From an uncultured Clostridia bacterium (GTDB lineage Bacteria; Bacillota; Clostridia; Christensenellales; Borkfalkiaceae), in NCBI GenBank assembly GCA_947174415.1, contig CAMWIW010000014.1, forward strand, positions 1 to 44,175: a DNA stretch of 44,175 bases, written 5' to 3'. The notes beneath the pieces were generated by a model. The model was not told where the DNA came from. It saw only the letters and a program-made list of their open reading frames with translations, and did no database searches. Within the stretch, counting starts at the first letter, position 1. Every line of letters begins with the position of its first letter. A program made the translations under genes and the position numbers. Positions 1 to 44,175 of this stretch are shown one piece after another.

Positions 1-138
1 TTCCAGTTGCACTTCACTTACAAGTATAACCATTCCCAACAGCGTTACTTATATCGGTGAGGATGCGTTTTCCAGTTGCACTTCACTTACAAGTATAACC
101 ATTCCCAACAGCGTTACTTATATCAGTAGTACTACGTT
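1..138 (+). repeat. 69-bp tandem repeat within the LRR gene
   Basis: Two consecutive 69-bp units (1-69 and 70-138) encode one 23-residue LRR each. The first 55 bases of both units are identical, including synonymous positions, so the duplication is recent or maintained by recombination. Later repeats of the same gene are more diverged. Confidence 0.85.
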
Positions 139-529
139 AAGCGGTTGCACCTCACTTACAACCATTATTGTTGCAGAAAACAACCCTAATTATAAAAGTG
201 TGAACAACTGCCTTTTAAATAAGGCTGGCACTAAACTGATTGTAGGCTGTAAAAACAGTATTATTCCCGACAGCGTTACTTCTATCGGTGATTTTGCGTT
301 CTACGATTGCTCTTCTCTTACAAAAGTAACCATTGGCAACAGCGTTAACAACATCGGTTACTATGCGTTCAGAGGTTGTTCTTCCCTTACAAGCATAACC
401 TTTGAAGATACTGTTGCAGAATGGAACGCAATAATAAAAGGTGATAATTGGGACTTGAACACAGGCGACTACACAATCTACTGCACCGACGGTGAAATTG
501 CTAAAGACGGCACGATTACAATGTATTAA
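2..529 (+). CDS. BspA-type leucine-rich repeat protein, 3' end only
   Basis: The reading frame is open from base 2, so the gene starts outside the window; only the last 175 residues are visible. They consist of 23-residue repeats of the treponemal/BspA LRR type, with the pattern CTSLTSITIPNSVTYIG followed by an AF-containing turn. The last repeat runs into a short C-terminal module (TVAEWNAI..., YCTDG...) that is common at the end of these proteins. Such proteins are usually exported surface adhesins or binding proteins of host-associated bacteria. No sortase motif or membrane anchor is present at this C-terminus, so any export signal or anchor must be N-terminal. A strong terminator follows directly. 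The family call is secure; the ligand is unknown. Confidence 0.85.
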   Translation, partial: SSCTSLTSITIPNSVTYIGEDAFSSCTSLTSITIPNSVTYISSTTLSGCTSLTTIIVAENNPNYKSVNNCLLNKAGTKLIVGCKNSIIPDSVTSIGDFAFYDCSSLTKVTIGNSVNNIGYYAFRGCSSLTSITFEDTVAEWNAIIKGDNWDLNTGDYTIYCTDGEIAKDGTITMY

Positions 530-540
530 TTCAACACATA

Positions 541-569
541 AAAAAAGGGCGCGGTTGCGCCCTTTTTTT
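541..569 (+). terminator. Rho-independent terminator of the LRR gene
   Basis: GGGCGC and GCGCCC form a 6-bp GC-rich stem around a GGTT loop, extended by an A-run/T-run, with seven T residues after the stem. It starts 11 bases after the stop codon of the LRR gene. Confidence 0.9.
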
Positions 570-613
570 GTTGCGTAATTTAAATAAAAAAGTGCAAAAA
601 ATAGGCACAAACA

Positions 614-645
614 GTAAAAAACAGCACCGAAAAGTGCTGTTTTTC
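614..645 (-). terminator. Rho-independent terminator downstream of ligA
   Basis: ACAGCAC and GTGCTGT pair around a CGAAAA loop. Read on the minus strand, the stem is followed by a T-run (the A-run at 616-621). It lies about 40 bases after the ligA stop and probably ends the pcrA-ligA transcript. Confidence 0.8.
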
Positions 646-686
646 AGTGAAAACTGTGTGAAATTCTTCACAATATTTTCACAAAC

Positions 687-2627
687 CTACTTAATCATTT
701 CTTTAAAAGCGGATTCGTCAATAATTTTTATCCCAAGTTTTTTGGCTTTGTCAAGCTTGCTGCCCGCAGCCTCGCCCGCAACAACCAAGGTCGTTTTTGC
801 CGTAACGGAAGATTGGCACTCCCCGCCGTTCTCCTCTATTATTTTCTGCGCCTCACTCCTCTTAAATTCCTGCAAAGTCCCCGTCAAAACTATGAATTGC
901 CCCCCGAATATGCTTGAAATAACGCGCTTTTCCGCAGTTTTTGGCTGAATTCCTGCCGCAAACAAGCTGTCAATTTCGGCAAGATTTTTCTCGTCCTTAA
1001 ACCACTTCACAATCGCTTCCGCAGTTATTTCACCCACGTTTTCAAGCTCCAAAAGCTCTTCTTTTGTGGCATTTTTAAGATTTTCAATGCTCTTAAACGC
1101 CTTTACAAGGTCTTTCGCTGCAACTTTACCCACGCCGTCAATACCCAAAGCAAAGATAAATCTTTCTAACGTTACAGCCTTGCTTTTTTCAATTGCCCCC
1201 AATATATTATTGACTTTCTTATCTTTAAAGCCCTCTAAACTGCCCAAATCCTCCGCGGTATAGCCGTAAATCTGTGAACATTCGCGCAAGCCCAACTTGT
1301 CATACATAAGCTCCGCAGTTTTCTCCGAAAGCCCCTCTATATCCATTGCGTCTTTTGAAGCAAAATGCTCAACTTTACCAACAACCCTCGGCGGGCAATA
1401 TTTATTCGGGCAAAACAAATTAGCCCCCACTTCTTCCACTAAACTCCCGCAAAACGGGCATTTTTTTGGCTTTTCAACGTTCAAACTGCCTTCAACGTGC
1501 TCAACTGCGCCCAAAATTTCGGGTATAACCTCGTTTGAGCGGCGAATTAAAACTTTACTTCCTATTTTAATATCCTTGCGCGTAAGGTCTCCGAAATTGT
1601 TTAAAGTTGCTTTTCTGACGGTTGCTCCCGCAAGCTCAACGGGTTCAACTATCGCAAGCGGAGTCAGTTTTCCCGTTCTTCCAACCTGCCAGACCACCTC
1701 GTTTACTGTGGTTACGCTCTCCTCCGACTCGAACTTATAAGCCATTGCCCAACGCGGAAATTTGTCAGTAGAACCCAATATATCCCGCTCTTTCGTGGAA
1801 TTCAGCTTGATAACCGCCCCGTCCGTAAGCACGTCAAGCCCCTTTCTTTCAATCTCTATTTCGTCGATTGCCGCCTTTACCTCGTCCTCGGTTTTGCACA
1901 CGCGCAAAAACTCAAAAACCTTAAAGCCCTGCTCTTTCAAAAAGTCGAAATGCGCCACTTGCGAGGGTAATTCCCCCTCGCTCATATAATTGACGTTGTA
2001 AAAAAGAATTTCGGGTTTTCGCTCCGCAGTAATTTTCGGGTCAAGGTTTCTTATCGCCCCCGCTACTGCGTTCCGCGCGTTTTTAAGCTGTTCCTTTGCG
2101 GTTTTGTTATATTCCTCCAAAACGCTTAACCGTATGACAGCCTCGCCCTGCACCTCCAAAGTGCCTTTATAGGAAATTGCCAAGGGAAACGACTTTATCG
2201 TAAGGCACTGCGCCGTAACGTCCTCACCCTCGACTCCGTTGCCGCGCGTAGTCGCACGCACGAACTTGCCGCCATCATAAGTTAAACACATCGTAAGCCC
2301 GTCAAACTTATACTCAACCGTGTACTCCGGATTTTCCGCAACTTTTTTAACGCGGGTAAAGAACGCATCAAGCTCGTCGTAAGTTACCGACTTATCAAGG
2401 CTGTAAAGCCGTGAAATATGCGCGTGTTTTTCAAACCCCTTGATAGGTTCACCGCCGACGCGTTTTGTCGGGCTGTCGAATTCGACTATACCCGTTTCCT
2501 CTTCCAAAGCGCGAAGCTCGTCGTAAAGTTTATCGTATTCTCTGTCGGAAACGGACGGGTTATCAAGAACGTAGTACTCGTAAGCCCACTTATTAAGTTG
2601 GTCAACCAACGTGCGCATTTTATCCAT
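687..2627 (-). CDS. ligA: NAD-dependent DNA ligase LigA
   Basis: LigA seals nicks between Okazaki fragments and in repair, using NAD+ as the AMP donor. The 646-residue protein has the full family order: N-terminal Ia domain (YEYYVLDNPSVSDREYD, about residues 16-32), adenylation domain with the KFDG motif (catalytic Lys107), OB fold, a four-Cys zinc finger (CPFCG ... CPNKYC), helix-hairpin-helix repeats, and a C-terminal BRCT domain. The usual HxxPMLSL motif before the nucleotidyltransferase domain is HISRLYSL here, a variant form. It follows pcrA by 44 bp in the same orientation and is probably co-transcribed with it. The gap holds a copy of the dispersed repeat and no clear Shine-Dalgarno sequence; a GGGGG about 15-20 bases upstream comes from the repeat itself. 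Confidence 0.97.
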   Translation of the reverse strand: MDKMRTLVDQLNKWAYEYYVLDNPSVSDREYDKLYDELRALEEETGIVEFDSPTKRVGGEPIKGFEKHAHISRLYSLDKSVTYDELDAFFTRVKKVAENPEYTVEYKFDGLTMCLTYDGGKFVRATTRGNGVEGEDVTAQCLTIKSFPLAISYKGTLEVQGEAVIRLSVLEEYNKTAKEQLKNARNAVAGAIRNLDPKITAERKPEILFYNVNYMSEGELPSQVAHFDFLKEQGFKVFEFLRVCKTEDEVKAAIDEIEIERKGLDVLTDGAVIKLNSTKERDILGSTDKFPRWAMAYKFESEESVTTVNEVVWQVGRTGKLTPLAIVEPVELAGATVRKATLNNFGDLTRKDIKIGSKVLIRRSNEVIPEILGAVEHVEGSLNVEKPKKCPFCGSLVEEVGANLFCPNKYCPPRVVGKVEHFASKDAMDIEGLSEKTAELMYDKLGLRECSQIYGYTAEDLGSLEGFKDKKVNNILGAIEKSKAVTLERFIFALGIDGVGKVAAKDLVKAFKSIENLKNATKEELLELENVGEITAEAIVKWFKDEKNLAEIDSLFAAGIQPKTAEKRVISSIFGGQFIVLTGTLQEFKRSEAQKIIEENGGECQSSVTAKTTLVVAGEAAGSKLDKAKKLGIKIIDESAFKEMIK

Positions 2628-2640
2628 AAAAATATCAATT

Positions 2641-2667
2641 AACCCCCATATATACTTGAATTAACGA
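2641..2667. repeat. Dispersed CATATATnGGGGG repeat, partial copy 1
   Basis: AACCCCCATATATACTTGAA lies between the pcrA stop and the ligA start. On the minus strand it reads TCGTTAATTC..., then TATATATGGGGGTT. It matches the fuller copies at 5784-5813 and 34601-34630 at the G-run core and at the TCGTTA end. Confidence 0.6.
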
Positions 2668-2671
2668 GGTT

Positions 2672-4951
2672 TTATATTATCGTAAGCGGGGCGAGAGAGG
2701 CTGACAGTTCTTTTACGCCCTGCCCGTCAAAGGCAACGTTAATGACGCTGCCGCCGTTCTTTAAGGCAACGACCATACCCACTCCGAATTTGGGGTGTCT
2801 TACGCGCATTCCGACTGTATATTTGCCCGCGCCGTTTGCCGCGGGTTCGCTCTTTTTAACGCCACCGAAAAAGCCTTTAAAACTGCTGTTTTGCGCCGTG
2901 CCGCCGTCGAAATCGTCGTACGCTGAATAGAGCGCTTTGCCCGCCGAACGCTCCTCTGCATTGTCGTTTATGTGTCCACCGTAAGACGAGCCGAATTTGC
3001 GCAGTCCGCCACCGTAACCGTAAATCGGTCTTTCATAGGCTGCCGCGCCGAGTTCTGACGCCAGCTCCGCAATAAAGCGCGAAGGGCGCGTTAAATCGCG
3101 ATGTCCGTACAGGTAGCGCGACTTGGAACGGGTTAAATAGAGCTTCTCCTTCGCACGCGTTATAGCGACGTACATAAGCCGCCGTTCCTCTTCCTCGCTT
3201 CTGCCGTCCTCGGACAAGCGGGACGAAGGCATAATTCCGTCTTCGAGCCCGCAAATAAAAACGGCGGGAAATTCAAGCCCTTTAACGGCGTGAATGGTTG
3301 CCAAGGTTACGAAATTACCGTCGTCCATTTGGTCAAGGTCGGAAGAAAGCGTAACCTGATTTAAATACTCGTCCAAAGTCGCCGTGGGGTTTAGGCGCGA
3401 AAAATCGTCAACCGACGCCAAAAATTCGTCGATATTGGCTAATTTACCGTCTCCGTCGTCCGTGCCGTCGTCATAAGCGGAACGCAAGTTCGTTTTGTTC
3501 AGAACGTCCCGCACGAGCTGAGATACGGGCATATCGACGGCGGAAATAATTAATTCTTTTAAAAGGTCGGCAAAGTCCCTGATTTTGTCTTTCGTGCCGC
3601 GCGGCACGGGAAGTTCTTCGCAATCCACAGCCGCATCGTACAGGTTGAGCCCCGTTTCCTGAGCGTAATCGTACATAATCTGAACGGTTCTTCCGCCTAT
3701 TCCGCGCTTGGGAACGTTTATTATTCTTTCGACAGCCTCGTCGTCGTAGGGATTGGAAATTATTCTGAGGTAGGCTAAAATATCCTTAATTTCCTTTCTT
3801 TCGAAGAATTTAAAGCCACCGAATACTTTATAAGGTATGCCGTATTTTGTGAACTCCTGCTCGTATGAGCGCGTTAAGGCGTTTATGCGCATTAAAACGG
3901 CGAAATCGGAATATTTTTTGCCGCGGGCAACGGCGTCGTTAATAGCACGCGCCGTATACAACGCCTCGCCCGCCTCTTCTTCCGCCTGAAAGTAAACGGG
4001 CTTGTCGCCGTCGTCGGCATCGGTCCAAAGCTCTTTCCCGCGGCGCGCCGAATTGTTTTTTATAATGCAGTTTGCAAGTTTGAGTATAGATTTTGTGGAA
4101 CGGTAGTTACGCTCCAGCTTGTAAATTTTAGCGTTCGGGAAGTCTTTATCGAACTTTAAAATATTGTCTATTTCCGCACCGCGCCAACCGTAAATAGACT
4201 GGTCGTCGTCCCCAACGGCAAAGAGATTGCCATGCTTTGACGCAAGAAGCTTAATAATACGGTATTGAACAGAGTTCGTGTCCTGAAATTCGTCTACAAG
4301 CACGTATCTGAACTTGTCCGAAAGATAGTCCCGCGTTTCTTCGTCGCGCTTTAAAAGTCGCAACGTTTCCAAAAGCAAATCGTCGAAATCAAGCGCGTTG
4401 TTGCCCTTCAAATGGTTGTCGTACTTTTCGTAAATAAGGACTACGTTGTCCATACCGTGCTCGTGGCTGTACTTTCTGCCGTATTCGTCAGGGTAAAGTC
4501 CGAGCATTTTTGCGTTGCCGATATGGAATTTAGCACTTTTTAAAAGCTTTTCGTCGTCGAAATCAAGCTCCTGAAAAACCCTTTTAATTACGCTTGCTCG
4601 CTCGGTTTCGCTGTAAATGGAGAAATTGGGTTTAAGCCCCGCCTTTTCGGCAAACTGCCTTAAAATTTTTACGCACATAGAGTGAATGGTGCATATCCAT
4701 TTACTGTCGCCAGCGCCGTCGCCGAGCATACGGCTTAAACGCTCTTTCATTTCACCTGCCGCTTTGTTCGTGAAAGTGATTGCAAGAATTTCCGACAGGC
4801 TAGCCTTGTTCTCTCTCAATATGTAGGCAATACGCGAAGTCAACACGCGGGTTTTGCCGCTGCCAGCGCCTGCAAGAACGAGGACCGCGCCCTCGGTGTC
4901 GCAAACGGGTTTTAGCTGTTCTTCGTTCAGGTTTTTCAATAGTTCGTCCAT
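2672..4951 (-). CDS. pcrA: ATP-dependent 3'-5' DNA helicase, PcrA/UvrD type
   Basis: This superfamily 1A helicase unwinds DNA in repair and removes replication and transcription blocks. It has Walker A (GAGSGKTR), Walker B with the DEFQDTN motif, GDDDQSIYGWRGA, the NYRS motif, ATIHAVKGLEF, and the VAITRAKEKLYL motif near the end of the motor. The last 45 residues form the Tudor-like RNA-polymerase-binding module of PcrA (VGMRVRHPKFGVGMV). ATG at 4951 gives 759 residues beginning MDELLKNLNEEQ, the usual family start. An in-frame TTG at 4987, abutting the stop of the upstream gene (TAATTG), would add 12 residues that the family lacks and is less likely. It forms an operon with the small gene upstream and ligA downstream. 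Confidence 0.96.
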   Translation of the reverse strand: MDELLKNLNEEQLKPVCDTEGAVLVLAGAGSGKTRVLTSRIAYILRENKASLSEILAITFTNKAAGEMKERLSRMLGDGAGDSKWICTIHSMCVKILRQFAEKAGLKPNFSIYSETERASVIKRVFQELDFDDEKLLKSAKFHIGNAKMLGLYPDEYGRKYSHEHGMDNVVLIYEKYDNHLKGNNALDFDDLLLETLRLLKRDEETRDYLSDKFRYVLVDEFQDTNSVQYRIIKLLASKHGNLFAVGDDDQSIYGWRGAEIDNILKFDKDFPNAKIYKLERNYRSTKSILKLANCIIKNNSARRGKELWTDADDGDKPVYFQAEEEAGEALYTARAINDAVARGKKYSDFAVLMRINALTRSYEQEFTKYGIPYKVFGGFKFFERKEIKDILAYLRIISNPYDDEAVERIINVPKRGIGGRTVQIMYDYAQETGLNLYDAAVDCEELPVPRGTKDKIRDFADLLKELIISAVDMPVSQLVRDVLNKTNLRSAYDDGTDDGDGKLANIDEFLASVDDFSRLNPTATLDEYLNQVTLSSDLDQMDDGNFVTLATIHAVKGLEFPAVFICGLEDGIMPSSRLSEDGRSEEEERRLMYVAITRAKEKLYLTRSKSRYLYGHRDLTRPSRFIAELASELGAAAYERPIYGYGGGLRKFGSSYGGHINDNAEERSAGKALYSAYDDFDGGTAQNSSFKGFFGGVKKSEPAANGAGKYTVGMRVRHPKFGVGMVVALKNGGSVINVAFDGQGVKELSASLAPLTII

Positions 4952-4987
4952 AAAATTTATTTTATCATAAGCCGTTAAAAATTTCAA

Positions 4988-5368
4988 TTAAATTATGCCT
5001 GCTTCCTTTTCCTTTTTGTAACGCTGCAAAGCGTTGAGATATTTTGAAGAAAGCTCTAGATTGTATCTTTGTTTTTCTTCGTACGACAGCTTAGCGTAGT
5101 AGTCTTTGTCTGTAAGCCTGCCCAAAGCGTCGGATACTTCACCCTCAGCTTCGAGCATTTCTTTGACCTTTTTGTAAAAGTCGTCCTGCTTCTCGCCCTT
5201 GATTTCGCTTTTTACGCGGCTTTTAAAGGAAGATTTTGCCTTTATTTCACTGATGCCTTTAATTTTTGCTTCGCTGGCGTTCTTCTCTATGTTTTCCTTA
5301 CAGTCTGCCCAGTAATTACTTTTAAGTCTGTTTTTAGCGGCTCGCGCCATATGCTTTAAGTCGTCCAT
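4988..5368 (-). CDS. Uncharacterised small charged protein upstream of pcrA
   Basis: No family is recognised. From the chosen ATG the protein has 126 residues (MDDLKHMARAAKNRLKSNYW...), is rich in Lys and Glu, lacks a signal peptide or membrane segment, and is probably mostly helical. A longer form from an ATG at 5398 would add ten residues, but that start has no Shine-Dalgarno sequence. The ATG at 5368 has TAAAGGAG upstream with a rather long spacing of about 14 bases. The stop codon touches the alternative TTG start of pcrA, so the genes are surely co-transcribed. There is no room for a promoter between this gene and the rpsU terminator, so transcription probably comes from rpsU read-through. 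A role with PcrA is only inferred from position. Confidence 0.75.
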   Translation of the reverse strand: MDDLKHMARAAKNRLKSNYWADCKENIEKNASEAKIKGISEIKAKSSFKSRVKSEIKGEKQDDFYKKVKEMLEAEGEVSDALGRLTDKDYYAKLSYEEKQRYNLELSSKYLNALQRYKKEKEAGII

Positions 5369-5410
5369 AAAATTACAAAATTCTCCTTTACTCGACATAT
5401 TCCGTAATGA

Positions 5411-5446
5411 AAAAAGTCTATCGGACTCTTCATCCGACAGACTTTA
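5411..5446 (-). terminator. Terminator/attenuator after rpsU
   Basis: Arms at 5413-5425 and 5433-5445 form a 13-bp stem with one mismatch; on the minus strand it is followed by a T-run. It lies just after the rpsU stop. Because the next genes have no visible promoter, it probably terminates only part of the transcripts. Confidence 0.8.
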
Positions 5447-5449
5447 AAA

Positions 5450-5626
5450 TTAATTCTTGTTTCTCTTTCTTGCAGCTTCTGCTTTCTTTCTGCGCTTCAC
5501 GGAAGGTGATTCGTAAAACTCCTTCTTGCGAAGGTCGCCGATTATACCGTCGCGCGAGCACTTTCTTTTAAAACGACGAAGTGCGCTTTCAACCGATTCG
5601 TTCTCGCCTACTTTGATAGTTGACAT
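5450..5626 (-). CDS. rpsU: 30S ribosomal protein S21
   Basis: This 58-codon gene encodes [19 protein letters not shown]..., followed by the basic [20 protein letters not shown] core and a Lys/Arg-rich tail, which is the full length of S21. S21 sits near the anti-Shine-Dalgarno end of 16S rRNA and helps initiation. AGGTG precedes the ATG by about 7 bases. A consensus promoter lies at 5683-5711 and a terminator follows, so it can be expressed as a single gene. The pcrA-ligA genes lie downstream in the same direction. Confidence 0.96.
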
Positions 5627-5682
5627 CTCTTTTCACCTGCCCTTGCCTAAGCGTTATTTGCCGAAATCTAAACAGCTTTATA

Positions 5683-5711
5683 AGTATAACAAACTAATAA
5701 ATTTAAGTCAA
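5683..5711 (-). promoter_or_regulatory. Sigma-A promoter of rpsU
   Basis: On the minus strand, TTGACT (5711-5706) and TATACT (5688-5683) are separated by 17 bp. Transcription should start near 5676, about 50 bases before the rpsU start codon. Confidence 0.85.
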
Positions 5712-5783
5712 TTGTTTTTAAGGAATTTATTGCCATTATTTTTAAAGGCGTAATTTGCATGATTTTTTAATATAAAAATACGC

Positions 5784-5813
5784 ATTACCCCCAATATATG
5801 CCGCAAATAACGA
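5784..5813. repeat. Dispersed CATATATnGGGGG repeat, full copy 2
   Basis: ATTACCCCCAATATATGCCG continues into CAAATAACGA. It lies between the stop of the ABC permease (14 bases away) and the rpsU promoter. It is identical at 26 of 30 positions to the copy at 34601-34630 and serves as the reference copy. Confidence 0.8.
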
Positions 5814-5827
5814 CATTTTTCGATTTT

Positions 5828-7711
5828 TTATTCTATGGCTTTCAGACTTTCGTTCATATCAATTTTTACGATTTTACGCTTTAACATCAATGTAACTATA
5901 AACGCGAAAAGCATTACTATTGCAGGCGCGATAAGCCACCAGAACCAACTTACGCCACCTATCGTTCCCACACTCATTACGCTGAATACAAGCCACATTA
6001 TCAGCGTTGACAACGGGTAGCCGAAGATAATTCCCACTACTGTATCTATATAAACCTCACGGTAGATATACCCTGCCACTTCCCTTTCCTGATAGCCCAA
6101 GACCTTTAAGGTGGCGAGTTCACGGTTTCTTTCGCTGACGTTGATATTCGTTAAGGTGTATATGACGGCGGCTGTCAAAAGTCCAGCAAAAATTATAACG
6201 ACGACGGCGATTGCCATAACCGACGGCGAATTTATAGTACCGAAAATGCAGACGTCCAACAGTGCAAGTCCCGCAAGCACAAGAGCGGTAGAAACGGCAA
6301 CGGACACTACTGTCATTATAAAACGACCGAAATATCTTAACACGTTGCGCATGGTTGACTTGTATTTAAAGGAAAGTTTATTCCAAATAAACGGAATTCT
6401 TTCCAAAAATACTTTTTTGCCCATCTTAGGAGGTTTGGGACGGAGTAAATTCGCAGGAGCTTCGCGCGTAGTCTTTAAACCTGAAATGAGGGTGGCCAAA
6501 AGCGTTATTGCGACGATTACGAAAAATACGATCAGATAGAAAGGAAGCGCAACCGTAGACGAAGCAGGCGGCATAGTAAAACTGTAATTGAATACCCAAT
6601 AAATCAGGTATGCAAGCCCCAGTCCGACGAAGTATGAAGCAACACCGCCAAGTCCCGCGGCAATCATCGCAAACAAAACGTATTTGAACACGATTTTGAA
6701 CGAGGAATAACCGAGCGTTCTGAGACATGCTATTTGCGACCGCTCTTCTTCCATCAGTCTAGTCATAGTGGACTGCGCGACGAGAGCGGTTACGAATATG
6801 AACGCAACCATAAGCACAAGTCCGATGCCCATAACCTTATCGGCGTAAGACTTTAAAGAAACGAAACTGTAATTGTCGTTTAGCGTTATGATTTTGACTT
6901 CGTCTTCGTTCAATTCAAGAGTTGATAAAATAAGTAGCTTTTGTGCTTCGACGTAGCCGTCGTAATTTTTACCGAACGCGCTGAACGCGCCCCTATCGGG
7001 AAGCGCTATAAAAACGGCGTTAGTACGAAGCAGCGGCACACCGTACGGTTGGGGTATTTCGTCTGCGGACAAATACAAAATATTGTCCAAAGTATCAAGA
7101 GAATTTACCGCGTCAATCGTGTCGGGAATTTCCATATCGGGGTCGTTGTTATCGCTCGGTTCGCCGTCGTTTGCAAACGTCAATGGACTTTGCACAATTC
7201 CCGCTATTTTTACCTCTATTTCGGGCAACTGAGCCGCTAAACTCAATGATATATGGGTATCAATCGCAAAACCTTTGATTTTATTGTCGGCTTTCTCACA
7301 GAGAACTTCGTGGTCCTTGTCTGGGTAATTACCGTCTATTAAGTCGGGTTTGTTTACGGTCCATTCGTCTTTTTTATATCCGTCCAAAAAGCACAGTCTG
7401 ACGGTCTGTTTCTCTCCGTCGATTTCGGTTTCCACGTCAAGCTGAACGCCCGTATTAACGTTCTCGCCGTAAAGGTCTCTTATCTTCTGCACCTGAGTTT
7501 CGCTGAACCCCGTCGGCGAAGTGCTGCGCAATATTAAATCGCTTACGTTTTGGGCCTTGTAATAATCCGTTAACGAGTACTTTATTTTGTCCGCAGAAGT
7601 ACCTATCCCCGAGATAAAGCCCACGGATACGATTACGATAAAAATTATAGAGATAAACTGCGTTATATGTTTTTTAAACATTCTCGACAGGGTCTTTAAG
7701 TAGGTTTTCAT
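5828..7711 (-). CDS. ABC transporter permease, MacB/FtsX type
   Basis: This is the membrane subunit of a MacB/FtsX-like ABC system, a class that exports peptides or drugs or drives mechanical work across the membrane. The 627 residues show one N-terminal membrane helix (about 18-38), an extracytoplasmic domain to about residue 285, a first FtsX-type block with three helices (about 290-420, including SQIACLRTLGYSSFKIV), a linker, and a second FtsX block (about 460-615) with the matching NRELATLKVLGYQEREV motif. The paired 'LRTLGY / LKVLGY' motifs are the coupling helices of the family. GAGGAG in the end of the ATPase gene precedes the start. It follows the ATPase gene by one base. The substrate cannot be told. 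Confidence 0.9.
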   Translation of the reverse strand: MKTYLKTLSRMFKKHITQFISIIFIVIVSVGFISGIGTSADKIKYSLTDYYKAQNVSDLILRSTSPTGFSETQVQKIRDLYGENVNTGVQLDVETEIDGEKQTVRLCFLDGYKKDEWTVNKPDLIDGNYPDKDHEVLCEKADNKIKGFAIDTHISLSLAAQLPEIEVKIAGIVQSPLTFANDGEPSDNNDPDMEIPDTIDAVNSLDTLDNILYLSADEIPQPYGVPLLRTNAVFIALPDRGAFSAFGKNYDGYVEAQKLLILSTLELNEDEVKIITLNDNYSFVSLKSYADKVMGIGLVLMVAFIFVTALVAQSTMTRLMEEERSQIACLRTLGYSSFKIVFKYVLFAMIAAGLGGVASYFVGLGLAYLIYWVFNYSFTMPPASSTVALPFYLIVFFVIVAITLLATLISGLKTTREAPANLLRPKPPKMGKKVFLERIPFIWNKLSFKYKSTMRNVLRYFGRFIMTVVSVAVSTALVLAGLALLDVCIFGTINSPSVMAIAVVVIIFAGLLTAAVIYTLTNINVSERNRELATLKVLGYQEREVAGYIYREVYIDTVVGIIFGYPLSTLIMWLVFSVMSVGTIGGVSWFWWLIAPAIVMLFAFIVTLMLKRKIVKIDMNESLKAIE

Positions 7712-7712
7712 A

Positions 7713-8414
7713 TTACCACTCTATCTCCTCTATCGGGCGGGGATTGGGATTAACAACTATATTTTCGATTTTACCGCTCTTTATGTAGACGACTTTATCC
7801 GCCATATCTTTGAGGGCAGAGTTGTGCGTTACGATAATTACGAGCCTTTTCTTATCCTTGCATACTTCGTGAAGAAGTTTTAAAATTTTCTTGCCCGTGT
7901 TATAGTCAAGCGCACCCGTAGGCTCGTCGCAAAGCAACAGCTTAGGATTTTTCGCTATCGCGCGCGCAATAGATACGCGCTGTTGCTCGCCGCCCGAGAG
8001 CTGTGCAGGGAAATTGGAAAGGCGCTCTTCAAGCCCGACTTCAGTTAAAACTTCTTTGGGGTCGAGGTGGTCTTTACATATTTCCACGGCAATTTCCACG
8101 TTTTCAAGCGCAGTCAAGTTAGGCATCAGGTTATAAAACTGAAAGACAAAACCTACGTCGTCGCGTCTGAATTGGGTAAGACCGCGCTTGTCTAAGGAAG
8201 TTATCTTTTTACCGTCAAGAATTATCTCACCCGACGTGGCGTTATCCATACCTCCCAAGAGGTTTAAAAGCGTGGTTTTACCTGCGCCCGAGCTGCCTAA
8301 GATTACGACAAACTCGCCGTCCTCCAAATCGAATGAAACGCCCGATAAAGCGGTAACGCTGACAGCACCCGTTTTATATTCTTTTCCGACTTCTTTTAAT
8401 TCAAGAAAGCCCAT
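7713..8414 (-). CDS. ABC transporter ATP-binding protein, MacB/LolD type
   Basis: This is the motor subunit for the permease that follows it. All ABC motifs are present in 233 residues: Walker A (GSSGAGKTT), Q-loop ([18 protein letters not shown]), signature ([14 protein letters not shown]), Walker B ([12 protein letters not shown]) and H-loop (IVTHN). The [11 protein letters not shown] stretch and the TGALD sequence are typical of the MacB/LolD/FtsE class. GAGG lies 6 bases before ATG 8414. The two genes form a compact operon that runs toward rpsU and ends without an obvious hairpin. Confidence 0.95.
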
Positions 8415-8439
8415 ACCTTACCTCAAAACCTTTTTTTAA

Positions 8440-8468
8440 ATTAAAACATTAATTTACCGATTTGTAAA
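8440..8468 (-). promoter_or_regulatory. Candidate promoter of the ABC exporter operon
   Basis: On the minus strand, TTTACA (8468-8463) and TTTAAT (8445-8440) are spaced by 17 bp, about 25 bases before the ATPase start. It is back-to-back with the tRNA-Leu promoter. Confidence 0.5.
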
Positions 8469-8475
8469 GTATAAC

Positions 8476-8504
8476 TTGACTTTTCAAAAAAGTTTCATTA
8501 AAAT
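8476..8504 (+). promoter_or_regulatory. Sigma-A promoter of tRNA-Leu
   Basis: TTGACT at 8476-8481 and TAAAAT at 8499-8504 are separated by 17 bp. The start site should be near 8511, about 50 bases before the mature tRNA. Confidence 0.8.
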
Positions 8505-8561
8505 ATCACTTAACGAACTATGTTAGGCAAGTTGCCAACAGATTACAGTTTAATATTTTTT

Positions 8562-8644
8562 GCGGATATGGCGGAATTGGCAGACGCGCAGGACTTAGAA
8601 TCCTGTGGGCAACCATGCAGGTTCGACCCCTGTTATCCGCACCA
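8562..8644 (+). tRNA. tRNA-Leu(UAG)
   Basis: The acceptor stem is GCGGATA/TATCCGC with discriminator A and an encoded CCA. The anticodon arm CAGGA-CTTAGAA-TCCTG gives anticodon UAG. A long variable arm and a GGTTCGACCCC T-arm are present, as expected for a class II leucine tRNA. Confidence 0.95.
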
Positions 8645-8682
8645 AAAGCCCGACGAAATTTTTCGTCGGGCTTTTGATTTTT
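8645..8682 (+). terminator. Terminator of tRNA-Leu
   Basis: AAAAGCCCGACGAAA pairs perfectly with TTTCGTCGGGCTTTT around a short T loop, followed by a T-rich tail. It begins directly after the CCA of the tRNA. Confidence 0.92.
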
Positions 8683-8945
8683 CTGTAAAAATACGGAAAA
8701 ATTACCATAAATCAGTAATTACCGTTAAAAATCTGAAAAACCTTTTAAAAACGCACATATATGCGGGGTAACGCGATTTTTAGCTAAAAAACGACATTAA
8801 AACGCTCCGAAAGTCCAATATATGTGGGGGGCAATTGAATTTTCGACCCCAAAACGGCTTGTACACTAAAAAATTAAAACCGCCATATATGAGGGGCAAT
8901 CGAAAAATTTTTGAGCTTTAATTTACAATTTTATTATAAAGTCTA
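8683..8945. other. Gene-free AT-rich stretch with three dispersed repeats
   Basis: No credible coding frame, RNA fold or inserted element is visible between the tRNA-Leu terminator and the YitT promoter. The only structure seen is the group of three repeat copies at 8754-8776, 8814-8838 and 8881-8906. Confidence 0.7.
8754..8906 (+). repeat. Cluster of three CATATATnGGGGG repeats (copies 3-5)
   Basis: Three copies lie in the same orientation, about 60-70 bp apart: CACATATATGCGGGGTAACG (8754-8773), CCAATATATGTGGGGGGCAA (from 8815) and CCATATATGAGGGGCAATCG (from 8883). They share the CATATAT core, four to six G residues and a following AA, but lack the TTATTTGCGG arm of the full copies. Confidence 0.7.
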
Positions 8946-8974
8946 TTGACTAATTTAATAATTTTGCGTATAAT
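8946..8974 (+). promoter_or_regulatory. Sigma-A promoter of the YitT-family gene
   Basis: TTGACT (8946-8951) and TATAAT (8969-8974) are spaced by 17 bp, about 28 bases before the TTG start codon. Confidence 0.88.
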
Positions 8975-9001
8975 TTAAATGACAAAATCGGAGGCTTAAA
9001 T

Positions 9002-9931
9002 TTGAAATCTGCCAACAATGGCGGCAAAGGCAAAATCACGAAAAAAGCAGTTTTGAAAATTTTAAAGGACTATTCCATAATCTTACTTGGCTGCATAATT
9101 TACTCGTTTGGCGTTGCCGTATTCCTTGACCCGTACAATATCGCTCCCGGCGGAATTACCGGTATAGCGATTATCATAAATTATTTATTGCCGATAGAAA
9201 TGAATATAACGGGCATTTTGATTATCGTAATCAACCTGCCGCTGTTCGTTTTGGGTGCGGTATTCTTCGGTAAAAAGTTTACGATTTCGACGCTGTTTGC
9301 AACCGTAGTCTCCTCGCTTTTGATAGAGCTTTGGAACTTCGTTTTCAAGGATTGCCACGTGTTCGATACAAACGGACTTTTAATACCAGCGCTTTTGGGC
9401 GGAGCACTGTTCGGTATCGGACTCGGACTTATTTTCAGAAAGGATTCTTCTACGGGCGGGACTGACATAATAGTCAAAATTTTACGAAAGAAATTCCGCT
9501 ATATAAAAACGGGTGTTATATCGCTTGCAATCGACGTGATAATAATGGGAATTGCGTTTGCGGTTTTCGGAGAATTCGAGCTTGCGTGCTACACCCTTAT
9601 TGCGATTGTGGTTTTCACCGTTTTATTCGATTTGGTTTTATACGGCGGAAATTCCGCAAAGCTTTTATACGTTATTACTACTCAGGAAAATTCGGTACTT
9701 ATTTGTGAAAAGATTTTAAAAGAACTCGACATCGGCGCTACCTACGTTGACGGCGAGGGGGCGTATACGGGTGAAAGCAGGCGCATTATTATGTGTGCGG
9801 CAAAGAATTATCTGTATCCCAAGATACGGGACATCGTAAAAGATATTGACCCCCATGCATTTATGATAGTATCTTCCGCAAAAGAAATTTACGGCGAAGG
9901 ATACAAGGACCACTTCGACGACGAGATATAA
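9002..9931 (+). CDS. YitT-family membrane protein (DUF161/DUF2179)
   Basis: The 309-residue protein has about five to six membrane helices in its first 220 residues, with the GVAVFLDPYNIAPGGITGIA and RKDSSTGGTDI motifs of the YitT family. A cytoplasmic DUF2179-type domain follows (about 225-295, with GATYVDGEGAYTGE). The transported substrate of this family is unknown to me. Translation starts at TTG 9002: GGAGG at 8990-8994 stands 7 bases upstream, and no ATG fits. It has its own consensus promoter. The next gene follows after 48 bp on the same strand and may be co-transcribed. Confidence 0.9.
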   Translation: MKSANNGGKGKITKKAVLKILKDYSIILLGCIIYSFGVAVFLDPYNIAPGGITGIAIIINYLLPIEMNITGILIIVINLPLFVLGAVFFGKKFTISTLFATVVSSLLIELWNFVFKDCHVFDTNGLLIPALLGGALFGIGLGLIFRKDSSTGGTDIIVKILRKKFRYIKTGVISLAIDVIIMGIAFAVFGEFELACYTLIAIVVFTVLFDLVLYGGNSAKLLYVITTQENSVLICEKILKELDIGATYVDGEGAYTGESRRIIMCAAKNYLYPKIRDIVKDIDPHAFMIVSSAKEIYGEGYKDHFDDEI

Positions 9932-9979
9932 TAAGAAACAATTTGAACCACGGATAAAAAATAATCAGAGGGACGAAAA

Positions 9980-11539
9980 ATGTGTAAAGTTATAGCTTTG
10001 ACCGGAACTTCAGGCGCTATGGGCGGCGAAGTGCTTTTAAGCCTTATGCAATCGGATAAGGACTTTAAAGTAAGATGTATTTTATACGAGGAAGAAAAAT
10101 CTATCCCCCCGTTTATAAAAAAGATTATTAAAAAATACGGCAATAGAATTTACGCCTTTAAGGGGAATATTGCGCGTTACGACGACTGCGTGCATTTAAT
10201 AGAAGGCGCGGACTACGTAATTAACTGTGCCTCTTTAATTCCACCCAAATCCGACCACGACCCCGTCGGGACGTATAAAAGCAACTATATCGGCACTAAG
10301 AATTTGGTTGACGCAATACTTTCAAGCGGCAGAGAAAAAGAAATTTCTTACGTGCATATCGCGACTGTTGCAATGTACGGACACAGAGCATACCCCCACC
10401 TTTGGATACGCGTAGGCGACCCTATGATTTCAAGCGACTACGATGTTTATTCTATGCATAAGATGAAAGCCGAGAAGTACGTTTTGGAAAGCGGACTAAC
10501 CCGTTTCGTCTCATTGCGTCAAACCGCCGTTCTTCACAAGTATATGTTCAAAAACAACTTAAAGGACGGGCTGATGTTCCATACCGTATGGAACGGCGCG
10601 CTTGAATGGGTTACTGACGTTGACAGCGGTATTCTTTGCAAAAAAATTGTTGAAAAGGATAGCAGCGGAGAGCTTGACGGCTTCTGGAATAAGATATACA
10701 ATATAGGTGGCGGCGAAAGTTGCCGCGTTACGGGCTTTGAATCGATAGACGGCGGTTTTAAGCTTATGGGCAAGGGCGTGAAGAAATTTTTCAAGCCTAA
10801 TTGGAACATAACGAGAAACTTCCACGGCGGCTGGTTTTACGACAGCGACGAGCTGGAAAATTATTTGCAATTCCGTACCGAATCGAACGAAATGTTCTGG
10901 CAGAGAATGGGCAAAAAGTACGGGTACTTCAAACTTGCTAAGATAGTTCCCTCTTCCGTTATTTCTTCGCTTGCTATAAAACGGCTGTTTAAAAATACTA
11001 ATTCTCCCCTCTATTGGCTGAAACACGGCAAGGAAGGACGCGTGCGCGCTTTCTTCGGCGGGCGTGAAAAGTATGAAAAGTTGCCCTCAAAATGGGAAGA
11101 TTTTCCCCTTTTGTGCGAGGGAAAGCTCGAAGACGGCTCTAAAGTCGATTACGAAGCTCTTAAAGATATAAATAATGCAAAGCCATTACTTTTAAAGCAC
11201 GGCTTTGATGAAAGCAAGCCACAAAACCGTTGGACGCTCTTTGATTTGCAGGAGGCTGCGGCTTTCCGCGGCGGTAAGTGTATTTCAAGCGAGTACAGCG
11301 GCAACCCTTACGACAAAGTTTTGTGGGAGTGCCGCGACGGTCATAAGTTTGCCATGAACCCCTACACCGTATTAAAGGGCGGATATTGGTGTCATTGCTG
11401 CGAGCCTAAGCCCTGGCGTTACGGCGAAATTGCCGATATTCCGTTCTACGGGCAAGTCTATTTCGATTCACACGAGGAAAGTGAGACGGACAATACTTAT
11501 CCACTTACCGACCACGAAGAAGATTTTATTAAAAAATGA
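9980..11539 (+). CDS. NAD-dependent epimerase/dehydratase-like protein with C-terminal Cys/His tail
   Basis: The first 300 or so residues form an extended short-chain dehydrogenase fold: a Rossmann glycine motif (GTSGAMGG, residues 9-16), acidic and NCAS motifs after beta-4, and a YSMHK catalytic-type Tyr/Lys pair near residue 157. The substrate may be a sugar nucleotide or a steroid-like ring, but this cannot be decided. The last 200 residues are unusual and contain a Cys/His group (WECRDGHKF ... WCHCC, about 451-478) resembling a treble-clef or zinc-ribbon unit. AGGG precedes the ATG. The stop overlaps the start of the EFR1 gene (ATGA), so the two proteins are translationally coupled and probably act together in a redox step. 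Confidence 0.85.
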   Translation: MCKVIALTGTSGAMGGEVLLSLMQSDKDFKVRCILYEEEKSIPPFIKKIIKKYGNRIYAFKGNIARYDDCVHLIEGADYVINCASLIPPKSDHDPVGTYKSNYIGTKNLVDAILSSGREKEISYVHIATVAMYGHRAYPHLWIRVGDPMISSDYDVYSMHKMKAEKYVLESGLTRFVSLRQTAVLHKYMFKNNLKDGLMFHTVWNGALEWVTDVDSGILCKKIVEKDSSGELDGFWNKIYNIGGGESCRVTGFESIDGGFKLMGKGVKKFFKPNWNITRNFHGGWFYDSDELENYLQFRTESNEMFWQRMGKKYGYFKLAKIVPSSVISSLAIKRLFKNTNSPLYWLKHGKEGRVRAFFGGREKYEKLPSKWEDFPLLCEGKLEDGSKVDYEALKDINNAKPLLLKHGFDESKPQNRWTLFDLQEAAAFRGGKCISSEYSGNPYDKVLWECRDGHKFAMNPYTVLKGGYWCHCCEPKPWRYGEIADIPFYGQVYFDSHEESETDNTYPLTDHEEDFIKK

Positions 11540-12480
11540 GAGTTATTTTATACGTATTTTCGGGAACGGGCAATACGTTAAAGGTTGCCAACCTGTATAA
11601 AAAATACTTAGAAAAAGCAAATAATGAGATTACGGACGCGCCCGACGAGGGTGCGTCCGTAACGGTAGATATCTACCGTGTGTCCAAAAAGAGCGGCGAG
11701 ATACCCTCCCCCGACGGCTACGATTTAGTGGGGATAGGATATCCTATTCACGGATTTTCTGCGCCCGAGCCTGCAATCGAGCTTTGCAAGTCATTACCAA
11801 AAGTCGAAAACAAGCGGACCTTCTTTTTTAAAACCTCGGGCGAGGGATTGCATTTAAATGACTGCTCTTCACAAAAATGCCTTACAATTCTGACGAAAAA
11901 GGGCTACGACGTTGTTGCGGAGCGGCACATTGTTATGCCGTATAACATGATTTACCGCCATAAAGACGGAATGGCGAAACAAATGTGGATTTACGCACAC
12001 GCCATAGTCGATATGCACTGCCGCGAGCTTTTGGAAGGCAAGCGCGAAAAAGTAAAACGCAGTCCGTTATTATCAATGTGGGTTGCACCCGTCAGGTTTT
12101 TAGAACAGAAATTCGCGCACTTGCATGGGCCGTTATTCAAAGTGCATGCGGATAAATGTGTCGGTTGCAACAGATGCGTAAACGTATGCCCGCAAAACAA
12201 TATAAAAATCGAAGACGGAAAATATAAATTCGGGCACGAGTGCGTGCTGTGTATGGGTTGCTCTTTCGGGTGTCCCGCAGACGCGATAAGCGTAGGCGTT
12301 TTCGGTCTGTGGAAGGTTAACGGAAGTTACCGCGTTGACGAGCTTGTGCGAGACGAAAACATTCCTTTCCCTTTCGTTCCCGATTACGCCAAGGGAATTT
12401 ACAGGCTTTATAAAAAATATTACCGCGAATGCGACGAGAGAATTGCGCTTGCGGGGATAGACGTAAACGATTATATTTAG
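11536..12480 (+). CDS. EFR1-type flavodoxin/ferredoxin fusion protein
   Basis: This is an electron carrier with two modules. Residues 1-150 look like a flavodoxin, with the FMN phosphate loop VFSGTGNTLKVA near the N-terminus. Residues about 205-255 hold two 4Fe-4S motifs, CVGCNRCVNVCP and CVLCMGCSFGCP. This arrangement matches the EFR1 family of anaerobes. It overlaps the upstream dehydrogenase-like gene by 4 bases, so it may supply or accept electrons for it. A hairpin immediately after the stop doubles as part of the promoter for the next gene. Confidence 0.92.
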   Translation: MRVILYVFSGTGNTLKVANLYKKYLEKANNEITDAPDEGASVTVDIYRVSKKSGEIPSPDGYDLVGIGYPIHGFSAPEPAIELCKSLPKVENKRTFFFKTSGEGLHLNDCSSQKCLTILTKKGYDVVAERHIVMPYNMIYRHKDGMAKQMWIYAHAIVDMHCRELLEGKREKVKRSPLLSMWVAPVRFLEQKFAHLHGPLFKVHADKCVGCNRCVNVCPQNNIKIEDGKYKFGHECVLCMGCSFGCPADAISVGVFGLWKVNGSYRVDELVRDENIPFPFVPDYAKGIYRLYKKYYRECDERIALAGIDVNDYI

Positions 12481-12509
12481 TTGACCCGACTTATAAAGTC
12501 GGGTATAAT
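12481..12509 (+). promoter_or_regulatory. Promoter with palindrome in the spacer
   Basis: TTGACC (12481-12486) and TATAAT (12504-12509) are spaced by 17 bp. The palindrome CCCGACTT-ATA-AAGTCGGG (12485-12503) fills the spacer and part of the -35 box. It may be an operator, or the stem of a weak terminator for the EFR1 gene just upstream. The predicted start site is only about 6 bases before the next start codon. Confidence 0.75.
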
Positions 12510-12521
12510 TATTTTCAAGCA

Positions 12522-13445
12522 ATGGAAGGTAAAGTTTTTCAAAAAATTTTTGGAATAGCATTTATCGCGATATTCGGTATTTACGGCATTGCGGTGAGTG
12601 TCTATCAGTTTTTAAGGGGCGCTGACGGAATATCAGACGGAATTATCGTACTTTTCATCGGGTTCGTTTTATGCCTTATAATATTTTTGTCTTGCTTTCA
12701 AAAATGGGGGTCTTTTTTAAGAAAAGTCGGGCATCACGGTCAAGCCGACGATATTAACTTTGCGTACGAAATTAAGGATATAGAAAGAAGCGAAAAACAA
12801 AGTAAAGAGATGCGCGAAATGCGCAAAAAGGCTTATAAAGAGAATAAATTTAAAAAGGTGTGTATTGCGCCTTGCCTTATCTGCATTTTGGGGGCTGTGA
12901 TAATTTTTGCGATTGCGGGTAGCGAGCTTTCTAAAATTTACAGCGGTATTTACGTTAAGGCGCAAGCGGAAATAATTAATTACGTTACAAGCGACGAACA
13001 AACGAGGCTTGTATTTCAAATTATAGAAAACGGGCATACCTATATTACTGCGGGTGCTGAAAGTTGGTCGGGCGTAAACTTTATTGAGGGCAACGTTGTT
13101 ACGGTTTACCACCCTGCGCTTCACCCCGAAGTTATTTGGCAACCCTCCACCGCAATTATGCTGTGCGTTGCCGGCGCGACTTTTTTATTAATGAGCGTAA
13201 TAGTGTTTTTTGCAACGAACGGTTTGACTAATTACATAGGCTTACCCGTAGGGTTGGTTTTTGCGGGCGTAAGCATTGCTTTTAACGTTTCGTTGTATGT
13301 TGCAGGCGGGTTCGGCTTTTTCGATTTGATTTTCAGTGGCGGGTTGGTTTATGCTTGCAACGCCTTTATTTGTCTTGGTATTCTGTTTATTTGCGTCGGT
13401 TGTATTAACGTTGTAAGAAGATTTACGGGGGGCGTTATGCTATGA
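12522..13445 (+). CDS. Membrane protein with DUF3592-like domain
   Basis: The 307-residue product has about seven hydrophobic segments: two at the N-terminus, one at about residues 115-135 after a charged cytoplasmic stretch (SEKQSKEMREMRKKAYKENK), and four toward the C-terminus. Between them a soluble segment (AEIINYVTSDEQTRLVFQI... NVVTVYHPALHPEVIW) resembles DUF3592. ATG at 12522 (MEGKVFQKIFG) was chosen because an upstream in-frame ATG lies inside the EFR1 gene and before the promoter. No Shine-Dalgarno sequence is seen and the leader would be about 6 nt. The stop overlaps the next gene by 4 bases. The function is unknown. Confidence 0.8.
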   Translation: MEGKVFQKIFGIAFIAIFGIYGIAVSVYQFLRGADGISDGIIVLFIGFVLCLIIFLSCFQKWGSFLRKVGHHGQADDINFAYEIKDIERSEKQSKEMREMRKKAYKENKFKKVCIAPCLICILGAVIIFAIAGSELSKIYSGIYVKAQAEIINYVTSDEQTRLVFQIIENGHTYITAGAESWSGVNFIEGNVVTVYHPALHPEVIWQPSTAIMLCVAGATFLLMSVIVFFATNGLTNYIGLPVGLVFAGVSIAFNVSLYVAGGFGFFDLIFSGGLVYACNAFICLGILFICVGCINVVRRFTGGVML

Positions 13446-13864
13446 GTAAAATTAGCGGCAAAGGTCCTTACGTTTTATTACTTGTAATGTCGGTCGTATT
13501 CTTTTTGGTCGGGTGCGGACTGACGTACCTTTTTATTGCGACAGTTTCCGACAATGCAGATAAGGTTTCGACCGAGGCGACCGTAATTCACGTTGATGTT
13601 TGGGCGGGCGAAGAGGAATTGTTGGCACAAGAAACGTACGAATATTACGTTGACGGCGTGAGATACGAAAAGAAGAGTTCAAGCATAAAATCGGCAAACG
13701 CAAGCCGCTACGAGGGGCAGACTTTTACCGTAAAGTATGACCCGAACGACCCCGAAAAGACGTTCATTCAAGATGGGACGGTGTTTATTCCGCTTGGCTT
13801 CGGAGTTGTTTTTGCGGTGATTGGAGTTGCGGCGTTTGTGTTTTCGATTAAAAATCTTAAATAA
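13442..13864 (+). CDS. DUF3592-type membrane protein
   Basis: The 140-residue protein has a membrane helix at each end (about 8-33 and 112-135) around an extracytoplasmic domain with the DUF3592 pattern: a YEYYVDGVRYEKK strand pair, then VKYDPNDPEKTFI. The family has no assigned reaction. Its start overlaps the preceding gene (ATGA), and that gene carries a related domain, so the pair may form one complex. Confidence in the gene is high; the function is not known. Confidence 0.85.
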   Translation: MSKISGKGPYVLLLVMSVVFFLVGCGLTYLFIATVSDNADKVSTEATVIHVDVWAGEEELLAQETYEYYVDGVRYEKKSSSIKSANASRYEGQTFTVKYDPNDPEKTFIQDGTVFIPLGFGVVFAVIGVAAFVFSIKNLK

Positions 13865-13896
13865 TATTCGACGGAAAATCAGAGTAATATATATCT

Positions 13897-14820
13897 ATGA
13901 AAGTTAAAGAATTTTTCAAAAATGCAGGCTTGGGTGCGGGCATCGGAATAGCTATGATTATTCCCGGCGTAAGCGGGGGAACGATTGCCGTTCTTTTTAA
14001 CGTTTACGACAAGCTTATAGGCGCGATTAGCGATTTAAGGAAGGATTTTAAAAACAGTTTCTTCTACCTTCTGCCCATTGTTTTGGGCGCTTTGGTTGGA
14101 ATTGCGGCTATGTTTTTTCCGTTATCGTGGGCAATTACAAACGCGCCTTTGCCCACCGTTTTGCTGTTTGCGGGGCTTATGGTGGGTTCCTGCCCTAAAC
14201 TTTTTAAAGATACTTACAAAAAAGGTTTTAAGCTGACTGATATAATTTCCGCCGTGTTGCCGTTTATAGTAGTTGTGGGGATTGGCTGTATTTCGGTTTT
14301 GGGCGTGAACGGCGTTATTCCCTACTTAGGGCAAGCCGATTTGAGCTCTGATATGCCCGTTTGGGGGTACTTCGTACTTGTACTGATAGGTGCGGTTGCC
14401 TCTTGCGCTTTGGTTGTGCCTGGTGTGAGCGGGTCGTTGCTGTTGCTCATTTTCGGGTATTATCAACCTATTTTGGACGCCGTTTCTTCACTTGCGACGA
14501 GCTTCGGGCATTCCCTTTTGGTGCTTGCACTGTTTGCTGTGGGACTTGTGGTTGGGTTCTTTACCATTGCAAAGCTTATGAAATTTTTATTGAAGAAATT
14601 CCCGCGCGGCACGGGTTGGGCGATTTTGGGGTTTGTTTTCGGCTCTATACCCGCGATATTTTTAACCGAAGAATTTACCACCGCCGCCGTTGACGGGGTT
14701 CAGATTGCGATTGGCGCGATTTTGTGCCTTGCGGGCGTGATTGCAAGCTTTGCTTTAACCGCATATGCGGAAGCCCGCAATTGTAGTAACCCGCACGTTA
14801 ATGAAAACACACAAGAATAA
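13897..14820 (+). CDS. DUF368 membrane protein, probable polyprenyl-phosphate transporter
   Basis: The 307-residue protein is polytopic, with about eight helices, and bears the family motif GAGIGIAMIIPGVSGGTIAV near the N-terminus and its internal echo (ALVVPGVSGSLLLLI, about 168-182), as in an inverted-repeat transporter. DUF368 proteins (PopT/UptA group) return undecaprenyl phosphate across the cytoplasmic membrane for envelope synthesis; that function is transferred here from the family. No clear Shine-Dalgarno sequence precedes ATG 13897. It follows the DUF3592 gene by 32 bp and ends at a strong terminator. Confidence 0.88.
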   Translation: MKVKEFFKNAGLGAGIGIAMIIPGVSGGTIAVLFNVYDKLIGAISDLRKDFKNSFFYLLPIVLGALVGIAAMFFPLSWAITNAPLPTVLLFAGLMVGSCPKLFKDTYKKGFKLTDIISAVLPFIVVVGIGCISVLGVNGVIPYLGQADLSSDMPVWGYFVLVLIGAVASCALVVPGVSGSLLLLIFGYYQPILDAVSSLATSFGHSLLVLALFAVGLVVGFFTIAKLMKFLLKKFPRGTGWAILGFVFGSIPAIFLTEEFTTAAVDGVQIAIGAILCLAGVIASFALTAYAEARNCSNPHVNENTQE

Positions 14821-14849
14821 AAACACATATGCGTTTACTTAATATGTTT

Positions 14850-14888
14850 AAGGCGCAGAAAGCGATACCCGCTTTCTGCGCCTTTTTT
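14850..14888 (+). terminator. Terminator of the DUF368 gene
   Basis: AAGGCGCAGAAAGC pairs with GCTTTCTGCGCCTT and six T residues end the run. Its last bases overlap the final codon of the convergent YdeI-like gene, so it probably serves both directions. Confidence 0.9.
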
Positions 14889-15447
14889 ACGTAGGTCTCA
14901 GATTTTTATTAAGTCTGTCCACTATCCATTCAATCCGCCTTGTACGCCCTGCCTCTGTTTTTGCATCGAAATACGCCCGAGCGTAGGTTTTCTTTACGGA
15001 TAACGGCATAGCCTGAAAATTCGTAAAGGCAGGTTCATATTCTTTCAGCAGTTCGGAAAGAAACACAATCTCTTTCTCCCCAAGCGCCATTAAATCGGGG
15101 GCGTCCCACTGACCGTTTCTCTTGGCTTCGTCTACCTTTGCTCTGCCGAAGTCAGTCATAAGCCCGCGCGCTTCAAGGCTCTCGACAAGTGCTTTATTTT
15201 TATCCGACCACTTACTGTTTGCCCTGCGCCGGGCAAAATACTTTTTATAAGTCTTACCATCGAGGCTTTGCATTTGTCCGTCAATCCAACCGAAACAGAG
15301 CGCTTCTTCAAGGGCTTCATCTGCTTTTACCGTTTTCGGACCGCCGTTCTTTCCGAATAACAGCCAAACGCCGTTGCTTGAAGCGCAATGCCCGTTAAGC
15401 CATTTTCTGAATTCTTCTCTGCAAGCAAAAGTAAGTACGCCGTCCAT
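14887..15447 (-). CDS. YdeI/OmpD-associated family protein
   Basis: The 186-residue protein has the family layout: an N-terminal FREEF..WLxxxH-type segment (here EEFRKWLNGHCASSNGVWLL), the EALCFGWIDGQ motif with the RRANSKWSDKN segment after it, and a C-terminal region with FTNFQAMP and RIEWIVDRLNKN. Some members are called bacteriocin-protection proteins, but the activity is not established. ATG at 15447 was chosen: AGAGG lies upstream, and a longer frame from 15498 would begin inside the promoter. It is a single gene, convergent with the DUF368 gene. Confidence 0.88.
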   Translation of the reverse strand: MDGVLTFACREEFRKWLNGHCASSNGVWLLFGKNGGPKTVKADEALEEALCFGWIDGQMQSLDGKTYKKYFARRRANSKWSDKNKALVESLEARGLMTDFGRAKVDEAKRNGQWDAPDLMALGEKEIVFLSELLKEYEPAFTNFQAMPLSVKKTYARAYFDAKTEAGRTRRIEWIVDRLNKNLRPT

Positions 15448-15469
15448 ATAATTTTTTCCTCTTACAGAT

Positions 15470-15498
15470 ATTATACCATTTCCGCTGTCAGTATGCAA
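15470..15498 (-). promoter_or_regulatory. Promoter of the YdeI-like gene
   Basis: On the minus strand, TTGCAT (15498-15493) and TATAAT (15475-15470) are spaced by 17 bp, about 22 bases before the start codon. Confidence 0.8.
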
Positions 15499-15515
15499 GT
15501 GTGATAAGACGAAGA

Positions 15516-15547
15516 AAAGCTGCGGAGCGATTACGCTCCGCAGCTTT
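15516..15547 (-). terminator. Terminator after rpoC
   Basis: A perfect 14-bp stem (AAAGCTGCGGAGCG with its complement) encloses ATTA. On the minus strand it is followed by TTTTCTT-like sequence (part of it within the stem end). It separates the rpoBC transcript from the YdeI promoter. Confidence 0.85.
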
Positions 15548-15558
15548 GTTTTACTTTA

Positions 15559-19236
<3,678 letters not shown>

Positions 19237-19248
19237 TATTGACCTCCC

Positions 19249-22200
19249 TTACTCCTCGTCCTTATCTTCGTCGATAAGGTTCAAAGGCTCGTCCTCGTCG
19301 TCGCTCTCGTCAAAGAGAGTGAACTTGTCGCCGAGGTCATCGTCGTCGCCGAAGTCGTCCATATCGTCGCCGTCAAACAGTTCCTTGGAAGTAAAGTCGT
19401 CCTCGTCGTTGTCGAATATCGAGATAGGCTCGTCGAGGTCTTCCTCTTCTACGCCGCCTTCGATAATATCGAATTCGGTTTCGGGGATACTGTCTTCGAT
19501 TTCCTGTGCTTCGCGCGCCTTAGCCGTAGGAATAACGTCATCGTCGTCGTCAAGCTCGCGGATAACGAGTTCTTCGCCGTTCTCGGTAAGAACTTTAATA
19601 TCGAGAGCAAGGGACTGTAATTCCTTCAAAAGGACTTTGAATGCTTCGGGAATACCGGGCTCGGAAATGTTGTTGCCCTTTACGATACTTTCGTACGTTT
19701 TTACACGGCCTACGATATCGTCCGATTTAACGGTTAAGATTTCCTGCAAGATGTGCGCAGCGCCGTAAGCTTCGAGCGCCCAAACTTCCATTTCGCCGAA
19801 ACGCTGTCCGCCGAACTGCGCTTTACCGCCGAGGGGCTGCTGCGTAACCAAGCTGTAAGGACCTATCGACCTTGCGTGGATTTTATCGTCAACGAGGTGG
19901 ATAAGCTTTATCATATACTGTACGCCGACGGTAACCCTGTTTTCAAAGGGTTCGCCCGTTCTGCCGTCGTATACCTGAATTTTGCCGTCAACTTTGCCTT
20001 CGGGGTTCAGAATGTTATTTTCCTGGAATAACTTTTTAATATCCTGCTCTGTCGCGCCGTCGAATACGGGGGTTGCGATTTTCCAACCGAGTTGTTTGCA
20101 GACAAGTCCCAAGTGAACTTCCAAAACCTGTCCGATATTCATACGCGAAGGAACGCCGAGGGGGTTTAAAACTATCTGCAAAGGCGTGCCGTCTGCAAGG
20201 AAAGGCATATCGGCTTGGGGAAGCACGCGGGAAATAACGCCCTTGTTACCGTGGCGTCCCGCCATCTTATCGCCGACCTGTATCTTACGCTTTTGCGCGA
20301 TATATACGCGCACAAGCTTCGATACGCCGGGTGAAAGCTCGTCCTTGTTTTCACGGGTGAACACTTTGACGTCAACGACGATACCGCCTTCACCGTGGGG
20401 AACTTTCAAGGAAGTATCCCTTACTTCCCTTGACTTTTCGCCGAAGATTGCACGGAGAAGTCTTTCTTCGGGGGTGAGCTCGGTTTCGCCCTTGGGTGTA
20501 ACCTTGCCGACTAAGATATCGCCGGGCTGAACTTCCGCACCGACGCGGATAATGCCGTCCGCATCCAAGTCTTTAAGCGCGTCTTCGGATACGTTGGGAA
20601 TGTCTCTCGTAATCTCTTCCGCACCGAGCTTGGTATCTCTTGCTTCGGTTTCGTGTTCTTCAATGTGGATTGAAGTAAAGACGTCGTCTTGTACTAATTT
20701 TTCGGAAATGAGGATAGCGTCCTCGTAGTTATAACCTTCCCACTCCATATAACCGATGAGAATGTTCTTACCGAGGGCAAGCTCTCCGTTGTTGGTTGCA
20801 GGACCGTCCGCAATGATTTCGCCCGCAGCCACTTTGTCGCCCGTGTTGATAATGGGGCGTTGGTTAAGGCAAGTGCCTTGGTTGGAACGCGCGAATTTCT
20901 TTAAAGGATATTCGGTGATAAGTCCGTTTTCTTCCTGAATTTTGATACAGTCCGATGCAACGCCGACTGCAACGCCCGCGTTCTTTGCGCGTACCATTAC
21001 GCCGCTGTCGCGCGCAATCGCGCCTTCGATACCCGTTGCGACTATCGCGCTTTCCGTCTTCATAAGAGGAACTGCCTGACGCTGCATGTTCGAGCCCATG
21101 AGCGCACGGTTGGTATCGTCGTTTTCAAGGAAAGGTATAAGCGCCGTCGCAACCGAAACGAGCTGCTTGGGGCTTACGTCCATATAATCGACCTTTTCAG
21201 GAGGATACTGCGTAATCAGATCACGGAAACGGCAACCGACGTGCTCGTTGTCAAAGCGGTTGGTTATATCCAAAGATTCGTTCGCCTGCGCGACGATGTA
21301 TCTGTCTTCTTCGTCGGCGGTGAGATAATCTACGTGTTCCGTTACCCACGTATCGATAACCTTGCCTTCCTTATCGTAAGTGTGCTCCACCTTTCTGTAA
21401 GGGCTCATAATAAAGCCGTATTCGTTTACCTTAGAGAAGGTTGCAAGCGAAGAAATAAGACCGATGTTCTGACCTTCGGGAGTTTCTATGGGGCAAAGTC
21501 TGCCGTAGTGCGAGTGGTGAACGTCGCGGACTTCGAAAGTCGCTCTGTCGCGGTTAAGACCGCCGGGACCAAGGGCGGAAAGCTTACGCTTGTGCGTAAG
21601 TTCTGCCGCAGGGTTTGTCTGATCCATGAACTGGGAAAGCTGCGAAGAGCCGAAGAACTCGCGGATAACGGCGGTTACGGGACGCACGTTGACAAGACCC
21701 GAAGGGGTTACTTCCATTGCGTCCTGCGTTGCCATACGCTCCTTTATAAGCTTTTCAAGTCTTGCAATACCTATTCTCAATTGGTTTTGAAGAAGTTCGC
21801 CTACCGAACGCACGCGGCGGTTGCCGAGGTGGTCGATGTTGTCGATAGTGCCGATACCGTACTGCAAATCGATATTGGAAGAAATAGCCGCGACGATATC
21901 GTCAACCGTAATGTGCTTGTGGTTGAGCTTTTCGACTACGGGCTTTATGGTCTTCTTGTCCTCCGCGCTGATTTCGGTTAAATCCGAATTGAACAGCTCG
22001 TTGAACTTCTGACAGCCGATAACGAATTTAATACGCGTTTCACGGCGTTTTTCCCTGTTCTTCTTGTCCTCGGGCTTTTCGTCCGCGGTTTCGGGCGTTT
22101 CAGCCGTATAGAAAATCGCGTTGATTTCGTCGCGGAATTTTTCCGCAACTTCTTCCGCTTTAACGCCCTCACATTCAGCCGCTATTTTCTGCATAAACTT

Positions 22201-23316
22201 GAAGTTGGGGTAATAAACGGTGGGTAAAAGTCCGAAAACCTTGTGGTTCTTGTCCGACAGAGCGTGGAAGTTTACCGTATTGTTTGCGATTATTTTGTGT
22301 TTGATTTCGCCTTGCGCAGGGTCGGATACGAGAACGAAAACTTCGTTCACGCCGCTGTCCTGTATTTCGATAGCCTTAGCCTCCGAAACGACTTCGCCCG
22401 CGTGAGCCAGAACTTCGCCCGTTTCGGGACTGAAAACGTCCTCGGCAAGCTTGCAGCCGATAAGTCTGTAAGAAAGATTGAGCTTCTTGTTGAACTTGTA
22501 TCTTCCGACTTTAACTACGTCGTAACGGCGAGGGTCGAAGAAAAGATTGTTGAGGTGCTGACGAACGGAAGCTTCGGTGGGAACTTCACCCGGACGAAGT
22601 CTTCTGTACAGCTCGATAAGACCGTCGCTTTCAGACTTGGTAGTATCCTTAGCGATGGTGTTTTCAATCATTTTATCGTTTGCGAACAAATCGAGAAGCG
22701 CTCTGTCCGAACCGAAGCCGAGGGCACGCAGTAATACGGTTGCGCAAATTTTACGCTTTCTGTCAACGTGAACCCAAAGAACGCCCTGTGCGTCCTGCTC
22801 GAATTCGAGCCATGCGCCGCGGTTGGGGATAACGGTAGTGCCGAAAATTTCCTTACCGGTCTTATCCCTCGTCGAAGCATTATACGAACCGGGGGAACGG
22901 ACGAGCTGGGAAACGATTACACGCTCTGCGCCGTTAATTATGAACGAGCCGCTGTCCGTCATAAGGGGGAATTCGCCCATAAATACGGGTTGGTCGATAA
23001 CCTCGTCCTTAACCTTGTTGACGAGCCTTATTTTTACGTGCATGGGAAGCGCGTAAGTAGCGTCGCGGTTGCGGCACTCCTTCTCGTCGTACTTGGGCTT
23101 TTCGTCGAACCAATGTTCGAGGAAGTAAAGCTCGTAATGGTCGGAATAGTCGGTAATGGGCATAAAGTCCTCGAATACTTCGGCTATACCTTCCTTCATA
23201 AACGCGTCATAGCTTGACCTTTGAATTTCAACGAGGTCGGGAATGTCTATAACTTCGTTTATTTTACCGAACTTTCTCCTTTCGGTTTTGCCATACTTGT
23301 GAATCGGTAAATTCAT
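19249..23316 (-). CDS. rpoB: RNA polymerase beta subunit with long acidic tail
   Basis: RpoB carries half of the RNA polymerase catalytic cleft. At 1355 residues it is longer than the roughly 1190 residues usual in Bacillus. Two stretches account for this: a charged segment at about 380-465 (containing [20 protein letters not shown]) and an acidic tail of about 115 residues after the conserved [12 protein letters not shown] end, roughly half Asp/Glu. The rifampicin-binding region ([32 protein letters not shown]) has the usual Asp, His and Ser residues, so it looks rifampicin-sensitive. AAGGAG lies 8 bases before the ATG. It is not preceded by rplJL here; the gene has its own promoter and a leader of about 245 nt. 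Confidence 0.99.
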
Positions 23317-23431
23317 TAAAAGAACTCCTTTTGGCTTTTCTGCCTTGAATATATTTCACATTGTGGCGATTATCCGTTTATATCTTTTCACCGGAAAAAA
23401 TCGAATGTTCCAAAAAAAATTTCATTTACCC

Positions 23432-23460
23432 TTTACATTTTTAAGTATTTAATATATAAT
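23432..23460 (+). promoter_or_regulatory. Candidate promoter of the rqcP-ispDF operon
   Basis: TTTACA (23432-23437) and TATAAT (23455-23460) are spaced by 17 bp. Transcription from about 23467 would give rqcP a leader of about 148 nt that runs through the rpoB promoter from the opposite side. Confidence 0.7.
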
Positions 23461-23486
23461 GAATAAAGAATTTACTTAAAAACAGG

Positions 23487-23499
23487 GGCGAAAAACGCC
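23487..23499. other. Small hairpin in the overlapping leaders
   Basis: GGCG-AAAAA-CGCC forms a 4-bp stem on both strands. Read on the minus strand it is followed by CCTGTTTTT, and on the plus strand by GAATTTTT, so it could weakly pause or attenuate either leader. The stem is short, so this is tentative. Confidence 0.35.
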
Positions 23500-23568
23500 G
23501 AATTTTTGCGCATTTTTTTAACAAATTTGGAAGAATTGTGCAAAAACTGCATTTTAGTTCAGTTTATT

Positions 23569-23597
23569 ATTGTACAACACAATTTCAACGGTGTCAA
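23569..23597 (-). promoter_or_regulatory. Sigma-A promoter of rpoB-rpoC
   Basis: On the minus strand, a full-consensus TTGACA (23597-23592) and TACAAT (23574-23569) are spaced by exactly 17 bp. The predicted start near 23562 leaves a leader of about 245 nt before rpoB, with no coding frame seen in it. Confidence 0.88.
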
Positions 23598-23614
23598 CCT
23601 TTTTCGAATAAATT

Positions 23615-23878
23615 ATGAGAATTGATAAATTTTTAAAAGTATCCAGAATATTAAAGCGCAGAACCCTTGCACAACAGGCTTGCGAAAAGGGGAAAGTTAT
23701 CGTTAACGGCAAGGAAGTAAAACCTGCGCGCCCCGTTAAAGTCGGCGATACCGTCGAGCTGCAATTTACGGGCGGCGCGGTAAAATTCAGAATTTTAAAT
23801 ATTAAGGAAACCGTGAAGAAGGACGAAGCTTCTTCTTTATACGAAATTATAAAGGACGATCATGGCAGCGACGAATAA
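23615..23878 (+). CDS. rqcP: RqcP-like S4-domain RNA-binding protein
   Basis: The 87-residue protein is a single S4 domain (MRIDKFLKVSRILKRRTLAQ... GKVIVNGKEVKPARPVKVGD) of the Hsp15/YabO class. In Bacillus the equivalent, RqcP, helps RqcH add alanine tails to stalled chains on 50S subunits. Length and motif spacing match the family. No Shine-Dalgarno sequence is seen before the ATG, which stands 18 bases from the -35 box of the divergent rpoB promoter. Its end overlaps ispDF by 17 bases, so translation is coupled. Confidence 0.92.
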   Translation: MRIDKFLKVSRILKRRTLAQQACEKGKVIVNGKEVKPARPVKVGDTVELQFTGGAVKFRILNIKETVKKDEASSLYEIIKDDHGSDE

Positions 23879-25007
23879 GATAAGCGTTATTGTCTGCGCG
23901 GCAGGCAAGGGCGAAAGAGCTGGGTTTGATAAAAACAAACTGCTTGCCCCCCTTTACGGCGCGCCTGCTATTTGGCACACGCTGAAAAAATTCGATATAA
24001 AAGAGATTGCCGAGGTTATCGTTGCCGCGTCCGAAGTTGATTTCGAAGAAATATCCGCACTGTGCAAGCCGTTTAACTATAAAGTTATTAAGGGCGGAAA
24101 AACGCGCACGGAAAGCGTTAAAAATGCGCTTGCCGCGGTTACGGGCGATATAGTTTTAATTCACGACGGAGCGCGCCCCTTCCTTTCAAAGAGCCTCATA
24201 TTGGACTGTATAGACGGCGTTAAAAAGTTCGGAAGTGCGGTCTGTGCGGTCAAGCTTACGGACACCGCCGTTTGCGGACAGCTTGGACTTATAACCGACA
24301 GACTTGACAGAGAGACAACCTTCCGTGTACAGACGCCGCAAGGGTTTTTAACCGAAGATATACGCAGAGCCTATAAGCTTGCGGGCAATAAAATATACAC
24401 CGACGACAGCGCGGTATACGGCGAATTTATTGCGCAACCGAGACTTATCGACGGCGAAGAGAGCAACTTAAAGCTCACTTTTAAAAGCGATTTTATGAGG
24501 GAATTGCCGCGTTTCGGCGGTGCTTGCGGGTTGACGGGCTTTGGCGTGGACGTACACGCTTTCGGGAAAAAACAGAAATTTGTTAAACTGTGCGGGGTTG
24601 AAATACCCTGCGACGAGGGACTTATCGCGCACAGCGACGGCGACGTAGCATTGCACGCCGTTATGGACGCAGTTCTTTCGGCGGCGGGGTTGAAAGACAT
24701 AGGGCACTACTTCCCCGACAACGACCCGACTTTTAAGGACGCGGACAGTGCACTTCTTCTTGAAAAAGTGATTGAAATTATCGGCAAACAGGGCTTGACC
24801 GTAGGCAATCTTTCGGTTGCAATTCAAGCTGAAAAGCCCCGCCTTGCCCCCTTTATCGAAAAATCGGTTGAACGGCTTTCGGCTCTTACGGGCGCGAAAA
24901 AGAAAAATATTTCTATAACTGCAGGAACTTGCGAGGGCTTAGGCTTTGTAGGGGAACGGCTCGGTATTTGCGTTTACGCGGTTGCCACGCTTAAAGAGGT
25001 TAATTAA
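23862..25007 (+). CDS. ispDF: Bifunctional IspD/IspF of the MEP pathway
   Basis: The protein fuses two enzymes of non-mevalonate isoprenoid synthesis. Residues 1 to about 215 are IspD (2-C-methylerythritol 4-phosphate cytidylyltransferase), with the CTP-binding AAGKGERAG loop, the KNKLLAPL motif and a DGARPF motif. Residues about 222-381 are IspF (MEcPP synthase), with GFGVDVHAF (metal-binding Asp-x-His), the AHSDGDVALHA motif and DIGHYFPD. AAGGA precedes ATG 23862, which lies inside the end of rqcP. The fusion of steps 2 and 5 of the pathway is known in several lineages. Confidence 0.96.
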   Translation: MAATNKISVIVCAAGKGERAGFDKNKLLAPLYGAPAIWHTLKKFDIKEIAEVIVAASEVDFEEISALCKPFNYKVIKGGKTRTESVKNALAAVTGDIVLIHDGARPFLSKSLILDCIDGVKKFGSAVCAVKLTDTAVCGQLGLITDRLDRETTFRVQTPQGFLTEDIRRAYKLAGNKIYTDDSAVYGEFIAQPRLIDGEESNLKLTFKSDFMRELPRFGGACGLTGFGVDVHAFGKKQKFVKLCGVEIPCDEGLIAHSDGDVALHAVMDAVLSAAGLKDIGHYFPDNDPTFKDADSALLLEKVIEIIGKQGLTVGNLSVAIQAEKPRLAPFIEKSVERLSALTGAKKKNISITAGTCEGLGFVGERLGICVYAVATLKEVN

Positions 25008-25729
25008 TGAAACCCAACACCACTAAATACATAATTATAATTGCGGTTTCCTCCGCGGTTGTTGCGGCGGCTGCCGTTGTGTTTGCGTTGACCTCGGCGA
25101 AAATAATTAATACGGCAAATAACAAGCTTTATCAAGATTTGGCGAGCTGGGGAATTTTTATAGGACTTGTACCCCTTATATTTGCAAGCATTTATCTGCA
25201 TTTAGGCAGAAAGGTTTATAAAAGAAGTTCTTCCGTTATTCAGCGCTATAAAAATATGGGCAGCGGCGTTTACGTGCAAGGTTATTACGGCAACAAGGCG
25301 ACAGATAAAGCGGAAGGCGTACACAACGCCGTAGGATACTTGGGCGCGACTGCGTTTGCGGCTGTGTTCGGCGTGGGCGTTTATACCATTAAAAATTCAA
25401 GAATAAGAGCCGAATTTTTTATGGTTAACGACGATATGTATGTAAACGGAATTGCCAACGGAGCTTGGGGCGACGTTTACATACCCATTGACGATATGCA
25501 CCGCGTTTACAAGGGTTGGTACGCAAGGCACGATATTAAAATTAAGAAAAAAGGAATAACCGTTACGGGCGCGGACGGTAAAAGCTTTATTTATTTGGAC
25601 TTGAAAACTTGCAGCACGGATAAAGACGGGCTTTTAAACGCGTTGGAGGAAGTTTTCGGCAAGGCGAAAAACTATGACGAGCTTGCAAGAAACAATGCCC
25701 CCACTCCCTCGCCGTTCGGCGATTTGTAA
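25007..25729 (+). CDS. Uncharacterised membrane-anchored protein
   Basis: No family is recognised. The 240-residue protein has two membrane helices near the N-terminus (about 8-34 and 45-64), a Gly/Ala-rich hydrophobic stretch (about 106-126), and a soluble C-terminal domain of about 110 residues (FFMVNDDMYVNGIANGAWGD... FIYLDLKTC) that is probably cytoplasmic and beta-rich. The ispDF stop and this start share a base (TAATG), so it is translationally coupled to ispDF. radA follows after 15 bp. A role is not evident from context. Confidence 0.8.
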   Translation: MKPNTTKYIIIIAVSSAVVAAAAVVFALTSAKIINTANNKLYQDLASWGIFIGLVPLIFASIYLHLGRKVYKRSSSVIQRYKNMGSGVYVQGYYGNKATDKAEGVHNAVGYLGATAFAAVFGVGVYTIKNSRIRAEFFMVNDDMYVNGIANGAWGDVYIPIDDMHRVYKGWYARHDIKIKKKGITVTGADGKSFIYLDLKTCSTDKDGLLNALEEVFGKAKNYDELARNNAPTPSPFGDL

Positions 25730-25744
25730 TTAAGGAAAAAAATT

Positions 25745-27106
25745 ATGGCGAAAAGTACTACTGAATTTGTGTGTAGCGAGTGCGGAGCTTCAAGCCCGCG
25801 TTGGCTTGGGAGATGTCCCTCGTGCGGAAAATTCAATACTATGGCGGAAGAAATTATCTCTCCACCCGAAACCGTTAAAAGCGTAAAAAGACCGCCACTC
25901 GGCGGGCGGGCAAAGCCTCTTTCACAAATTACATACGAGAGATATAACCGAACCCCGTCGGGCATATCTGAGTTCGATAATGTCTTGGGCGGCGGAATAG
26001 TTGCGGGGTCTTTGGTACTGCTCGGCGGCGACCCCGGTATAGGTAAGTCCACACTGCTTACGCAGATAGCGGCGCACCTTTCCGCAAAACACAAAGTTCT
26101 GTATTTCTCCGCCGAAGAAAGCTGTTCGCAAGTGAAGATGCGCGCAGAACGGCTTAACCTTGCTTCGGACGGCATGTTGATTTTAAACGAAACGTGCATT
26201 GACGGGCTTGAAGGCGAGCTTGACGGCGTGGAGTTCTGCATAATAGACAGTATTCAAGCCGTTTACACGGACGACCTCTCCTCCTCTTCTGGGTCGGTGG
26301 GACAAGTAAGAGAGTGCGCCTCTAAGCTTATGAGAATTGCAAAGAGCCGCGGAATAACTTTCTTTATCGTCGGGCACGTTACAAAAGAAGGCGCACTTGC
26401 AGGTCCGAAGGTTTTAGAGCATATTATGGACACCGTACTCTACTTCGAGGGCGAAAATCAGGAAAATTTCAGAATTTTGCGCGCAGTGAAAAACCGTTTC
26501 GGCAACGTTGCGGAAGTGGGCGTATTCGAAATGACAGGCGAGGGAATTATCGCAGTAACCGATTATTCGGGCGTATTCCTCTCCGAAAGCCGCGGTGAGG
26601 AAGCGGGTTCTGCCGTAACCCCCGCACAGACGGGCGCAAGGTGCATGAACGTAGAAGTGCAGACTTTGGTCGCCAAGACTTCTTTCGGGCAGCCGAGAAG
26701 AATGCCGCTCGGGATAGATTACAATAAGTTGGTGCTTTTGATTGCCGTAATGGAAAAGCGGTGCGGGCTTGCACTGGGCGGGTATGACGTGTATCTGAAC
26801 GCTATGGGCGGAATTAAGCTCAACGAACCCGCCTGCGATTTGGCGATTTGCGCCGCTCTTGCCTCGGCTTACTTCGGACAGCCGATTGACAAATACACGG
26901 CTGTGTTCGGCGAAGTCGGGTTGACGGGTGAAGTCAGGGCTGTTTCGTACTGCGAAAAGAGGGTTGCCGAGTGCGTTAAAATGGGCTTTAAAAAAGTTTT
27001 AGTGCCAGCTAAAAATATGAAGTCGGTTTTAAAGTATAAGGATAAGATTACAATCGTGCCCGTGCTTTACGTCAACACTATGATTAAAAATTTGTTTAAA
27101 AACTGA
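25745..27106 (+). CDS. radA: DNA repair protein RadA
   Basis: RadA (Sms) is a RecA-like DnaB-type helicase that processes branched recombination intermediates. The 453-residue protein is complete: N-terminal zinc finger (CSECGASSPRWLGRCPSCG), Walker A (GGDPGIGKST), the RadA-specific KNRFG motif, and a Lon-protease-like C-terminal domain (GIDYNKLVLLIAVMEKR ... GEVGLTGEVRAV). AAGGAAA precedes the ATG. It closes the rqcP-ispDF-radA cluster at a strong terminator. Confidence 0.97.
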   Translation: MAKSTTEFVCSECGASSPRWLGRCPSCGKFNTMAEEIISPPETVKSVKRPPLGGRAKPLSQITYERYNRTPSGISEFDNVLGGGIVAGSLVLLGGDPGIGKSTLLTQIAAHLSAKHKVLYFSAEESCSQVKMRAERLNLASDGMLILNETCIDGLEGELDGVEFCIIDSIQAVYTDDLSSSSGSVGQVRECASKLMRIAKSRGITFFIVGHVTKEGALAGPKVLEHIMDTVLYFEGENQENFRILRAVKNRFGNVAEVGVFEMTGEGIIAVTDYSGVFLSESRGEEAGSAVTPAQTGARCMNVEVQTLVAKTSFGQPRRMPLGIDYNKLVLLIAVMEKRCGLALGGYDVYLNAMGGIKLNEPACDLAICAALASAYFGQPIDKYTAVFGEVGLTGEVRAVSYCEKRVAECVKMGFKKVLVPAKNMKSVLKYKDKITIVPVLYVNTMIKNLFKN

Positions 27107-27108
27107 TT

Positions 27109-27141
27109 AAAAGCCCCGCGGCATACGCCGCGGGGCTTTTT
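27109..27141. terminator. Bidirectional terminator after radA
   Basis: AAAAGCCCCGCGGC pairs with GCCGCGGGGCTTTT around ATAC and has T-runs on both strands. It sits between radA (plus) and the sugar-transferase gene (minus), which converge on it. Confidence 0.92.
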
Positions 27142-27160
27142 GAACATTGTCAAACGGTGC

Positions 27161-27610
27161 TTATAATACTTGTTCACGTTTTTTGAAGATATCGACGATT
27201 GTTATCTGACCTGCTATTACGTTTAAAAACGCGGGAAACCTATCAAGATAATATCTTCTTAAAAACTTACCGACAGGGGTTATTCTGGGGTCATTAGTCA
27301 TTCTGAAAGGAATTTCCTCCGCCTCGTTCAAGCCTGCCTCAATAAGCTGAGCTTCGAGCTCTTCGGCATGGATACACATCGTGCGGATTTTGAAATGCTT
27401 ATATTCCTTACCTTTCTTGGAGATGCGTACGCCGGCATAAAAAGGGTTGTGAAAATCTTCACAGAATTTGACAAGCGCGCAGATTAAAATTAACCAACTC
27501 GTAACGATAAATAACACCACGCCCGAAAAAATATCCAAAGCGCGCTTTAAAATTTTTAAGCAAACTTCTTTACCGTTATTTTTTTCAGGGGTAGATACTT
27601 CTTCACTCAT
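27161..27610 (-). CDS. Shortened, probably inactive bacterial sugar transferase
   Basis: The 149 residues match the start and middle of the bacterial sugar transferase (PglC/WcaJ-like) family: KRALDIFSGVVLFIVTSWL re-entrant helix, NPFYAGVRISKKGKEYKHFKIRTM, then TNDPRITPVGKFLRRYYLD. Active members continue with DELPQ, the Asp-Glu pair of catalysis, and a GPRPP motif. Here the pair reads Asp-Arg (LDRFPAF) and the protein ends with VDIFKKREQVL in place of GPRPP. A good promoter and a GGAG site show it is expressed. It may be a non-catalytic relic or a membrane partner protein. It lies downstream of the giant gene but has its own promoter. Confidence 0.85.
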   Translation of the reverse strand: MSEEVSTPEKNNGKEVCLKILKRALDIFSGVVLFIVTSWLILICALVKFCEDFHNPFYAGVRISKKGKEYKHFKIRTMCIHAEELEAQLIEAGLNEAEEIPFRMTNDPRITPVGKFLRRYYLDRFPAFLNVIAGQITIVDIFKKREQVL

Positions 27611-27633
27611 AATAAACTCCGTATATTACAATG

Positions 27634-27662
27634 ATTATACCAAATACATGAACAAATTACAA
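27634..27662 (-). promoter_or_regulatory. Promoter of the sugar-transferase-like gene
   Basis: On the minus strand, TTGTAA (27662-27657) and TATAAT (27639-27634) are spaced by 17 bp, about 24 bases before the start codon. Confidence 0.75.
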
Positions 27663-27688
27663 GCGATTTTAAGGTTTATTTATAAGCT

Positions 27689-27718
27689 AAACGGAGACGC
27701 TATACCGCGCCTCCGTTT
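27689..27718. terminator. Imperfect hairpin after the giant gene
   Basis: AAACGGAG and CTCCGTTT form the outer stem and GCG/CGC bases extend it. It lies a few bases past the stop of the giant gene. The T-rich tract is better on the plus strand than on the minus strand, so its strength as a terminator for that gene is uncertain. Confidence 0.5.
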
Positions 27719-27723
27719 AATTT

Positions 27724-30700
27724 TTATACTTTAATTTTTACGGTGTCCCCGCAAGCGTGAGTCTGTACCGATAACTCTTCGCCCGCGACGTTGAATTTCA
27801 AAACTACTACTGCATGCCATTTCTTTTTTGCGCTAAGCAAGTTTGTAGTTATTTGCCCCTCGGTTCTATGGGAGGAAACAAAGCTGTTTTCTTCGTAGAA
27901 TGCGCCGCTGTCGTTCGTAAGGTTTTCGTTATCGTTAATGTAGTAACGGTAGCTCGTGTAGGAACAATTAATTTTGTTGACCAAATCCGCATTTCCTGCA
28001 AACTCGTACGAAGTTTCGGCAGCAATAGTGTAATTATACTTCCAATTCTTATCGTAATACGTACCGCTGCCGTTAACGGTTACTTTTACCCACAAAGCTT
28101 CCAAGTTTACAGCGCCTGCATCGATAAATTCTTCAACGGAAGTAATTTTTCTCCATTCGCCGTTGTCGTTATACCACCAACCGAGGAAAGCATAGCCCTC
28201 TGCTGTTGCGTCGGCTATAGCATAGCTCGCACCCTCTTCAAAGCCGACATTAAGGAGCTTATAATTTCCGTCGTAGCCCGTATAGTTAAATTCAACGGAA
28301 CTGTTAAAAGTTACTTTTAACGGAGCTTTAGTGTAATCGACTTTAAACGTCATATTTTCGGTTACTGCGCAACCGTTTGCAACAACGCCGTTTTCGCCGA
28401 CCCACTGCGCCGTGTAACCATCACGCTCAGGACAAGCGGGCATATTTCCGAAATTCAAAACTTCGTTTTCGTGGTAGTATGCTTTATAAAGTTCTACGCC
28501 ATTTTCGTCCACAAATGAAACTGTGTATGCTTTGTTCCAAATTGCCGTATATTCAGTATCGGAAATCAGCCTGATTAAGCCGTAACGAATGCCGTTCTCT
28601 TCAACAAAGTCTACAAACTGCACGTCTTGAGTGCCAAGTATCTGAGTAGTAGCCGTATAGCCGTCAAGAATATAGCTATCTCCGCCAAATGTGCCGGCAA
28701 CCCCTACAGGAAGCTTGATATACGAACCGCAAGCCCAAGTAAAGCTGCTTACTATATAAGGTAAGTCGTAATCGCTGTTGACCGTTACGTTCATATTGAA
28801 GAGGTCTTTGGAAGTATCCGTATAGCCCTCGCCCATCTGCTCGTTAGGGTTACAATAAGTTAAGCCGCCTGTAAGTTCCAACTTGACTGTGCTGCCGAAA
28901 AGCTCCATAGAAGTTTTTAAAATCTCAAGGCTCTTTACAGTGTAAGTGCCGTCGGCGTTCAAATCGGCGTTGAACTTGACGGGGATATCCGAAGTGTTCA
29001 TACCCGTGTAAGCCTTTATAAGGTCGCCGTTGAACGATACTGTCCAGCTTGCGCCCGTTGAATTTTCTTCGGTAACGTAAGCAGCGATAACGGTATTTAA
29101 GCATGCGCCGAAGTCAAGACCGTCAAAGCTTACCCCCGGATTATCGGAAGAACCCGAATCGGGAATATTATTGAGAATAACAGGTCCGAAGTTAAAGATG
29201 AACGTTAAGTTATCCATTAAATCGTCGCTAAACTCTTTCAACGTCATTGAGCGGACTTCTTCCTTTGCAGGATTGTCTGTAACTTCTTTGGTTATTAAAC
29301 CACTTGTTTCATAATGGGTGTACTGTATTCTTTTGATGCAAACGTTGCCGCCCTTTATTGACAAATAAACGTCCGAATCGCCGGCGATTGCAATTTGATT
29401 AAATTCTTGAACGCCGTCGTAATAGATATGCGCATTTATAGCAACTTCGTTATTTTCGTCTATATAGACAGCCAGCGACTTTATATAAATATTGGCGTTA
29501 ATTTTTATACCGATTACGTTTATCGTCGCTGTAACTTTACCGTTTAAAAGGTAATAGTGATTTAAATCGTATTCGTCCTCGGTTTCGTCTACTTTGTGCG
29601 TTACGGAATTAATTAAACCGTTTACAAGCGTATCGAGCCCGTCGGCGTTCAGATAGCCGACGAATGCCGTACCGCTGTCGGGTCTTGCAATTTCGTCATA
29701 GCCGAGCTTTAAGCCGAGGTTGAGTTTGTTGACTTCGTTTTCACCGAAGAAGATATTTTCAACTCCTATTCTGTCCACGAAGTAAACGCCGTCCTTTAAA
29801 ACTCTCGTGAAGTTAATAAAAATGTTGTCGGCTGCGTCTATTTCCTTATCATATATTGCGGAGGAATTGAGTACTACGGTAAGTGCGTCTTGTGTTGTGG
29901 TAATGCTCGAAACGTATTCCTTTGCAAGCGAGAACGACGAGCTTGCTTCTTTTTCAGCTGTATCGATATTGCCGAAAAGGTCGTTTAAAAGCTGTTCGAG
30001 GCTTACGCCGAGTATTTGAGGAATAAGACTTTCGCCAAGGGACGCAAACTTATCCTGAACGCTGTCGGGAAGGTATTTGCTTATGAGCATACCGTCCAAA
30101 AGGTCTGCAATTTGCCCGACCGCCGCAGTAAGATAATTGTCGTTTGCAAAGCTTACGTCTTTAAGATTTGCCATTGCGCCAACCATTGACACAAGGGTTA
30201 AAATCTCGTCAACGGGAGCGTAAATATTCAACGGTACGGCGTTTTCAGCGTATTTTGAAACCGAGAGATAAATATCAAGCGCGCCGTCGGTAATATATCC
30301 ACCTGTCGTCCTTCCGTCAGCGCCCGTAACGGGGTTGGCGTCCATTATAACGAGGTCGAGATAAAGGCTGTCGTCGGCAGGATTTTTCGCCGTAAGCCTA
30401 AGGTTAAGATGAATATAAATATCTTCTAACTTAACCTCTTCTTCATTTGCCGCGCCTCTGCCGTATTCCAACGAAGCGTTGAAATTGTATTTTTCGTAAC
30501 CGTAATCGGCGTACGCTTCCTCATATGAGTACAGCGTGCCTGTAACGGTAGCGGATATATTGTTGCCGAGAAGGCTTTCAACAACTTTCTTGCTCTCTTC
30601 AAGCAAATTGATATATTCTTCCTTTTCTTCGTCGGAAAGTCCGTCAAGCGCGGTTTGGCTCAATCCTACTTTGGCGGTAGCGTCAACGCCGAATACCGTC

Positions 30701-33297
30701 AAGCCTGCGCTTACGCGCAAATCTTCGGATAAGTCAAGCTCCGCCCAAACGGGAACTATCGCATCCATAATAGTTAGGTGAGCGTTGGACGAAATGATTT
30801 CGCTTTCCGCAACAAGATTGGTTAAAAGCTCTTTTATTACGGTAGGTAAGCCGTCCGACAAAACGCTGGCGCTGTTAAACGCCGTAAAGATGCTTCCGCC
30901 GTTCGCTTCGGCAAGGTCAAGCATTACTTTGGTAGTTCCGACTTTTATATACAGCGACTTTGCGGAAAATTCGTAGTAAACAGCTACACCGCCGAAATCT
31001 GCACGGATTTCGCTAAGTTCGCCATCCTTTAAAGCAAGCGCAACTTTACCGTCGATTGAAACTTTGTTACGGTTGCCCGCTTCGTCGGCAAGCCCCGTTA
31101 CAAGAGTCAGGGAAACGTCAAACGTAATTTCGCTGTTTAAAATATCGGTGTAGCCCGCAAGGTCGGGAAGAACCACATCTTCATTAGTAAGAGCCGCGCT
31201 CAGAGAAACGTTTAATTGATCTAAAGTAAGTCCCGCGTCAACTTTAAGTCCGCCGAAAAGCTGAATATCGAAGGCGGCTTTTAGTACGCTTTCTATCGCG
31301 TCGATATTTATATCAAGGCTTGAACCGAACGAATTTTCGTCTGCGTACAGATTGGATAAAACGGTTTTAAGAAGCGAATTTATATCTAACGCACCGAGAT
31401 TAATATCACCTGCGTCAAGCTTTGAAAAATCGAGTTTATATTTTGCGCTACCCACGCTTAAATAAAGCATATTATGGGGGCAATCGTAATAAACCTCAGT
31501 TTCGCCGAGGGTTGCGTATACGCCCGCAAAACCGCCGTTTGCCGTTAAGATTTTCGCAACTCCGTCAAGTGCAAGTCCGTTTGCATTTAACGAAATATCG
31601 AAAGTAATTCCGTCGTTCAGAAGGTCTTGGTAACCTGCAACGTCTGCGGGAATAGCGGGTTTGTCGCTTTCGTTTCCGAAGCAAAGGTTTGCGTTTACAA
31701 CCTTTTCACCGAGAGGAATTTGTGCATTTAAGAAATTGAGTTCAACGCCGTTTTCACCCATTTCGAACTCGAATTCTATTTTTACTTTGAGCCCGAAAAG
31801 TTCAACCTCGGAAGATAGCGTTGCAATGCCCGTTGCTTCGTTGAAAACGAACTCGCCCTCCGTCATCTGGTCCATTAAAGCTGCGATATCAAAACCGCCC
31901 AAAATGTCGCCGCCTTCCTCTTCTCCCGAAGAAAGCAATCCGTCCGTATTCAACTTGTATTTGGAAGAGCCGTCGTTTATGTACAAGGTGTTTCCGTCAA
32001 GCCAGACGAGCAAATCGCCCAACTTTGCGGAAAGTCCGCTGAAATTACTGTTTTCCATTTCAACGGAAACAACACCGTTCAAATCGAGATTGTCAATGCT
32101 TAAATCTACTTTGAATACCGCACCTTCCGTAAGAACGCTTGCAAACGCTCCCGACAAAAAGCCCATTGCGTTATCGGTGTTATCTTCCACCTTATCGTCG
32201 TCTACGAGCGTATCTTTAACTTTGTCGTACTCGGATTCGAAGTAATCTTCCCAGAACGTGTTCTTTGCATTCTCTTCGGAATAATCGAAAACTACTTTCG
32301 TGCTTGATGTACAGCTCGGAGCAAAGTTCGCCGCAATCGGAGCGTTGTAGGAATCGGAAATTTCAAATTCGAGAACACGCCAACTCTCGTCAAAGGTGTA
32401 GGTAACGGAAGTTGTGTGTATGTCGGGGCAATCGTATAAATCGCCCGTAACCTTCATTTGAAGTTTGTAGTAATAGTCCGCACTCGTTTCGTCCTCGCCT
32501 GTGTTGACGTTGAGGTTAAGAGTCATCGAATACGTGCCGTTTCCGTTATCTACGACCGAATAATCGTAGGCGTTGGCAATAGTAAGCTCGTTAAGGACGT
32601 ATACGGAGAACTCTGAAGGCGGGAAACCGCGGTTCTTTTTGAAGGTATTTACGGTCATAGCCTGAGCTTCGCCCGTAGACCACGGCGTGTTCATTTTATC
32701 AAAGTTCTTGTTTGCGGAGGGTCGCCACATAACAATTCCGTTTGCGACGCAGAACTGAGTAGCCTTAGACGAGAAGCCCTTAGCTATGTCCGCAGAAATC
32801 AATACTTCGTTATAATACTGTTTATACGTTTCAACCGTCTGGGAAAAGCCCATTGATACGACGGTAGAAAACATTTCGGACGACCAATACTCCTGATTTT
32901 GCAAAACGTAATTCATATAGCCTACGTTTTCAACGAGGGTGTGATCCGTGGGTTTAGTCCCGTCCGCGGGAACTTCGTAACAAACCGTTTCGAAATCCTT
33001 GTTGAGTTCCGTCGTCTTTTTAGGTGCAAAAAAGCCCACGCCCACCACGGCAACAGCGCCGACGACGCCGACTGCCGCAACCGCTGCGACCTTGCGCATA
33101 CGGCGGACGTGTTTTAAAGCGAGGGGCTTGCGCCTTTTAACGCGCACCTCGCCCTCGGTTGTATTCAATTTGTCATGAAGCCCCGCACGGCGGTTAACGG
33201 ACTTATCACGCTTAACCTTTTTGGTCGCCGTATAGCCCGCATTCCTTACCTCGTGCAGCTCTTCAATTCCCGTTTTTGTTTGCTTTCTCTTTAACAT
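27724..33297 (-). CDS. Giant membrane-anchored extracellular repeat protein
   Basis: The 1857-residue protein starts with a strongly basic cytoplasmic tail (about 68 residues, rich in KRK and RR), then one membrane helix (about 69-90), and the rest must lie outside the cell. At about residues 395-950 three related blocks of about 160-190 residues follow each other, each with an ITFDVSL-type start, a 'LDG' strand, and the VYYD...LYIxVGxxKYKLD signature. Near residue 1590 a module resembling InlB/Listeria-Bacteroides repeats begins (YTVSFVDENGVELYKAYYHE). The last 130 residues are Tyr-rich. No sortase motif is seen. It is probably a surface or wall-associated protein; the ligand is unknown. A promoter with a palindrome lies upstream. 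Confidence 0.9.
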   Translation of the reverse strand: MLKRKQTKTGIEELHEVRNAGYTATKKVKRDKSVNRRAGLHDKLNTTEGEVRVKRRKPLALKHVRRMRKVAAVAAVGVVGAVAVVGVGFFAPKKTTELNKDFETVCYEVPADGTKPTDHTLVENVGYMNYVLQNQEYWSSEMFSTVVSMGFSQTVETYKQYYNEVLISADIAKGFSSKATQFCVANGIVMWRPSANKNFDKMNTPWSTGEAQAMTVNTFKKNRGFPPSEFSVYVLNELTIANAYDYSVVDNGNGTYSMTLNLNVNTGEDETSADYYYKLQMKVTGDLYDCPDIHTTSVTYTFDESWRVLEFEISDSYNAPIAANFAPSCTSSTKVVFDYSEENAKNTFWEDYFESEYDKVKDTLVDDDKVEDNTDNAMGFLSGAFASVLTEGAVFKVDLSIDNLDLNGVVSVEMENSNFSGLSAKLGDLLVWLDGNTLYINDGSSKYKLNTDGLLSSGEEEGGDILGGFDIAALMDQMTEGEFVFNEATGIATLSSEVELFGLKVKIEFEFEMGENGVELNFLNAQIPLGEKVVNANLCFGNESDKPAIPADVAGYQDLLNDGITFDISLNANGLALDGVAKILTANGGFAGVYATLGETEVYYDCPHNMLYLSVGSAKYKLDFSKLDAGDINLGALDINSLLKTVLSNLYADENSFGSSLDINIDAIESVLKAAFDIQLFGGLKVDAGLTLDQLNVSLSAALTNEDVVLPDLAGYTDILNSEITFDVSLTLVTGLADEAGNRNKVSIDGKVALALKDGELSEIRADFGGVAVYYEFSAKSLYIKVGTTKVMLDLAEANGGSIFTAFNSASVLSDGLPTVIKELLTNLVAESEIISSNAHLTIMDAIVPVWAELDLSEDLRVSAGLTVFGVDATAKVGLSQTALDGLSDEEKEEYINLLEESKKVVESLLGNNISATVTGTLYSYEEAYADYGYEKYNFNASLEYGRGAANEEEVKLEDIYIHLNLRLTAKNPADDSLYLDLVIMDANPVTGADGRTTGGYITDGALDIYLSVSKYAENAVPLNIYAPVDEILTLVSMVGAMANLKDVSFANDNYLTAAVGQIADLLDGMLISKYLPDSVQDKFASLGESLIPQILGVSLEQLLNDLFGNIDTAEKEASSSFSLAKEYVSSITTTQDALTVVLNSSAIYDKEIDAADNIFINFTRVLKDGVYFVDRIGVENIFFGENEVNKLNLGLKLGYDEIARPDSGTAFVGYLNADGLDTLVNGLINSVTHKVDETEDEYDLNHYYLLNGKVTATINVIGIKINANIYIKSLAVYIDENNEVAINAHIYYDGVQEFNQIAIAGDSDVYLSIKGGNVCIKRIQYTHYETSGLITKEVTDNPAKEEVRSMTLKEFSDDLMDNLTFIFNFGPVILNNIPDSGSSDNPGVSFDGLDFGACLNTVIAAYVTEENSTGASWTVSFNGDLIKAYTGMNTSDIPVKFNADLNADGTYTVKSLEILKTSMELFGSTVKLELTGGLTYCNPNEQMGEGYTDTSKDLFNMNVTVNSDYDLPYIVSSFTWACGSYIKLPVGVAGTFGGDSYILDGYTATTQILGTQDVQFVDFVEENGIRYGLIRLISDTEYTAIWNKAYTVSFVDENGVELYKAYYHENEVLNFGNMPACPERDGYTAQWVGENGVVANGCAVTENMTFKVDYTKAPLKVTFNSSVEFNYTGYDGNYKLLNVGFEEGASYAIADATAEGYAFLGWWYNDNGEWRKITSVEEFIDAGAVNLEALWVKVTVNGSGTYYDKNWKYNYTIAAETSYEFAGNADLVNKINCSYTSYRYYINDNENLTNDSGAFYEENSFVSSHRTEGQITTNLLSAKKKWHAVVVLKFNVAGEELSVQTHACGDTVKIKV

Positions 33298-33351
33298 ATA
33301 TTTATTGCGGCAAGCATACTAGCCGATTTTACCTTAGTTTATTATGTTATA

Positions 33352-33380
33352 AGTCTAAAACTTTTATGACAAAATGTCAA
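33352..33380 (-). promoter_or_regulatory. Promoter of the giant gene with palindrome at the -35 box
   Basis: On the minus strand, TTGACA (33380-33375) and TAGACT (33357-33352) are spaced by 17 bp. The -35 box is half of TGACATTTTGTCA, an inverted repeat that could be an operator. The leader before the gene is about 50 nt. Confidence 0.65.
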
Positions 33381-33477
33381 GTTTGTAATGAAAATATATG
33401 ATAATTTTTTGTCGAAAATCCATAATTTTTTCATTTTTTGCCTTTTTGTTAGCATTTTTATCCCAAAACGGGAAATT

Positions 33478-33501
33478 TTTGTCATGGTTTTTTATGACAA
33501 A
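33478..33501. promoter_or_regulatory. Inverted repeat TTTGTCAT/ATGACAAA
   Basis: Two 8-bp arms (33478-33485 and 33494-33501) surround an 8-base A/T-rich centre. The same ATGACAAA half-site recurs next to the -35 box of the giant gene (33366-33373). Together they suggest a regulator with two sites about 120 bp apart. The rest of the region 33381-33551 is AT-rich with no coding frame. Confidence 0.5.
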
Positions 33502-33551
33502 GCTCTGAAATTAAGATTTTATCACAATATTATATAGTGTCGCGCGGACAC

Positions 33552-33580
33552 AAAAAAACGCCTTGCCTGAGGCAAAGCGT
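33552..33580 (-). terminator. Terminator of the small membrane protein gene
   Basis: On the minus strand, ACGCTTTGCC-TCA-GGCAAGGCGT forms a 10-bp stem with one mismatch, followed by seven T residues, directly after the stop. Confidence 0.88.
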
Positions 33581-33585
33581 ACAAT

Positions 33586-33810
33586 TCAATTCCTATCGTT
33601 ATTTGTTTTTTCGTTGTTTTCCTTGTTCTTTTTTGCTTTACGCATCAATAGATAATTACGAACCGCCATTACGAAACACCCCACGCCTACCAAAATAAAT
33701 ACGGCAGCGTGCGTAGTCTTACCGCTGACAGCATAATAAATTCCAATCCCTGAGCACGCAAGTCCGCAGACTATTTCAAAAATTATAACTATGAGTCCGT
33801 TCTTTTCCAT
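33586..33810 (-). CDS. Small membrane protein of unknown function
   Basis: The 74-residue product has two membrane helices (about 5-28 and 34-55) joined by a short turn, and a very basic, Asn/Lys-rich tail (RKAKKNKENNEKTNNDRN). No family is recognised. GGAG stands 7 bases before the ATG, a candidate promoter lies upstream and a terminator follows, so it is a real single gene. It is back-to-back with yggS. Confidence 0.8.
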   Translation of the reverse strand: MEKNGLIVIIFEIVCGLACSGIGIYYAVSGKTTHAAVFILVGVGCFVMAVRNYLLMRKAKKNKENNEKTNNDRN

Positions 33811-33834
33811 TCGTCTACTCCGTTCGTTTATTTT

Positions 33835-33863
33835 ATTGTAGCATAAATTTTTTAAAAGTTAAA
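33835..33863 (-). promoter_or_regulatory. Candidate promoter of the small membrane protein gene
   Basis: On the minus strand, TACAAT (33840-33835) is preceded at 17 bp by a weak -35 match TTTAAC (33863-33858). Confidence 0.5.
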
Positions 33864-33890
33864 GTATTTCAAGGAGAATTTTAAAAACGG

Positions 33891-33920
33891 TTGACAGTCT
33901 TACGAATTTTAAGTTAAAAT
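33891..33920 (+). promoter_or_regulatory. Promoter of yggS, abutting its start codon
   Basis: TTGACA (33891-33896) and TAAAAT (33915-33920) are spaced by 18 bp. Only six bases separate the -10 box from ATG 33927, so transcription should start at or next to the start codon. Confidence 0.78.
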
Positions 33921-33926
33921 TTTTTT

Positions 33927-34601
33927 ATGATTGAAGAAAAAGTTAAAAGCCTTTTAAAAGAAATTCCCGCAACCAACCCGTTCGGCGAAAAAGTTACGTT
34001 AGTTGCGGCGGTTAAATTACAGACCGCAGAACACATTAACCGTGCCATATGTGGGGGTGTAACCGATATAGGCGACAATCACGTTCAGGAATTTCGGGAC
34101 AAATTTAACGAGATAAAAGGCAACCCACGCCGCCACTTTATCGGGCATTTGCAGACGAATAAAATAAAATATCTTTTGGGCAAGGTAGACCTCTATCATT
34201 CGGTTGACAGATACAATTTGGCGGAAGAGCTTTCAAGGAAAAGCGCGCAGGCGGGCGTTACTTCAAATATTTTAATTCAGATAAATATAGGCAATGAGGA
34301 AACTAAAGGCGGATTTGCGCTTGAAGAGTCCGAAGAAGTCTTTAATAAAATAAGCGCATTGCCTGCGCTTAACGTTGAGGGGCTTATGGCTATGCTTCCT
34401 TTCGACCGCGATCAAGCGCTGCTTAGAAGGCTTGCAAAAGCAATGCGCGAAAAATACGACGGACTGAACGCAAAAGGCGCAAACTTCAAATACCTTTCAA
34501 TGGGAATGAGCGGAGATTGGAAGCTGTGCGTTGAAGAGGGCAGTAATATGATACGCCTCGGCACGTCCATATTCGGGCAACGAAATTACCAAAAAACCTG
34601 A
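33927..34601 (+). CDS. yggS: YggS/PLPBP family pyridoxal-phosphate homeostasis protein
   Basis: The protein binds pyridoxal 5'-phosphate without known enzyme activity and buffers vitamin B6. The 224 residues fit the family: PLP-binding Lys30 (LVAAVKLQ), the VTDIGDNHVQEF motif (usually GENRVQE), RHFIGHLQTNKIKYL, LIQINIGNEETKGGF, and the C-terminal LSMGMSGDWKLCVEEGSNMIRLGTSIFG. The Lys context is VK rather than the usual SK. No Shine-Dalgarno sequence is present; the promoter predicts a leaderless mRNA. The stop codon overlaps a copy of the dispersed repeat. Confidence 0.95.
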   Translation: MIEEKVKSLLKEIPATNPFGEKVTLVAAVKLQTAEHINRAICGGVTDIGDNHVQEFRDKFNEIKGNPRRHFIGHLQTNKIKYLLGKVDLYHSVDRYNLAEELSRKSAQAGVTSNILIQINIGNEETKGGFALEESEEVFNKISALPALNVEGLMAMLPFDRDQALLRRLAKAMREKYDGLNAKGANFKYLSMGMSGDWKLCVEEGSNMIRLGTSIFGQRNYQKT

Positions 34602-34630
34602 TTGCCCCCAACATATACCTCAAATAACGA
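34601..34630. repeat. Dispersed CATATATnGGGGG repeat, full copy 6
   Basis: ATTGCCCCCAACATATACCT continues into CAAATAACGA. It begins on the last base of the yggS stop codon and runs up to the terminator. It matches the copy at 5784-5813 at 26 of 30 bases, over the G-run, the core and the TCGTTATTTG arm. Confidence 0.8.
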
Positions 34631-34660
34631 AAAAAACCTTTCCTAAATGGAAAGGTTTTT
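34631..34660. terminator. Bidirectional terminator after yggS
   Basis: AAAAACCTTTCC pairs with GGAAAGGTTTTT around a short TAAAT loop, with runs of A and T on either side. It ends both yggS (plus) and the convergent membrane protein gene (minus). Confidence 0.88.
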
Positions 34661-34662
34661 AT

Positions 34663-35166
34663 TTACATAGCAATCAGTAAAAGAAGCACTGCAATATAAA
34701 GTCCGCACCATAAGGCGTTTACTGCAAGCACCAAAAGAAGTTCTAACGTAACTTTCGCCGCCACGTGCAATTTTGAGCGGGCAACAGAAAGAATACCGAA
34801 AACCACCGCACAAGCCGTTAAAGCACTTAACGCACCGCCGATTGCGCCCATAAAAAGCGCACCGAATATTATACTTACATAGGCAAGCACGATAAATATC
34901 CAATCGTACCAAGTGTTCTTAACGATTACAAGATTTTCGCCCTTGTCGGATATAAGCTTTACACCGAATAAGTAATTGCCTTTAACGGTATAATCGGTAT
35001 AAGTCTGTGTACCCGTTGACATATCGATTTTATCAAGGCGGCGGAAAGTTTTTTTATCCAGCTTGTGAGCAGGTTCGCCGTTTATAGCAAGACTTTTATC
35101 ACCCGTCCAAAATCCTTCGGTATACTTAAACTCGTCGCCGTTTTCAAATACTTTAATAAATTCCAT
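34663..35166 (-). CDS. Uncharacterised protein with C-terminal membrane helices
   Basis: No family is recognised. The first 85 residues are soluble and beta-rich (MEFIKVFENGDEFKYTEGFW... LVIVKNTWYDW). The remaining half is hydrophobic with about three membrane helices (about 88-108, 110-128, 137-166), and the protein ends in LLLLIAM. It follows rpsR and its terminator in the same direction with no room for a promoter, so it depends on read-through. Only a weak AGAAG precedes the ATG. Its place after the ribosomal operon gives no clear clue to function. Confidence 0.78.
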   Translation of the reverse strand: MEFIKVFENGDEFKYTEGFWTGDKSLAINGEPAHKLDKKTFRRLDKIDMSTGTQTYTDYTVKGNYLFGVKLISDKGENLVIVKNTWYDWIFIVLAYVSIIFGALFMGAIGGALSALTACAVVFGILSVARSKLHVAAKVTLELLLVLAVNALWCGLYIAVLLLLIAM

Positions 35167-35178
35167 AATTCTTCTATG

Positions 35179-35208
35179 AAAAAAAGGTCATAATAAAATG
35201 ACCTTTTA
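35179..35208 (-). terminator. Terminator after rpsR
   Basis: On the minus strand AAAAGGTCAT and ATGACCTTTT form a perfect 10-bp stem with a TTTTATT loop, followed by a T-run. It probably allows partial read-through to the next gene. Confidence 0.85.
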
Positions 35209-35214
35209 AATCCG

Positions 35215-35469
35215 TTAGTCTCCTTTGAAGGGAAGCAAGTCCGCAATTCTTGCGCGCTTGATTGCTTTGGAAAGCTCTCTTTGATGCTTTGCGCAAGTAC
35301 CGCTCATTCTGCGGGGCAACATTTTGCCGCTTTCGGTTACAAACTTTTTAAGCCTTGCAACGTCTTTATAGTCGATAACCGTAACTTTTTCCTGACAGAA
35401 TACGCAAACCTTTTTGCGGGGAAATCTTTTATACGCCTTCTTTGCGGGCGCTACTTTATTTTCTTCCAT
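35215..35469 (-). CDS. rpsR: 30S ribosomal protein S18
   Basis: The 84-residue protein has the S18 core ([48 protein letters not shown]). The N-terminal CVFCQEK and the later TCAKH show the Cys/His-bearing form that may bind zinc. S18 pairs with S6 on the platform of the small subunit. It is the last gene of the rpsF-ssb-rpsR operon, 16 bp after ssb. Confidence 0.97.
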
Positions 35470-35485
35470 AATTTAACTCCTTAAT

Positions 35486-35902
35486 TTAGAAGGGAATGTC
35501 GCTGTCGTCGTCGAAGGGTTGAAGCTGAGGCTTAGAACCGCTTCTCTGCGAGGGTGCGGGTGCGTCAAAGTCGTCGCCGCCGCTGCCTTTAGGCGATAAG
35601 AACTCTACGTCCTGACAAACAATGTCTACGCCCGTGCGCTTTACGCCTTGGCTATCCTCGTAATTTCTGAGCTCTATAGAACCGCTTACTGCAACTTTGT
35701 TGCCCTTTCTCGAATAGCGTGCAACCGTTTCGCCCAATGCGCGCCAAGCAACGCAGTTAAAAAAGTCGGTCTTCCTTTCACCGTCGCTTGACGAATAGTT
35801 TCTGTTTACCGCTATTGCAAAACGGCAGATTTTGATGCCGCCCGAGGTTTCGGTAAGCTCGGGGTCGCGCGTTAAATTCCCTATTAAAAATACCTTATTC
35901 AT
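35486..35902 (-). CDS. ssb: Single-stranded DNA-binding protein
   Basis: The 138-residue protein has an N-terminal OB fold (MNKVFLIGNLTRDPELTET... FFNCVAWRALGE), a linker rich in Gly, Ser and Pro, and the acidic tail DDDSDIPF that recruits partner proteins. SSB coats single-stranded DNA in replication and repair. It lies in the standard rpsF-ssb-rpsR operon, 15 bp after rpsF. Confidence 0.98.
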   Translation of the reverse strand: MNKVFLIGNLTRDPELTETSGGIKICRFAIAVNRNYSSSDGERKTDFFNCVAWRALGETVARYSRKGNKVAVSGSIELRNYEDSQGVKRTGVDIVCQDVEFLSPKGSGGDDFDAPAPSQRSGSKPQLQPFDDDSDIPF

Positions 35903-35917
35903 ATTGCCATCCTATGT

Positions 35918-36202
35918 TTATGCCTTTACGGTTATCATTCTTCTTAAAACTTCAGACGAAAGGTCGGAAATTCTTTCAAGTTCCTTGACCACTGCGCCGT
36001 CAGCTTCGAAAGTCATTACCGTGTAATCACCGTCGTTTTTGTAGTTGATGGGGTAAGCAAGCTTTTTAACTCCCCACTTGTCTACTGAAACTACGCTGCC
36101 GCCCTTGGACGTTACGATGTCCTCGAACTTCTTCCCGAAAGCTTCTTTCGCTTCGTCAGCCAAAGACGCGTCGAGAATGTAAATCATTTCGTAAGTTTTC
36201 AT
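35918..36202 (-). CDS. rpsF: 30S ribosomal protein S6
   Basis: The 94-residue protein begins MKTYEMIYILDASL and has the S6 features (WGVKKLAYPINYKNDGDY, then a helix, LSSEVLRRMI). S6 binds S18 on the ribosome. The start at 36202 is preceded by GGGAGG; an in-frame ATG 11 codons upstream lies in the leader and would add residues S6 does not have. It is the first gene of the operon, behind a structured leader. Confidence 0.97.
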   Translation of the reverse strand: MKTYEMIYILDASLADEAKEAFGKKFEDIVTSKGGSVVSVDKWGVKKLAYPINYKNDGDYTVMTFEADGAVVKELERISDLSSEVLRRMITVKA

Positions 36203-36268
36203 TTTTTCACCTCCCGGACTTAATCGGCATACCAACTACGGTATGCAAGGTAAACGCACTAACCGTGC
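36203..36268 (-). promoter_or_regulatory. rpsF leader with hairpin, candidate S6:S18 binding site
   Basis: On the minus strand the leader carries GCATACC-GTAGTT-GGTATGC (36246-36227), with CCG at the stem-loop junction and a second CCG just 3' of the stem. In many bacteria the S6:S18 complex binds a CCG-bearing hairpin in this leader and represses the operon. Position and content fit, but I have not matched it to the full published consensus. Confidence 0.55.
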
Positions 36269-36274
36269 CTAACT

Positions 36275-36303
36275 ATATTATATTAGAATTGATTTTTTGT
36301 CAA
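36275..36303 (-). promoter_or_regulatory. Promoter of the rpsF-ssb-rpsR operon
   Basis: On the minus strand, TTGACA (36303-36298) is followed at 17 bp by TAATAT (36280-36275); a TATAAT overlaps it at a spacing of 15 bp. Confidence 0.8.
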
Positions 36304-36320
36304 CTCATTTTTGCGGGTTT

Positions 36321-37676
36321 TTAATTTGCGGTAAAAAACCGCGACTTTTCTGCGTATAGCAATAATTTTTCCCTATCGTTTGAAACCTGCCCGACTGCGC
36401 AGCACAACAAAAGATTTTCCAATACTTTGCCCGTAAGCTCTTTGGGGCAACCGCTATTTATAAGCTCGTCACCACGGACGTTCAATTCCTTTAACGTTAA
36501 AGGCACGCCCTCGTCCTTCATTTTCTTTAAAATGGCAGTCATCTTCACAACCGACGGCGCGGGGGCTAAATCGTCGCGGCAGGCGGAATAATCGGCTTGC
36601 TTCAAAAGCATTAGCTCGTCAAACGCATCAAGATTTTTAATTATAAATTTTCGCACCTTATTTTCGCGCGCATCACAGCGCAAATCGTACATATGAAGTG
36701 CGGTAAGTTTAACGACTTTTTCGGTTAATTTTTTAGGGACTTTAAGGCGGTTACAAATCTCTTCGGCTATTCTTGCACCCTCCGTTTCGTGCCCGTAAAA
36801 ATTGCCGTTTTTTATCATACAGTACGGCTTGCCTACGTCGTGCAAAAGAGCGGCAAGACGGATTTTTTTATCGGCGTACGCCACAGTGCGGAATGAATGT
36901 TCCAAAACGTCGTAGCGGTGAATATCTGCTCTTTGCAGCATACCGTTTCCCAGATAGAGCTCAGGCAAAATCACCTGTAAAACTCCCGTGTTTTTAAGTA
37001 CCGAAAGCCCGTTATTTGCAGCATATTCCCGCCCGTATCGCAAATCGGCGTGCAAAATTCTGTCAAGCTCCGCCCATATTCTTTCGGGCGCGATGTCGGC
37101 AATCAAATCAGCGTTACGGCGTGCACCGTCAAGACATTCGACGGTCGGTTCGAAGCCTGTTTCCGCGGAAATTCTTGCAAGGCGCATAAGGCGAAGCCCG
37201 TCTTCACCGAACACTTTTTCTGCCGCCGCTACCGTTGACATTTCACGGTTTTTTATATCTTCAATTCCGCCCAACGGGTCTACTAATTCTCCCCTTTTCA
37301 CGTCGTAATAAACGGCGTTGCATTTAAAGTCCCGCCGACGCGCGTCAAGCATAATATCGTCGGTGAAAAAAGTATTTACGGGGCGGTGTACTCCCCTTAC
37401 GTATTCGTCCGAACGGAATGACGAAAATTCGTAATCTTCACCGCTTAAAGACAGCTTTACAGTACCCGTGTTTTTATATACCGCGTCAATAATAAAGCCC
37501 GATTTTTTGGCGCGCAAAACAAAATCATCCGCATTCGTCGGGGCGCAAATATCGGTATCGGGCTTGCTGGTTTTAAGTCCTGCGAGAAAGTCGCGCACCC
37601 TTCCGCCGACTACGTATAACGGATACGGGCAATTTTCGGCAAGCCTTATTAAATTTTCGGATAGAGAATTTTTCAT
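36321..37676 (-). CDS. cca: CCA tRNA nucleotidyltransferase with HD domain
   Basis: This class II nucleotidyltransferase adds or repairs the CCA end of tRNAs. The 451 residues show the head motif YVVGGRVRDFLAG, the metal-binding DTD motif, the RRDFKCNAVYYD motif, the VFGEDGLRLMRLAR (basic/acidic) motif C region, and an HD phosphohydrolase domain (LAALLHDVGKP). It could also be the poly(A) polymerase relative. It has no Shine-Dalgarno sequence; its -10 box ends nine bases before the ATG, so the leader would be about 3 nt. It is divergent from the lipid kinase gene and shares a -35 box with it. Confidence 0.93.
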   Translation of the reverse strand: MKNSLSENLIRLAENCPYPLYVVGGRVRDFLAGLKTSKPDTDICAPTNADDFVLRAKKSGFIIDAVYKNTGTVKLSLSGEDYEFSSFRSDEYVRGVHRPVNTFFTDDIMLDARRRDFKCNAVYYDVKRGELVDPLGGIEDIKNREMSTVAAAEKVFGEDGLRLMRLARISAETGFEPTVECLDGARRNADLIADIAPERIWAELDRILHADLRYGREYAANNGLSVLKNTGVLQVILPELYLGNGMLQRADIHRYDVLEHSFRTVAYADKKIRLAALLHDVGKPYCMIKNGNFYGHETEGARIAEEICNRLKVPKKLTEKVVKLTALHMYDLRCDARENKVRKFIIKNLDAFDELMLLKQADYSACRDDLAPAPSVVKMTAILKKMKDEGVPLTLKELNVRGDELINSGCPKELTGKVLENLLLCCAVGQVSNDREKLLLYAEKSRFFTAN

Positions 37677-37685
37677 TCTAAATCT

Positions 37686-37737
37686 ATTATAGCCTTTTTT
37701 TAAAAGTATTGCAATTCTCTTTTTAATATTGTATAAT
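37686..37737. promoter_or_regulatory. Symmetric bidirectional promoter with shared -35 box
   Basis: The hexamer TTGCAA (37709-37714) is its own reverse complement. Exactly 17 bp to the right is TATAAT (37732-37737, plus strand) and exactly 17 bp to the left is TATAAT on the minus strand (37691-37686). Both directions thus have the same -35, spacer and -10. The right half drives the lipid kinase operon, the left half drives cca. Confidence 0.85.
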
Positions 37738-37772
37738 AATTTCGGTACACCTTAAAATCGGAGAGAATAACC

Positions 37773-38648
37773 TTGTACTACATAATTGCAAATGAAACCC
37801 ACCTTAAGGGTAAAGGAAACAGGCAACTTGAAACCGTAAAAAAGGTTTTTGACGTTGCGGGAAAGGAATACGAAGTACTTTTTACCCAAAAAGAGGGCGA
37901 CGCAAGGCTGCACGCAGAAAAAATTACGGCGTCAGACGGTGAAAACACGATTATTGCCATGGGCGGAGACGGAACGCTGCACGATATTCTGAACGGGTTT
38001 AAAAACTTTGACAGATGTTCGCTGGGGCTTATACCTTTCGGCACGGGCAACGACTTCGCCGCAACAGCACAAATCCCACACGACGCGAAAAGAGCGGCGG
38101 AAATTATCGCCTTTAAAGCGCCTAAAAATATAGATTTTATAGAACTTTCGTCGGGATTGCGTTCGATAAATTCGGTCGGAATGGGTATTGACGCGGATAT
38201 TTTAAAGCGCGTATATTCGAGAAAGATGCGAGGGCATACTAAATATTTACGTGCGCTTATACCCGCTCTTATACGCTTTAAGAGCTGTAATTTTACCTTA
38301 AAATACGACGGAAAAGAGGAAAAACATTTCGGACTTATTGCCGCGCTCGGCAACGGAAAACAGCTTGGCGGCGGCATTAAGCTGTTCCCCCACGCCGAAA
38401 TCGACGACGGGTATCTCGATTTGATTATCGTTGACTACATAACGAGATTTAAAATGATAGGCGCATTCTTTAAGCTTATATCGGGCAAGGTGGATAAGAT
38501 TAAAAACGTAACGTTCGTTAAAACGAAGGCAGCGACTTTTATCCACGAAAACGAGAATTATACAATACAGGCTGAGGGCGAACTTTACGATAACGTTCCG
38601 CTTGACGCGCATATCGTTGAAAACAAACTTAAATTTTATTTACCGTAA
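37773..38648 (+). CDS. Diacylglycerol/lipid kinase family protein
   Basis: The protein belongs to the DagK/YegS lipid kinase group, which phosphorylates diacylglycerol or related lipids with ATP. It has the nucleotide loop MGGDGTLHDILNGF (near residue 66) and PFGTGNDFA (near 91), a central GMGIDADI motif, and a C-terminal beta-sandwich with QAEGE. Its 291 residues are the usual length. Translation starts at TTG 37773: GGAGAG stands 7 bases upstream and no ATG fits. It follows the rightward half of the symmetric promoter, and the phosphatase gene lies 6 bp downstream in the same operon. Confidence 0.92.
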   Translation: MYYIIANETHLKGKGNRQLETVKKVFDVAGKEYEVLFTQKEGDARLHAEKITASDGENTIIAMGGDGTLHDILNGFKNFDRCSLGLIPFGTGNDFAATAQIPHDAKRAAEIIAFKAPKNIDFIELSSGLRSINSVGMGIDADILKRVYSRKMRGHTKYLRALIPALIRFKSCNFTLKYDGKEEKHFGLIAALGNGKQLGGGIKLFPHAEIDDGYLDLIIVDYITRFKMIGAFFKLISGKVDKIKNVTFVKTKAATFIHENENYTIQAEGELYDNVPLDAHIVENKLKFYLP

Positions 38649-38654
38649 ACGAAT

Positions 38655-39725
38655 ATGACCGAAAAATATTTAAGGCGAATACTCGATAACGTCAAGTCTG
38701 CCGTTATCGTCGCCGACCAAAACTTAAAAACGGTATTTTATAACCGAGCTTTTAAAAATCTATTCCCCAACGGCTTATCGCGCGGGACGATTGGCTCGGT
38801 TACCGCGTGTGCGGGCAACTGTAAGCGCTGCGGCGAGGACGGCGGTTGCCGCGGCTGCGGGCTTGCGGAAACGTTCGAGGACGCCTTTTTATCCAACAAA
38901 GAAGTTGTAAGACGGGTTTTTCAACGCGTAAAAAGCGGGGAAAGCGTGCACGAAGTAGCTTATTCGATAACCGTAACCCCTTTGGGCGGCGGGCTTTGTA
39001 TGGCAACGGTAGACGACGCTTTCGAGCTCGAAGTTGCACGCGAATTGCAGACCGCAAAGAACATTCAGCAACGGCTTTTGCCTGCCGGAAATTGGGCAGG
39101 CGGAAAGAAGTATTCTTACACCTATCTTCCTTGCCGAGAAATAGGCGGAGACTTGCCCGACGTGTACACCGTGGGCAATTCCGCTTGCGGAGTGATTGCC
39201 GACGTTTCGGGTAAAGGCGTTGCGGCAGGTATGCTTTCGGCGTTTGTGAAAGCTGCTTACGACAAAAAAACCCCTTCACCCGCGCAAGCCATTTCAAATC
39301 TCAGTGCAAAGTTCAGAGAGTTGAATTTGGACGAGAGAAACTACGTTACGGTTGCAGCCGTCAGAATCGACGAGGACAATATAACGTACTCTATGGCGGG
39401 GCATAACGTACCCCTGCTGTTAAAGACGGGCAGCGGAATTACGCGGATTATGCTCAACTCTCCGCCCGTATCGAATTGGTTCGACAACCCCGCGTATTTC
39501 GACGACAGCATACCTTACAAAAAGGGAGATATATTAGTACTGCTGACCGACGGCGCGACAGAGTGCAAAAACGGTCGGGGTGAAATGTTCGGCGTGGACA
39601 AGGTTATAAAAACTCTATCCTATTCCCGAACGGCAGACGATTTTATTAAAAAGCTTGAAAACAACTTGCGTTCGTTTTGCAGCGAGTTGAACGACGACAT
39701 TACAGCCATAGCTTTTGACCTTTAA
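38655..39725 (+). CDS. PAS-SpoIIE type serine phosphatase with Cys-rich sensor
   Basis: Residues 1 to about 120 look like a PAS sensor (VIVADQNLKTVFYNRAFKNLF) with a cluster of five Cys (C52, C56, C59, C65, C68) that may bind a metal or sense redox state. Residues about 130-356 are a PP2C-like SpoIIE phosphatase: NIQQRLLP, EIGGD, ADVSGKGVAAG, LLTDGATE and DDITAIAFDL, so all metal-binding Asp are present. Such proteins act on anti-sigma-factor antagonists; no such partner gene is in the window. It follows the lipid kinase by 6 bp with no clear Shine-Dalgarno sequence. The stop overlaps a repeat copy. Confidence 0.9.
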   Translation: MTEKYLRRILDNVKSAVIVADQNLKTVFYNRAFKNLFPNGLSRGTIGSVTACAGNCKRCGEDGGCRGCGLAETFEDAFLSNKEVVRRVFQRVKSGESVHEVAYSITVTPLGGGLCMATVDDAFELEVARELQTAKNIQQRLLPAGNWAGGKKYSYTYLPCREIGGDLPDVYTVGNSACGVIADVSGKGVAAGMLSAFVKAAYDKKTPSPAQAISNLSAKFRELNLDERNYVTVAAVRIDEDNITYSMAGHNVPLLLKTGSGITRIMLNSPPVSNWFDNPAYFDDSIPYKKGDILVLLTDGATECKNGRGEMFGVDKVIKTLSYSRTADDFIKKLENNLRSFCSELNDDITAIAFDL

Positions 39726-39740
39726 CCCCTATATATGATT
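39723..39740. repeat. Dispersed CATATATnGGGGG repeat, partial copy 7
   Basis: TAACCCCTATATATGATT overlaps the stop codon of the phosphatase gene. Only the G-run and TATATA core are conserved (minus-strand reading CATATATAGGGGTTA). Confidence 0.55.
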
Positions 39741-39745
39741 AAAAT

Positions 39746-39776
39746 ACCCGCCCTTCGGCAGTGCCGAAGGGCGGGT
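39746..39776 (+). terminator. Terminator after the phosphatase gene
   Basis: ACCCGCCCTTCGGC pairs with GCCGAAGGGCGGGT around AGT, followed by TTGGCTTGTTTTTT. It is among the strongest stems in the window. Confidence 0.9.
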
Positions 39777-39810
39777 TTGGCTTGTTTTTTGCTTTATTAG
39801 GTTAAAATAT

Positions 39811-39840
39811 GCATTATTTGCGGCATATGTGGGGGGCTAC
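39811..39840. repeat. Dispersed CATATATnGGGGG repeat, full copy 8
   Basis: GCATTATTTGCGGCATATGT continues into GGGGGGCTAC. It overlaps the stop codon of the response regulator gene and matches the reference copy at 23 of 30 bases, including TTATTTGCGGCATAT. Confidence 0.75.
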
Positions 39841-40475
39841 GATAAATTCCTCAGCTTTTCCACGGCGGCAGAACGGCCGTCTACGCCGAGCTTTAAATAG
39901 ATTGCGCTAATGTAGTTTCTTGCCGTTCCGTCAGAAAGTTTCAGAGCGGAAGCAATCTGTCTGTTGGTAAATCCGTCCGAAAGCATAAGCGCTATTTCCA
40001 CTTCCCTTTCGGAAAAATTATAAGTCCTTTTCAGTTTATATTCTTTATCCGAAGATACCATCGCTGCGGCGTCAGTGATTTTTTTTGCGATTTTCGCGGG
40101 AAGAATCGTGTCCCCCGCATATGCGTTTTTCACCGCGTCGATTAAAGCCGTTGCGCCTATGTCCTTTAAAAGATATCCGCTTGCGCCGTTGTTTATAGCG
40201 CTTAAAATATAGTCGCTGTCGTCAAAAGTAGTGAGGATAATTATCTTTATATTTTCGTCGATTTCCTTGATTTTTTTGGTAGCGACAACGCCGTTCATAT
40301 TCGGCATACGTATATCCATTAAGACGACGTCGGGCTTATCCGCCAAAACCTTTTCAACAGCGCGGACGCCGTCGGAAGCTATTCCCATAACTTCCACCTC
40401 GCGCGAGGTTTCAAGCACGGACTTCAAGCCCTCGGCAAGTATTTGCTGATCGTCAACTAACAGAACCTTTATCAT
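39837..40475 (-). CDS. NarL/LuxR-type response regulator
   Basis: The 212-residue protein has a receiver domain (acidic pair in LLVDDQQ, phospho-acceptor Asp in DVVLMDIRMP near residue 55, Thr in ILTTFDDSD, Lys in LLKDIGA) and a C-terminal LuxR helix-turn-helix (FSEREVEIALMLSDGFTNRQIA). It works with the histidine kinase that overlaps it by 4 bases upstream. AAGGAG lies before the ATG, inside the end of the kinase gene. The target genes are unknown; no transporter sits next to the pair, though the family often controls ABC exporters for envelope stress. Confidence 0.95.
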   Translation of the reverse strand: MIKVLLVDDQQILAEGLKSVLETSREVEVMGIASDGVRAVEKVLADKPDVVLMDIRMPNMNGVVATKKIKEIDENIKIIILTTFDDSDYILSAINNGASGYLLKDIGATALIDAVKNAYAGDTILPAKIAKKITDAAAMVSSDKEYKLKRTYNFSEREVEIALMLSDGFTNRQIASALKLSDGTARNYISAIYLKLGVDGRSAAVEKLRNLS

Positions 40476-41686
40476 TTTATCTCCTTTTTGTCGGGCAGGA
40501 CAATCTCGATTTCGAAGCCCTCTCCTTCCTCGCTTGTAAGCCGTATCTTACCGCCGAGCCGCTCCGTCTTGTCGCGTATGCCTTTAAGTCCGAAACCTTC
40601 CTTTATCTCTCCCTTTACCCCTTCTCCGTTATCGGATACGAGAAGCTCGATTTCGCCCTTTCGCACTCTGAGCTCTACGTAGAAGGCTGTCGCTTTGCCG
40701 TGGCGTATGCCGTTGGATAAAAGCTCCTTTAAAGTATTTATAATAAAGCGGTAAGTTTCGGCGTCGGGCTGAACGTCGTCCAAATCGTACCTCGCCTTTA
40801 TGCTTGTTCCGTCTATGGTTTGGGCTATGACTTCCTCTATTTCCTCTTTCAATGGACGAACTCTGTCGCGACCCGCCAAAAGATGCACGCTTTCGCGCAT
40901 TTGCTCCAACGCGTTCTTCGCCTGAATGTTGGCGGATATGATGCGGTTTTTAGCCTCTTCGGGATTTTCGTCTATCAACAGCTTAGCCGCCTCCGTCTGC
41001 ATTATGACGGTCGTCATCGAATGTCCCGCTGTGTCGTGAATATCTTTCGCTATACGGTTTCTCTCTTCGAAGACTTTCGTACTCGTCAGCTCTTCGTACA
41101 CCTCTTTCAGCCGTATGCGGTTTTCCTCCGCCTCATTCAGCGCGGCTGAAAGTTCGAGGTTGGTTTTATAGAATTTTAAAAGGAAAACGGTAACGACGAA
41201 ATCAAGCACGATTGCAAGAAGCCCGAAAAGCACGCCCGAGATAATTTCAACGGCGTCGGGGTTGGGGTTACTGACGAACGAACCTATAAGGAACGAAACC
41301 GAGAAAACACCGCAGCTTACTCCGAAAAGCACGCTTTTATCCTTGAAGCTATCCACCGCGATGTAGCACTGCGTTAAAACTATGCAGTAAATGGTGGACA
41401 TAAACGAGTTACCCGTCAAAATACATATGGTGAGAATGAGCGCGGAGTCGAGCCCGTAAAACACCATTTTGGATACGAACCTTTTCATAACGAAGGCGTT
41501 TATGCCCTCTAATGCGGTAAGCACCGCGCAGCAAGCGATTGTGGCGTAGAAGTTTGCGGCTGAAACTTTAGTGAACGCCTGAGCACAGATAACTATGCAA
41601 ATAACGCCCATCAAGATTACAAGAAATAACTTTATATAGTCGAGAATTTTTTTGGAATACAGGTCAAACTTCTTTTTTTTGCTCAT
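40472..41686 (-). CDS. Sensor histidine kinase, DesK/LiaS type
   Basis: The 404-residue protein starts with about six membrane helices (residues 15-175) with only short loops, so it probably senses a signal in or at the membrane. A coiled-coil linker (LELSAALNEAEENRIRLKEVYEEL) leads to the HisKA_3 phospho-acceptor box (ERNRIAKDIHDTAGHSMTT) and the ATPase domain (KELLSNGIRHG, VSDNGEGV, GFGLKGIRDKTERLGG). This is the DesK/LiaS/NarX class. It overlaps the response regulator gene by 4 bases (ATGA). Its own promoter could not be placed with confidence. Confidence 0.94.
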   Translation of the reverse strand: MSKKKKFDLYSKKILDYIKLFLVILMGVICIVICAQAFTKVSAANFYATIACCAVLTALEGINAFVMKRFVSKMVFYGLDSALILTICILTGNSFMSTIYCIVLTQCYIAVDSFKDKSVLFGVSCGVFSVSFLIGSFVSNPNPDAVEIISGVLFGLLAIVLDFVVTVFLLKFYKTNLELSAALNEAEENRIRLKEVYEELTSTKVFEERNRIAKDIHDTAGHSMTTVIMQTEAAKLLIDENPEEAKNRIISANIQAKNALEQMRESVHLLAGRDRVRPLKEEIEEVIAQTIDGTSIKARYDLDDVQPDAETYRFIINTLKELLSNGIRHGKATAFYVELRVRKGEIELLVSDNGEGVKGEIKEGFGLKGIRDKTERLGGKIRLTSEEGEGFEIEIVLPDKKEIK

Positions 41687-41766
41687 CTTCGTTCTTGCGG
41701 AAAATCCCGCTTTACCGTACGCCCCGAAAGGATACCGGAAAAATCTTTAAAATATATCTAATTTAT

Positions 41767-41795
41767 TTTACCATAAATTAAAAAAAGTGTATAAT
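41767..41795 (+). promoter_or_regulatory. Promoter of the PepV-like gene
   Basis: TTTACC (41767-41772) and TATAAT (41790-41795) are spaced by 17 bp. An ATG at 41794 lies inside the -10 box and therefore cannot be the start used from this promoter. Confidence 0.7.
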
Positions 41796-41826
41796 GTTTT
41801 TAACAGTTTTTTTAAGAAGGTTTATT

Positions 41827-43071
41827 ATGTTTAACGATATAGTCAAAAACTTATCGCAGCTTATTAAATTCAACTCCTCTCAATCCGCGCCCGAAGAAGG
41901 TGCGCCGTTCGGCTTGGGTGCAAAGAAAGCCCTTGACTATTTTCTGAGCCTTGCTGAATTTTTGGGTTTCAAAACGAAGAACTACGACGGCTATGCGGGC
42001 GAAGTCGTATTCGGCTCAGGCAAAGATTTCGCTATTCTTGCGCACCTTGACGTCGTGCCCGCCGGCGGAGGCTGGACGCACGAGCCGTTCGGCGGGGAAA
42101 TCGATTACGAAAACAAACGCGTTTGGGGCAGAGGCGCGATGGACGATAAAGGTCCTGCCGTTTGCGTACTGTTTGCTTTAAAGGCGCTTTTAGACGAAGG
42201 CTTCAAGCCGAAGCGCAGGATTAAGCTTATCGTTGGCTGCAACGAAGAGAGCGGTTGGGGCTGTATTGACTATTACAAGTCTCACGCGGTTATGCCTGAA
42301 GAAGGCTTTTCTCCCGACGCAGACTTTCCCGTTATATATGCGGAAAAGGGAATATTGCACGTTAAATTAAAGTTTACGGCGGGCGGGTCGTTTACCGGAC
42401 TTAAAGGCGGCGAGTACGCAAACATGGTTTGCGACAGATGCGAGGTTATCGCGCCCGTCGATTTAGACAAAGCGGCAAGACTGCGACTTTTGTCCGACGG
42501 AGGCAAACTCGTTGCCTTGGGTAAGTCCGCGCACGGTTCTACTCCCGACGAGGGCGTAAACGCTATCAAGCCCATATTGGAATATTTAGGGCTTGAAAAT
42601 ATCGTAGACGCACTGTTCGGAAGTTGCTTCGGACTGAAAGAATTACACGACGAAACGGGTTACCTCACGTTTTCGCCGAACGTTATTCAGCAGAATGGGG
42701 ACGAGCTTGCGGTAACTTGCGATATTCGCTACCCCGCTACTATGACAAAGGAAGATATTTTAAAGCCCATAAAAGAAAGCGGGATTGATTTTGAAATTAT
42801 TTCAGAGCAAGCTCCCCTTTACAACGACAAAAACTGTTTCCTTATCATGACCCTTTGCGGGGTTTATAACGAGGTAACGGGCAAGTCCTGTCAGCCCGTT
42901 GCAATCGGCGGCGGAACTTACGCGCGTGCCTTAAAGTGCGGAGCGGCGTTCGGTCCTGAGGAAGCGGGCGAAGAACAGACCATTCATCAGGCAAACGAGT
43001 ATATTACGTTTGAAAAAATAGAAAAGTGTTTTAAAATTTATAAGCTTGCAATAGAAAGACTTACGAAATAA
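41827..43071 (+). CDS. pepV: PepV/Sapep-type M20 dipeptidase
   Basis: This is a zinc-dependent M20 family peptidase of the PepV group, which splits dipeptides in the cytoplasm. Metal and catalytic motifs are in order: LAHLDVVPAG, WGRGAMDDKGP, GCNEESGWG (the catalytic Glu pair), a SPDADFPVIYAEKG motif typical of PepV/Sapep, and GGGTYARAL near the end. ATG at 41827 gives 414 residues; AAGAAGG lies 6 bases upstream. An upstream in-frame ATG at 41794 is within the promoter. The next gene begins one base after the stop. Confidence 0.93.
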   Translation: MFNDIVKNLSQLIKFNSSQSAPEEGAPFGLGAKKALDYFLSLAEFLGFKTKNYDGYAGEVVFGSGKDFAILAHLDVVPAGGGWTHEPFGGEIDYENKRVWGRGAMDDKGPAVCVLFALKALLDEGFKPKRRIKLIVGCNEESGWGCIDYYKSHAVMPEEGFSPDADFPVIYAEKGILHVKLKFTAGGSFTGLKGGEYANMVCDRCEVIAPVDLDKAARLRLLSDGGKLVALGKSAHGSTPDEGVNAIKPILEYLGLENIVDALFGSCFGLKELHDETGYLTFSPNVIQQNGDELAVTCDIRYPATMTKEDILKPIKESGIDFEIISEQAPLYNDKNCFLIMTLCGVYNEVTGKSCQPVAIGGGTYARALKCGAAFGPEEAGEEQTIHQANEYITFEKIEKCFKIYKLAIERLTK

Positions 43072-43072
43072 T

Positions 43073-43933
43073 ATGGCAAAAGAAACGAGAAAAAAACTTT
43101 CAAAAAGAATAATTGCCTTAATAGTTTGCGGCGTGTTCATTCTGTGTCTGGCTATTATCGCTTTCGGCTTGCAAATCGCCTTTTGGGTTTCCGACGGTAT
43201 ACGTTGTATTCAGCCCGATTACGAAATGATTGATTTGGACGGGTATCTTGACGGCGAAATTACGGACGAAGATTACGAGGTTTTATACCGTCAGACGGGA
43301 CTTACGAAAATAGGAATCGACCGCGCGCTTGAAAAGGGCGAAACGGGCAAAAAGCTTATAAAAAAAATACAAGCCGATTTCTTTGAGCCGCATACCGTCA
43401 TGAACGGACAAGTTGCGCCCTACGCTTGCACTGACTATATCGAAACGCATATTTCGAATATTTATCTCGAAGACGGAGATATTATCGTTACCTCTTCCAC
43501 CCATATTTCGAGCGTGCGCATTGGGCATGCGGGACTTGTTACGAACGGCAGTTTGGAAAAAGTCTTGCAGGCAAACGCATACGGAACTTATAGCAGAATA
43601 GGCAATATATGGGACTTCACGGACAGAGTGAATTTCTTAATTTTAAGACCCGACCCCGAAAAAATAAGCTCGGGAGTTGTGAAAAATGTTGTTGAATATG
43701 CACAGTCGAGTCTTGTCGGAATTCCTTACGAAGGCTTGGCGGGAGTTGTAACAAACAAAAATAATATTGAAAGAACGCAATGCGCGCACATTATTTGGTA
43801 TGCCTACAAACAGTTCGGCATTGATTTGGACAGCAACGGCGGTTCTATGGTAGTGCCGTACGATTTGGCGAACTCCGCCTATTTGCAACCCGTACAAGTA
43901 TTCGGCTTCGACCTTGACGAACTTTGGAGATAA
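43073..43933 (+). CDS. YiiX-like membrane-anchored hydrolase (permuted NlpC/P60 fold)
   Basis: A membrane helix at about residues 13-38 is followed by an external domain of about 245 residues. The VRIGHAGLV segment (His about 149) and TQCAHIIWYAYKQFGIDLD (Cys about 238) are in the reversed His-then-Cys order of the permuted papain-like YiiX/NlpC-P60 group. These cleave amide or ester bonds, often in the cell wall. It is one base behind pepV with a weak ribosome site, so it depends on coupling. A peptidase that trims wall peptides next to a cytoplasmic dipeptidase would make sense, but that is inferred. Confidence 0.82.
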   Translation: MAKETRKKLSKRIIALIVCGVFILCLAIIAFGLQIAFWVSDGIRCIQPDYEMIDLDGYLDGEITDEDYEVLYRQTGLTKIGIDRALEKGETGKKLIKKIQADFFEPHTVMNGQVAPYACTDYIETHISNIYLEDGDIIVTSSTHISSVRIGHAGLVTNGSLEKVLQANAYGTYSRIGNIWDFTDRVNFLILRPDPEKISSGVVKNVVEYAQSSLVGIPYEGLAGVVTNKNNIERTQCAHIIWYAYKQFGIDLDSNGGSMVVPYDLANSAYLQPVQVFGFDLDELWR

Positions 43934-43959
43934 ATTAAGATTTCCGCCTTAAAAATCGT

Positions 43960-43988
43960 TTGACAAAAAAAATTATATTTTATATAAT
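43960..43988 (+). promoter_or_regulatory. Full-consensus promoter of the tRNA-Arg region
   Basis: TTGACA (43960-43965) and TATAAT (43983-43988) are spaced by exactly 17 bp, the only perfect sigma-A match in the window. The predicted start near 43995 precedes the orphan tRNA half. Confidence 0.92.
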
Positions 43989-44022
43989 AACTTAGCCGTT
44001 TGAAAATGACGGTTTAAATACT

Positions 44023-44090
44023 TGCGCTGTTAGCTCAACTGGATAGAGCGTTGGTCTATTAAGTGCAGACAAAGGCTTATGCCTTTAGTT
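44023..44090 (+). pseudogene. Orphan 5' half of tRNA-Arg followed by a hairpin
   Basis: The 36 bases at 44023-44058 are identical to 44108-44143, the base before and the 5' part of tRNA-Arg up to the anticodon loop. After CTA the copies part: no anticodon 3' stem, T-arm or acceptor 3' strand follows. Instead there is GTCT/AGAC (44054-44057, 44067-44070) and then AAAGGC-TTAT-GCCTTT with AGTTTT, a terminator-like hairpin. It cannot fold as a tRNA. Confidence 0.8.
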
Positions 44091-44108
44091 TTAATTTAAT
44101 ATCTTTAT

Positions 44109-44175
44109 GCGCTGTTAGCTCAACTGGATAGAGCGTTGGTCTACGGAACCAAAGGCTAGGGATTCGAATTCCTTA
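44109..44175 (+). tRNA. tRNA-Arg(ACG), cut by the window end
   Basis: The D-arm GCTC-AACTGGATA-GAGC, anticodon arm TTGGT-CTACGGA-ACCAA (anticodon ACG), and T-arm start GGGATTCGAATTCC are present. The 3' acceptor strand lies beyond base 44175. Confidence 0.9.

Follow-up and report, generated by a model that had tools for sequence, protein, structure and literature searches.

Results

The window analysed here, the whole 44,175-nucleotide stretch of contig CAMWIW010000014.1 from an uncultured gut bacterium of the Clostridia, carries pcrA, ligA, an FtsX permease gene, a tRNA-Leu gene, a 1857-aa ORF, an Ala_racemase_N gene (33927-34601), and genes for a CCA/polyA polymerase, a SpoIIE-type phosphatase and a response regulator. 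Scattered in and between them is a repeat of which eight copies had been listed in an earlier note. Copies are far more numerous than in shuffled DNA: the window holds 17 matches to CATATATNGGGGG with at most 2 mismatches, where 1.5 are expected and where at least 17 was reached in 0 of 100 shuffles, and a PWM trained on 151 sites, all outside the window, returns 15 sites of at least 14 bits against a mean of 0.07 (maximum 1) in 60 dinucleotide shuffles. All eight listed copies are present among these 15, and the identities given for them (26/30 and 23/30) are exact. The PWM sites are as follows, those for which pattern matches serve as further evidence being marked.

888..932, minus strand: copy inside ligA, 44 bits; a substitution, without repeat-sized insertion relative to relatives
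1184..1228, minus strand: weaker copy inside ligA; DNA kept in G004, G007 and G010
1760..1804, minus strand: weak copy inside ligA; partly kept in G008
2630..2674, minus strand: copy between the pcrA stop and the ligA start (listed as 2641); same-place counterpart in G052
5776..5820, minus strand: copy past the stop of the FtsX permease gene (listed as 5784); also pattern
7228..7272, plus strand: weak copy inside the FtsX permease gene, antisense
8736..8780, plus strand: copy behind tRNA-Leu (listed as 8754)
8799..8843, plus strand: copy behind tRNA-Leu (listed as 8814)
8864..8908, plus strand: copy behind tRNA-Leu (listed as 8881)
31448..31492, plus strand: copy inside the 1857-aa ORF, antisense
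34026..34070, plus strand: copy inside the Ala_racemase_N gene; no site of at least 16 bits there in G052
34593..34637, minus strand: copy over the stop of the Ala_racemase_N gene (listed as 34601); also pattern
37002..37046, plus strand: copy inside the CCA/polyA polymerase gene, antisense, weak G-run; without G052 counterpart
39713..39757, minus strand: copy over the stop of the SpoIIE-type phosphatase gene (listed as 39723); also pattern
39804..39848, plus strand: copy over the 3′ end of the response-regulator gene (listed as 39811); also pattern

The repeat is thus confirmed as real, and its family is larger than the eight copies first listed. The roughly 56% of the source genome that was covered has 166 distinct copies, with 0 to 3 control matches against more than 100 for the motif; CATATATNGGGGG with at most 1 mismatch is matched 72 times and its reversal 6 times, the reversed pattern rather than a shuffle being the control for several of the pattern counts (source genome, relatives and the second species, G052). 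The consensus is a directional 45-bp core, AAAAnnGCGTTATTTnnGGCATATATGGGGG(T/G)CAATCGnnAAATT, in which ATAT is 94-99% and GGGG 82-89% conserved, so that the 30-bp unit originally proposed is too short for what is a 45-bp core with phased flanks to about ±100 bp. The view that it belongs to no named family holds for Rfam, with no match at the copies at gathering scores, and in the literature searched; an exact 19-mer search found no match among viral contigs.

That every copy lies outside a gene or at its very end is true of the eight but not of the family, since 7 of the 15 window sites fall within ORFs (912, 1208 and 1784 in ligA; 7248; 31468; 34046; 37022) and, over 745 kb of the source genome, 61 of 101 sites are more than 60 bp inside genes. 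Noncoding copies are mostly just behind stop codons, the nearest gene end being a 3′ end in 30 of 40 (background, 47%). In ligA, the one gene compared across species, there is conservation at the DNA level, and comparison with relatives shows that the copies arose by substitution with no insertion of the repeat. At site 1208 the motif is partly lost in the nearest relative, G008, and absent from the motif-rich G002, G014 and G015. Similarity between the flanks of different copies is limited to 11 pairs, all neighbours with overlapping windows.

Beyond the core, the GC/AT content rises and falls in register with the site, about every 11.7 bp, over about 200 bp. Across the 166 source-genome sites the period is 11.65 bp on the left (bootstrap CI 11.50-11.85) and 11.75 bp on the right (CI 11.60-11.85), and 20 consecutive AT peaks can be counted from -110 to +103. 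The amplitude exceeds per-row shift nulls from about -120 to +124, is weak to 150 and is not seen farther. It is 0.025-0.069 at motif sites and 0.003-0.009 at 1351 control sites having the same weak/strong skeleton and no motif; the stretch from -120 to -90, at 0.025, is within the matched-control maximum (0.026), and the matched controls (119-121 of 166) have a skeleton score of 4.54, somewhat below the 4.94 of the motif sites. The oscillation is present at the 99 sites that lie more than 100 bp within a gene as well as at the remaining 67, and it recurs at 37 sites of G052 and at 39 sites of G057, a distant lineage, where the phase is the same and the correlation with the source-genome flanks is 0.44-0.73. 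The flanks also have two-fold symmetry about +3 (correlation 0.95), but any two flanks that share a period will almost necessarily show it, and it adds no independent support. The site-phased oscillation in three species is the key new fact of this work.

The copies are not evenly spread along the chromosome, and in both the source genome and G052 the motif is depleted around the replication terminus. None of 42 matches in G052 falls in a 424-kb region (C1:400-824 kb) that holds the flip of skew and gene strand (p 6e-6). In the source genome 42 of 71 10-kb bins are empty, with 17 expected, and the 165 kb of terminus-mapped stretches, which were chosen after the site distribution was seen, have 4 sites, whereas 97 lie in the other 580 kb. 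Two other poor stretches are not known to lie near the terminus: C2:60-167k of the source genome, rich in ribosomal-protein genes and with one site, and C1:0-120 kb of G052, with none. Patchiness of the core-versus-accessory kind was considered and rejected, because the site-poor stretches hold genes that we take to be recA, mutS, mutL, ftsZ and polA from their N-terminal sequences, read without a database. A KOPS- or chi-type skewed motif was likewise set aside, there being no strong strand bias: 47 sites agree with the local coding majority and 30 oppose it (77 of 101 scorable), and the left arm of G052 has 6 and 6 per orientation.

Within its order, enrichment of the motif was found in no more than a single clostridial genus, close to Candidatus Coproplasma, where it has species dialects and is rare in some species. 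Individual sites turn over: of 106 source-genome sites 20 could be assessed against G052, and 6 have a counterpart there while 14 have none at the same place. Despite this turnover, both genomes are site-poor in the terminus region.

Discussion

The earlier note offered three guesses for the repeat, and taken as a whole that interpretation is partly supported. A miniature mobile sequence, or chance, is hardly credible. The motif is indeed dispersed, repeated and varied in orientation, but the ligA sites lack repeat-sized insertions and flanks are unshared beyond overlapping neighbours, for which reason a mobile element is rejected, and the near-empty controls speak against chance. Spread by insertion with shared copy ends, as in REP/BIME or MITE families, was not found, insertion having been judged at the ligA sites only and the flanks having been compared. 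The E. coli BIME/REP elements are comparable in being dispersed extragenic repeats, reported to be preferentially bound and cleaved by gyrase (PMC6379681), and the noncoding copies here favour gene 3′ ends; REPs are, however, reported as palindromic and extragenic (PMC2817692, PMC3733652), whereas the present copies are largely in genes and come from substitution where examined. Intragenic copies in both orientations contradict the suggested 3′ UTR element, though noncoding copies favour 3′ ends, and with no Rfam match at the copies an RNA element was rejected. The remaining guess, a protein-binding site for chromosome organisation, is the best fit of the three, given the terminus depletion, the phased flanks, the lack of strong strand preference and the DNA-level conservation in ligA.

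The 11.7-bp phased flanks are probably the signature of DNA wrapped on a protein. A helical period above 10.5 bp goes with a right-handed wrap, and the period found here points to one. Each copy would then be a chromosomal site of right-handed wrapping on a protein specific for the 45-bp core. DNA gyrase would be the likeliest single wrapper, and the copies would be strong gyrase sites built into the chromosome at a distance from its replication terminus, often just behind genes.

We favour gyrase tentatively. At least one GyrA/ParC-type match is present in 61 of 61 genomes, and at least two in 57 of 61; the source-genome GyrA has the sequence QNRGGKG, seen by eye, which we take to be close to the GyrA box. 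As reported in PMC6379681, E. coli gyrase cleavage sites share a 130-bp symmetric motif with GC flanks of 10.75-bp periodicity, and are under-represented in Ter and more frequent in Ori. The likeness of the repeat to this Topo-Seq motif, and to strong gyrase sites such as Mu SGS, lies in a central region whose flanks vary in GC content with a helical period, in step with the site, and in scarcity around the terminus. However, period, span and core bases differ, which leaves gyrase as the favoured candidate. The period here is 11.7 bp, against 10.75 bp in E. coli and the 10-11 bp of the periodic GC preference in the three gyrases tested (PMC12324340), and the phased stretch reaches about ±100 bp or farther, more than the 130 bp of the E. 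coli motif. Nor does the core, judged by eye from the PWM with an assumed dyad at 2.5 or 3.5, have the -4G/+8C and -2A/+6T cleavage preferences reported as common to the tested gyrases, other registers having been only looked over. The conserved core was sharp enough to be spotted by eye, in contrast to an E. coli motif that its describers call too degenerate for motif search (PMC6379681). Moreover, motif-poor species also have GyrA-type genes, so that the rarity of the motif there is not accounted for by gyrase alone.

It is quite possible that the same wrapped site serves another, perhaps unknown, chromosome-organising protein that marks the chromosome outside the terminus; such a site would perhaps be functionally like those of Noc or SlmA, or one for condensin loading or anchoring. 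Terminus depletion and copies in both orientations suit this, as do sites that turn over while both species stay terminus-poor, and a sharp core that is rare in some lineages would be in keeping with a dedicated protein that can be lost. The sites of Noc, and of SlmA in E. coli, are also scarce or absent near the terminus, but they are short palindromes, unlike a 45-bp directional core with 200-bp phasing. Those of Noc in B. subtilis are reported to be, as here, sequence-specific and scattered over the chromosome (PMC4331003). No candidate protein was identified; the stretch read near the origin has one ParB, Spo0J-like, and no Noc-type gene. Lrp/AsnC proteins wrap DNA right-handedly, but an LrpC-like wrapping site was rejected, as PF01037 was not found in the motif-rich G000, G008, G034, G048 and G052. 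RemA is another wrapping protein, with a reported footprint of 7-bp protections at 3-bp spacing (PMC8481266).

The repeat could conceivably act as bare DNA, with phased curvature tuned to underwound DNA pinning plectoneme tips without a dedicated protein. The roughly 11-bp periodic bias of bacterial genomes has been tied to negatively supercoiled DNA (PMC4132750), and sequence-encoded supercoil positions have been described (PMC6301789), but we consider this improbable, as it leaves the sharp, directional, base-specific core unexplained.

A DNA uptake sequence of the kind found in Pasteurellaceae and Neisseriaceae, where copies accumulate as transforming cells prefer DNA bearing them, was once the leading idea because of the substitution origin, the dialects and an association with ComEC. 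Like USS and DUS, the repeat is degenerate, dispersed, often within genes and divided into species dialects. ComEC is present in 51 of 61 genomes; among 40 of good quality it is found in all 27 that are motif-rich (at least 8 matches, a threshold set afterwards), and all 6 without it are motif-poor, though 7 have ComEC but few copies. In the Tex tree, genomes lacking ComEC occupy several of the motif-poor branches, the one exception being G047, at 80% completeness. The idea is now unlikely, having been lowered by the terminus gap, the phased flanks and the lack of ComGA and ComEA matches. Uptake sequences are spread over the whole genome without large gaps, unlike a repeat with so many empty bins and a 424-kb gap in G052; 200 bp of phased flanks are not expected of them either. 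No ComGA-type ATPase scored over the cut-off in 56 of 61 genomes, the source genome included (T2SSE did so in 5 of 61), and no ComEA match did in any of the 61; weaker ComEA-model matches were mostly ORFs of about 720 aa, which we take for Tex.

The repeat may encode the position of a right-handed DNA particle that resembles a nucleosome. In this tentative reading a genus-specific 45-bp address and 11.7-bp phased flanks would direct the wrapping of about 200 bp by a protein that could be a specialised gyrase, and scarcity would mark the terminus region. The placement of gyrase and other wrapping proteins on bacterial chromosomes is thought to be weakly sequence-encoded. A genus with a sharp, repeated, terminus-depleted wrapping signal, together with related species nearly free of the motif, would allow tests of its roles in supercoiling, segregation and gene order.

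Detection of the motif

All eight copies of the dispersed repeat that the earlier note listed in the window are present at the positions it gave, and the identities quoted for them are exact. A scan of the window with a matrix trained without the window's own sites returned 15 sites, those eight and seven more, against 0.07 per shuffle. The note placed its copies outside genes or at their very ends; this stands for the eight but not for the seven additional sites, all of which are intragenic. The core CATATATNGGGGG has 17 matches in the window at up to two mismatches (1.5 expected) and, at up to one mismatch, 72 in our genome (uncultured Clostridia bacterium, GCA_947174415.1) against 6 for the reversed pattern. 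The matrix was built from 71 distinct aligned matches (40 stretches around core matches) and then refined over 322 kb, where it scored 146 matches at 14 bits, counted before double matches on both strands of near-palindromes were dropped, against 0 in the reversed control. At 18 bits, 101 sites were found against 2 in the control over 745 kb (seven contigs, two of these read in part), and adding stretches on other contigs around core matches brings the distinct own-genome sites to 166.

The consensus is AAAAnnGCGTTATTTnnGGCATATATGGGGG(T/G)CAATCGnnAAATT, best conserved in its ATAT and G-run. Of the 101 sites, 61 are intragenic by more than 60 bp; for the remaining 40, the 3′ gene end is nearer than the 5′ end in 30 (background 47%, p 3.6e-4), and many of them are centred 10 to 40 bp beyond the stop. 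Within the 146-match set, coding sites follow the coding strand in 61 cases and the opposite strand in 32, and tandem intergenic gaps hold 12 sites in one orientation and 14 in the other; there is therefore no strong directionality.

Two stretches of the window that carry motif copies
8562-8908: three same-orientation copies in a row behind a tRNA-Leu gene, cores at most 130 bp apart
27724-33297: 1857-aa ORF with one copy on its opposite strand; no Pfam match at E 0.001

Phased flanks and probable DNA wrapping

Outside the 45 bp used by the matrix, GC content in the alignment of the 166 distinct own sites oscillates, with periods of 11.65 bp (left flank; CI 11.50-11.85) and 11.75 bp (right flank; CI 11.60-11.85).

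AT peaks, by position relative to the site
Left: -110, -97, -86, -75, -65, -52, -40, -28, -17, -7
Right: 3, 14, 23, 34, 46, 58, 71, 81, 93, 103

Amplitudes stand above shift nulls out to about 120 bp on each side and weakly to 150, but no farther, apart from one window of 22 (+350, p 0.03). Phasing is present in own sites both deeper than 100 bp inside genes (99 sites) and elsewhere (67 sites; p 0.065 in the left outer window), as well as in two relatives, with 37 sites in G052 and 39, in the same phase, in G057 (right outer window p 0.077). It is hardly present at 1351 motif-free control sites with the same weak/strong skeleton. Mean amplitude was 0.011-0.019 in about 120 score-matched controls versus 0.025-0.069 at motif sites, the matching of scores being imperfect, and the window from -120 to -90 alone is not clearly above these controls. 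Similar flanks between sites are confined to 11 neighbour pairs with overlapping windows. Sequence written for bending round a protein has AT and GC helically phased about a fixed centre, and on this pattern the motif copies are probably sites of DNA wrapping.

Origin and turnover of copies

Three copies, named by position (912, 1208 and 1784), lie inside ligA of the window, and LigA was compared there between our genome and 28 relatives, 17 of the same genus (one further fragment below the cut was left out). No row has a repeat-sized insertion or deletion at any of the three sites. Within the genus, site 912 has gaps of one to four residues in four rows (G003, G009, G014 and G015), and the other sites have none. 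Across the relatives, the motif in ligA arises through codon choice. The sequence of G008 at site 912 matches ours, and that of G006 and G011 is GGCATATTCGGGGGGCAA. At site 1208, TTGGGGGCAAT is kept in G004, G007 and G010, whose LigA is 76-80% identical, and other codons are used by the motif-poor G005 and G012; counter to retention at the DNA level, the nearest relative, G008, has TTGGGTGCAAT. In ligA, the one gene compared across the genus, we read this as the result of selection or drive at the DNA level rather than of insertion.

Individual sites turn over: a same-place counterpart was found in G052 for 6 of the 20 own sites with assessable context, at a median protein identity of 71%. A topology and repair gene block, with pcrA, ligA, parE and parC (by reading) side by side, occupies a motif-rich stretch of that genome (positions 1585-10591 of L256, G052:C1:120001-140000).

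Distribution along the chromosome

The sites occur in clusters: in 10-kb bins the variance to mean is 3.4, and 42 of the 71 bins hold no site, where 17 empty bins would be expected. Contig C1 of G052 is 824 kb long; we place the replication terminus between its samples at 540-560 kb and 590-610 kb, where GC skew and gene strand both switch. All 12 matches on this contig fall within 120-400 kb, leaving 400-824 kb empty (42 matches genome-wide, p 6e-6). Sampling 20 stretches of it yielded 33 matrix sites, every one within 120-410 kb, compared with 1 in the control. Own stretches mapped to the terminus, which were picked afterwards, hold 4 sites in 165 kb versus 97 in 580 kb elsewhere. The motif gap of another relative (G048, C1:46-243 kb) contains the Tex gene, which in G052 lies near the terminus, and our contig C7, which we read as origin-proximal from genes read as parB, parA, dnaN, yidC and jag, is motif-rich. 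Two regions are at odds with a simple terminus rule: no matches fall in G052 C1:0-120 kb, and own C2:60-167 kb (C2:60000-167126, 107 kb), which has many ribosomal-protein genes and is not known to be close to the terminus, has one site.

Distribution among species

The RpoB neighbours of our genome are uncultured Clostridia including Candidatus Coproplasma. Across 61 genomes of the genus, the pattern CATATNNNNGGGNCWAT has 0 to 84 matches per genome versus 0 or 1 in each control. Elsewhere in the order, 193 genomes from other genera give 0 to 2, on a par with the control, and the order-wide draw held six additional genomes of the genus, four of these motif-poor. Species dialects exist, G057 using CATATATGCGGGGCAATTG. 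In a Tex protein tree covering 58 genomes, ten of the motif-poor species group together and the others make up several separate branches. Among 40 good genomes, ComEC is present in all 27 with at least eight matches, a threshold set afterwards; all six genomes that lack it have few copies, and seven have it with few copies, these counts ignoring kinship. Among these 40, ComEC is absent only from motif-poor genomes, and in the Tex tree the absences occur on several branches. For a ComGA-type ATPase and ComEA, our genome gave no match over the cut-off.

Candidate wrapping proteins

Among the top-ranked literature matches, which covered few subscription papers, we recognised no published account of the consensus or of a sharp dispersed gyrase-like repeat. 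According to PMC6379681, the E. coli gyrase motif is 130 bp long, with a 36-bp centre, 47-bp flanks and a period of 10.75 bp, and is likened to nucleosomes; gyrase sites of E. coli are scarce in Ter. Measured against gyrase sites, the motif here is alike in being scarce around the terminus but differs in period, length and core bases. GyrA-type genes are present in motif-poor species too. It is because of these differences, together with the GyrA-type genes in motif-poor species, that we hold gyrase as the wrapping protein, though the leading candidate, to be somewhat less likely than not, a clearly weaker claim than wrapping itself; another chromosome-organising protein in that role comes close behind. 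Gyrase wraps DNA in a right-handed path, and a period above 10.5 bp suggests that DNA at the motif copies would follow a right-handed path, as with gyrase.
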